Source: Comamonadaceae bacterium
GTDB lineage: Bacteria > Pseudomonadota > Gammaproteobacteria > Burkholderiales > Burkholderiaceae_C
DNA: 43,312 bases
Direction: 5' to 3'
Assembly (NCBI GenBank): GCA_008080595.1
Contig: VIKI01000066.1
Location: 1 to 43,312, forward strand
A program made the translations under genes and the position numbers. The notes under the pieces are model-generated. The model was not told the origin of the DNA and ran no database searches. It saw only the letters and a program-made list of their open reading frames with translations. Shown piece by piece: positions 1 to 43,312 of this stretch. How positions within the stretch are numbered: the first letter of the stretch is position 1; every line of letters starts with the position of its first letter.

Positions 1-1185
1 TACGCGCTGCGCTTTGCCCCGCAGGGTTTTCGCAAGTGGTCTGAATGGCGTGTCGCGCAGACTGCGCTTGGGGGCGCTGCTGCGTTTTTGATACTGGAAG
101 CGGTCGGGGCCACGCTGCTGGTGCAGTACGGCTTTGTGAATGCGTTCTGGGCCATTCTGGCCACCGGGTTGATCATTTTTCTGGCCGGTTTGCCCATCAG
201 CATCTACGCTGCCCGTTACGGGGTGGACATGGATTTGCTCACCCGGGGTGCGGGGTTTGGCTACATCGGCTCGACCATCACCTCGCTGATTTACGCCACC
301 TTCACCTTCATCTTTTTTGCGCTGGAGGCCGCGGTGATGGCCTATGCGCTGGAGTTGGCGCTGGGCATTCCGCCGCGCTGGGGTTATCTGATCTGTGCGT
401 TGGCGGTGATTCCGCTGGTGACCCACGGGGTGTCGACCATCAGCCGCTTGCAGGTCTGGACGCAACCCCTGTGGTTGGTGATGCTGGTCGTGCCTTTTGT
501 CTATGTGTTGCTGCGCAACCCAGGCGCGTTTGCTGGCATCACGCACTACCTTGGTGATAAGGCGGTCTCGGAAGGGTTTAGCCTGCCTTTGTTTGGTGCA
601 GCCTTGACGGTGGGGGTGGCGCTGATGACGCAAATGGGTGAACAGGCCGACTACCTGCGCTTCATGCCCATGCGCACGGCGGTCAATGCCCGGCGCTGGT
701 GGCTCAGTGTGCTGGTCGGCGGGCCGGGATGGGTCGGCCTGGGGGTGCTGAAGATGCTCGGTGGGGCGCTGTTGGCCTATCTGGCGATTCAAAACGCCGT
801 GCCGCTGGATCGTGCGGTTGACCCCAACCAGATGTACCTGGCCGCTTACGAGGTGGTGTTTCCCAACTACGGCTGGGCGGTGGCCGTGACCGCGCTGTTT
901 GTGGTGCTGTCGCAACTCAAGATCAACGTCACCAATGCTTATGCCGGGTCGCTGGCCTGGAGCAACTTTTTCTCGCGCCTGACCCACAGCCATCCGGGGC
1001 GGGTGGTCTGGGTGGTGTTCAACACGCTGATTGCGTTCACCTTGATGGAGATGAACGTGTTTGCCGCATTGGGCGATGTGCTCGGCTTGTATTCCAACAT
1101 TGCCATTGCCTGGATGATGGCGGTGGTGGCCGATCTGGTGATCAACAAACCGCTGGGCTGCTGCTGGCCTCGCTGCTCTCTGTGA
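1..1185 (+). CDS. NCS1-like permease domain, 5' partial; front half of a broken permease–histidine kinase
   Basis: The frame is open from the first base, so the true start lies outside the window. The protein is a run of hydrophobic helices resembling the nucleobase:cation symporter (cytosine permease-like) fold, with a loop reading MTQMGEQADYLRFMP around the middle. The last residues (CCWPRCSL) do not look native: after VINKPLG at about base 1157 the permease frame is lost. The membrane sequence that should follow (LLASLLSVTAYLGFLGP) continues in another frame and leads straight into the histidine kinase. From memory, related proteins are a single polypeptide with about 20–25 more residues here, so I infer an out-of-frame deletion. 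In the intact form the permease half would act as membrane sensor or transporter for the kinase. The substrate cannot be told from the sequence. Confidence 0.75.
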   Translation, partial: YALRFAPQGFRKWSEWRVAQTALGGAAAFLILEAVGATLLVQYGFVNAFWAILATGLIIFLAGLPISIYAARYGVDMDLLTRGAGFGYIGSTITSLIYATFTFIFFALEAAVMAYALELALGIPPRWGYLICALAVIPLVTHGVSTISRLQVWTQPLWLVMLVVPFVYVLLRNPGAFAGITHYLGDKAVSEGFSLPLFGAALTVGVALMTQMGEQADYLRFMPMRTAVNARRWWLSVLVGGPGWVGLGVLKMLGGALLAYLAIQNAVPLDRAVDPNQMYLAAYEVVFPNYGWAVAVTALFVVLSQLKINVTNAYAGSLAWSNFFSRLTHSHPGRVVWVVFNTLIAFTLMEMNVFAALGDVLGLYSNIAIAWMMAVVADLVINKPLGCCWPRCSL

Positions 1186-3350
1186 CGGCTTACCTTGGGT
1201 TTTTGGGGCCGATGGCACAGGCGTTTTCGGCCATCATCGCCCTGGCGACGGCCTTTATCGCCGCGCCACTCATCGCCTGGGCCACCCGGGGCAAGTACTA
1301 CCTGGCCCGGCAGACCCTCAAGGGTGAGGACACCGGCTGCCAGCTCAAGACCTGTGTGATTTGCGAGCGTGAGTACGAAGCCCCCGACATGGCGCATTGC
1401 CCAGCCTACCAAGGCCCGATTTGTTCGCTGTGTTGCACGCTCGATGCCCGTTGTGGTGACCTGTGCAAACCGCACGCCAAACTGTCGAGCCAGTGGGAAA
1501 CCGCTTTGCGCTGGCTGCTGCCCCAACATGCCTGGGCGCATCTGGACAAGGGTTTGGGCACGTTTTTGCTGCTGATGCTGGTGATTGCGCCGCTGCTGGC
1601 CAGCCTGTTTGGGCTGCTTTACCAGCAGGAAACCCGCTCATTGGCCCAGTCGCTGCTGGATGCGCGGATGTTGCAGGCCGCCTCCGAGGTGTTGCGGGCG
1701 GGCTTCTTCAAGGCCTTCATGGCGCTGATTCTGGTGTCCGGGCTGGTGGTCTGGTGGGTGGTGCTGGCGCACCAGAGCCGCCGGGTGGCGCAGGAAGAGT
1801 CGAACCGGCAAACCCATTTGCTGATGCGTGAAATTGATTTGCACCGCCAGACCGACGAGGCGCTGCAACACGCCCGCCAGGTGGCCGAAGATGCCCGGGC
1901 GGCGGCCGAGCTGGCCCGGCTGGCGGCTGATCAGGCCAACCAGGCCAAAAGCCGCTACATCAGCGCCATCAGCCACGAGTTACGCACGCCGCTCAACAGC
2001 ATTCTGGGTTACGCGCAGCTCATGGGGGAGGATGCCTCGATACCGCCGCACCGCAAACAAGCCGTGAGCGTCATCAAGCGCGGCGGCGAGCACCTGCTGT
2101 CACTCATTGAGGGCACGCTGGACATTGCCCACATTGAGGCCGGTCGGCTTACCCTGAATGCCAAACCGATGCCGTTTGCCGATCTGATCCATGACCTTGC
2201 CAGTCTGTTCGAGCTTGAAGCCCAGGCCAAGGGACTGGGCTTTCACTGCCAGATTAGCGGCAGCTTGCCCACTCTGGTGCGCGGTGATGAAAAGCGGGTG
2301 CGCCAAATTGTCATCAACCTGCTGGGCAATGCCCTCAAATTCACCCAGCACGGCCAGGTGACTCTGCGGGCGCGTTATGCGCGTGAAATGGCCTTCATCG
2401 AGATCGAAGACACCGGGCCGGGTTTGCCTGAAGCGGAAATTGACCGAATTTTTGAGCCCTTTGCCAGGGCGCAGGGTGCAAGTTCAGCCAAACCAGGGGC
2501 GGGCCTGGGGTTGACGATTGCCAAAATGTTGACCGATTTGATGGGCGGCGAAATGTCGGTCATCGGCTCGCCCGGCATTGGCTCAGTGTTCAAAGCCAAG
2601 TTGTTTTTGCCTGAGGTGCGGCTGGACGCATCAGCCACTACGCCCACATCCCAACACCCGACCTATGTGCGCCGCCCGCGTCTGGGCTATGCCGGGCCGC
2701 GCAGGCGGATTCTGGTGGTTGACAACGAGGCGGCTGACCGTGATTTGCTGATGCAGGTGTTGCAACCGCTTGGGTTTGAGGTGCGCAGCGCTGCCAGCGG
2801 CCACGACTGCCTGGACTTGCTGGCCTCGGGCTACCTGCCCGAGGTGGTTTTGATGGACTTGGCCATGCCCGGCATTGACGGTTGGGAAACCCTGCGCCGC
2901 CTGCGCGAGTTGCTCAAAGACAGCCCACACGCCATGCCCCAGATTGCCATCGTCTCAGCCAATGCCTTTGACCGTGGGCTGGACAACGATCTGGGTGTGC
3001 CCTCTGAAGATTTCATCCTCAAGCCGGTGCGCCACGCCGATCTGCTGGACTGGCTGGAGCGCCGCCTGGGCCTGAGCTGGCTCGACACCCCTTCCCCAGA
3101 AGAAGCGCTAACACCCGCTGCTCACCCCGTACCCGTGAGTCCGCCATCACCACAGTTGCACGCCTTGCTGGAAATGGTCAATCTGGGTTACTACCGTGGC
3201 ATCCTGAACCAGCTCGATGCCCTGGAAGCCGAGCAATCCAGCCAAGCCGTTTTTGTGGCCCATATGCGTGGGCTGGCGCGGCAATTTCAGTTTGAAACCA
3301 TGAGCAAGCACATCAGTCAACACCTCAATTCACCCGTTCAGGGCGCATGA
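1182..3350 (+). CDS. Hybrid histidine kinase/response regulator, C-terminal part of a permease–kinase fusion
   Basis: As called here the frame opens at a GTG, but it is probably the back half of a larger protein. Residues 2–33 are membrane helices continuing the upstream permease. Residues 53–98 form a cysteine cluster (C53, C58, C61, C73, C81, C84, C85, C91, C95, H98) that looks like a metal or Fe-S site. Two more membrane segments follow (about 124–147 and 177–196), then a coiled coil (200–258). The phospho-acceptor box SHELRTPLNS has H265, and the ATPase has the N box NALKFT near 383 and G boxes DTGPGLP and GAGLGL. A receiver domain has phospho-Asp D559 and ends near 640, followed by a short helical tail. 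It overlaps the next gene by ATGA, so the two form a two-component pair. There is no convincing ribosome site at the GTG, which supports the broken-fusion reading. Confidence 0.85.
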   Translation: MTAYLGFLGPMAQAFSAIIALATAFIAAPLIAWATRGKYYLARQTLKGEDTGCQLKTCVICEREYEAPDMAHCPAYQGPICSLCCTLDARCGDLCKPHAKLSSQWETALRWLLPQHAWAHLDKGLGTFLLLMLVIAPLLASLFGLLYQQETRSLAQSLLDARMLQAASEVLRAGFFKAFMALILVSGLVVWWVVLAHQSRRVAQEESNRQTHLLMREIDLHRQTDEALQHARQVAEDARAAAELARLAADQANQAKSRYISAISHELRTPLNSILGYAQLMGEDASIPPHRKQAVSVIKRGGEHLLSLIEGTLDIAHIEAGRLTLNAKPMPFADLIHDLASLFELEAQAKGLGFHCQISGSLPTLVRGDEKRVRQIVINLLGNALKFTQHGQVTLRARYAREMAFIEIEDTGPGLPEAEIDRIFEPFARAQGASSAKPGAGLGLTIAKMLTDLMGGEMSVIGSPGIGSVFKAKLFLPEVRLDASATTPTSQHPTYVRRPRLGYAGPRRRILVVDNEAADRDLLMQVLQPLGFEVRSAASGHDCLDLLASGYLPEVVLMDLAMPGIDGWETLRRLRELLKDSPHAMPQIAIVSANAFDRGLDNDLGVPSEDFILKPVRHADLLDWLERRLGLSWLDTPSPEEALTPAAHPVPVSPPSPQLHALLEMVNLGYYRGILNQLDALEAEQSSQAVFVAHMRGLARQFQFETMSKHISQHLNSPVQGA

Positions 3351-4324
3351 CCGCCAGCGAAAACACCATGCCTCAAGCCCCCCTACACCACACCCTGGAT
3401 CGCAGCAACAGCGATGTGGTGTTGATCGTCGATGACGTGCCCGACAACCTGTCCGTGCTGCATGACGCGCTGGATGAATCCGGCTACACCGTGCTGGTGG
3501 CGCTCAGTGGTGCGGCGGCTTTGCAGCGTGCCGCTCAAGCCCTGCCCGACATTGTGCTGCTCGATGCCATGATGCCCGGCATGGATGGTTTTGAAGTGGC
3601 CCGCCAGCTCAAGGCCATGCCACAAACCGCGCACATTCCGATCATTTTCATGACAGGCCTGACCGAGACCGAGCATTTGGTCGCCGCACTGGAGGCCGGC
3701 GGCGTGGATTACGTCACCAAGCCGATTAAGCCGAAGGAAGTGCTGGCCCGCATGCAGGTTCACTTGCAAGGCGCACGCGAAAAGCGCCAGGCCCGCAGCG
3801 CCCTGGATGCCTTTGGCTACGCCAGCATCACCGTGCGGGTGAGTGACGGCCGCCTGATGTGGCAAACCCCGCTGGCGCGTGACTTGCTGCTGCGCTACTA
3901 CGGCACCGACGCGGTGCTGGCCTGGCTGCGCCGCCATGTCGGCAGCCCAGACCTGTTGAGCGAGCCGCCGCGTCTGAGCCTCGAGCACGGCCCCAATCGC
4001 CTGACTTTTCGCCTGCACCAGCAAATTGGCGACAGCGAAGGCGGCGGCGACTGGCTGATCATCATGCAAGAGGTGAGCGAAAGCAGCGTGATCGAAGCCA
4101 TTGCCCTGAGCTTCAAGCTCACCCCGAAAGAGGCCGAGGTGCTGTACTGGGTGGTCAAGGGCAAGATCAACCGCGACATTGGTGATATTTTGGGCAGCAG
4201 CCCGATGACCGTCAAAAAACACCTGGAGCGGGTGTTTGTCAAATTAGGTGTGGAAACCCGTACTGCCGCCGCCGCTATGGCGATGCGGCGGATCAGGCAG
4301 CTGCAGCCGCAGTTTGAGGGGTGA
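3347..4324 (+). CDS. LuxR-family response regulator
   Basis: A 325-residue cytoplasmic regulator. An N-terminal receiver domain (about 24–140) has acidic residues D29/D30, the phospho-Asp D73 in IVLLDAMMPGMDG and the lysine of YVTKPIKP. A middle section (about 150–250) is PAS-like or unassigned. A C-terminal LuxR helix-turn-helix begins LTPKEAEVLYWVVKGK and contains the recognition helix PMTVKKHLERVFVKLGV. The start overlaps the stop of the kinase gene (ATGA), so it is translationally coupled and is almost certainly the kinase's output. It converges on suhB with only four bases between stops. Targets are unknown; no obvious operator is visible nearby. Confidence 0.88.
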   Translation: MTASENTMPQAPLHHTLDRSNSDVVLIVDDVPDNLSVLHDALDESGYTVLVALSGAAALQRAAQALPDIVLLDAMMPGMDGFEVARQLKAMPQTAHIPIIFMTGLTETEHLVAALEAGGVDYVTKPIKPKEVLARMQVHLQGAREKRQARSALDAFGYASITVRVSDGRLMWQTPLARDLLLRYYGTDAVLAWLRRHVGSPDLLSEPPRLSLEHGPNRLTFRLHQQIGDSEGGGDWLIIMQEVSESSVIEAIALSFKLTPKEAEVLYWVVKGKINRDIGDILGSSPMTVKKHLERVFVKLGVETRTAAAAMAMRRIRQLQPQFEG

Positions 4325-4328
4325 GCTT

Positions 4329-5193
4329 TTAAAACGGCGCGTCAGAAGCCGCGTTTGCAGGTGTCGAGTCTTCGATCACTTCAACGGGTGGGGATGCTTT
4401 GGCCATTTCAGCCACCGCAGCCCGTACCGCAACCTTGTCCCCCGCGCCGGCAAACTTGCTGTATTTGCCGAGCAAGGCCACCATTTGGCCGTAGATGCGG
4501 GGGTTGGCGGCCATACATTCCTTTTGCTCCAGGAAGTTGGCATCACCCGAGAAATTGCCCACCAGGCCACCGGCTTCGGTGATCAGCAGCGAGCCAGCGG
4601 CCACATCCCAGGGGTGCAGACCCAGCTCAAAAAAGCCGTCGGTATACCCGGCGGCCACATAGGCCAGATCCAGGGCGGCTGCACCTGGGCGGCGCAGGCC
4701 GGCGGTGCGGGCCATCATGTCGCCCATCAGGCGCAGGTAGGTGTTGATGTCGTCGAATGCGGCGGTTGTTCAGGTAAGAGCCGCGCCCTTTGGTGGCGGT
4801 GAACAGGTCGTTGCGGGTGGGGTCGTAAATGACGGCTTGCTCAACCTTGCCTTTGACGGCCAAGGCAATGCTCACGCAGTACACCGGCAGGCCGTGGATG
4901 AAGTTGGTGGTGCCATCCAGCGGGTCAATGATCCAGACATAGTCAGAGTCTTGCGCCCCGTGCTCACGGCCCGATTCTTCGGCCCAGATGGCATGGCCGG
5001 GATAGGCTCCCAGCAGGGTTTCAATGATGATTTGCTCGGCGGCTTGGTCGACTTCGGTGACAAAGTCATTGACCTGTTTTTGCGACACACGGACGGATTC
5101 CACATCAAGTGCGGCGCGGTTGATGATGGCACCGGCAGCGCGGGCGGCCTTCACGGCCACATTGATCATGGGGTGCAAGTTTGAAGTTGTCAT
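4329..5193 (-). pseudogene. suhB: Inositol monophosphatase family protein, frameshifted by an internal deletion
   Basis: SuhB-type enzymes hydrolyse inositol phosphate and, in enterobacteria, take part in rRNA transcription antitermination. The first 147 codons are a normal N-terminal half, with the metal-site motifs WAEESG (about 70–75) and [12 protein letters not shown] (87–98). At about base 4755, right after LNNRRIR, the frame is lost. The C-terminal half, from [13 protein letters not shown] through [12 protein letters not shown] (second metal motif) to the TAA, is intact but in another frame. Roughly 25 residues normally present here (around a GTGFPFR-like segment) are missing. Read as one protein this would be about 310 residues; as it stands translation ends in an unrelated tail near 4627. 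Start ATG at 5193; an inner ATG 24 bases downstream (MINVAVKAA) is possible. Divergent from trmJ. Real decay or assembly error cannot be told apart here. Confidence 0.85.
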
Positions 5194-5273
5194 AGATTGT
5201 GAAGTGAGGATGAGCGGTGGGCTGGTCTGGCGATGCAGGCAGCGACAATACCGACATTTTAACGGCCTCGACC

Positions 5274-6065
5274 ATGCAGACCCGATTTATCCTGATCAAC
5301 ACCAGCCATGCTGGCAATGTAGGTGCGGCAGCACGTGCCATGAAAACCATGGGCTTTGATGACCTGGTGCTGGTGGCTCCGCGCTGGGCCAATGTGCTGA
5401 ACCGTGAAGAAACCATCCAGCGTGCCAGTGGGGCGCTGGATGTGCTGAAAAATGCCCGCATTGTGGACACATTGGACGAGGCGCTGGAGGGTATGACCCA
5501 TTTGTGTGCCACGGCCATGACCCCGCGTGACTTTGGGCCACCTACCACCACGCCGCGTAAGCACTTTGATATGCTCTTAAAAAAAGAGCTGCTTGCGCAT
5601 GATGGACAAGCGCTAGAGGCTGAAAATGCTTGTAATACTGGGGTGGCTTTCTTGTTTGGTTCTGAGCGCTTTGGCATGCGCAACGAAGATGTGTACCGCT
5701 GTCATGTGTGCCTGAGCATTCCCAGCAACCCCAAATTTGGTTCGCTCAATCTGGGGGCGGCCTTGCAGGTGATTGCCTATGACTGGCGCGAGGCGCTGGG
5801 CGCTTACCCGGTGCAGGCGGCGACCGATGCCCCGGTGCTGGCCGATGCAGCTCAGGTGTCAGGCATGCTGGCGCACCTGGAGCAGGCACTGACCCAGATT
5901 GGTTTTCTCGACCCGCAGTCGCCCAAAAAACTCATGCCGCGCTTGAACCAGTTGTTCAACCGGGCACAGCTCACCCAGGAGGAAATTCATATCCTGCGTG
6001 GCATGGCCAAAATGATGCTCAAACCACAGCCCCCGTCAGCATCAGGGGCGAGCTCCAAAGATTAG
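5274..6065 (+). CDS. trmJ: tRNA (cytidine/uridine-2'-O-)-methyltransferase TrmJ
   Basis: A SPOUT-class methyltransferase that uses S-adenosylmethionine to methylate the 2'-O of nucleotide 32 in tRNA anticodon loops. The protein begins [20 protein letters not shown], the typical family opening. It contains the knot motifs [14 protein letters not shown] and [23 protein letters not shown] chose the ATG at 5274 because the family starts there; 19 upstream in-frame codons look unconserved. Residues about 100–116 are encoded by a copy of the dispersed 49-nt repeat, giving an atypical stretch between [10 protein letters not shown] and VAFLFGSE. The cysE gene follows nine bases downstream. Divergent from suhB. 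Confidence 0.93.
5573..5621 (+). repeat. Dispersed 49-nt element, copy 1 (inside trmJ)
   Basis: Aligns without gaps to the copy at 37230. First stem GCTCT, 7-nt loop, AGAGC. Compared with GCTAT/ATAGC this is a paired (compensatory) change that keeps the stem. The second part reads GCGCAT, 7 nt, AAGCGC, then TAGAGGCT. It is read in frame as protein. Confidence 0.85.
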
Positions 6066-6074
6066 ACTTGCATC

Positions 6075-6848
6075 ATGTTTTCAAGAATCAAATCCGACGT
6101 TCAGTGCATCCTTGACCGCGACCCGGCGGCGCGCAGCACCTGGGAAGTGCTGACCTGTTACCCCGGCCTGCATGCGGTTATCCTGCACCGCGTGGCACAT
6201 GTGCTCTGGACGCATGGCTTCAAATGGCTGGGCCGTTACACCTCGCACATCGCGCGGTTTTTGACGGGTATTGAGATTCATCCGGGAGCCAAGATCGGCG
6301 AGCGGGTGTTTTTTGACCATGCCATGGGTGTGGTGGTGGGGGAGACCGCCGAAATCGGCGACGACTGCACCATTTACCAGGGCGTCACGCTCGGGGGCAC
6401 TTCGCTTTACAAAGGCACCAAGCGGCATCCCACGCTGGGGCGAGGTGTGGTGATTGGGGCTGGAGCGCAGGTGTTGGGCGGCTTTACCGTGGGTGACGGG
6501 GCCAAGGTGGGTTCCAACGCGGTGGTGACCAAACCCGTACCGGCCGGAGCCACTGCGGTGGGAAACCCGGCGCGCATCATTCAGGCCGAGCAAGATGTCA
6601 AACGTGAAGAAGTGGCCGCCAAAATGGGCTTTTCAGCCTACGGCGTGACGCAAAACGACGACCCGCTGAGTCAGGCCTTGCGTGGCCTGATCGACAGTGC
6701 GGCGGGGCAGGAACATCAGATTGCCATGATCTGGAAGGCCATCGAACAGCTCAATTGCCCGCGCCAGGTGGCCTCCATCGTGCCAGCGGATGCCGCCAAA
6801 CAAGAGCATTTTGAGGCGGACAAGCTCAACCAACTGGTAGGGAAGTAA
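6075..6848 (+). CDS. cysE: Serine O-acetyltransferase
   Basis: Transfers acetyl from acetyl-CoA to L-serine, the first committed step of cysteine synthesis. It has 257 residues, normal for the family. The N-terminal helical part (about 1–70) is followed by left-handed beta-helix hexapeptide repeats (about 70–170). These contain [19 protein letters not shown] with the catalytic Asp/His pair, GVTLGGTS and [20 protein letters not shown]. The C-terminal tail is variable, and in the family this region carries feedback control by cysteine. It starts nine bases after trmJ and is followed after three bases by a periplasmic-protein gene, so the three are probably one transcript. Confidence 0.95.
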
Positions 6849-6851
6849 GGC

Positions 6852-7619
6852 ATGTCATTGGTTCGCTGGATGCGTTTGTGGGTTGTGGGCTGTGTTTTGT
6901 TGGCCAGTTTGGGGTGTCGTGTAGCCTTGGCGGCTGAGCCTGCTCCTTTTGTTTTTGGTGCCAATGGGGTACCCCAGGCGTTTGGCGTGCGTTGGGGTAC
7001 CTTGATCCTCTCGGAAGCCTTTCGTCGTTTGGGGATTCCGATGCAGATCACCCATTACCCCATGGCGCGTTATTCGGCCTTGCTTGATTCGGGCGAGATT
7101 GATGGTGATCCTGCGCGCATTTACGACTATGGTGCAGCCCATCCGAATTTGATCCGGGTGGAGGAGTCCATCATTGACATGGGTTTTGTGCTGTATGCGG
7201 CCAAGCCAACGATCCAGCTTCAAAGCCTGGAAAATTTACGCGGAACAAACTGGGTTGTGGAGTACCAGAGGGGCGTACTGCTTTGTGAAAACAAGCTCAA
7301 GGCCTTGGTTCCAGAAGGTCAGCTTGACAGCATTTCCAGCGGTGAGCAGGGTTTGAGGAAGCTGCTGGCGGGGCGCACTGATGTGTATTGTGATCTTGAG
7401 ACCTCAATGCGTCGCTACCTCAATAGCCCCGAATTCAAGGACAACATGCGCCTGCACAAAGTGCTTCATCTGGCCACCTTGCCAACTTACACTTACCTGC
7501 ATCGCAAACATGCAGCCTTGGCGCCACGTCTGGCTGCCACATTAAAACAAATGAAGGCCGAGGGTCTGGTTGAGGCCTACCGTGTACAGGTTGAAAAAGA
7601 ATTGAAGTGGACGCGTTGA
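6852..7619 (+). CDS. Periplasmic solute-binding protein, SBP_bac_3-like
   Basis: 255 residues with an N-terminal signal peptide ending around VALA/AEP (residue 27). The body has the look of a family 3 extracellular solute-binding protein: FVFGANGVPQAFGVRWG opens the first lobe, then MARYSALLDSGEIDGDPARIYDY and GLRKLLAGRTDVYCDLE. No permease or ATPase gene lies next to it, so it may be an orphan binding or sensory protein rather than part of a transporter. Its start is three bases after the cysE stop, suggesting co-transcription, but a link to cysteine metabolism is only positional. The ligand is unknown. Confidence 0.75.
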   Translation: MSLVRWMRLWVVGCVLLASLGCRVALAAEPAPFVFGANGVPQAFGVRWGTLILSEAFRRLGIPMQITHYPMARYSALLDSGEIDGDPARIYDYGAAHPNLIRVEESIIDMGFVLYAAKPTIQLQSLENLRGTNWVVEYQRGVLLCENKLKALVPEGQLDSISSGEQGLRKLLAGRTDVYCDLETSMRRYLNSPEFKDNMRLHKVLHLATLPTYTYLHRKHAALAPRLAATLKQMKAEGLVEAYRVQVEKELKWTR

Positions 7620-7634
7620 GTTCACACAAGGGAA

Positions 7635-8237
7635 TTACCCAAACGTGCGGATGGCGGTCTTGGGTCTGAAGGCTTGGCAAACCGCCTCTTGGGTTTCAAT
7701 GTAAGGCCCACCAATCAGGTCAATGCAATAGGGTACGGCGGCAAAAATGCCAGGAACCACGGTTTTTCCATCGGCATCACGCAGGCCTTCGAGTGTTTCG
7801 GCAATCGATTTGGGCTGACCTGGCAGGTTGATGATGAGCGTTTGATGGCGAATCACCGCCACTTGGCGTGACAGGATGGCGGTGGGTACAAAGTTCAGGC
7901 TGATCTGACGCATTTGTTCACCAAAACCGGGCATCACCTTGTGTGCAATGGCCAGTGTGGCCTCCGGAGTCACGTCGCGCAGGGCCGGGCCGGTACCGCC
8001 TGTGGTGAGCACCAGGGCACAGCCTGCATCCACCAGTTCTATCAGCGTGTTGCTGATCGCAGTTTGTTCATCCGGAATCAGGCGTGGTTCAAATTGCAGT
8101 GGGTTTTTCAAAGCCCGGTTCAGCCAGTTCTGTAGCGAAGGCACCCCCTTGTCCATGTAGATGCCGGTTGAGGCACGGTCACTGACTGACACGATGCCAA
8201 TTTTGATGGGTGGAAAAGGGTTGGTGGTGACAGCCAT
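7635..8237 (-). CDS. mog: Molybdopterin adenylyltransferase
   Basis: Adenylylates molybdopterin before molybdenum insertion during molybdenum cofactor synthesis. About 200 residues, MoaB/Mog fold. It starts with IKIGIVSVSDRASTG and has the nucleotide/pterin motif LVLTTGGTGPALRDVTPEA; INLPGQPKSIAETLEG is also typical. I chose the ATG at 8237, which lies just after the yjgA stop codon; a TTG two codons earlier is possible. It is read with yjgA and converges on the periplasmic binding protein gene. Confidence 0.92.
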   Translation of the reverse strand: MAVTTNPFPPIKIGIVSVSDRASTGIYMDKGVPSLQNWLNRALKNPLQFEPRLIPDEQTAISNTLIELVDAGCALVLTTGGTGPALRDVTPEATLAIAHKVMPGFGEQMRQISLNFVPTAILSRQVAVIRHQTLIINLPGQPKSIAETLEGLRDADGKTVVPGIFAAVPYCIDLIGGPYIETQEAVCQAFRPKTAIRTFG

Positions 8238-8239
8238 GG

Positions 8240-8893
8240 TCAAGAGGCCTCGTTCGCAGGATTGAAGACGGGTGCATCCGGTTCACGCAGCGGGACGCTG
8301 CTGAGTGCTTCGCGCACCAATTGGAAAATATCGCGGTAGGCGCGGCCATGGCGCACGGCGGCACCGGGTTTTTCAGGTTTGGCATCTTTGCGGGCTTGGC
8401 GGATCAGGGCGCGTAATTGCTGGGTGTCGCAGCCGGGATTCAGGTTGATCCACTGTGCCGCAGCGTCTTCGTCGGTGATCAGCCGATCACGCCAGACTTC
8501 GGCCTGGTGCAGTGCCAGTTTTTCGGCGTTGGAGCCATTGGCTTGCTCGTCCAGCGCGGCACGCACAGCTTCAACCACCTGCGGTTCAAGCTGGCGCATC
8601 AGCTTGCCAATGAACTGCATCTGGCGGCGCTTGCCCTCGAAGTTGGTGATGCGTTTGGCATCCGCAATGGCATCCTTGAACTTGTCAGACAATTCAAGGC
8701 CAGCCAGCAGGTCGGCGCGCAGGGTGAGTAAATCGGCACCGAGTTTTTGCAGCTCGGTGCTTTCGCGTTTGAGATCGGTGCGGCTTTGTTCATCGGTGCC
8801 TTTGAGCTCGGCTTTGAGCTCAATATCGCGTTCGCTGCCTTCGGCCACGAACTCACCGCGGACAAAATAGCCTTTTTTGAGTTTTCTTGACAT
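8240..8893 (-). CDS. yjgA: Ribosome-associated DUF615 protein YjgA (DarP-like)
   Basis: About 217 residues, rich in charged helices and matching the DUF615/YjgA family, which associates with late 50S ribosome precursors. Visible family signature: SRKLKKGYFVRGEFVAEGSER at the N-terminus, then FEGKRRQMQFIGKLMR, and a C-terminal RALIRQARKD and GRAYRDIFQLVREAL. ATG at 8893 is preferred over a TTG two codons upstream. Its stop nearly touches the mog start, so the two are likely co-translated. It is divergent from pmbA with 22 bases between the two ATGs, so the promoters must overlap the coding starts. The homologue in many betaproteobacteria also sits beside pmbA. Confidence 0.9.
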   Translation of the reverse strand: MSRKLKKGYFVRGEFVAEGSERDIELKAELKGTDEQSRTDLKRESTELQKLGADLLTLRADLLAGLELSDKFKDAIADAKRITNFEGKRRQMQFIGKLMRQLEPQVVEAVRAALDEQANGSNAEKLALHQAEVWRDRLITDEDAAAQWINLNPGCDTQQLRALIRQARKDAKPEKPGAAVRHGRAYRDIFQLVREALSSVPLREPDAPVFNPANEAS

Positions 8894-8915
8894 AGCCAAG
8901 TATCATAGCCGCGCT

Positions 8916-10343
8916 ATGAAAAAATCCAACACATCTTCTCGCACGCGGGCGACAAGTCGCCCATCAGCCCCTTCTGCAGCCCAGGCTGACAAGGGTTTTG
9001 CCTACAGTCGGGTCTTTTTTGAGGGTCTGGTGGACAGTGCTTTGCTGCATGCCCAAAAACTGGGTGCGACCGATGCTGCAGCACAGGCCTCTGAGGGCTG
9101 CGGCCTGAGTGTCTCGGTACGCAAGGGTGAACTGGAGAATGTGGAGCGCAATCGCGACAAATCCCTGGGCATTACCGTTCACGTGGGGCAGCGCCGGGGC
9201 AATGCCAGTACCTCGGATTTTTCCCAGGCGGCGATAGAGCAAGCCGTGCAGGCCGCATTTGACATTGCCCGGTTTACCGCCGAAGACCCATTTGCTGCGC
9301 TGCCCGATGAGGCCGACATTGCCCAGCCGCAAGAGCAGCGCACCGATCTGGAGCTGTTTTTTCCCTGGGAAGTCACCAGCGAACAGGCTGCGCAAATTGC
9401 ATTGGCAACCGAAGCTGCCGCCATGCAGGTGGACAAGCGGATTACCAACAGCGAGGGGGCATCGGTGTCGGCCCAGCAATCACACTTCTTCAGTGCGCAT
9501 ACACATGGGTTTCGAGGGGGTTACGCCAGCTCACGCCATTCGTTGTCGGTGTCGCCAATTGCCGGCAAAGGTGACGACATGCAGCGCGACTACTGGTACA
9601 GCTCGCAGCGGGATGCCGCTGAGCTGGCAACGCCAGAGGCGGTCGGGCGTTATGCGGCCGAACGTGCTTTGAGTCGCTTGAAAGCGCGCAAAATCGCCAC
9701 CACCGAATGTCCGGTGTTGTTTGAGTCTCCACTGGCTGCAGGCTTGCTGGGCAGTTTTGTTCAGGCGATCAGCGGCGGTGCTTTGTACCGCAAAAGCAGT
9801 TTTTTGATGAACAGCTTGGGCAAGCAAGTGTGGCCCAAGCACATTGACATTCTGGAAGACCCGTTTGTCAAACGCGGCAAAGGCAGTTCACCGTTTGATG
9901 ATGAGGGTGTGCGTGTACAGGCCCGCAGCGTGGTTGAAGCTGGCAAGGTGCAGGGCTATTTTTTGGGCAGTTACTCGGCGCGCAAACTCGGCATGAAAAC
10001 CACCGGCAATGCAGGTGGTTCGCATAATCTGACGCTCACCTCACGCCTGACCCGAGCCGGTGATGACCTGGAGGCCATGCTGGAAAAGTTGGGCACCGGT
10101 TTGCTGGTGACCGAGTTGATGGGCAGCGGTGTGAACTACGTCACCGGCGACTATTCGCGCGGGGCCAGCGGTTTTTGGGTGGAAAAAGGCCGCATTGTCT
10201 ACCCGGTGCATGAGATCACGATTGCGGGCAACATGAAAACCATGCTCAAAGAGATTGTGGCCGTGGGCGCAGACAGCTACAACCATGGCGCCAAATCGGT
10301 GGGGTCAATCCTGATCAAACGCATGAAGGTGGCGGGCAGCTGA
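8916..10343 (+). CDS. pmbA: Metalloprotease PmbA (TldE)
   Basis: Partner of TldD in a heterodimeric metalloprotease that processes small peptides (microcin B17 maturation, CcdA antitoxin turnover in E. coli). 475 residues. Recognised from CGLSVSVRKGELENVERNRDKSLG near the start, then VGRYAAERALSRLKARK, GALYRKSSFLMNSLGKQVWP, and the C-terminal GTGLLVTELMGSGVNYVTGDYSRGASGFWVE. The E subunit lacks the HExxxH zinc site of TldD, and none is visible here. I chose the ATG at 8916. The first 25 residues are Ser/Thr/Arg-rich and probably disordered. Its partner tldD is not in the window. Confidence 0.94.
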   Translation: MKKSNTSSRTRATSRPSAPSAAQADKGFAYSRVFFEGLVDSALLHAQKLGATDAAAQASEGCGLSVSVRKGELENVERNRDKSLGITVHVGQRRGNASTSDFSQAAIEQAVQAAFDIARFTAEDPFAALPDEADIAQPQEQRTDLELFFPWEVTSEQAAQIALATEAAAMQVDKRITNSEGASVSAQQSHFFSAHTHGFRGGYASSRHSLSVSPIAGKGDDMQRDYWYSSQRDAAELATPEAVGRYAAERALSRLKARKIATTECPVLFESPLAAGLLGSFVQAISGGALYRKSSFLMNSLGKQVWPKHIDILEDPFVKRGKGSSPFDDEGVRVQARSVVEAGKVQGYFLGSYSARKLGMKTTGNAGGSHNLTLTSRLTRAGDDLEAMLEKLGTGLLVTELMGSGVNYVTGDYSRGASGFWVEKGRIVYPVHEITIAGNMKTMLKEIVAVGADSYNHGAKSVGSILIKRMKVAGS

Positions 10344-10366
10344 AGGCCGCTCAAACACCCAAGGAC

Positions 10367-11725
10367 ATGACCATGGCTCATTTTTTTCGTCGACTTGTGT
10401 CCAAGATGTTGGGCCAATCCACTTTGCAGCCTGAGGTGGCGGCCTATCTGCAGGGCAGCACCGCTGCGCCAGACCAGTTGCCAGAGGCCGAGAAAGATGC
10501 CGTGATTCAGGCACTGGGACCACGGCGGCCTTTGATTGCCGCAGATGGCAGCATTGCGGGCTTTGAATTTTGCATTGACAGCGCTGTGCTCGCACGTTTG
10601 GTGCAACGCCCAGATCACCGTGGCTGGTCGGCTCAAGTGGCCAGGGTGTTGACATCGGCGCGGCTGACGGCTCATACCGGGCGTGTCGGCTTTGCCCGCT
10701 TGCCGATGAACTGGTTGGTGTATGCCGTAGAAGCAGACCTTTGTCCAGGTGTCTGGATTGGTCTGGATCCCACCGTGGGTGAGCCTGATCAATTTGTGTT
10801 GTCGCCTGAAGTGACATATGCGGTGAAGACCTTGCGTGCAAGTGGGGTGCAAGTGGGCTGGGATATGTCGGTGATGTCTCTTGTGCGTCGTGATTTTTTG
10901 TTGCTGCATCAGGGGCAGCAACCGATCGGGCAACTGCTGAAAGGTCGTTCCAGTTGGCCTGGTGAACTGCGCAGACTTGACATACTGATGACGGATATCG
11001 GCAGTCTGGAAAACCTGGAAATGGCGTTGGAACAGGGGGTCAAGTTTGCTTGCGGAGCCCTGGCTCCAATGGCGGGCAGCCCCGACCATGAGGTGCGTGA
11101 GTTTTTACCTGTTCCGCCCGAAATGCAGCGTGTGGCTGTGTTGCTCAATCAATTGGTGACGGGCACGGAGACGGGGGCCATCGTGAGCAGCATCAAGGGT
11201 GATGTGGGTATATCGCTGCGTTTGCTCAAACGCATCAACAATGCCAGTTATGCCCAACTGATGCCGGACTCAGACATTGAGCATGCGGTGATGTTGTTGG
11301 GGCGCAATGAGTTGTACCGCTGGTTGTCCATGCTGCTGGTGCAGTTTGCCGGGCATCGCAAGGCATCTTCTGCGTTACAGGAAATCACCCTGTGGCGCGC
11401 ACGTTTGCTGGAGTTGCTGGCGCTTGAGTGCCATGAAGACAAGCCTGGACAATTTTTCACGTTGGGGCTGGCTTCCATGCTGAGCGTGCTGCTGAAAATC
11501 AGCCCGCAGGATGTGGTGACCATGCTGAATCTCCCAGAGCCGGCGCGTCTTGCCCTGCTGGAGCAAACCGGCCCGTGGGCAGACTATCTGCGAATTCTTG
11601 AACGGGTTGAACGCCAGCAGCTTGAAGACTCTGATGCGCCTGTATCCCGCTGGGGTGATGCCACCCAGGTGTTGGCACTCTCCGATCAAGCCTGGGCTTG
11701 GGCGAGTGCCCAAAATAAAAGTTAA
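10367..11725 (+). CDS. HDOD-domain signalling protein with degenerate EAL-like N-terminal part
   Basis: 452 residues. The N-terminal half (about 50–230) has the layout of an EAL phosphodiesterase domain (opening PLIAADGSIAGFEFCID, ending EQGVKFACGALA), but the catalytic Glu-x-Leu and metal residues are missing, so it should not cut cyclic-di-GMP. The C-terminal half (about 250–400) is an HDOD domain: ILLKRINNASY-like KRINNASYAQLMPDSDIEHA and AVMLLGRNELYRWLSML. This two-part architecture occurs in YuxH-like proteins. It follows pmbA by 23 bases with a purine-rich AAGG before the ATG. It converges on the aap operon over a hairpin. Role unknown; signalling is inferred from the domains. Confidence 0.8.
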   Translation: MTMAHFFRRLVSKMLGQSTLQPEVAAYLQGSTAAPDQLPEAEKDAVIQALGPRRPLIAADGSIAGFEFCIDSAVLARLVQRPDHRGWSAQVARVLTSARLTAHTGRVGFARLPMNWLVYAVEADLCPGVWIGLDPTVGEPDQFVLSPEVTYAVKTLRASGVQVGWDMSVMSLVRRDFLLLHQGQQPIGQLLKGRSSWPGELRRLDILMTDIGSLENLEMALEQGVKFACGALAPMAGSPDHEVREFLPVPPEMQRVAVLLNQLVTGTETGAIVSSIKGDVGISLRLLKRINNASYAQLMPDSDIEHAVMLLGRNELYRWLSMLLVQFAGHRKASSALQEITLWRARLLELLALECHEDKPGQFFTLGLASMLSVLLKISPQDVVTMLNLPEPARLALLEQTGPWADYLRILERVERQQLEDSDAPVSRWGDATQVLALSDQAWAWASAQNKS

Positions 11726-11728
11726 TAA

Positions 11729-11777
11729 TGCCTCTGGCGCTTGATGGTATTGCCTAAGCAGCTATTTTTTGTATAGC
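11729..11777 (-). repeat. Dispersed 49-nt element, copy 2 (between HDOD gene and aapP)
   Basis: Intergenic copy on the minus strand. First stem GCTAT, 7-nt loop ACAAAAA, ATAGC, then TGCTT; it ends AAGCGCCAGAGGCA. Together with flanking bases it makes the long hairpin described as the terminator below. Confidence 0.8.
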
Positions 11778-11785
11778 TACTTAGG
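11753..11785. terminator. Hairpin between convergent genes, possible bidirectional terminator
   Basis: Arms at 11753–11765 and 11773–11785 pair over 13 bases with one mismatch around a T-rich loop. It lies between the stops of the HDOD gene (rightward) and aapP (leftward). No strong U-tract follows on either side, so termination is an inference from position. Confidence 0.45.
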
Positions 11786-11803
11786 ACTCCATGGTGGGTG
11801 GAG

Positions 11804-12559
11804 TTAGTGACCCAAAATCTTCGACAAGAAGTCTTTGGAGCGATCACTTTGCGGGTTGTTGAAGAAGTCGTGCGGGTTGTTTTGCTCGACGATCTGGCCC
11901 TGATCCATGAAGATCACGCGGTCGGCCACGGCTTTGGCAAAACCCATTTCGTGGGTTACGCAGAGCATGGTGATGCCCTGGTCGGCCATGGCGATCATCA
12001 CGTCCAGCACTTCCTTGATCATCTCAGGGTCAAGTGCCGAAGTGGGCTCGTCAAACAGCATGATCTTGGGTTTCAGGCACAGGGCGCGGGCAATCGCCAC
12101 ACGCTGCTGCTGGCCGCCGGAGAGTTGCAGCGGGTATTTGCCAGCCTGCTCGGCAATACGCACGCGCTTGAGTTGCTCCATGGCCTTTTCTTCGGCTTCT
12201 TTCTTGGGCATCTTGCCGACCCACATGGGCGAGAGCGTCAGGTTTTCCAGCACAGTCAGGTGGGGGAACAGGTTGAACTGCTGGAACACCATGCCGACTT
12301 CCTTGCGCACCTGGTCGATGGCCTTGACATCGTCGGTCAGCTCGATGCCATCGACGATCAGGTGGCCTTGTTGGTGCTCTTCAAGCCGGTTGATGCAGCG
12401 GATGAGTGTGGATTTGCCGGAGCCGGAGGGCCCGCAGATGACAATACGTTCGCCCTTGGCGACGCTCAGGTCAATGTCGCGCAGCACGTGAAAGTTGTTG
12501 CCGTACCACTTGTTGACTTTGTCAAAGGTGATGATGGGGGTTGGGTTGGTTTCAGCCAT
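11804..12559 (-). CDS. aapP: General L-amino-acid ABC transporter, ATP-binding subunit
   Basis: Cytoplasmic ATPase that powers amino-acid uptake with AapQ/AapM. 251 residues. Walker [10 protein letters not shown] at 43–51, Q-loop at about 93, signature LSGGQQQR at 146–153, Walker B IMLFDE at 166–171, H-loop at VTHE (201–204). It is the last gene of the leftward aapJQMP operon, 84 bases after the aapM stop, a gap in which I see nothing structured. GlnQ-type polar amino-acid ATPases look alike; the operon context favours AapP. Start ATG at 12559. Confidence 0.93.
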
Positions 12560-12643
12560 GATCGAATTCTGATGAATGTGAAGGGGTTAATCAGTTGAGG
12601 ACAGAGCTTGCTCATTTCATGTAGCGGCGGTCTGTCCCGCAAG

Positions 12644-13759
12644 TTATCTCAATTTGCTCTTGTTGACTTGTTTCTCAACCCAGTGGCTGTAACGCGACAT
12701 GGAGAAGCAGAACGCAAAGTAAATCAGGGCAATGAAGAAGTAGCCTTCCATCACGAAGGGCCGCCAGTTGGCATCGGAGTTCAGCGCCAGCTTCATGGCA
12801 CCTGTCAGCTCGTACAAGCTCACGATGGTGACCAGTGAGGTGTCTTTGAAGGTCGAGATGAAGTTGTTCATGATGCCCGGTACCACCATGGCCAGGGCCT
12901 GGGGCAGCACAATCTTGCGCTGGGTTTGCCAGTACGACAGGCCCAGCGTGGCCGCTGCTTCAACCTGGCCTTTGGGAATGGCTTGCAGACCACCGCGAAT
13001 CACCTCGGCCATGTAGGCCGCAGCAAACAGGGTGATGCCCACCAGCACCCGCAACAACACGTCAATTTGTGTGCCTTGGGGCATGAACAGCGGGAACATG
13101 AACGAGGCCATGAACAGCACCGAGATCAGTGGCACGCCGCGAATCAGCTCGACATAAATGGTGCAAAAGCTGCGAATGGCGGGCAGCTTGGAGCGCCGCC
13201 CCAGGGCCACCACCAGTGCAATCGGAAAACACAGCACCAGGGAGATGGAGGACAGCAACAGCGTCAGCGGCAGGCCACCCCAGCGGTCGGTTTCCACCTT
13301 GGTCATGCCCAGGGTGTTGCCATACATCAGCGTGAAGAACACGGCCATCACCACCAGCCACAGCACCGGCAGCCAGGCTTTCCAGCACATACGCATGCAG
13401 CTGGCCACCAGCAGGCTGATCAGCAGCGCGGTGGCCACCAGCGGCCGCCAGTGTTCTTCAAACGGGTAACGGCCAAAGATGATGACACGGTATTTTTCGG
13501 TGATCACGCCCCAGCAGGCCCCTGCGCCCTCGGCACGGCAGGCCTCGTAACTGGCTGACCAGACGGCCTTGAACAGTGCCCAGTTCAGCATCTGAGGCAC
13601 CAGCCACAGCAGCACTGCGCCGATGGTGACGGTAGCCAGCGTGGTTTTCCAGTCGGCCATCAAGTTGGATTTGACCCAGGCTACCGGGCCTTCTGTGTTG
13701 ACGGGGGCCGGACGCGGCGCAATGGGTTGGAAAACGGTGGTATTCATGGTGTTGCTCAT
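12644..13759 (-). CDS. aapM: General L-amino-acid ABC transporter permease
   Basis: Inner-membrane permease of about 371 residues with an N-terminal cytoplasmic stretch and about eight predicted membrane segments. The binding-protein-dependent transport domain is in the C-terminal half: YVELIRGVPLISVLFMASFMFPL, then AEVIRGGLQAIPKGQVEAAATLGLS, the EAA loop that docks the ATPase. The large periplasmic insert with cysteines (EACRAEGAGACWGV) fits AapM. It starts two bases past the aapQ stop, so the two are coupled. A second ATG four codons in (MNTTVF) is possible. Confidence 0.92.
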   Translation of the reverse strand: MSNTMNTTVFQPIAPRPAPVNTEGPVAWVKSNLMADWKTTLATVTIGAVLLWLVPQMLNWALFKAVWSASYEACRAEGAGACWGVITEKYRVIIFGRYPFEEHWRPLVATALLISLLVASCMRMCWKAWLPVLWLVVMAVFFTLMYGNTLGMTKVETDRWGGLPLTLLLSSISLVLCFPIALVVALGRRSKLPAIRSFCTIYVELIRGVPLISVLFMASFMFPLFMPQGTQIDVLLRVLVGITLFAAAYMAEVIRGGLQAIPKGQVEAAATLGLSYWQTQRKIVLPQALAMVVPGIMNNFISTFKDTSLVTIVSLYELTGAMKLALNSDANWRPFVMEGYFFIALIYFAFCFSMSRYSHWVEKQVNKSKLR

Positions 13760-13760
13760 T

Positions 13761-14936
13761 TCAGCGCTCCTTGATCGCCGAGCGGCTGTTGTACCAGTTC
13801 ATCAGCAGCGCTGTGCCCAGGGAGGTGCTCAGGTAAACCAGCATGACGATCGAGATGCACTCGACAGCGCGGCCAGTCTGGTTGAGCGCGGTGTTGGCGA
13901 TGGACACCACATCAGGGTAGCCAATGGCCACCGCCAGTGATGAGTTTTTGGTCAGATTCAGGTATTGGTTGGTCAGGGGTGGAATGATCACGCGCAGTGC
14001 TTGCGGCAGCATCACCAGGCGCATTTCCTGGGTGCGGTTCAAGCCCAGGGCGGAGGCGGCTTCACCTTGGCCCCGTGCCACTGAGGAGATGCCGCCACGA
14101 ATCACTTCGGCAATGAAGGATGCGGTGTAAAGCGTCAGACCCATCAGCACGGCCAGGAATTCGGGGGTGAGGGCACCACCGTTTTCAATGGCAAAGTCGC
14201 CTTTGATCGGACGGTTGAATTCCGTGGGGGCTCCACCGAGAGCCCAGCCCGCCAGACTGGCCAGAAGCACAATCACCAGCGGCATGATCACCATGCTGCC
14301 GGGTTTGCCGGTGGCTTCAAATTTGGCCACGGCCCAGCGGCGATAGAACCAGCCCAGCAACACGCCGGGCAGCAGCCCATAGGCAGCCCAGAGCTGGCCA
14401 GTGCCCCATACGGGAATCGGGAAGTTCAGGCCGCCTTTGCTCAGGAAAAATGGCCCCACAGTCCAGGCGCTGTCAGTGGCAGGCAGCACCTCGGTCAGCA
14501 CCACGTACCACAGCAGCAATTGCAGCAGCACCGGGATGTTGCGGAAGAATTCAACGTAGCACAGACACAGTCCGCGTACCAAGGCGTTGCGCGAGAAGCG
14601 GCCTACGCCCAGCATGGTGCCCAGCAGCGTTGCCAGGATGATGCCGACCACGGCCACCCGCAAGGTGTTGGTTACGCCGACCAGAAAGGCTTGCAAATAG
14701 GACTCGCCGGAGTCGAAAGGGTAAAGGCTTTCGCCGATGTCAAAGCCGGCTGCTTGTGTCAAAAAATCAAAGCCGCTCTTGATGCCACGCGCCTGCATGT
14801 TGGCCAGCGTGTTGTGGATCAGAAACCATGCCACTGCGGCAATGGCAGCCATTGCAACTACTTGGTAGACGATGCCTCTGAATGCCTGGCTGCGCCAGGA
14901 CCAACTATTTTTTGGGGGAGGAGATTGTGGGTTCAT
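13761..14936 (-). CDS. aapQ: General L-amino-acid ABC transporter permease
   Basis: Partner permease of AapM, 391 residues with about eight membrane helices. C-terminal transport domain with EFFRNIPVLLQLLLWYVVL and the EAA loop AEVIRGGISSVARGQGEAASALGL. I start it at the ATG at 14936 (MNPQSPPPK); the longer frame to 15014 crosses a strong hairpin and is not conserved-looking. The gene lies downstream of aapJ across that hairpin, a common arrangement where the binding-protein gene is expressed above the membrane subunits. Confidence 0.92.
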   Translation of the reverse strand: MNPQSPPPKNSWSWRSQAFRGIVYQVVAMAAIAAVAWFLIHNTLANMQARGIKSGFDFLTQAAGFDIGESLYPFDSGESYLQAFLVGVTNTLRVAVVGIILATLLGTMLGVGRFSRNALVRGLCLCYVEFFRNIPVLLQLLLWYVVLTEVLPATDSAWTVGPFFLSKGGLNFPIPVWGTGQLWAAYGLLPGVLLGWFYRRWAVAKFEATGKPGSMVIMPLVIVLLASLAGWALGGAPTEFNRPIKGDFAIENGGALTPEFLAVLMGLTLYTASFIAEVIRGGISSVARGQGEAASALGLNRTQEMRLVMLPQALRVIIPPLTNQYLNLTKNSSLAVAIGYPDVVSIANTALNQTGRAVECISIVMLVYLSTSLGTALLMNWYNSRSAIKER

Positions 14937-15004
14937 TGTGCTTGGGGGCCGTGGGATGGCGGGAGAAAACACATGGAGTGCGCCGGATCTGGCGCGTAAA
15001 AAGA

Positions 15005-15044
15005 AGCGCCGCATGAATCGCTGTGAGCGACATCAGGCGGCGCT
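15005..15044. other. Long stem-loop between aapJ and aapQ
   Basis: An 8-bp outer stem (15005–15012 with 15037–15044, AGCGCCGC/GCGGCGCT), a 3-bp middle stem (15014–15016 with 15033–15035) and a 5-bp inner stem (15018–15022 with 15026–15030) around GTG. There is no U-tract, so it is more likely an mRNA-stabilising or attenuating hairpin that raises aapJ over aapQMP than a full terminator. Confidence 0.6.
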
Positions 15045-15064
15045 GGTTGCGCTAGGCGTGTGGA

Positions 15065-16089
15065 TTAACGAATCGGGTAGGCATACATCAGACCACCCTT
15101 GTTCCACTGGTTGTTGGCACCACGGGGCAGGCCCAAGGCAGATTTGGGGCCGACGTTACGCTCAAAGATTTCACCGTAGTTGCCGGTGGCCTTGATGGCA
15201 CGGGCCATCCATTCTTTGTCCAGGCCCAGCAGTTTGCCAGTGTCATCAGAGACACCCAGAATACGCTTGACGACGGGGTCGGTGCTGGAGGCCTTGAGGG
15301 CATCCACATTGGCTTGGGTGATGCCGTATTCTTCAGATTCCAGCAGGCCATGGATCGTCCACTTGACAATGGCAAACCACTCGTCATCACCACGGCGCAC
15401 CATGGGGCCCAGGGGTTCTTTGGAGATCAGCTCGGGCAGGATGACGTGGTCAGCAGGTACCTTGGCAACCTTGTTGCGGGTAGAGGCCAGGCCGGAGGCA
15501 TCGGTGGTGTAGGCAATACAACGACCGGTGAAGTAGGCGTTTTCAGCGGCTTCGAGCTGTTCAAACACCACAGGCTTGATGCCCAGGCCATTGGCCTTGG
15601 AGTAGTCGGTCAGGTTTTTCTCGGTGGTGGTGCCAGATTGCACACACACGGTTTGGCCCTTGAGCTGCTTGGCGCTCTTGATCTTGCTCTTGACTGGCAC
15701 CATGAAGCCTTGGCCGTCATAGTAGGTGACACCAGTGACGTGCAGGCCCAAAGAGGCATCACGGGTCAGGGAGAAGGTGGTGTTGCGCGACAACACGTCC
15801 ACTTCGCCAGATTGCAGTGCGGTGAAACGCTGTTGCGCGTTCAGGGGCACGTATTTGACTTTTTCGGCATCACCCAGGGTGGCGGCAGCCATGGCGCGGC
15901 ACATGTCCACATCCAGGCCAGACCACTTGCCAGCTGAGTCGGCTGCACCAAAACCAGCCAAACCGCGCACACCACTTGCCCGCGAGCCTTGATGCCATCG
16001 AGTGTTTTTCCTGCATGAGCGGGCAAGGCCGCCAGAGTGCCCAGGGCGGCAGCAATCACCGCCAGTGTTTTTACTTGATTTATGCGCAT
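15065..16089 (-). pseudogene. aapJ: General L-amino-acid ABC transporter, periplasmic binding protein, frameshifted
   Basis: Family 3 solute-binding protein that delivers amino acids to AapQM. The ATG at 16089, after a GGAG about ten bases upstream, opens a signal peptide (VIAAALGTLAALPAHA) and then KTLDGIKARGQVVC. The frame is then lost near 15966. The rest, GLAGFGAADSAGKWSGLD through TTEKNLTDYSKANG to the TAA, is intact in another frame. The span is 1025 nt; adding ten bases gives 1035, a normal 344-residue gene, and ten bases is just what the usual CGVNTGLAGF junction would need. I therefore infer a 10-nt deletion. Without this protein the transporter would not work, so either the lesion is recent or it is a sequence error. 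Confidence 0.87.
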
Positions 16090-16449
16090 ATTTTCGACTC
16101 CAGTTGATAAAAGTAAAAGAGAAAATTCTAATGTTGATGGGACAAACGACAGAATCAACAAGATTGGCACTGTAACAGTGCGAAACAGTGCCTATCCTAC
16201 GGGTTTACGCTTGCGTTATATGCAATTTGCGCATAACCTCATTCGAGCCACTTACGTTGAAATTACAAGCAGTTATCGTGCCATGGTTACTCAACATGCG
16301 GCAACATGAGCCCCTTTTGCCGGTTTGGACTCAAGAGGTCGTCGAGATCGCTGGATGCATGCGCTACCATGCTGATGTGGTTTATAAAATCAATGATTAT
16401 TTTTGCCTCTAAGGCAATAGATGCAAGTACTTAAAGCTATCAATTTGAT
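16090..16449. other. 360-bp divergent intergenic region, aapJ / serine hydrolase
   Basis: Holds the control region of the aap operon (leftward) and of the hydrolase gene (rightward). I see the palindrome at 16167–16181 and the dispersed element at its right edge. Leftward, TTGATT with AACATT 17 bases on is a weak candidate promoter for aapJ. No sigma-54 (GG-N10-GC) promoter was found by eye. No small gene is convincing. Confidence 0.5.
16167..16181. promoter_or_regulatory. NtrC-like palindrome upstream of aapJ
   Basis: GCACT-GTAAC-AGTGC, a perfect 15-bp palindrome (7-bp arms around one base), matching the NtrC half-site pattern GCACY-N5-RGTGC. It lies 78 bases before the aapJ start. A further ACAGTGCC at 16185–16192 can pair with GGCACTGT at 16166–16173. 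Aap uptake systems are nitrogen-controlled in rhizobia, so an NtrC site is plausible, but with no sigma-54 promoter seen it may belong to another regulator. Confidence 0.4.
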
Positions 16450-16452
16450 ATG
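16404..16452 (-). repeat. Dispersed 49-nt element, copy 3 (before serine hydrolase)
   Basis: Diverged minus-strand copy: CATAT, 7-nt loop, ATAGC, then a weak second part ending TTAGAGGCA. Its outer end contains the ATG of the downstream hydrolase gene (16450). Confidence 0.55.
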
Positions 16453-17640
16453 ACTCTTGAACAAATCAACCCGGAAAAAGTGGGCCTGTGTCCACAGCGT
16501 ATGCAGCGGTTAATGGATGTATTACAAGCAGAGGTAGATAAAAAACGACTACCTGGAGCGGTGGCTGTGGTGGCACGCCATGGGCAATTGGCTTTGTTTG
16601 AGAGCGTAGGTCAGCTCAATCCTGCCACCGGCACAACCATGATGCATGATGCCCGTTTTCGGATTTATTCAATGACCAAGCCGATTGTTTCGGTGGCGGC
16701 CATGATGTTGATGGAAGAGGGGCAACTGCTGCTGGCTGACCCGGTGTCACGCTACTTGCCCGAATTTGGTGCGCAACAAGTCGCTACTTTGGTGGATGGA
16801 GCACTTCAAATGAGGAGCGTTAGCCAACCCGCCACACTGCATGATTTGTTACGCCATACCGCAGGCATGACGTATGAATTTCTTGGCTCGACCCCGGTGC
16901 AGCGTCAATACACACAACTGCGCCTGGGTTCGCGGGAGCGGAGCTTGGCTGACTTTACCCAGCAATTGGCGAGCTTGCCGTTGATCTTTGAGCCAGGCAG
17001 CGCTTTTGAATACAGTCGCGCCACCGACGTGCTGGGGCGGGTCATTGAAGTGGTTTCTGGGCAGAGTCTGGAAAGTTTCCTGCAAGAGCGAATTCTCGAG
17101 CCATTGGGTATGCGGCACACGGCTTTTCATGTAGCTGAGCAACACCATGAATGGATTGCCGAGCCTTTTGCACGGGATCCTGATGGTGGGGTTCAAATGC
17201 GCGTGATGGATGTGCGCACTCAGGCTGCAATGGCTTCCGGGGGAGGCGGGTTGACCTCTACCGCCATGGATTACGCCCGGTTTTTGCAGTTCATGCTCAA
17301 CCGTGGCGAGTTGGGTGGGGTGCGTCTGCTGGGGGCGCGAACCGTTGACTTCATGACCACCGACCATTTGGGTGAACTGGCAGTGTTCAGCCCTGGCTCG
17401 CGTTCGTTGTTGCCTGCCGGGCACGGTTTTGGCTTGGGTTTTGCGGTGCGTAAACACTTGGGTGTGGCCACAGTGCCTGGTTCAGCAGGAACTTATTTTT
17501 GGGCTGGTTTGGCGGGCACCACTTTTTTTGTTGATCCTGCACTGGATCTGTTTGGCATTTTGATGCTGCAAGCACCCAATCAGCGCGAGTATTACCGCAT
17601 GTTATTTCGCAATATGGTGTATGCAGCGGTGTTGGAATGA
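16450..17640 (+). CDS. Beta-lactamase-fold serine hydrolase (EstB-like esterase)
   Basis: 396 residues of the class C beta-lactamase/penicillin-binding-protein-like family. Nucleophile motif SMTK at 74–77 (SxxK), tyrosine motif Y188-S-R in FEYSRATDVLGRVIE, and C-terminal GHGFGLGFAV. No signal peptide, so it is likely cytoplasmic, which fits esterases such as EstB better than a resistance beta-lactamase. The active site of such enzymes cleaves esters or amides; the substrate is unknown. Start ATG lies at the end of a repeat copy, with no clear ribosome site in front of it. Stands alone between the aap promoter region and a lipoprotein gene. Confidence 0.85.
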   Translation: MTLEQINPEKVGLCPQRMQRLMDVLQAEVDKKRLPGAVAVVARHGQLALFESVGQLNPATGTTMMHDARFRIYSMTKPIVSVAAMMLMEEGQLLLADPVSRYLPEFGAQQVATLVDGALQMRSVSQPATLHDLLRHTAGMTYEFLGSTPVQRQYTQLRLGSRERSLADFTQQLASLPLIFEPGSAFEYSRATDVLGRVIEVVSGQSLESFLQERILEPLGMRHTAFHVAEQHHEWIAEPFARDPDGGVQMRVMDVRTQAAMASGGGGLTSTAMDYARFLQFMLNRGELGGVRLLGARTVDFMTTDHLGELAVFSPGSRSLLPAGHGFGLGFAVRKHLGVATVPGSAGTYFWAGLAGTTFFVDPALDLFGILMLQAPNQREYYRMLFRNMVYAAVLE

Positions 17641-17703
17641 TGCGATCAAACGGGTGAAACTGGACACCCATCGGGCCTGTGTGCAAGCCCTAAGGGTTTA
17701 CAC

Positions 17704-17709
17704 TACAAT
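17704..17709 (+). promoter_or_regulatory. Candidate -10 (TACAAT) for the small lipoprotein gene
   Basis: TACAAT is close to the sigma-70 -10 consensus. The -35 region 17 bases upstream (GTGCAA) is poor. If used, transcription would give a leader of about 90 nt carrying two hairpins. Confidence 0.3.
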
Positions 17710-17750
17710 AACGGGCTGAGCAAATAGCTGCAGAGTTATCTGCTTGGTCT

Positions 17751-17785
17751 TTGTGGATGACCACAAAACAATTTCCGGAAATTGT
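17751..17785 (+). promoter_or_regulatory. Paired palindromes in the leader of the small lipoprotein gene
   Basis: TTGTGG-ATGA-CCACAA (17751–17766) is followed one base later by an 18-bp perfect palindrome ACAATTTCCGGAAATTGT (17768–17785). The ATG of the lipoprotein gene is 24 bases further on. It could be an operator for a dimeric regulator or RNA structure controlling translation. I do not recognise the regulator. Confidence 0.5.
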
Positions 17786-17809
17786 CAACTTATTTAACTG
17801 GTATTTCAA

Positions 17810-18025
17810 ATGAACAAATCACTCGTTTTGATCGCTGTCATCGCTGCTGCTGCTCTGTCTGCTTGTGGCAAAAAAGAAGAAGCTGCTCCTGCTCCTGCAC
17901 CCGCACCAGCTCCTGTGGCTGCTCCCGCACCTGCAGCTTCTGAGCCAGCCGCTCCCGCTTCTGCAGCTCCTGCTGCTGCCGCTGCTTCTGAAGCCGCTGC
18001 TCCTGCAGCCGCTGCTTCCAAGTAA
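17810..18025 (+). CDS. Small Ala/Pro-rich lipoprotein
   Basis: 71 residues. Signal peptide with lipobox LSAC (cysteine at about 19), so a lipoprotein anchored in the envelope. After a short KKEE the rest is almost only Ala and Pro with a few Ser and Glu, a low-complexity extended chain that could span or tether in the periplasm. Codon pattern and the strong terminator right after the stop indicate a real, separately transcribed gene. I do not recognise a family function; similar short A/P-rich lipoproteins are common in related bacteria. Confidence 0.75.
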   Translation: MNKSLVLIAVIAAAALSACGKKEEAAPAPAPAPAPVAAPAPAASEPAAPASAAPAAAAASEAAAPAAAASK

Positions 18026-18046
18026 TCAACGCCCGCTTTGATTTGC

Positions 18047-18073
18047 AAAAGCCACCTTCGGGTGGCTTTTTTG
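18047..18073 (+). terminator. Rho-independent terminator after the small lipoprotein gene
   Basis: GCCACC-TTCG-GGTGGC stem with a stable TTCG loop, A-tract before and T-tract after (TTTTTTG). Confidence 0.9.
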
Positions 18074-18188
18074 ATTCTTGCCGGGTTGATGTCACCCACT
18101 ATCAATTCAAGCTCAGTCCCCTGGCAGTTTGCTGACATTGTGGTCTGATGCCGAATATCAAAATTTTGTCTGAACCTTTGGAGTCCAC

Positions 18189-19163
18189 ATGCTTAAACCT
18201 GCTGTTTTGGTGGCCCGTGCCATCTTTCCCGAGGTGTTGCAGACATTGCAACAACATTTTGAGGTGACTGACAACCAAGCTGATGTGCTATTTGATAAAG
18301 AGCAATTAGCGCTTTCTGCAAAAGGTGTTGATGGCATTTTGACCACAGGCAGTGAGCGTGTTGATGCGGCTTTGTTGGCTGCTTGCCCGGGGCTGAAAAT
18401 TTGCGCCAACATGGCGGTGGGCTACAACAACTTTGACCTGGCTGCCATGACAAGCGCCGGGGTGCTGGCCACCAATACGCCAGATGTGCTGACTGAAACC
18501 ACCGCTGATTTTGGCTTTGCCCTGATTCTGGCGACCGCCCGGCGCATGGCTGAAGGCGAGCATTTTTTACGTGCAGGTCTGTGGAATCGCTGGCGCTATG
18601 ACATGTTTGCCGGGGCTGAGGTGCACGGCAGCACCTTGGGCATTTTGGGCATGGGGCGAATCGGCCAGGCCGTTGCCAGGCGTGGTGCACACGGTTTTGG
18701 CATGCGGGTGATCTACCACAACCGTTCCCGTCTGGATGCAGCCACCGAGGCCAGTTGCGCTGCCCGTTTTGTGAGCAAACAGGATTTGTTGCAGCAGGCA
18801 GATCATCTGATTCTGGTTTTGCCGTACACCGCCGAATCCCATCATGCCATTGGCGCATCAGAACTGGCGCAAATGAAGCCGACAGCGACCTTGGTGAACA
18901 TTGCCCGAGGCGGAATTGTGGATGACGCTGCCTTGGCCGCAGCGCTCAAGGCCGGAGCGCTGGCCGCCGCGGGCCTGGATGTGTTTGAGGGCGAGCCACG
19001 TGTTCATCCCGACTTGTTGGCCTTGTCCAATGTGGTGCTGACACCGCACATTGCCAGTGCCACCATTCAGACCCGCCGGGCCATGGCGCAGTTGGCGGCA
19101 GACAATCTGATTGGTTTTTTGCTGCATGGCAAAGCGCTGACACCTTTGAATGGGTTGCGGTGA
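18189..19163 (+). CDS. D-2-hydroxyacid dehydrogenase (glyoxylate/hydroxypyruvate reductase type)
   Basis: 324 residues of the NAD(P)-dependent D-isomer 2-hydroxyacid dehydrogenase family. Nucleotide-binding GILGMGRIGQ (GxGxxG at 154–159), catalytic Arg239 in NIARGGIVDD, Glu268 in DVFEGEP and His286 in LTPHIAS. Sequence style is nearest to glyoxylate/hydroxypyruvate reductase B, reducing glyoxylate or hydroxypyruvate, but the substrate cannot be fixed by eye. Preceded by a terminator and a purine-rich GGAG before the ATG, so it has its own promoter. The segment LFDKEQLALSAKG resembles the dispersed element only weakly. Confidence 0.9.
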   Translation: MLKPAVLVARAIFPEVLQTLQQHFEVTDNQADVLFDKEQLALSAKGVDGILTTGSERVDAALLAACPGLKICANMAVGYNNFDLAAMTSAGVLATNTPDVLTETTADFGFALILATARRMAEGEHFLRAGLWNRWRYDMFAGAEVHGSTLGILGMGRIGQAVARRGAHGFGMRVIYHNRSRLDAATEASCAARFVSKQDLLQQADHLILVLPYTAESHHAIGASELAQMKPTATLVNIARGGIVDDAALAAALKAGALAAAGLDVFEGEPRVHPDLLALSNVVLTPHIASATIQTRRAMAQLAADNLIGFLLHGKALTPLNGLR

Positions 19164-19239
19164 ATGTAGCTGAGGGCCTGTCCACAAATAACATGCACAT
19201 TTGGCTCGTCAGCTTTGGGCGCATTGCGTCGTTACAATT

Positions 19240-20412
19240 GTGACCTCGCTGAGTTCAACAGCACTGGCGCGTTTGATTGCCGGTCACATCTGTCTGCATG
19301 CCTGTATGGCGGGCGTGCGCATGGCAGCCCCCTTGATGGCCTTGCGTGAGGGGTACAGTGCTTTGGCCGTGGGTGTGCTGCTGTCTTTGTTTGCCTTGAC
19401 TCAGGTATTTTTGGCCTTGCCTGCAGGGCGCTATGTGGATCGACATGGTTTTAAACGCCCGGTTGGCCTGAGTGTGGGGGCCGCCAGTGTGGGTGCTGGT
19501 CTGGCGGTAGTGATACCGATCTTTCCGGTGTTGTGTCTGAGTGCCTTGATGACAGGGGGCGCCACAGGGGTGGCTGCCATCAGTTTGCAGCGTCATGTCG
19601 GTCGTTGTGCGCAGAATACAACTGAACTCAAACGTATGTTCAGTTGGCTTTCCATTGGACCGGCCTTGTCCAATTTTGTCGGGCCGCTGTCGGCTGGTTT
19701 GTTGATTGATGCTGGCGGGTTTCGGCTGGCCTATTTTGCACTGGCACTATTGCCCTTGATCACCTGGTGGTGGGTTCGTCGCACGGTTGAGTTGCCACCC
19801 GTCGCAGCTTCTTCAAGTGCCCGGCAGGGAGGGAGTTGGGATTTATTGCGCCAACCCATGATGCGTCGACTGATGCTGGTGAATTGGTTGTTGTCCTCAT
19901 GTTGGGATGTGCATACCTTGGTGGTTCCGGTGCTTGGGCATGAGCGTGGGTTGAGTGCCTCAGCCATTGGTGCGATTTTGGGAGGGTTCGCACTGGCAGC
20001 CACCGCCGTCAGGGTGGCTTTGCCGTTGCTGGCTGCACATGCGCATGAGTGGGTGGTGGTGACCACCGCCATGTTGTGCACGGCTGTGTTGTTTGCGCTG
20101 TATCCGTTCATGTCCTCGGCGTGGACCATGGGGGCTTGCTCAATCTTGCTGGGGCTGGCCTTGGGCTCGGTGCAGCCGATGATCATGAGCACCTTGCACC
20201 AGATCACGCCTGCGGCACGTCATGGTGAGGCGCTTGGTTTTCGGATGATGGCCATCAATGCTTCCAGCGTGTTGATGCCCTTGCTGTTTGGTTCAGCTGG
20301 GGCCGTGATCGGCGTGTCGCTGGTTTTTTGGGTGGTTGGTGCTGGGGTGGGGGCCGGTTCGCGCTGGGCTTGGAGTTTGCGTCCACCGGGCTCGGCGACT
20401 CACAAATCGTAA
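19240..20412 (+). CDS. MFS transporter
   Basis: About 390 residues with twelve predicted membrane helices. Loop 2–3 signature GRYVDRHGFKRPVG, a form of the MFS motif A, is clear. Start is uncertain: I prefer GTG at 19240 (VTSLSSTALARLIAGH) because a TTG at 19201 adds unconserved residues. The substrate is unknown. It ends overlapping the LOG-family gene tail by 13 bases on the opposite strand. It is 76 bases downstream of the dehydrogenase gene and could be co-transcribed with it. Confidence 0.82.
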   Translation: MTSLSSTALARLIAGHICLHACMAGVRMAAPLMALREGYSALAVGVLLSLFALTQVFLALPAGRYVDRHGFKRPVGLSVGAASVGAGLAVVIPIFPVLCLSALMTGGATGVAAISLQRHVGRCAQNTTELKRMFSWLSIGPALSNFVGPLSAGLLIDAGGFRLAYFALALLPLITWWWVRRTVELPPVAASSSARQGGSWDLLRQPMMRRLMLVNWLLSSCWDVHTLVVPVLGHERGLSASAIGAILGGFALAATAVRVALPLLAAHAHEWVVVTTAMLCTAVLFALYPFMSSAWTMGACSILLGLALGSVQPMIMSTLHQITPAARHGEALGFRMMAINASSVLMPLLFGSAGAVIGVSLVFWVVGAGVGAGSRWAWSLRPPGSATHKS

Positions 20413-21275
20413 AAGCGCTGAATCACGACCCAAGCCTCTTCGGGACTATCCGCATAGTGCAGCAGCTCAAGGTCTTCCGGTGAAATGACCCCTTCTTCGA
20501 CCATGACATCCATATTGACCAGACGTTTCCAGTAGTCACTGCCAAACAACACAATCGGCACCGGTTGGGCTTTTTTGGTTTGCACCAGAGTGATCACCTC
20601 AAACAGTTCATCCAGCGTACCAAAGCCCCCAGGGAACGCCACCAGGGCTTTGGCACGGATCATGAAATGCATTTTGCGCAGGGCAAAATAATGAAACTTG
20701 TAGCTCAGGCTCGGTGTGACGTAGGGGTTGGCGCTTTGTTCGTGCGGCAGGGCAATGTTCAGGCCAACAGTCGGTGCGCCCACCTCATGGGCGCCGCGGT
20801 TGGCCGCTTCCATGATGCCTGGGCCGCCACCGGTGCAAATGAAAAGTTGGTGCTCTGGGGGCTGTTGGGCGCTGTGTTGAGCCACCAATTTGGCAAACCG
20901 GCGGGCTTGATCGTAGTGCTGGGCATTTCGCACTTGGCGTTGCGCCAGGGCGATGGCTCGCATGTCATCGGTTTGTTCCGCTTCTTGCAGCAGCGCTTGA
21001 GCTGTTTCAGGGGCGAGAAAACGTGCACTGCCAAACACCACCACGGTGTTGTGAATGCCTTGTGCGGATTGACCCACATCTGGCTTGAGCATTTCCAGTT
21101 GCATGCGCATGCCGCGGGTTTCGCGGCGCAGCAAAAATTCGGGGTCGGCAAAAGCCAGGCGATGGGCGTTGGGACGCAGCACGGTTTCATTGGCCGGATA
21201 GTTCAGCACATCTGCCCAAACATCGGCCATGTGTTGTTCGGTCAGCAGGTTGGGAAGAGATTTGGTGTCATCCAT
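20400..21275 (-). CDS. LOG-family nucleotide phosphoribohydrolase-like protein (TIGR00730)
   Basis: 291 residues of the lysine decarboxylase-like/LOG family. These enzymes cleave nucleoside 5'-monophosphates at the N-glycosidic bond (cytokinin-activating or PpnN-type). Motifs: VVVFGSARF, then FICTGGGPGIMEAANRGA and the hallmark PGGFGTLDELFE. The N-terminal 80 residues are an extension beyond the basic LOG core. ATG at 21275 is preferred over a frame extending into the efp terminator. Read in the same direction as efp but separated by its terminator. Confidence 0.88.
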   Translation of the reverse strand: MDDTKSLPNLLTEQHMADVWADVLNYPANETVLRPNAHRLAFADPEFLLRRETRGMRMQLEMLKPDVGQSAQGIHNTVVVFGSARFLAPETAQALLQEAEQTDDMRAIALAQRQVRNAQHYDQARRFAKLVAQHSAQQPPEHQLFICTGGGPGIMEAANRGAHEVGAPTVGLNIALPHEQSANPYVTPSLSYKFHYFALRKMHFMIRAKALVAFPGGFGTLDELFEVITLVQTKKAQPVPIVLFGSDYWKRLVNMDVMVEEGVISPEDLELLHYADSPEEAWVVIQRFYDL

Positions 21276-21292
21276 GGCGGTTGATTGTGGCG

Positions 21293-21319
21293 AAAAAAAA
21301 GGCTTCACCAGGAAGCCTT
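21293..21319 (-). terminator. Rho-independent terminator of efp
   Basis: On the minus strand AAGGCTTC-CTGGT-GAAGCCTT followed by eight T. It lies 33 bases past the efp stop, so it ends the efp transcript. Confidence 0.9.
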
Positions 21320-21351
21320 GGGGGCAATCGGGTCAGATGGCCCGATTGGGG

Positions 21352-21906
21352 TTAGACACGTTTGCGGTATTCGCCCGTGCGGGTGTCAATTTCAACTTTG
21401 TCGCCTTGGGCCACAAAAATCGGCACACCAATTTCAAACCCGGTGGCAATTTTGGCGGGCTTCAAAACCTTGCCAGAGGTGTCGCCTTTGACGGCTGGCT
21501 CAGTCCAGGTGATTTCACGCACCACATTGGTGGGCAACTCGACCGAGATGGCTTTGCCGTCATAAAACACCACTTCGAGCGGCATGCCGTCTTCGAGGTA
21601 GTTGAGCGAGTCGCCCATGTTTTCGGCTTCCACTTCGTATTGGTTGTATTCCTCGTCCATGCAGATGTACATGGGATCGGCAAAGTAGGAGTAAGTGCAA
21701 TCCTTTTTGTCGAGGATCACGTTGTCAATCTTGTCGTCAGCCTTGAAAACCACTTCGGTGCCGAAGTTGGCAATCAGGCTTTTGAGCTTCATGCGCACGG
21801 TAGCAGCACCGCGACCGCCGCGGGCGTATTCAGTTTTCAGGACGACCATCGGGTCTTTGCCGTGCATGATCACATTGCCGGCGCGGATTTCTTGAGCGAT
21901 TTTCAT
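21352..21906 (-). CDS. efp: Elongation factor P
   Basis: Relieves ribosome stalling at polyproline runs. 184 residues with the usual three-domain layout: KOW-like N-terminus [19 protein letters not shown] and C-terminal OB domain ending [17 protein letters not shown]. The modification loop is [13 protein letters not shown] with an arginine at position 32, where lysine is found in E. coli-type EF-P. This is the arginine that EarP rhamnosylates, and earP lies directly upstream on the same strand. Start ATG at 21906. Confidence 0.96.
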
Positions 21907-21996
21907 AAGAGAGAGTGCAGAGAATAGGCCGCGCATCAGGCGGCGAGGGCGGCCAGACTTCAGTGAACTCAAGCCTGCGCCGTAAAGCCCGGTATT

Positions 21997-23130
21997 TTAA
22001 TGGTTTTTTGTGATGAATCGGATCAGCTGGGTCACCAAGTCATCTTGGGCCAGCAAACGGGTCTTGGCAAGAGCTGCGCAGATCGACCATTCCTGGGGCA
22101 AAAAATCGGGCTGGCTGGATCGGTTGGCGGCTGGGGCGATGCCATTCCAATGACGGTGAAACTGGCGCAGGCTGGCGGGGGCTTCGAGCCAGTCCAGAAA
22201 GGCCTTGAGTTTCGCTACATGGGCCGCATCGTCTTGCGGGTAAATGTGCCACACCAGTGGTTTACCAGCCCACAAGGCCCGCACCAGTGAGTCTTCACCC
22301 CGCACAAAATTCACATCACTGGCCCATAACAGGTGGTCATAGTCAGTTTGTGAAAGCTGGGGAAGATATAAAAATGAGAGCTTCTTGTGCTTGTTCCATA
22401 AGGGGTTTAGCCTTGTTTTGCATGAAATTTCGGCATCCAGCGCGGCCCTGGCGCGGCCTGGGGTCACCAGCAGGCAAGTCGGTTGTGAGTCCTGGGCCAA
22501 GGCCTCCAGCCAATCGCCCAAACCGGCGGGCTCGTAACAGAACAGGGAGACCAGGCGTTCGCCTTGCCAATTCAGCCCTTGCTGCTTCAGCCAAGCTGGC
22601 CGATCAAAGCGCGCCTGGCGGTCCAGCAGGTCGGTTTCGCGCAGCAAGCCGCCCGTGCCCTCGGTCAAACCGGGGTAGAAAAAATGCTTGGTCAAACCTT
22701 TGCCGGGCCCGCTCATGACCGGAGACGGCAGGCCATGGCTGCGCAGCACATAGGTTTCGGCGCTCAGGTATTCCAGGTTGATCCATCTGCATTTTTGGCA
22801 AGACCCCAAGTCCAGGCCTCTAGCGCTTATATGGTATGCGTAGGATGCTATGAAATTTGCATCAATCTCACAACCAAAGGCCTCCACCATGACATCACCA
22901 GGGGTGATCTGGGCCAGGTCAAGCGGGTTTGTCCAACGCTTGACCTCCACACCCGTCGAATCCTCGGGGGCCATCCAGGCCAAGGCGGTAGAGTCATCCA
23001 CCCACAAACGCACGCTTTGACCGCGCTGCGCCAGCTGACAGGCCAGTCGCCAGCACACACCGATGTCGCCAAAGTTGTCAATCACCCGGCAAAAAATGTC
23101 CCAGCGCAAAAGTGGTGTTTCTGAATACAT
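21997..23130 (-). CDS. earP: EF-P arginine rhamnosyltransferase
   Basis: Inverting glycosyltransferase that attaches rhamnose from dTDP-rhamnose to Arg32 of EF-P. 377 residues. N-terminal [21 protein letters not shown] holds the Asp pair (D18 and D22 in this numbering) needed for catalysis; the C-terminal domain has [20 protein letters not shown] with the Glu needed for nucleotide-sugar binding. I chose ATG at 23130 over a GTG five codons upstream. It carries two copies of the dispersed repeat in opposite orientation (residues about 90–106 and 240–256), both read through without a stop. It is upstream of efp with 90 bases between, and divergent from uvrC. Confidence 0.93.
22365..22413 (+). 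repeat. Dispersed 49-nt element, copy 4 (inside earP, antisense to it)
   Basis: GATAT, 7-nt loop AAAAATG, AGAGC, TTCTT, GTGCTT, 7 nt, AAGGGG, TTTAGCCT. The gene reads the opposite strand, giving residues around [12 protein letters not shown]. Confidence 0.7.
22815..22863 (-). repeat. Dispersed 49-nt element, copy 5 (inside earP, sense)
   Basis: The 3' half is identical to the 37230 copy from AT AAGCGC through TAGAGGCC; the first stem is decayed (GATGC/ATAGC). Encodes residues around [15 protein letters not shown]. Confidence 0.75.
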
Positions 23131-23156
23131 GGTCAGATTGTCCACAATACGCCCCT

Positions 23157-25244
23157 ATGTCTGAATCTCATCCAAGCAACCAACCCGCAGAACCTCCCGG
23201 AAAAACGCACGCTGAACAGGTGCTCAGCGATGTGGCCAGTTTGCCTGCCTTGCCCGGGGTGTACCGCTACTTTGATGCCCAGGGCAATGTGCTCTATGTG
23301 GGCAAAGCCATCAATTTGAAAAAGCGGGTGTCGAGCTATTTCACAAAAAACCACGGTGGCACACGCATTGGCCACATGGTGAGCAAAATCGCCCGGCTGG
23401 AGACCACGGTGGTGCGTTCGGAAGCCGAGGCCTTGCTGCTGGAAAACAACCTGATCAAAACGCTCAACCCGAAGTACAACATCCTGTTTCGGGACGACAA
23501 AAGCTACCCGTATTTGAAAATCAGTGCACCAGCGCCTTTGCCTGATGCTATAAAAAACAGAGCTGCATGCGATTTGTCTGTAAGCGCTACAGGTCAAAAA
23601 GATTCGCAAATTGCCAGTTTGAAAGCCAACCCGGACTGGTTCCCCCGAGTGTCTTATTACCGCGGTGCGGTGGAGAAAAAACACCATTACTTCGGCCCCT
23701 ATCCCAGTGCCTGGGCGGTCAAAGAGGCGATTTTGCTGATGCAAAAAGTCTTCCGGCTGCGCACCTGTGAAGACTCGGTGTTTGCCAACCGCACCCGGCC
23801 CTGTTTGCTGTACCAGATCAAACGCTGTTCCGGGCCTTGCGTGGGGCATATCGCTGCGCAGGCCTACGCGCAGGACATGATGGATGCCGAGCGGTTTTTG
23901 AATGGCGATGCGCGTGAGGTCATGGCCGAGCTGGAAGCCCGCATGATGGCCCATGCCGACAAGCTGGAGTTTGAACAGGCGGCCGAGTTGCGTAACCAAG
24001 TGGCTGCGCTCTCAAACGTGCTGCACCAGCAGTCGGTCGACAACGTGTCGGATCGGGACGTGGACATTCTGGCCGTGAAAGTGCAGGGTGGCCGTGCCTG
24101 TGTCAACCTGGCCATGGTGCGCGGCGGGCGGCATCTGGGGGACAGGCCGTACTTTCCGGTGCATGTGGAAGATGCGGCGGATCTGGACGATGCCGATGAA
24201 ACCGATGCGCCCAGCGCCGTGCGCAGCGTCGAGATGCAGGTCTTGGATGCCTTCATTGCCCAGCATTACCTGAACGTGCCTGCGCCGCCCTCGCTGGTGG
24301 TCAGCGTGCCGGTCGACAAGGGCTTGCTACAGGCCTTGTCTGAGCAAACCGGTGTCAAGGTGGGTGCGGTGCACAACCCGCGTGAGCAGCGCCGGGTCTG
24401 GCTGGAAATGGCGCAGACCAATGCAGGGTTGCAACTGGCCAGGCTGCTGGCCGAAGAGGGTTCGCAGCAGGCGCGTACCCGGGCACTGGTGGAGGCGCTG
24501 GATTTGGCGTTGGACGATCTGGAGGAATTGCGGGTCGAGTGTTTTGACATCTCACACACCTCGGGCGAATCCACCCAGGCCTCGTGTGTGGTGTTTCACC
24601 ATCACAAAATGCAGAACGCCGAATACCGGCGTTACAAAATCAATGACATCACGCCCGGTGATGATTACGCCGCCATGCGCCAGGTGCTGTTGCGCCGCTA
24701 CGGCAAGCTGGCCGAAGTGCTGGCACAAGCCAAACAAACCGGTGAAACCCCGGCAGGCACGGGCCGTTTGCCGGATCTGGTGCTGGTCGACGGTGGCAAG
24801 GGTCAGGTGGCGATGGCGCGTGAGGTGTTTGAGCAGCTGGGCCTGGACTTGTCGCTGATTGTGGGCGTGGAAAAAGGCGAGGGCCGACGCATTGGTCTGG
24901 AAGAACTGGTGTTTGCCGATGTTGGTCTGGAAGAACTGGTGTTTGCCGATGGTCGCGACAAGGTTTATTTGGGCAAGGATTCGGCGGCCTTGATGCTGGT
25001 GGCCCAGATTCGCGATGAGGCGCACCGCTTTGCCATCACCGGCATGCGGGCCGCCCGCGCCAAGGTGCGGATGGATGGCGGCAAGCTCGAAGAAATTCCC
25101 GGTATTGGCCCCAAACGTCGCGCCCGTTTGTTGCAGCGTTTTGGTGGCGTGCGTGGTGTGGCGCTGGCTTCGGAAGCAGACATTGCGCAGGTGGAAGGAA
25201 TTTCACACGAGTTGGCACAGGAAATTTACCGCGCATTGCATTGA
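23157..25244 (+). CDS. uvrC: Excinuclease ABC subunit C
   Basis: Makes both incisions in nucleotide excision repair. 695 residues. GIY-YIG nuclease domain at the N-terminus ([27 protein letters not shown]), cysteine cluster [20 protein letters not shown] helix [19 protein letters not shown], RNase H-like domain ([28 protein letters not shown]) and C-terminal helix-hairpin-helix ([18 protein letters not shown]). Two oddities. Residues about 131–147 come from a copy of the dispersed repeat within a larger insertion between YPYLKISA and [10 protein letters not shown] 30-bp exact tandem duplication doubles [11 protein letters not shown]. Start ATG at 23157, 26 bases from the earP start. The reading frame stays open throughout. 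Confidence 0.95.
23547..23595 (+). repeat. Dispersed 49-nt element, copy 6 (inside uvrC)
   Basis: GCTAT, loop AAAAAAC, AGAGC, TGCAT, GCGATT, TGTCTGT, AAGCGC, TACAGGTC. Translated as part of UvrC ([17 protein letters not shown]). Confidence 0.8.
24892..24951 (+). repeat. Exact 30-bp tandem duplication in uvrC
   Basis: Units 24892–24921 and 24922–24951 are identical. The repeat adds ten residues in frame within the RNase H-like nuclease domain. Homologues have this block once, so it is a recent duplication or a sequence artefact. Confidence 0.95.
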
Positions 25245-25283
25245 GCCGGGCGTTTTCAAAAGTGGCCATGCCACAATTGACCC

Positions 25284-25850
25284 ATGTTCTGGACTATTCC
25301 CACCCTCATGACCTGGGCTCGCATTGTGGCGATTCCGCTGATTGTGGGCGTGTTTTATTTGCCGATTGAACCGAGCAGCCGCAATCTGATTGCCACGGTG
25401 ATGTTTGTGGTGTTTGCCGCGACCGATTGGCTGGATGGCTATTTGGCACGCAAGCTCAATCAGGTGTCCTCTTTTGGGGCTTTTCTGGATCCGGTGGCGG
25501 ACAAATTTCTGGTCTGCGCGTGTGTGCTGGTGCTGGTGCATCTGGGGCGTGCAGATGTGTTTGTGGCGTTGATCATCATTGGTCGTGAAATCGCCATTTC
25601 GGCCTTGCGTGAATGGATGGCCCAAATTGGAGCCTCCAAAAGTGTGGCGGTGCACATGATCGGCAAACTCAAAACCACCGCGCAAATGATCGCCATTCCT
25701 TTTTTGCTGTTTGACGGTGTGTTGCTGGGTTTGATCGATACCCATGTCTGGGGTGTCTGGCTGATCTGGATTGCCGCTGTGATGACGGTCTGGTCGATGG
25801 TGTATTACCTGCAAAAAGCCCTGCCTGAGATCAGGTCCCGCGTCAAGTGA
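25284..25850 (+). CDS. pgsA: CDP-diacylglycerol–glycerol-3-phosphate 3-phosphatidyltransferase
   Basis: Membrane enzyme making phosphatidylglycerol phosphate, the precursor of phosphatidylglycerol and cardiolipin. 188 residues with several membrane helices. The CDP-alcohol phosphotransferase motif D51-G52-x2-A55-R56-x8-G65-x3-D69-x3-D73 is complete in LDGYLARKLNQVSSFGAFLD. It follows uvrC by 39 bases, the classic uvrC–pgsA pair. Its stop overlaps the GTG of the next gene (GTGA). Confidence 0.95.
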   Translation: MFWTIPTLMTWARIVAIPLIVGVFYLPIEPSSRNLIATVMFVVFAATDWLDGYLARKLNQVSSFGAFLDPVADKFLVCACVLVLVHLGRADVFVALIIIGREIAISALREWMAQIGASKSVAVHMIGKLKTTAQMIAIPFLLFDGVLLGLIDTHVWGVWLIWIAAVMTVWSMVYYLQKALPEIRSRVK

Positions 25851-26731
25851 CAGTACCGATTGAGCGGCCCTTGATTCGGGCCATGCCTGCCGTGTTTGTG
25901 CTGATCTGGAGCACAGGTTTTATCGTGGCGCGGTATGGCATGCCGCATGCCCCTCCCTTCAAATTTCTGGCCATGCGCTACGCCTTGTCGATTGCCTGTT
26001 TTTTGCTCTGGATCACACTGGCTCGGGTCAAGTGGCCGACGCAAGCCAGGCAATGGGGGCATCTGGCGGTGACCGGTGTTTTGATGCACGCCTGTTATTT
26101 GGGGGGTGTTTGGGCCGCTGTCAAACTGGGTATGGGGTCAGGCTTGTCGTCCCTGATTGTGGGTTTGCAACCTGTGCTCACGGCCTTGTGGCTGGCCTCT
26201 ACGGGCAGCAGGATTGTGCCAAGGCAGTGGATTGGACTCACGCTGGGTTTGATTGGCCTGGTGATGGTGGTGTCGCGCAAGTTTGGCAGTGGTGGCGAGG
26301 CCAATTTGCTCAATCTGTCACTGGCTGTGGGCGCATTGTTGAGTATCACGATCGGCACTTTGTACCAGAAGCGTTTTGTCACATCGTGTGATGTACGCAC
26401 GGCCAATACCGTTCAGTTGATGGCGGCCTTGCTGGTGACTTTGCCGTTGGCGGCTTTTGAGCTTGAGGCGGTTGACTGGCATGTTGAATTGATCGGTGCC
26501 ATTGCCTGGTCGGTACTGGCCTTGACTCTGGGGGGGAGTTCCTTGCTGTATTTGTTGATCCAAAAGGGAGCGGCAGCTTCGGTGACCAGTTTGATGTATC
26601 TGGTGCCACCGGTGACTGCATTGATTGCCTGGCTGCTGTTTGCCGAAGCCATTACATTCACCACGATTTTGGGGACGCTCTTGACCGCCTTGGGTGTGGC
26701 CTTGGTGGTGTGGCAGCCCAAATCGGTTTGA
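25847..26731 (+). CDS. EamA/DMT-family transporter
   Basis: 294 residues with about ten membrane helices in two EamA repeats (about 12–145 and 155–292), the drug/metabolite transporter superfamily. Opening RAMPAVFVLIWSTGFIVARYG and second repeat with LTLGGSSLLYLLIQKGAAASVTSLMYLVPP are typical. GTG start overlaps the pgsA stop, so it is translationally coupled to pgsA. The substrate is unknown. Confidence 0.88.
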   Translation: MTVPIERPLIRAMPAVFVLIWSTGFIVARYGMPHAPPFKFLAMRYALSIACFLLWITLARVKWPTQARQWGHLAVTGVLMHACYLGGVWAAVKLGMGSGLSSLIVGLQPVLTALWLASTGSRIVPRQWIGLTLGLIGLVMVVSRKFGSGGEANLLNLSLAVGALLSITIGTLYQKRFVTSCDVRTANTVQLMAALLVTLPLAAFELEAVDWHVELIGAIAWSVLALTLGGSSLLYLLIQKGAAASVTSLMYLVPPVTALIAWLLFAEAITFTTILGTLLTALGVALVVWQPKSV

Positions 26732-26903
26732 TCAACCAACCATCTTGGCAAAAATTCCTGCGGCAGAATCAATCAACTTGCCAAACCAGTCTAGAATTGC
26801 AGATCGTTGCAGAAAATCTCATGAGTGATTGCTGGCCCAAAGGGCGGTTTGACTTGAAACAAACTGCAAGTCTTCTGAAGTAAATTTCCAAGAGACATCA
26901 AAA

Positions 26904-26909
26904 TATAAT
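26904..26909 (+). promoter_or_regulatory. -10 box (TATAAT) upstream of hupB
   Basis: Perfect TATAAT 26 bases before the hupB GTG. The -35 region about 17 bases upstream (TAAATT) is weak. The GAGG in front of the GTG is the ribosome site. Confidence 0.6.
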
Positions 26910-26934
26910 TTTTAACCCCATGTGAGGTTTTGTT

Positions 26935-27207
26935 GTGAATAAAAGTGAGTTGATCGATTACATTGCTACCAATGCTGACATGTCCAAAGCTTCTGCCGCA
27001 CGTGCGCTGGAGTCAACGATTGATGCGGTTAAAACCACCCTGAAAAATGGTGGCTCTGTGTCTTTGGTAGGTTTTGGTACATTTGCTGCCGGCAAACGAG
27101 CTGCACGAGTGGGTCGTAATCCGCGCACCGGAACATCGATTAAAATCAAGGCTGCTAAAGTTCCCAAGTTCCGTCCAGGTAAAGCATTGAAAGATGCATT
27201 GAATTAA
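26935..27207 (+). CDS. hupB: Nucleoid protein HU
   Basis: DNA-binding histone-like protein of 90 residues, normal length. Signature [22 protein letters not shown] is the DNA-clasping beta arm. GTG start at 26935 with GAGG nine bases upstream. It stands between the EamA transporter and tRNA-Val, and is probably transcribed with the tRNA. Confidence 0.96.
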
Positions 27208-27223
27208 TGGTTAGTTTTCGGTG

Positions 27224-27299
27224 GGGTGATTAGCTCAGTTGGTAGAGCGGCGCCCTTACAAGGCGTAGGTCGGCGGTTCGAGCCCGTCATCACCCACCA
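27224..27299 (+). tRNA. tRNA-Val (TAC anticodon)
   Basis: 76 nt. Acceptor stem GGGTGAT pairs with ATCACCC; encoded CCA present; D arm TAGCTCAGTTGGTAGAGC; anticodon loop CTTACAA giving TAC; T arm GGCGGTTCGAGCCCGTC. Sits 16 bases after hupB and is followed by a terminator. Confidence 0.97.
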
Positions 27300-27307
27300 C
27301 AAAAGAC

Positions 27308-27337
27308 AAAGGCGAACATCATGTTCGCCTTTTTTGT
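27308..27337 (+). terminator. Rho-independent terminator after tRNA-Val
   Basis: Stem AAAGGCGAAC (27308–27317) pairs with GTTCGCCTTT (27323–27332) and runs into T residues. The ATG within it, in frame with ppiD, is not the ppiD start. Confidence 0.9.
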
Positions 27338-27359
27338 TGCCCTACAGGAGAGTTTGCGC

Positions 27360-29276
27360 ATGTTCGATATCTTCCGAAAACACACCAAGATCATGATGAT
27401 CTTGCTGTTTTTGTTGATCATCCCTTCGTTTGTGTTGTTTGGTATCGACGGCTACAACCGAATGCAAGAATCCAGCGTGGCCGTGGCCCGTGTCGGTGGG
27501 CATGACATTACCCAAACTGAGTGGGATGCCGCACACAAAATAGAGGCAGACCGCTTGCGCGCTGCCAGACCCAATGTGGATGCCAAACTGCTTGACTCAC
27601 CAGAAGCGCGTTACGCCACACTGGAGCGCTTGGTGCGGGATCGGGTTATTGCCTTGGCAACTGACAACGCCAAACTTTTGACCAGCGACACACGTTTGGC
27701 AAAATATTTGCAGGAAGATCCCACGATTGCGTCATTGCGTCTGCCTGACGGAAAAATCGACATGGAGCGTTACCGTCAGCTGGCGGCCAATCAGGGCTTC
27801 ACTCCAGAAGGGTTCGAGCGACAGGTTCGACAGGATTTGTCAAGGCAACAGATTGAGGCTGGTGTTCGATCATCAGGGCTCTCCACCCCGGCACTCGCAG
27901 ATGTGGCATTGAACGCTTTTTTTGAAAAACGCGAAATTCAGTTTGTGAATTTTGCAAGCTCCGATTTTCTTGCCAAGCTTTCGCCAACGGATGCTGAGCT
28001 TGAGGCCTACTATCAAGCCAATCAATCGCAGTTTCAGGCGCCAGAGCAGATGCAAGCGGAATATGTGGTTCTTGATCTTGACGCGGTCAAAAAAAGCATT
28101 CAAATTCCAGAGGCTGATTTGAAGTCCTATTACGATCAAAATGCAGCCCGTCTCAGTGGCAATGAAGAGCGTCGGGCCAGCCACATTTTGATCAATGCGG
28201 CTAAAGACGCGCCTGCAGCAGATCGCGAAAAAGCCAAGTTGAAGGCCAATGAATTGCTCAAAACCGTGCGTTCAGCGCCAACAACTTTTGCGGATGTTGC
28301 TCGAAAAAATTCCCAGGATACGGGTTCAGCCCCAAAAGGTGGCGATCTTGATTTTTTTGGTCGCGGGATGATGGTTAAACCTTTTGAAGATGCAGTTTTT
28401 GCCATGAAAAAGGGTGATATCAGCGATGTGGTGGAGTCGGATTTTGGCTTCCACATCATTGCGCTGACAGACATCAAAACACCCAAGCAACGCAGTTTTG
28501 AAGAACTCCGCAGCAGCATTGAAGCAGACTTGAAAGCCCAGCAAGCACAACGCAAGTTTGCAGAGGTTGCAGAAATTTTTACCAACTCCGTGTATGAGCA
28601 GGCAGACAGCCTCAAGCCCGTTGCTGAAAAGCTCAAGCTGGAGATCAAAACCGTCGATAAATTGATCCGACATCCGGCTCCAGGCGCAACGGGTGCACTG
28701 GCCAGTGAAAAGTTTTTATCGACACTTTTTGCACCAGAATCCATTGACAAAAAACGCAATACTGAAGCTGTTGAAATCGCCGTCAACCAGCTGGTTTCCG
28801 GGCGTGTACTGTCTCACCAATCCGCACGAGTGCTGCCCCTGGCAGAAGTTCGGCAACAAGTTCGCGATAAGGTGCTTGCAAGTCAGGCAACGGCATTGGC
28901 CCAAAAAGAAGGCGCAGACAAACTGAGCCAATGGAAAAAAGATGCCACTGGAGCCAAACTTTCTGCGCCTATGCTGGTAGCGCGTGATCAGCCTCAAAAC
29001 ATTCCTGCACCGGTGCTGCTTGCCACATTGCGTGCCGATGCCACAGCCTTACCCGCCTGGATTGGTGTTGATCTTGGTGCTGCTGGGTATACGGTGGTTC
29101 GTGTGAACAAGCTGCTGCCACGTAACGAAGCTGCGCAAGCATCAGCCAAGCAAGACCGTGAGCAATACTCCCAATGGTGGGGTGCAGCCGAAACGCAAGC
29201 TTATTTTGCTGAACTCAAAGCACAGCTCAAGGCTGAAATTTTGGTATCCAAGCCAGCAGCCAAAATTGAGAAATAA
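27360..29276 (+). CDS. ppiD: Peptidyl-prolyl isomerase/periplasmic chaperone PpiD
   Basis: 638 residues. N-terminal anchor helix [18 protein letters not shown] (about 12–29) holds the protein in the inner membrane facing the periplasm, where PpiD assists folding of exported proteins near the Sec translocon. SurA-like N-domain (35–190), then a parvulin PPIase domain (about 260–370) with [29 protein letters not shown] and [13 protein letters not shown]. Start at ATG 27360 with AGGAG upstream; the earlier ATG lies inside the tRNA terminator. Confidence 0.95.
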
Positions 29277-30040
29277 TCCGAAACGTTTGCGCAAATATCA
29301 AGTCTAGCGGTTAAAAAACAGCATACTCGCGCTATAATTTCGCCTCTACGGTGGCTGTAGCTCAGTTGGTAGAGTCCAGGATTGTGATTCCTGTTGTCGT
29401 GGGTTCGACCAAAAATTCGATCTCCAGCATCGCCCAAGCCGGGCAGGATGTAACCGTGATCATTGAGTTGACGGTCGATGGCCGCGGTGAAAATCTCTAC
29501 ATCCGGGTGGGCTGCACGCAATGCTTTAACTCCTTCTGGGCAGGTTAACAGGCAGACAAACTTGATCGACTTCGGTTGGGTGGCTTTGATGCGGGTAATG
29601 GCCGAAATGGCTGAATGCCCGGTAGCCAGCATGGGATCGACCACCACCACATCGCGGCTAGGCATGTCTTTGGGCATCTTGAAGTAATACTCCACAGCTT
29701 GCAGCGTGGCAGGGTCACGGTACAGTCCAATGTGGCCGACACGTGCACCGGGCACGACCGACAAAAAGCCATCCAGAAGACCGTTGCCCGCGCGCAAAAT
29801 CGACACCAGGGCCAATTTTTTACCATCAATGACACGCCCCGTCATGCTTTCCAGGGGGGTGTCGATTTGAATGGCCTGAGTTGGCATGTCGCGCGTGACT
29901 TCATAAGCCATCAGCATCGCCAACTCATTGAGCAGTGTTCGAAAACTGGTGGTGCTGGCGGTTTTTTGCCGCATCAAGGTCAGCTTGTGCTGCACCAGCG
30001 GGTGATTGATGACGTGGACAAATGGGTCAGATGTGCTCAT
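29201..30040 (-). CDS. upp: Uracil phosphoribosyltransferase with aberrant C-terminal readthrough
   Basis: Salvage enzyme converting uracil and PRPP to UMP. Residues 1–211 are a complete Upp: [18 protein letters not shown], the PRPP loop [13 protein letters not shown], and the C-terminal uracil-binding [12 protein letters not shown]. Family members end two or three residues later. Here the normal end and stop are absent and the frame runs on for about 68 unrelated residues, antisense through tRNA-His and into the 3' end of ppiD. The junction at about base 29408 coincides with the break in the tRNA. So a deletion has joined the upp 3' end to the tRNA-His gene. The core enzyme might still work with the tail. 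Start ATG at 30040. Confidence 0.88.
29333..29338 (+). promoter_or_regulatory. -10 box (TATAAT) before tRNA-His
   Basis: TATAAT 12 bases before the tRNA 5' end. No good -35 is visible in the AT-rich stretch before it (GGTTAA region). Confidence 0.5.
29350..29408 (+). tRNA. Truncated tRNA-His (GTG anticodon), 3' end missing
   Basis: Normal 5' part: GGTGGCT acceptor strand with the extra G of tRNA-His, D arm TAGCTCAGTTGGTAGAG, anticodon stem CAGGA/TCCTG around TTGTGAT, variable loop and the start of the T arm GTGGGTTCGA. The next bases (CCAAAAATTCG) belong to the 3' end of upp on the other strand. The 3' T arm, the acceptor strand and CCA are gone, so the product cannot fold as a tRNA. Confidence 0.9.
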
Positions 30041-30138
30041 GCTAATTTCCTTTGAGTGTTGACGTTGTGTGTAGTTCTATTCGATAGGATTGCGGACGAT
30101 GAAGGGTCAAGGCCAGTGTGTTCAAACCTGATGCCAGG

Positions 30139-31653
30139 TTAACGTTTGCCGCCAAAAATTCCGCCCAGTACGCCCCGGATGATTTGGCGGCCGACTTCGC
30201 GACCAATCGAGCTGGCGGCACTTTTAAGCAGTTGTTCGCCCGCAGAGGCGCGTCGTCCACCACCACCGCCCAAGAGACTGCCCAGACCAGAGCCCAAGCT
30301 GTCCAGCAAACCGCTGCCAGTGCTCTGGGCTTGCGTGGTATTGCCCTGTGCCGATTCGGTGGCTTGGGTGCGTTCAACGGTGCGGCCTTTGAGTTTCTCG
30401 AAAGCGGATTCGCGATCCAGGGCTTTTTCATAGACTCCGGCGACGATGGATTCAGCCAGCAAGCTTTGTCGTTGCGCGGGCGTGATTGGGCCAATCTGGC
30501 TGGACGGCGGCAACACGTAGACCCGCTCGGTGGGGCAGGGGCGGCCTTTCTCGTCCAGGAAACTGATCAGCGCCTCCCCCACGCCCAGTTCGGTGATGGC
30601 CGCACTCAGATCCAGCGGTGGGTTGGGTCGCATGGTGTCGGCGGCAGCTTTCACAGCTTTCTGGTCACGCGGGGTGAAGGCACGCAGGGCATGTTGCACC
30701 CGGTTGCCCAGTTGGGCCAGCACGCTGTCGGGGATGTCCAGCGGGTTTTGTGTCACAAAGTACACGCCGACACCCTTGGAGCGCACCAGCCGCACCACCA
30801 GCTCAATCCGCTCGACCAGCACCTTGGGCGCATCGGCAAACAGCAAATGGGCTTCGTCAAAGAAAAATACCAGTTTGGGTTTGTCCAGGTCGCCCACTTC
30901 GGGCAGATTTTCAAACAGTTCGCTCAGCAGCCACAGCAAAAAGGTGCTGTACAGGCGCGGCGAATTCATCAGTTTGTCGGCTGCCAGCACGTTGACCACA
31001 CCGCGCCCGGCGCTGTCGGTTTGCATCAGGTCGTCGATGTTGAGCATCGGCTCGCCAAAGAACTTGTCACCGCCTTGTTGTTCGATTTGCATCAGCCCGC
31101 GCTGGATGGCACCAATGCTGGCGGCGCTGATGTTGCCGTACTCGGTGGTGTAGCTGCTGGCGTTGTCGCCCACATGCTGACACATGGCGCGCAGGTCTTT
31201 CATGTCCAGAATCATCAGGCCATCGTCATCGGCAATTTTGAACACCAGTTGCAGCACGCCTGCCTGGGTCTCGTTCAGGTTCAGCATGCGCGCCAGCAGC
31301 AAGGGCCCCAAATCGCTCACGGTGGCCCGCACCGGATGCCCTTGTTCGCCAAAGACATCCCAAAGGGTGATGGGGAAGGCTATAAATTCAGGAGCTACTA
31401 GCGCGCGTTCTTCAAGCACTTTAGCCAGTTTTTGCGTAGCAGTGCCAGCTTGCGAGATACCTGTCAGATCGCCCTTGATGTCGGCCATGAACACGGGCAC
31501 ACCCAGGCGTGAGAAACCCTCGGCCATGGTTTGTAAGGTAATGGTTTTGCCTGTGCCGGTGGCCCCGGTGATGAGACCGTGCCGGTTGGCTTTGTCGGGG
31601 TGCAGTCGGCACTGAGTCTGGCCATGCTGGGCAATCAGGATGGGTTCTGGCAT
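30139..31653 (-). CDS. HerA-like ATPase, DUF853 family
   Basis: 504 residues. Walker A GATGTGKT near residue 30, Walker [13 protein letters not shown] near 270, and the DUF853 helicase HerA-like C-terminal region with [30 protein letters not shown]. The N-terminal [24 protein letters not shown] is the usual opening. A glycine-rich linker ([10 protein letters not shown]) precedes a C-terminal helix ending in [13 protein letters not shown]. Function is poorly known; the FtsK/HerA fold suggests DNA translocation. ATG at 31653, with GGAG seven bases upstream, is chosen over a TTG. Residues about 76–92 are encoded by a copy of the dispersed repeat. The gene is divergent from yebC, 58 bases away. 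Confidence 0.87.
31379..31427 (+). repeat. Dispersed 49-nt element, copy 7 (inside DUF853 gene, antisense to it)
   Basis: GCTAT, loop AAATTCA, GGAGC, TACTA, GCGCGC, 7 nt, AAGCAC, TTTAGCCA. The gene reads the other strand ([16 protein letters not shown]). Confidence 0.7.
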
Positions 31654-31711
31654 GTCTTGCTCCAAAAGTACAATTCAATGAATAGCGTAACGAATTTTTA
31701 AAGGATTTCCC

Positions 31712-32446
31712 GTGGCAGGACACAGTAAATGGGCCAATATTCAGCATCGCAAAGGCCGTCAGGACGAAAAGCGCGGCAAGATCTGGACGCGCATCATCCG
31801 TGAAATCACGGTGGCTGCACGAGCCGGTGGGGGTGATTTGTCAACCAACCCGCGCTTGCGTCTGGCCATTGACCGGGCCAAGGCGGCCAACATGCCGGCT
31901 GACCGTATCAAGTACAACATCGACAAGGCCACAGGTTCGCTCGATGGCATCAGCTACGAGGAAATTCGCTACGAGGGTTACGGTATTGGCGGTGCCGCCA
32001 TCATTGTCGACACCATGACTGACAACAAGGTACGCACTGTGGCCGAAGTGCGCCACGCCTTTTCCAAGTTCGGCGGCAACATGGGCACGGAGGGCTCGGT
32101 GGCCTTCCAGTTCAAACATTGCGGCCAGATCATTTTTGCCCCTGGGCAGAACGAAGACAAGGTGATGGAAGTGGCCCTGGAGGCGGGCGCTGACGATGTC
32201 ATCAGTGATGATGACGGCGCATTGGAGGTGATCACCTCGGTGGCTGACTTCGAAGCCGTTAAAAATGCGCTGGAAGCCGCTGGCCTGACCCCTGACGATG
32301 CCCAAGTCACCATGCGTGCCGAAAACCCGATTGAAGTCACCGGTGACGATGCCACCCGGATGCAAAAACTGCTCGATGCCCTGGAAGACCTGGACGACGT
32401 GCAGGAGATTTACCACAACGCAGAACTGGACACCGACGCACTATGA
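31712..32446 (+). CDS. yebC: YebC/PmpR-family protein
   Basis: 244 residues, normal length. It begins [20 protein letters not shown] and ends near [14 protein letters not shown]. YebC-family proteins bind DNA or act on ribosomes to ease translation of proline-rich stretches; the precise role here is not settled. GTG start at 31712. Stop overlaps the purD start as ATGA, the first of a series of overlaps in this cluster. Confidence 0.95.
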
Positions 32447-33744
32447 AAATCCTCGTCATTGGTGGCGGTGGCCGCGAACATGCGTTGGCCTGGAAACTGT
32501 CTCAGTCGCCCAAAACCCACAAAATTTATGTCGCTCCCGGCAATGGCGGCACGGCTGCCAATGCGTGCTTTGAGAATGTGAACATGACCGATGTGCAAGC
32601 GCTGGCTGCGTGGGCTGTTGCTCAAAAAATTGCATTGACCGTCGTTGGCCCCGAAGTCCCTTTGGCTGCGGGTGTGGTGGACGAGTTCCGCAAGCACGGT
32701 CTGCGCATTTTTGGCCCGACCCAGGCTGCGGCCCAGCTGGAAAGCTCCAAGGCCTTTTCCAAGGCCTTCATGAAGCGCCACGGCATCCCCACTGCGGAAT
32801 ACGAAACTTTTTCTGACCCGGCACTGGCGCATGCTTACATTGAGCAAAAAGGCGCACCGATTGTGGTCAAAGCCGATGGCCTGGCTGCTGGCAAGGGTGT
32901 GGTCGTGGCCATGACCGTGGCCGAGGCGCATGAGGCGGTGGACTTCATGCTGGTCGATAACACCCTGGGCGTGAGCCATAACGAGGGCGGGGCGCGGGTC
33001 GTGATTGAAGAATTCCTGCAAGGCGAAGAGGCCAGCTTCATCGTCATGGTCGACGGCAAAAACGTGCTGCCCCTGGCCACCAGCCAGGATCACAAACGCC
33101 TGCAAACCGGTGACCTGGGCCCCAACACCGGCGGCATGGGCGCGTATTCGCCTGCACCAGTTGTCACGCCAGATGTGCATGCTCGCGCCATGCGCGACAT
33201 CATCCTTCCTACTGTGCGCGGCATGGAAAAAGACGGCATTCCTTTCACCGGTTTTTTGTACGCAGGACTGATGATTGATGCCCAGGGCAAACCCAAAACC
33301 CTTGAGTTCAACTGCCGCATGGGGGACCCAGAAACCCAGCCGATCATGATGCGCTTGAAGACCGATCTGGTGGATGTGATGCTGGCCGCCACCGAGCCCG
33401 GCCCCCACGGCAAACTCGATCAGGTGGAGTTGCAGTGGGATCGTCGCACCGCTCTGGGTGTGGTACTGGCAGCGCACGGTTACCCGGCCAGTCCACGCAA
33501 AGGCGATGTCATCACCGGCATCCCCAAAGAAGCTGAAGATGCCTGCGTGTTCCATGCTGGAACCACGCTTCAGGATGGTCAATTGCTCACTTCCGGCGGG
33601 CGCGTGCTGTGCGTGACGGTGCTGGCGGACAGTGTGCGTCTGGCCCAGCAACGCGCCTACGAAGTGAGTTCCGGCATTGCTTTTGACGGCATGCAATACC
33701 GCACCGACATTGGTTACCGCGCCATCAAAGGGGTGGGGGCATGA
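32443..33744 (+). CDS. purD: Phosphoribosylamine–glycine ligase
   Basis: ATP-grasp enzyme of purine synthesis, joining glycine to phosphoribosylamine. 433 residues. N-terminal [22 protein letters not shown]-grasp [14 protein letters not shown], metal and substrate region [13 protein letters not shown], and [15 protein letters not shown] are all family hallmarks. It overlaps yebC at its start and hemF at its stop, both as ATGA, so translation is coupled. Confidence 0.97.
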
Positions 33745-34664
33745 GTTCGGCCCCAACGCCGGTGCAACTGGTCGGTGACTATTTGCGTGGTTTGCAGTTG
33801 AGCATCACCCAGGCCATTGCCAATGTGGACGGTACCCCCTTCTTGACCGACCCCTGGGAAAAGCCTGCTGGTGAAACCCTGCAAGGCCAGGGCATCACCC
33901 AAATTCTGGAAGGGGGTGCGGTGTTTGAGCGTGCGGGTTGTGGCTTTTCGCATGTGACCGGCCCCAAGCTCCCGCCATCGGCGACCCAACACCGCCCGGA
34001 ACTTGCAGGTGCACCCTTTGAGGCCATGGGCGTGTCGCTGGTGTTTCACCCGCGCAACCCCTATGTGCCCACGGTGCACATGAATGTGCGCATGATCTCG
34101 GCCAAAGCCCCGGATGGTCGCGCGGTCTGCTGGTTTGGCGGCGGCATGGATCTGACCCCGTATTACGGTTTTGAAGGCGACGCGGAACATTTCCACCGCA
34201 CCTGCAAGGCGGCGCTGCAAGCCTTTGGGGAGGATAAATACCCGCGCTTCAAAACCTGGTGTGATGAGTATTTCTTCCTGAAACACCGCAACGAGCAGCG
34301 CGGTGTGGGCGGTGTGTTCTTTGATGACTTCTCTGAAGGCGGCTTTGAACGCAGCCTGGCCATGACGCAGTCGGTGGGCGATGCCTTCCTGAACGCTTAT
34401 CTGCCCATTGTGTTGCGCCGCAAAGACACGCCCTATGGTGAACGCGAACGGGCCTTTCAGCTCTACCGCCGGGGCCGCTACGTGGAATTTAATCTGGTCT
34501 GGGATCGGGGCACCCACTTCGGTCTGCAGTCCGGTGGGCGCAGCGAGTCGATTCTGCTGTCCATGCCACCGCTGGCAAGTTGGGCCTACCAACAAGTGCC
34601 AGAACCGGACACCCCCGAGGCCGAGCTGTACAGCAAATTCCTGGTGCGTCGGGATTGGCTCTGA
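33741..34664 (+). CDS. hemF: Oxygen-dependent coproporphyrinogen III oxidase
   Basis: Decarboxylates coproporphyrinogen III to protoporphyrinogen IX using O2 in haem synthesis. 307 residues. [33 protein letters not shown], the [17 protein letters not shown] block and the C-terminal [13 protein letters not shown] are characteristic. Implies aerobic growth. Start overlaps purD (ATGA) and its TGA shares one base with the nadD ATG (TGATG). Confidence 0.97.
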
Positions 34665-35278
34665 TGCCCGTAGTGGAAAAAAAAAGACGCATCGGACTCT
34701 TTGGCGGGGCTTTTGACCCGCCCCATCTGGCGCATGAGGCCCTGGTGAAAACAGCGATTTCAGAGCTGGCCCTGGATCGCTTGCTCGTGGTTCCCACTGG
34801 GCGGGCTTGGCACAAACCCCGCGAATTGACACCAGCGGTGCATCGGCTGGCCATGACTCAACTGGCCTTTGCGCATTGCCCCCAGGTGACGGTAGATGCC
34901 CAGGAAATTGAACGCAGTGGACCAAGCTACACCATTGATACCTTGCGTGTGGTCGCCGCGTCTGAACCTGATGCCCAATTGTTTCTGATCATGGGCGGCG
35001 ACCAGGCCAATACCTTGACAACTTGGCATGATTGGCAGGAGATTTTGCAACTTGCTACAATATGTGTAGCTTTTCGTGCAGATTCAACAAAGGGTAGCAC
35101 CCTGTTTGAATCAGAAAAAATGGTTTCACAGCGGTTTATACAGCTGAACATGCCTGCCATGCCGCTGAGTGCCACCCAGATTCGCGCATCCCTTTCAGCC
35201 GGACAAACCGCAAATACGCTGGTGTCTGAAGCCGTTGCACGTTATATTGCCGACCACCACCTTTACCAATCGAATTGA
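34664..35278 (+). CDS. nadD: Nicotinate-nucleotide adenylyltransferase
   Basis: Makes deamido-NAD from nicotinate mononucleotide and ATP. 204 residues. N-terminal RIGLFGGAFDPPHLAHEAL holds the nucleotidyltransferase motif GxFDPxHxxH; FLIMGGDQ and the C-terminal SATQIRASL are also family motifs. ATG at 34664, one base overlap with the hemF stop. Residues about 131–147 (ATICVAFRADSTKGST) come from a diverged repeat copy. Its TGA overlaps the rsfS ATG in the same TGATG way. Confidence 0.95.
   Translation: MPVVEKKRRIGLFGGAFDPPHLAHEALVKTAISELALDRLLVVPTGRAWHKPRELTPAVHRLAMTQLAFAHCPQVTVDAQEIERSGPSYTIDTLRVVAASEPDAQLFLIMGGDQANTLTTWHDWQEILQLATICVAFRADSTKGSTLFESEKMVSQRFIQLNMPAMPLSATQIRASLSAGQTANTLVSEAVARYIADHHLYQSN
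35054..35102 (+). repeat. Dispersed 49-nt element, copy 8 (inside nadD)
   Basis: GCTAC, 7-nt loop AATATGT, GTAGC: both arms differ from GCTAT/ATAGC yet still pair fully. The second part is strongly diverged. Confidence 0.6.
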
Positions 35279-36135
35279 TGACTACCCCAACTACTGCCCC
35301 ATCCGCCGCTAAATCCGCTGTTAAACCCGCCGCCAAATCCACTGCAAAAGTGGCAGCCAAATCCACGGTCAAGCCGGTTGTCAAGCCCGCTGCCAAAGTG
35401 CTTGCCCCCAGTACCACCGCCGTCAAGAAAGACGTGCAAAAGCTCCAGCGAGCCATTGTGGACGGGCTTGAAGATGTCAAGGCGCAAGACATTGTGGTGT
35501 TTGACACCGAACACCTGTCTTCCCTGTTTGAGCGGGTGATTGTGGCCAGCGGCACCTCCAACCGGCAAACCAAGGCCCTGGCGTTCAGTGTGCTGGATGC
35601 GGTGCGTGATGCCGGTTTTCCCAAGCCACGCATGGAAGGCGAAACCAACGGCGAATGGATCATTGTGGACTGTGGCCAGGCCGTGTTGCATGTGATGCAA
35701 CCCAACATCCGCACCTATTACAACCTGGAAGAGCTGTGGGGTGACAAGCCGGTGCGCCTGAAACTGGGCGCGGCCAAACCGGTGGCCGCAGCTGAAACCA
35801 AGCCTGTCAAAACCAGCGCTACAGCCAAAGAAGCCGCCAAACCGGCCGCCAGCTTGCGCCGCTCCAGTGCCGCCAAAAAAGGCGTGGAAGAAGCCTTTCC
35901 GTCCAAAGCCCAGCTGCAAAAAGCGGCGTTGGCAGAGGCTGCTGCAGCCAAAAAAGCGGCCACCAAATCCCGCAGTGCCGCAGCCCCGGCGAAGTCAGCA
36001 GACAAACCGGCTGCCAAACCCCGCATCAAAACCCTGGTGGTGAATGCGCCTGGCAAACCCTCTGCCAAAAAAGCGGCGGCCAAGAAAACCGCCAGCAAGG
36101 CCCCCGCCAGAAAAGCGCCTGTGCGTCAAGCCTGA
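35278..36135 (+). CDS. rsfS: Ribosomal silencing factor RsfS with long Ala/Lys/Pro tails
   Basis: RsfS binds protein uL14 on the 50S subunit and stops subunit joining when nutrients are short. The RsfS core is residues about 50–160 ([65 protein letters not shown]). Most RsfS are near 110 residues; this one is 285. An N-terminal 45-residue arm and a C-terminal 125-residue tail are built of AKPAAK/KKAAAKK-type runs, like the basic tail of histone H1 or AlgP-type proteins. Such tails probably bind nucleic acid, but this is inference. ATG at 35278 inside TGATG. Confidence 0.92.
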
Positions 36136-36137
36136 CC

Positions 36138-36605
36138 GTGCGGCTGCTGATTGTTGCGGTTGGTCAGCGCGTGCCTGATTGGGCCCAAACCGCCTGGGAC
36201 GATTACGCCAAACGCTTTCCATTTGAGCTCAAGGTCGAGCTCAAGGCCGTCAAGACCGAGCCACGTGCCTCCAAGTCTTTAGATACCTTGTACGCTGCCG
36301 AGCGCAGCCGTATTGAGGCGGCCATCCCCAAAGGCTGCCGCGTGGTGGCGCTCGATGAGCGTGGCAGCCCACTCACCACCATGGCGCTGGCCGGCAAGCT
36401 CAAAGACTGGCAACTCAGTGGCGACGATGTGGCACTGGTGATCGGCGGCCCGGATGGGCTGGACCCGGCCTTCAAGCAGGCCGCCCATGAGCGCATTCGC
36501 CTGTCCGACCTGACCCTGCCGCATGCCATGGTGCGGGTGCTGCTGATTGAGCAGCTCTACCGCGCCTGGTCAATCAATGCCAACCACCCTTACCATCGTG
36601 AATAA
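36138..36605 (+). CDS. rlmH: 23S rRNA pseudouridine-1915 N3-methyltransferase
   Basis: SPOUT methyltransferase acting on m3-psi at position 1915 of 23S rRNA on 70S ribosomes. 155 residues. [22 protein letters not shown] opens it; [28 protein letters not shown]-like [13 protein letters not shown] and the C-terminal [18 protein letters not shown] are the SAM-knot motifs. GTG start at 36138, two bases after the rsfS stop. rsfS–rlmH is a widely conserved pair. Confidence 0.96.
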
Positions 36606-36615
36606 GCCACTGGGC

Positions 36616-37218
36616 ATGAATCAATTTATCTATCTGGCCTCGCAAAGCCCGCGGCGCAGACAGTTGCTGGAGCAGTTGGGTGTGGCCTATGAACTGCTGC
36701 TGCCCGAGCCGCATGAAGATGCCGAGGCGCTTGAGGTGGTTTTGCCGCGTGAAACCCCGCTGGCCTATGTGCAGCGCGTCACCCAACTCAAGCTCGATGC
36801 CGCCTTGGCACGCCTGCAGCGTCTGGGTCTACCGGCCGCGCCCGTGTTGTGCTCGGATACCACGGTGGCGCTGGGGCGTGAGATTTTGGGCAAACCGGGC
36901 GATGTGGCCGATGCCGAGCTGATCTTGCGCAAGCTGTCGGGCCAAACGCACCGTGTGCTGACCGCCGTGGCGCTGGGCACGGCACAAGTGCGGGTGCAGG
37001 ATGTGTCGATTTCCCGGGTCACGTTTGCGCCCATGACCGCCACGCAAATCGCCGCTTATGTCGCCACCGGCGAACCGATGGGCAAGGCCGGGGCCTATGG
37101 CGTGCAGGGGCGGGCGGCAGCGTACATTTCACACCTGAGCGGCAGTTATTCAGGCATCATGGGCCTGCCCATGTTTGAGACCGCGCAGTTGCTGCGTCAG
37201 CTGGGTTGGGATTGTTAA
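36616..37218 (+). CDS. maf: Maf-family nucleotide pyrophosphatase
   Basis: House-cleaning dTTP/UTP (or m7GTP) pyrophosphatase family. 200 residues from ATG at 36616; the first motif ASQSPRRRQLLEQLG, then VLCSDTTVALGREILGKP with the catalytic Asp, and the C-terminal SYSGIMGLPMFET. A GTG six codons upstream is possible. It is ten bases after the rlmH stop. Which Maf subclass it belongs to cannot be settled by eye. Confidence 0.92.
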   Translation: MNQFIYLASQSPRRRQLLEQLGVAYELLLPEPHEDAEALEVVLPRETPLAYVQRVTQLKLDAALARLQRLGLPAAPVLCSDTTVALGREILGKPGDVADAELILRKLSGQTHRVLTAVALGTAQVRVQDVSISRVTFAPMTATQIAAYVATGEPMGKAGAYGVQGRAAAYISHLSGSYSGIMGLPMFETAQLLRQLGWDC

Positions 37219-37229
37219 GTCAGCATTTT

Positions 37230-37278
37230 GCTATTATTTGTATAGCTGCTTGCGCTTGATTTATAAGCGCTAGAGGCC
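37230..37278 (+). repeat. Dispersed 49-nt element, copy 9 (maf–rng gap; best copy)
   Basis: Complete two-hairpin form. GCTAT-TATTTGT-ATAGC, then TGCTT, GCGCTT-GATTTAT-AAGCGC, and TAGAGGCC. Used as reference. Its end is 18 bases from the rng ATG and could influence that gene's mRNA leader. Confidence 0.9.
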
Positions 37279-37296
37279 AATTTATCATATAAAAAT

Positions 37297-38772
37297 ATGC
37301 AAGAAGACATTTTGATCAACTGGTCACCGCAGGAAACCCGTGTGGCGGTGGTGGAAAACGGTGTGCTGCAAGAGCTGCATGTGGAGCGCACGCTGGAGCG
37401 TGGGCTGGTGGGCAACGTGTATCTGGGCAAGGTGGCCCGGGTGCTGCCCGGCATGCAATCGGCATTCATTGACATTGGCCTGGAGCGGGCCGCGTTTTTG
37501 CACGTGGCGGATGTCTGGCATCCCCCGGCCGAGGGCGAGACCATTTCTGCTGCGCGCAATGCAGCCACCCAGATACCGATTGAAAAACAGGTGTTTGAAG
37601 GCCAGAGCCTGGTGGTGCAGGTGATCAAAGACCCGATTGGCAGCAAGGGCGCACGCTTGTCGACCCAGATCAGTATTGCCGGGCGCATGCTGGTGTTTTT
37701 GCCACAAGATGACCACATCGGCGTGTCGCAAAAAATACCGCAAGCCCAGCGCGATGCCTTGCGCACCCACCTGCAAACCCTGGTGGGCGATCAAGGCGGC
37801 GGTTTCATTCTGCGCACCAATGGTGAAGATGCCACCGAGCAAGAGCTGGCCGATGACGTGGCCTACCTGCGCAAGGCCTGGAAACGTATCCGTGATGCTG
37901 CTACCAAGCTGCCGCCGAAGTCGCTGTTGCACCAGGATTTGAGTCTGTTGCAGCGCGTGCTGCGTGATTTGAGCACCGAACACACCCAGTTCATCAAGGT
38001 GGATTCACAAGAGCAGTTTGCCGTGATGCAGGCGTTTTGCCAGGAATTCATGCCTGCGGCAGCCCAAAAACTGGTGCATTACAAGGGTGAACGGCCGATT
38101 TTTGACCTGTTTGCGATTGACGAAGAAATTGCCAAAGCGCTGGGCCGTCGGGTCGAGCTGAAGTCCGGCGGCTACCTGATCATTGACCAAACCGAGGCGC
38201 TGACCACCTTTGATGTGAATACCGGTGGCTACGTCGGCGCACGCAATTTTGACGACACCATTTTCAAGACCAACCTGGAAGCCGCGCAAGCCATTGCCCG
38301 GCAACTGCGCCTGCGCAACCTGGGGGGCATCATCATTGTCGATTTCATCGACATGGCTCCACTGGAACACCGTGAAGCGGTGTTGACCGAGATTCGCAAA
38401 CAGCTGGCGCGGGATCGCGTCAAAACCATGTGCGGCGGTTTTTCCCAGCTCGGGCTGGTGGAGATGACACGCAAGCGCACCCGCGAATCGCTGGCGCACA
38501 TGTTGTGCGAACCCTGCCCATTGTGTGAGGGCAAGGGCATCGTTAAAACCCCGCGCAGCGTGGCCTATGACATCTTGCGTGAAATCCTGCGTGAAGCGCG
38601 CCAGTTCAACCCGAAAGAGTTCCGCGTGGTGGCCTCGCCCAAGGTGATTGAGTTGTTTCTGGACGAAGAAAGCCAGCATTTGGCCGGCTTGAGCGAGTTC
38701 ATCGGCAAGCCAGTATCCCTGCAAAGTGAAAGCGCCATGGGGCAGGAGCAGTACGACATCGTGTTGTTGTAG
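37297..38772 (+). CDS. rng: Ribonuclease G
   Basis: Endonuclease that matures the 5' end of 16S rRNA and degrades mRNA. 491 residues. S1 domain in the N-terminal part (about 35–125, VGNVYLGKVARVLPGMQSAFIDIG), RNase H-like and DNase I-like catalytic parts with LIIDQTEALTTFDVNTGG and IIIVDFIDMAPLEHR carrying the metal-binding Asp residues, and the zinc-link CEPCPLCEG. It lacks the long C-terminal scaffold of RNase E, hence RNase G. Start ATG at 37297 in AT-rich sequence without a clear Shine-Dalgarno. Confidence 0.95.
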   Translation: MQEDILINWSPQETRVAVVENGVLQELHVERTLERGLVGNVYLGKVARVLPGMQSAFIDIGLERAAFLHVADVWHPPAEGETISAARNAATQIPIEKQVFEGQSLVVQVIKDPIGSKGARLSTQISIAGRMLVFLPQDDHIGVSQKIPQAQRDALRTHLQTLVGDQGGGFILRTNGEDATEQELADDVAYLRKAWKRIRDAATKLPPKSLLHQDLSLLQRVLRDLSTEHTQFIKVDSQEQFAVMQAFCQEFMPAAAQKLVHYKGERPIFDLFAIDEEIAKALGRRVELKSGGYLIIDQTEALTTFDVNTGGYVGARNFDDTIFKTNLEAAQAIARQLRLRNLGGIIIVDFIDMAPLEHREAVLTEIRKQLARDRVKTMCGGFSQLGLVEMTRKRTRESLAHMLCEPCPLCEGKGIVKTPRSVAYDILREILREARQFNPKEFRVVASPKVIELFLDEESQHLAGLSEFIGKPVSLQSESAMGQEQYDIVLL

Positions 38773-38784
38773 GGCAGGGTACTG

Positions 38785-39534
38785 ATGCGCCAAGACGTTT
38801 GTAGCAACGCCCAGCCGATTCCGATTCTGGTCTACCACCAGATTGAGATTGCACCACCCAAGGGGGCTGCGTTCAGGAGTCTCTATGTGTCGCCGCAGGC
38901 CTTTGCCCGGCAAATGCGCATGCTGGCCTGGCTGGGTTACCAGGGTTTGTCGATGACGGCTTTGCTGCCGTATTTGCGTGGTGAGAAAATCGGCAAGGTG
39001 GTTGGCATCACCTTTGATGATGGTTACCTGAACAATTTGACGCATGCGCTGCCGGTGTTGCAGCGGCATGGGTTTTCTTCCACCTGCTACTGCGTCAGCC
39101 AACGGCTCGGGCAAACCAATGCCTGGGATGCCGCGCAAGGCATTGCCCAAACCGCACTGATGGATGCCGCCCAGTTGCGCCAATGGGTGGCTGGCGGGCA
39201 AGAGGTGGGGGCACACACCCGCCACCATGTGAACCTGAGCGTTTGTACGTCTGCCGTGGCAGAGGAAGAAATTTCACTCTCAAAAACAGAGCTGTCTGCG
39301 CTTATTCCACAAGCGGTAGAGCACTTTTGTTACCCCTATGGTCAGTACCAGCCGGAGCATCTGCAGATGGCCAGGCAAGCTGGTTTTCAGACCGTGACCA
39401 CCACCCAGCGCAGCCGGGTCTGCCGTGGAGCTGATCTGTGGCAATTGCCACGGGTGCCAGTGTTGCGCTCGACCACGTTGCCGCTGTTCTGGCTCAAACT
39501 GGCCACGCGTTATGAAGATCGGCGCAGTGTATGA
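38785..39534 (+). CDS. Polysaccharide deacetylase (NodB-fold)
   Basis: 249 residues, no signal peptide. NodB homology: VVGITFDDGYLNN is the catalytic/metal motif (Asp-Asp), QEVGAHTRHHVNLS the second metal site (His-x3-His type), and HFCYPYGQYQP the third. It removes acetyl groups from sugar chains; position next to glycosyltransferase, MsbA-like and ligase-like genes suggests a role on lipid A/LPS core or O-antigen sugars. Starts 13 bases after rng. Stop overlaps the next ATG as ATGA. Residues about 164–180 coincide with a copy of the dispersed repeat, yet the length fits relatives. Confidence 0.85.
   Translation: MRQDVCSNAQPIPILVYHQIEIAPPKGAAFRSLYVSPQAFARQMRMLAWLGYQGLSMTALLPYLRGEKIGKVVGITFDDGYLNNLTHALPVLQRHGFSSTCYCVSQRLGQTNAWDAAQGIAQTALMDAAQLRQWVAGGQEVGAHTRHHVNLSVCTSAVAEEEISLSKTELSALIPQAVEHFCYPYGQYQPEHLQMARQAGFQTVTTTQRSRVCRGADLWQLPRVPVLRSTTLPLFWLKLATRYEDRRSV
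39276..39324 (+). repeat. Dispersed 49-nt element, copy 10 (inside deacetylase gene)
   Basis: ACTCT, loop CAAAAAC, AGAGC, TGTCT, GCGCTT, ATTCCAC, AAGCGG, TAGAGCAC. Both hairpins are largely kept. Encodes LSKTELSALIPQAVEH. Confidence 0.75.
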
Positions 39535-40694
39535 GTGCGCCGCTGCCACGCTTGCGCATTGCGGTGCTGAATCGCCAGTTTTCGTCCACCGGCGGTGGGG
39601 CTGAGCGCTATTCGATTGCCTTGGTCGAGCAGTTGGCGGAGCAGCATGAGATCCATGTGTTTGCCCAGCACATTGAGCACCACTGGCCGGGGGTGACTTA
39701 CCACCGGGTGTCGCAACCCTTGACGCGGCCACGCTGGATCAACCAGCTGTGGTACGCCACGGCCACCTGGTGGGCAACACGCCGGGGTTTTGACGTGGTG
39801 CATTCGCATGAGAACACCTGGCACGGCAACGTGCAGACGGTGCATGTGCTGCCGATCAAATACAACTTGTTGCAGGGTTTGACCGGCTGGCGACTGGCCT
39901 TGCGATGGCTGAAGATCGTCACCAGCCCGCGCCTGCTGGTGTATCTGGCGTTGGAGCGCAGCCGCTTTGCCCTGCGCCACCCTCGTGCGATTGTGCTGGC
40001 CTCACAGGCGCTGGTGCCGCAGATGTTGCAGGCCTACCCGGCCAGCCAGGCGGCCTTTCAGGTGCTGACACCGGGGGTGGAGCGCGTGGAAGGCGTTGCC
40101 ACGGCCACAGAAAAATCGCAGGCCAGAGCACAACTTGGTTTGCCCTTGGCGGGTTTTGGCATTCTGTTTGTTGGCAATGACTATCGCAAAAAGGGCTTGA
40201 GCACGCTGATTCAAGCCTTGTCACGGTTGCCGCCGTCCTGCTTTGTGGCGGTGGTGGGCAACCCGGCGCAAGTGCCGCAGTTCAAGGCGCAGGCGGCAGC
40301 GGCAGGTGTGGCGCAGCGGGTGCATTTTCTGGGCTCCTTGGCCAATGTGGCTCCGGCTTACCAGGCCGCAGATTGTCTGGCGCACCCGACGCTGGAAGAC
40401 ACCTTCGCCATGGTGGTGCTGGAAGCCATGGCGTATGGTTTGCCGGTGCTGGTGAGCTCGGCCAAATTCTGCGGCGTTGCGGGCTTGTTGCAGCCGGGGC
40501 GTGACGCGCTGGTGCTGGATGATCCGCAGGATGCCCAGGCTTTGGCTGGGGCAATCGCACAGATCATTCAACAACCGGCCCGCGTGGCGGCTTTGCAAGC
40601 CGCTGGCCTGCGTTTTGCCCAGGCGCATCTGTGGTCTGAACTGGCCCGGCAGCAGGCCTTGATTTACCAGCAGCTGGTCTCCAGACTTAGATAA
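39531..40694 (+). CDS. Glycosyltransferase family 4
   Basis: 387 residues, GT-B fold. N-terminal RIAVLNRQFSSTGGGAERYSIAL has the GGGAER-type acceptor motif; C-terminal FVGNDYRKKGLSTLIQAL, HPTLEDTFAMVVLEAMAYGLPVLVS is the nucleotide-sugar E-x7-E motif. Likely adds a sugar to LPS core or a related glycan at the cytoplasmic face. ATGA overlap with the deacetylase gene, so the two are co-translated. Donor and acceptor are unknown. Confidence 0.9.
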   Translation: MSAPLPRLRIAVLNRQFSSTGGGAERYSIALVEQLAEQHEIHVFAQHIEHHWPGVTYHRVSQPLTRPRWINQLWYATATWWATRRGFDVVHSHENTWHGNVQTVHVLPIKYNLLQGLTGWRLALRWLKIVTSPRLLVYLALERSRFALRHPRAIVLASQALVPQMLQAYPASQAAFQVLTPGVERVEGVATATEKSQARAQLGLPLAGFGILFVGNDYRKKGLSTLIQALSRLPPSCFVAVVGNPAQVPQFKAQAAAAGVAQRVHFLGSLANVAPAYQAADCLAHPTLEDTFAMVVLEAMAYGLPVLVSSAKFCGVAGLLQPGRDALVLDDPQDAQALAGAIAQIIQQPARVAALQAAGLRFAQAHLWSELARQQALIYQQLVSRLR

Positions 40695-40700
40695 GAAATA

Positions 40701-40749
40701 GGCCTATAGCGCTTATGTAAACTGCGCAAGCAGCTATCAATTTTATACT
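40701..40749 (-). repeat. Dispersed 49-nt element, copy 11 (at the msbA 3' end)
   Basis: Near-complete minus-strand copy: AGTAT, 7-nt loop, ATAGC, TGCTT, GCGCAG, TTTACAT, AAGCGC, TATAGGCC. The TAA stop of the msbA-like gene lies inside it (40743–40745), so the element supplies the end of that gene. It lies between two convergent genes. Confidence 0.85.
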
Positions 40750-42416
40750 GCGTCGTGCAAACCCAAGCGGTAGAGCCGGGCATACAGGCCATCGTGCTGG
40801 ATCAGCTCCGCATGGTTGCCCATTTCAGCAATGCGGCCATGATCCAGCACCACAATGCGGTCGGCATGGTGCACGGTGGACAAGCGGTGGGCAATCACCA
40901 GCGTGGTGCGGTTGATCATCAGCCGATCCAGCGCTTCTTGCACACTGCGCTCGGACTCGGTGTCCAGCGCCGAGGTGGCTTCGTCCAGAATCAGAATCGG
41001 TGCATCTTTGTACAAGGCGCGGGCAATCGCCAGGCGCTGGCGCTGCCCCCCTGAGAGCTGGGTGGCGTTGTGTTTGTCCAGCGGCAGCCCCAGGGCCACA
41101 TTGGCGGCAATGCTGTCGTTGATCATCACCACCTGTTGGCTGACCAATGAGAACTGCGCCCGCAAGGCGGGTAGTTGCCATTCGCGTAACTCATGGCCGT
41201 CCAGCGTGACCTGACCGGAGCCAATGTCGACAAACCGGGTCAGCACATTGATCAACGTGGTTTTGCCGGAGCCCGAGGCGCCCACCAGGGCCACTGTTTC
41301 GCCGGGGTGAATGGTCAAGGCATCAATGGCCAAAGCCGGGTTTTGCGCAGATGGGTATTGCACAAGCAGCTTTGAAAATGAGAGCAAACCGGCGGCGCGT
41401 GCCGTGGCAAAGTGGCCGCTGGACTCATCGGGTGTGTGCTCAATCAGGGCCAGAGCCCGCTCCAGCGAGACCAGACCCCGGGTGATCGGGCTGGAGAGTT
41501 CGGAGAGTTGCCGCACCGGCGCAATGATCATCAGCATGGCGGTGACAAAGGCCACAAAACCGCCGACCGAGGTGCCGCTGCTGGCGCTTTGCACCAGGGC
41601 CACCGAAATCACCGCCGACAGTGCTACCGCCGCCAGCATTTGGGTCATGGGGGTCATGGCCGCCCCCGCCACGGTGGATTTCATGGCCAGGTGGCGCAGC
41701 GATTCGCTCAGGCGTTCAAAACGCTCGGCTTGTGTCGCCTGGGCGGCGTAGAGGCGAATGTCGCGGTGGGCCAACACGTTTTCTTCGACCACGTAGGCCA
41801 GCTCGTCGGTGGCTTCCTGGTTGGCCTGGGTGAGTTTGTGCACGCGCCGAGTCAGCACTTTCATGACCCAGGCCACTGCGGGGAAGATGGCTGCGACGAT
41901 CAGGGTGAGCTTCCAGTTCAGGTAAAAAAGATAGGCGGTCAAGGCCAGCAAGGTCAGGCCGTTGCGGGTCAGGCTCAGCATGGCATTGACCAGCATGCTG
42001 GCCCCGGTTTGCACTTCATACACCACGGTGTTGGACAGGGCGCTGGAGCTTTGTTGTGCAAACAGCCGCAGTTCGGCGGCCAGAATTTTGGCAAACATGG
42101 CTTGGCGCATCAGTTGCAAGCCATGTTGGGTGATGCGGGTCAGGCCGATTTGCGACAGGTAGCCGGCCAGGCCGCGCACCCCAAACAAGAGCAGGAGCGA
42201 GGCGGGAACCTCCCAGATTTCAATTTCACCCCGCTGAAAACCGCGATCCAGCAGCGGTTTGAGTAGGGCCGGGATCATCGGTTCGGTGGCTGCACCCACC
42301 ACAGCACTCAGGGCCACCATCAGCCAGATGGCTGGCAAGGTGCCAAAGTAAGGGGTGAAGCGGCGGATGCGTTGCAGCACGCTGCGGGAGGGGGCGGACA
42401 AATCTTCGATGCTCAC
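40743..42416 (-). CDS. msbA: MsbA-type lipid A/polysaccharide ABC exporter
   Basis: About 557 residues, a half-transporter with six membrane helices (about 25–300) and an ATPase. ATPase motifs: GASGSGKTT Walker A, LSGGQRQRLAIARAL signature, ILILDEATSALD Walker B. In E. coli MsbA flips lipid A-core across the inner membrane. Start is uncertain. I choose GTG at 42416, which forms a GTGA overlap with the ligase-like gene stop; an ATG at 42455 (MVVNHLSP) would overlap that gene by 43 bases. The last residues HDAV come from a repeat copy. Residues about 344–360 come from another. Confidence 0.88.
   Translation of the reverse strand: MSIEDLSAPSRSVLQRIRRFTPYFGTLPAIWLMVALSAVVGAATEPMIPALLKPLLDRGFQRGEIEIWEVPASLLLLFGVRGLAGYLSQIGLTRITQHGLQLMRQAMFAKILAAELRLFAQQSSSALSNTVVYEVQTGASMLVNAMLSLTRNGLTLLALTAYLFYLNWKLTLIVAAIFPAVAWVMKVLTRRVHKLTQANQEATDELAYVVEENVLAHRDIRLYAAQATQAERFERLSESLRHLAMKSTVAGAAMTPMTQMLAAVALSAVISVALVQSASSGTSVGGFVAFVTAMLMIIAPVRQLSELSSPITRGLVSLERALALIEHTPDESSGHFATARAAGLLSFSKLLVQYPSAQNPALAIDALTIHPGETVALVGASGSGKTTLINVLTRFVDIGSGQVTLDGHELREWQLPALRAQFSLVSQQVVMINDSIAANVALGLPLDKHNATQLSGGQRQRLAIARALYKDAPILILDEATSALDTESERSVQEALDRLMINRTTLVIAHRLSTVHHADRIVVLDHGRIAEMGNHAELIQHDGLYARLYRLGLHDAV
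41337..41385 (-). repeat. Dispersed 49-nt element, copy 12 (inside msbA, sense)
   Basis: GCTCT, loop CATTTTC, AAAGC, TGCTT, GTGCAA, TACCCAT, CTGCGC, then no tail. The first half fits well, the second weakly. Encodes LLSFSKLLVQYPSAQNP. Confidence 0.5.
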
Positions 42417-43312
42417 GTGCACACTTTCTGTGGGGCTGAGGTGGTTGACAACCATGCCGGGTTTTGATGACGCACACCCAAAGCCAGCAAAAGGCCCAAA
42501 GTGACGCAAAAGAAGTCGCCAATCAAAGCGTCATAAAGAGATGAATTGAACGAGCACGCCAGCACCATGACGGCCACCACGGACATCAGCGCACGCTGCA
42601 ACGGCGGCTCGAATTGCCAGGCATCGCGAATCAGGGCGGCTACCAGCAGCATCAGCAAGAGTGTGCCGCCCAGGCCGAGTTCTACGCCCCACAGCAGAAA
42701 TTCCTGGTGCGGGTTGCTGGAGAGCCCTTCGCCAATGACCGTGTCTGCATGGGCTCCTTCAATGCGCTTCACAGATTGTGTCCAACTGCCCACGCCATGG
42801 CCGATCAAGGGCTGCTCTGCCATGGCCTGGAGCGAGCGTCGCCAGACGTGCAGGCGAAATCCAGACGAGGTCGCGCTATCCGTCTTGGCGCTGTAGCTTT
42901 GGCTTTCTGTCAGCACTTGCGCCACCTTGGCTTGAAATTTGGCAGAAGTGGCGTACATGAGGCCGCCCAGCAGCATGGGGAAGATAAGCAAGGCAGTGAC
43001 ACGCCATTTTTTGGGTATTTCCCACATCACGGCCAAGGTGATGACCATGAGAGAAGCCAGATAGCCGGTTTTACCCACTTGTACAAACAGATTGTTGGCA
43101 ACAGCCAATAGCGCCAGCAAAGCGGCACCCCATGGCGCTTGGGGCCATTGTTGACGTAAATGCCAGAGGACTGCCGCAACGGCGGAAAAAATCAGGGTTT
43201 GATCCAGGTAGGTGGAGTAGACCGCATATTTGTACTCAGGAATCAAGGCATTGCTGGTGGCCCAAGGAACACGGTAGCCAAGCGCCATGACCCAGGAGCT
43301 CAAGATGAAAAA
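42413..43312 (-). CDS. O-antigen ligase/polymerase-like membrane protein, 5' end outside window
   Basis: The frame is open at the window edge, so only the C-terminal 299 residues are seen. About eight membrane helices and the Wzy_C/WaaL periplasmic loop region with PLIGHGVGSWTQSV and SNPHQEFLLWGVELGLGG, containing the His/Arg-type residues used by O-antigen ligases. Such enzymes join O-antigen or other glycans to lipid A-core in the inner membrane's periplasmic face. Same direction as msbA, overlapping at GTGA. WaaL and Wzy polymerases look alike; ligase is the better guess from the NPHQE motif. Confidence 0.82.
   Translation of the reverse strand, partial: FFILSSWVMALGYRVPWATSNALIPEYKYAVYSTYLDQTLIFSAVAAVLWHLRQQWPQAPWGAALLALLAVANNLFVQVGKTGYLASLMVITLAVMWEIPKKWRVTALLIFPMLLGGLMYATSAKFQAKVAQVLTESQSYSAKTDSATSSGFRLHVWRRSLQAMAEQPLIGHGVGSWTQSVKRIEGAHADTVIGEGLSSNPHQEFLLWGVELGLGGTLLLMLLVAALIRDAWQFEPPLQRALMSVVAVMVLACSFNSSLYDALIGDFFCVTLGLLLALGVRHQNPAWLSTTSAPQKVCT

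Follow-up and report, generated by a model that had tools for sequence, protein, structure and literature searches.

A dispersed word of about 66 bp in Comamonadaceae genomes and its possible role as an uptake signal

Copies of the repeat in the 43-kb window

The window, meaning the whole stretch of 43,312 nucleotides analysed here, carries ORFs for a TrmJ-like SpoU methylase, a 2-hydroxyacid dehydrogenase, EarP, UvrC, a HerA-like helicase, a NadD-like protein, a polysaccharide deacetylase and an ABC transporter, and copies of a short repeat lie within these ORFs and between genes (Table 1). The initial annotation had described twelve copies as a dense family; all 12 were found at the positions and on the strands it gave, together with a thirteenth that was absent from its list. 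The 13 copies in 43 kb amount to a density just mildly above that of G010, a related species in which the 2.08 Mb sampled contained 456 copies. When scored with a PWM made from G010 copies only, the training copies having first been collected with a matrix seeded from the window's own genome (G000), all 13 window copies reached 27.3–83.4 bits. The remaining window matches of at least 5 bits were just three opposite-strand echoes of listed copies (6.7–8.2 bits), and the reversed or complemented PWM gave a top window score of 2.7 bits. Comparison with dinucleotide-shuffled sequence agreed with this, as 10 window sites matched a 35-base consensus at 24 or more of its 35 positions, against 0.00 per shuffle in 40 shuffles (best 23).

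Table 1 Copies of the repeat in the window and an associated 18-nt unit. Scores are from the PWM made from G010 copies only.
Feature	Coordinates	Strand	Position in initial annotation	Location	Score (bits)
Copy	5568..5639	+	5573	in TrmJ-like SpoU methylase ORF	69.7
Copy	11711..11782	-	11729	intergenic	59.8
Copy	16386..16457	-	16404	intergenic	31.8
Thirteenth copy (18287)	18282..18353	+		in 2-hydroxyacid dehydrogenase ORF	31.0
Copy	22360..22431	+	22365	antisense in earP ORF	52.7
Copy	22797..22868	-	22815	in earP ORF	32.3
18-nt unit TGGACTTGGGGTCTTGCC	22797..22814	-		follows TAGAGGCC directly; G010 lacks the unit here
Copy	23542..23613	+	23547	in uvrC ORF	50.7
Copy	31374..31445	+	31379	antisense in HerA-like helicase ORF	39.3
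Copy	35049..35120	+	35054	in nadD-like ORF	43.1
Copy, top-scoring	37225..37296	+	37230	intergenic	83.4
Copy	39271..39342	+	39276	in polysaccharide deacetylase ORF	37.5
Copy	40683..40754	-	40701	overlaps 3' end of ABC transporter ORF	64.1
Copy	41319..41390	-	41337	in the same ABC transporter ORF	27.3

Unit, abundance and distribution

The 49-nt boundary first proposed was not borne out: information spans about -4 to +66, which gives a unit of about 66–70 nt. The motif has an information content of 51 bits, and its consensus holds two palindromes, with A/T tracts on both sides of the core in a roughly symmetric layout. The constant length held, since 144 of the 150 covariance-model matches listed for G010 (150 scored of 2298 initial candidates) covered exactly 72 positions, the model having come from a gapless alignment. 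The description as a two-hairpin element did not hold. Paired cells made up 76.9% of a 37-copy alignment and 76.7% after shuffling, and the arms hardly covaried in 514 copies; there the pairing excess over independent columns was at most 4 percentage points for every arm pair, and the strongest couplings joined adjacent or near-adjacent bases, A/T tracts included. Lineage variants with GCGC..GCGC and GCCC..GGGC were seen. The latter, in G023, looks compensatory, yet G030 has a mismatched intermediate, and the arms showed no clear compensatory change.

The two species sampled seem to carry about 1,000 copies per genome of one word of about 66 bp, in genes as well as in gaps. In the window's own genome 299 sites matched with at most three mismatches, and the pattern read backwards matched none. 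The PWM found 532 copies of at least 10 bits in 2.52 Mb of G000 and G010, counted without overlaps (562 raw matches), against one in a single Markov-shuffled copy. On the same 2.52 Mb the reversed PWM gave two matches of at least 10 bits and none of at least 12, and 12 PWMs with shuffled column blocks gave means of 13.0, 5.9 and 1.25 matches at thresholds of 10, 15 and 25 bits; 100 kb of E. coli K-12 gave none at 10 bits (top 6.9). Synonymous-codon shuffling reduced the in-gene matches from 209 to 44 at 10 bits or more, and from 185 to 13 at 20 bits or more. Because the shuffled controls leave some matches, a small share of the weakest in-gene matches may be chance.

By location, the 532 copies comprise 252 intergenic, 209 in predicted ORFs and 71 partial. 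The evenly sampled G010 has 219 copies on the plus and 237 on the minus strand, and a strong replication-strand bias was therefore rejected. In G010, copies of at least 50 bits are mildly biased in orientation when the two GC-skew halves are compared (56/85 versus 75/62; Fisher test, p 0.016; p 0.09 for all G010 copies), and none of the intergenic, in-ORF and partial classes was significant at this threshold when taken apart. The 16 G010 loci with the lowest GC had 1.3 copies per 10 kb, and the other loci 2.2–2.3.

A link to Comamonadaceae had been suggested from the outset, and the carriers named to genus among the matches listed were indeed Comamonadaceae. Of 299 genomes of the family, 74 contain near-consensus copies, and counts with a strict pattern, which misses dialects, ranged from 0 to 299 among congeners. 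An A. temperans DSM 7270 locus has two copies, and a record labelled A. defluvii has the motif. One viral contig has an exact match, and one record of a phage collection matched. Among the 30 plasmid matches listed (of 1748), 25 fall in one DUF1010 gene; the motif suggests a Comamonadaceae origin for a DUF1010 cassette found in class 1 integrons.

Conservation in place and the origin of the copies

The constant layout had been ascribed to selection or to a common insertion mechanism, and maintenance by selection or drive is supported by the divergence between G000 and G010, which was 6.1% (35/575) at high-information consensus positions, 15.2% in flanks and 25–27% at low-information positions, as counted over the 26 of 76 G000 copies that were usable. 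At high-information positions not matching the consensus, 27 of 40 changes ran toward it. At the places alignable between these two species, all 29 G000 copies corresponded to copies in G010, and 29 of 31 did so in the reverse direction; one gap holds more copies in G000 than in G010. The uvrC copy has an orthologous G010 copy of 66.9 bits, and the G010 gap matching the intergenic copy at 16386..16457, although unaligned, also holds a copy (top score 36.1).

Length comparisons separated weak from strong copies. A motif-less homologue of equal length was found for 13 of 17 weak in-gene copies, and 35 of 43 such pairs showed no length change. For in-gene copies of at least 50 bits an equal-length motif-less partner was found for one of seven, and seven of eight pairs differed in length. 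Spacers lacking the motif were mostly about 48–70 nt shorter, with a median difference of 48.5 nt over 24 pairs from six copies. In the window, the TrmJ-like ORF has 14 additional residues at its copy relative to PDB chain 4cnd and 11 relative to 3kty, and at the copy at 22797..22868 the EarP chains in the PDB lack about 10 residues, six of which are the 18-nt unit. The spacer of the top-scoring copy is short in seven of ten aligned relatives; G010, G023 and G005 have the element or part of it. Against two EarP chains, of which one is labelled P. aeruginosa, the other earP copy aligns without gaps, and its net length change relative to PDB chain 5nv8 is zero. Likewise, no gap falls in the 2-hydroxyacid dehydrogenase copy when it is aligned with the two PDB chains shown, which are annotated as glyoxylate reductases, in the helicase copy across 12 aligned relatives, or in the nadD-like copy against two of the three PDB chains shown; the third of these is longer at this place. 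At the deacetylase copy, four relatives have equal-length motif-less homologues and relative L072 is 2 aa longer. The extra DNA at strong copies looks like insertion or deletion, and an ancient insertion origin may apply to them.

Such an origin would suit a REP/MITE-like mobile repeat that a RAYT or some other transposase inserted in the distant past and that is now mostly immobile and partly exapted. We nevertheless think this reading rather unlikely as an account of the family. The longer stretches at strong copies, the shorter motif-less spacers and the two palindromes point to it; in addition, pairs with at least 55 of 72 bases in common exceed a Markov simulation (37 versus 0.4 for all copies, 35 versus 8 for strong ones), and 35 of 36 genus genomes have a Y1_Tnp match. 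Against it, no pair among 438 G010 copies has 60 or more of 72 bases in common, the same loci are occupied in two species, most weak in-gene copies have motif-less homologues of equal length, and sites change toward the consensus. The initial annotation had compared the family with REP/BIME elements moved by a linked tyrosine transposase. As a current state this is not supported, given the 209 of 532 copies in ORFs and the conservation in place; at the level of the two species compared, an active mobile repeat or MITE is not supported either, G010 having no near-identical copies and both species having copies in common. The number of Y1_Tnp matches is tied to motif count only weakly and not significantly (Spearman 0.29, p 0.09; a single match is present in 24 of the 36 genus genomes), and a RAYT correlation was rejected accordingly; the two 3.3-kb Y1_Tnp loci of G000 contain one copy each and no flanking pair. 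The family resembles REP/BIME with RAYT in being a short palindromic repeat with hundreds of copies in a genus where Y1_Tnp is common, and differs in its many in-ORF copies, little or no arm covariation and absence of near-identical G010 copies. The Betaproteobacterial repeat element BRE, as far as the available text describes it, is also dispersed, with Comamonadaceae among its hosts and some copies in coding sequence; however, it measures 75–91 bp, has 69% GC in Bordetella, is tandem at some loci and reaches at most 29 copies per genome (PMC3110155). BRE is therefore taken to be different on its described size, GC and layout.

We also consider it unlikely that the word is bound inside the cell by a chromosome-organising protein or one with genome-wide action, such as a nucleoid, segregation or repair factor. 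In favour of such a protein, the copies may be spread slightly evenly (variance/mean 0.92 per 4 kb), are conserved in place and have a roughly symmetric A/T-tract architecture, and the strong ones are mildly oriented by replichore. The orientation bias is weak, however, and strict counts that vary so widely among congeners, even with dialects missed, are unexpected for a housekeeping site. Nor is any intracellular factor known to us whose site spans 66 bp and 51 bits.

An RNA or single-strand hairpin element (terminator, mRNA stabiliser or attenuator) is very improbable: the two palindromes and the excess of intergenic copies between convergent genes (58, versus 30 between divergent ones) agree with it, but the arms hardly covary (as seen with a search matrix lacking pair terms, which disfavours compensated variants), in-ORF copies are 88 sense and 121 antisense, every orientation is seen among intergenic copies, and the four matches of an Rfam scan of the window include none at any copy.

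A possible signal for DNA uptake

With moderate confidence we propose that the word is a genome-wide, double-stranded recognition signal of about 66 bp, kept by selection or drive and most likely uptake-signal-like. In favour of this are the abundance on both strands, the genic and intergenic positions, the conservation in place between two species, the changes toward the consensus, the A/T tracts with little or no arm covariation, the lower density in low-GC stretches of G010 and the Comamonadaceae distribution. We infer that its reader would be the uptake machinery. A component of the type IV pilus/competence machinery, at the cell surface or in the periplasm, would prefer DNA bearing the word, and fragments with better matches would enter more often and then recombine at homologous loci; sites would thereby shift toward the consensus and be refreshed at the same loci, and the signal would be kept within genes wherever the protein tolerates the word. 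PilP matches were found in 23 of 24 genus genomes, G000 included, and ComEC matches in 35 of 36, the sole miss being G000. ComEC was rejected as a discriminator, as motif-poor genomes have it too; this and the miss in G000 weigh against the uptake reading. Most ComEA matches in the genus lie in long frames (about 750–880 aa), short frames being found only in G010, G013, G015 and G023.

According to the available parts of the sources, USS and DUS show much the same traits (PMC7811141, PMC1939737, PMC2397512), and just two families are named there with a strong uptake preference for a short word (PMC7811141). The Haemophilus USS is similarly present in very many copies on both strands, many of them in ORFs, with A/T tracts beside the core and conservation in place (PMC7811141, PMC1939737); the Neisseria DUS and its dialects share the wide distribution, lineage variants and conserved sites (PMC2397512, PMC3630211). 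These portions of text also describe known uptake words as not palindromic (PMC1939737), USS as evolving by point mutation (PMC7811141, PMC1939737) and recombination as a process argued for uptake-word evolution (PMC2397512).

Known uptake words have 9–12 bp, and the present motif is far longer and richer, with palindromes; the USS has a core of 9 bp with A/T tracts, whereas the putative signal described here has about 66 bp, 51 bits and two palindromes, and often has extra DNA at its strong copies. Compared with the DUS it is again much longer. To our knowledge, Neisseria DUS sequences are unrelated to the Comamonadaceae motif. The length and the palindromes count against the uptake reading, as do the extra DNA at strong copies and the orientation bias of copies of at least 50 bits (p 0.016), known uptake words being said to lack such bias.

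Acidovorax temperans and Verminephrobacter are reported to undergo transformation that shows signs of being sequence-specific, and the available text names no uptake sequence (PMC4212676). The same text states that A. defluvii DNA did not transform A. temperans (PMC4212676), which also counts against the uptake reading, as the record labelled A. defluvii has the motif. Among the titles and abstract openings listed for the open-licence literature, mostly the top 20 entries, none described the element or an uptake sequence from Comamonadaceae. More tentatively, and with somewhat less than an even chance in our estimate, Comamonadaceae may be the third bacterial family, after Pasteurellaceae and Neisseriaceae, with a self-recognition uptake word. 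Theirs would be far longer, at about 66 bp with flanking A/T tracts, and would also be the signal that gives transformation in Acidovorax temperans and Verminephrobacter its so far missing specificity.

The word may serve as a provenance tag for DNA. Even with another protein as its reader, a 66-bp, 51-bit word at about 1,000 sites, some of them over old protein-coding sequence, calls for explanation. If the uptake reading is true, a third uptake-word family, in environmental betaproteobacteria, would make it possible to test independently how words of this kind originate and are recognised.

Copy number and anatomy of the element

The genome that contains the window (G000; 5.42 Mb in 322 contigs, 89% complete) was found to carry 299 sites with at most three mismatches to the core of the element, as given by a genome-wide pattern search in which the reversed pattern gave none. 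All twelve copies placed in the window by the initial annotation are present there, and its proposed check, an excess over dinucleotide shuffles, was borne out (10 sites with at least 24 of 35 consensus matches, and 0 in 40 shuffles). A matrix of 72 columns was started from 37 G000 copies and refined iteratively on 2.52 Mb drawn from G000 and a one-contig related species, G010. It gave 532 copies of at least 10 bits, to which 0.44 Mb of G000 contributed 76 and 2.08 Mb of G010 contributed 456; Markov-shuffled sequence gave 1. Raw matches at this threshold numbered 562 with the true matrix, 2 with the reversed matrix (0 at 12 bits or more) and on average 13 with block-shuffled matrices, and no copy of at least 10 bits was present in 100 kb of E. 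coli K-12, scanned as two stretches of 50 kb. A matrix built from G010 copies only recovered all twelve window copies and one extra (Table).

The element had been described as a 49-nt unit of two hairpins, and neither its length nor its folding held. Informative positions extend over about -4 to +66, counted from the start then assigned, with a total information of 51 bits; A/T tracts near -3..0, 7-11, 51-54 and 61-65 enclose a core AGCTGCTTGCGC..AAGCGCTAGAGGC, and the supposed 7-nt first loop is one of these tracts. Folding was examined in 514 copies of at least 15 bits from G000 and G010; the matrix that collected them has no pair terms and thus under-samples compensated variants. No proposed pair of arms exceeds the pairing of independent columns by more than 4 percentage points, the largest excess being at 4-14 (62.5 vs 58.6% expected) and most pairs being near zero. 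The 37-copy alignment agrees (76.9% paired vs 76.7%). The strongest couplings in the 514 copies join adjacent bases (36-37, 52-53, 27-28 and 53-54), and ATTT, AAAA and TTTT are frequent at 51-54. As the arms scarcely covary and the couplings join neighbours, we read the element as duplex DNA that would be recognised, and not as a strand that folds; an RNA function is unlikely.

In a few copies an 18-nt unit close to TGGACTTGGGGTYTTNCC occurs at the 3' end (Table), in one case apparently as two units in tandem; the G010 site matching that in the window has no such unit.

Table. Positions of individual copies and associated features
Feature	Sequence	Position
Extra copy	window	18287
18-nt unit	window	22797-22814
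18-nt unit	L072	3189, 9842
18-nt unit	L074	708
18-nt unit	L154	3422
Copies in the 590-nt gap	L050	5828, 6057, 6193
Motif stretch in DUF1010 gene	L295	3001-3039
Copies in IMG/VR contig	L031	6973, 7284
Y1_Tnp near pilP	G000 C231	
Y1_Tnp near pilP	G003 C24	
Y1_Tnp near pilP	G004 C45	
Y1_Tnp near pilP	G010 C1	
Y1_Tnp near pilP	G012 C74	
Y1_Tnp near pilP	G015 C401	
Y1_Tnp near pilP	G016 C22	
Y1_Tnp near pilP	G017 C307	
Y1_Tnp near pilP	G022 C167	
Y1_Tnp near pilP	G023 C9	

Placement, conservation and origin of copies

Relative to ORFs predicted with a home-made gene finder, 252 of the 532 copies are intergenic, 209 lie wholly inside (88 sense, 121 antisense) and 71 are partial, where random positions would give 12% intergenic, 81% inside and 7% partial. 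Copies of at least 60 bits are mostly intergenic and those below 45 bits mostly genic. Synonymous-codon shuffling lowered the in-gene sites from 209 to 44; thus the in-gene signal is mostly carried by the nucleotide word, not by the protein. Copy density is lower in low-GC stretches, and the copies are spaced a little more evenly than at random, matches at most 40 nt apart having been merged. The two strands of G010 hold 219 and 237 copies; by GC-skew half (turn near 2.5 Mb) these divide as 96/123 vs 123/114 (p 0.09), and copies of at least 50 bits as 56/85 vs 75/62 (p 0.016), a mild orientation bias.

The window is collinear with G010 at about 80-88% identity. Each of the 29 G000 copies that an alignment spans has a G010 counterpart scoring at least 13 bits, and 29 of 31 G010 copies are matched in G000, both misses being weak and one overlapping another copy on the opposite strand. 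With unaligned gaps counted, the G000 copies comprise 30 that are spanned and 5 in gaps, a set that favours alignable places, 41 of the 76 G000 copies having no orthologous context in the sample. Across 26 usable pairs, divergence was 6.1% at high-information consensus bases, 15.2% in flanks and 25-27% at low-information positions, and of 40 changes at high-information positions with a non-consensus base, 27 led to the consensus base. Similar copy pairs in G010 exceed a Markov simulation; near-identical ones were not seen, no two of 438 copies sharing 60 of 72 bases. Conservation in place, slow consensus divergence, change toward consensus and the lack of near-identical copies point to maintained sites, a behaviour that would not be expected of decaying transposon fossils.

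The clearest copy-number difference seen between the two species is a 590-nt G000 gap holding three of the five gap copies (Table); the facing 163 nt of G010 contains one copy or more, the computation having given its best score alone.

Homologues of 32 of the 209 in-gene copies were found in a partner set of 127 loci (1.10 Mb: 115 selected for carrying a copy, 80 of which are listed by name, plus 12 stretches from the genus), giving 101 pairs in which G000/G010 orthologues count twice. The homologue has the motif in 48 pairs, lacks it in 51 (24 copies) and is in between in 2. Net length is unchanged in 36 of the 51 motif-less pairs: 35 of 43 for copies below 50 bits (13 of 17 copies with an equal-length partner) and 1 of 8 (7 copies) for stronger ones. 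Against PDB homologues, one earP copy and the dehydrogenase copy show no gap, and the nadD copy shows none in two of its three alignments; the TrmJ copy and a second earP copy lie within 11-14 and about 10 extra residues, respectively. For copies that are intergenic or partial, spacers lacking the motif are the shorter ones, the median difference being 48.5 nt (range -1010 to +70; 24 pairs from only 6 copies). These length comparisons suggest that a weak copy can arise in situ within coding sequence that is already old, and that strong copies tend to occupy DNA added there, or deleted elsewhere.

Taxonomic range and mobile DNA

Sites with at most three mismatches occur in 19 of 60 relatives' genomes (G000 included), all of one genus. 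A degenerate core with 2 mismatches gave at least one site in 74 of 299 family genomes (42 of 135 genera), about 47 of the 74 having five or more; the backward pattern gave one match each in five of the 299. A scan of named genomes yielded at least 115 loci, and the genus names among the 80 listed (Acidovorax, Rhodoferax, Simplicispira, Giesbergeria, Polaromonas, Comamonas, Curvibacter, Diaphorobacter, Extensimonas, Ottowia, Paracidovorax and Paenacidovorax) are all Comamonadaceae, the family first associated with the element; 14 listed rows carry a higher-rank label only, four being 'Gammaproteobacteria bacterium'. The window itself probably belongs to Rhodoferax or a closely related genus. 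The consensus of the 80 hardly differs, even in the outer A/T tract. Among members of the window's genus there are dialects, and weak sites at positions they have in common, the nadD site being an example.

The motif matched 1748 plasmid records, DUF1010 being named in 25 of the 30 listed. In the plasmid collection, the DUF1010 gene between dfrA12 and aadA2 of class 1 integrons, which we take to be the orfF/gcuF cassette, contains a 39-nt motif stretch at 87-90% identity (Table), and this suggests a Comamonadaceae origin of the cassette. One IMG/VR viral contig has two copies; this may be host sequence, from within a prophage or next to one.

Candidate functions

The element may be a nucleoid or segregation site. 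The case for a REP element moved by a linked tyrosine transposase (RAYT) is weak: G000 has two Y1_Tnp matches and 24 of 36 genus genomes have one, and the relation between the number of matches and the motif count is slight and falls short of significance.

Both Y1_Tnp and pilP were sought in 24 genus genomes. In 10 of them (Table), some rich in the motif and others poor, a Y1_Tnp gene that is RAYT-like by length is 7-11 kb away from pilP; for most of the remaining 14, the two genes fall on separate contigs.

As regards DNA uptake, the traits of the element largely match those of the uptake words USS (Haemophilus) and DUS (Neisseria) as described in portions of PMC7811141, PMC1939737 and PMC2397512, but its length and palindromes, the extra DNA that comes with strong copies and the mild orientation bias do not. 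Passages of PMC4212676 report pilus-dependent transformation with limited inhibition by foreign DNA in Verminephrobacter, and transformation of A. temperans by its own DNA only, A. defluvii DNA having failed; a record labelled A. defluvii carries the element, which counts against uptake. The ComEC data do not discriminate and were also counted against it: a match was found in 35 of 35 other genus genomes searched, motif-poor ones among them, and none in G000, perhaps because its 89%-complete assembly has a gap there. With the shared traits set against these points, we give roughly even chances to the proposal that the element works like an uptake signal, a wording chosen in place of the claim that it is one.
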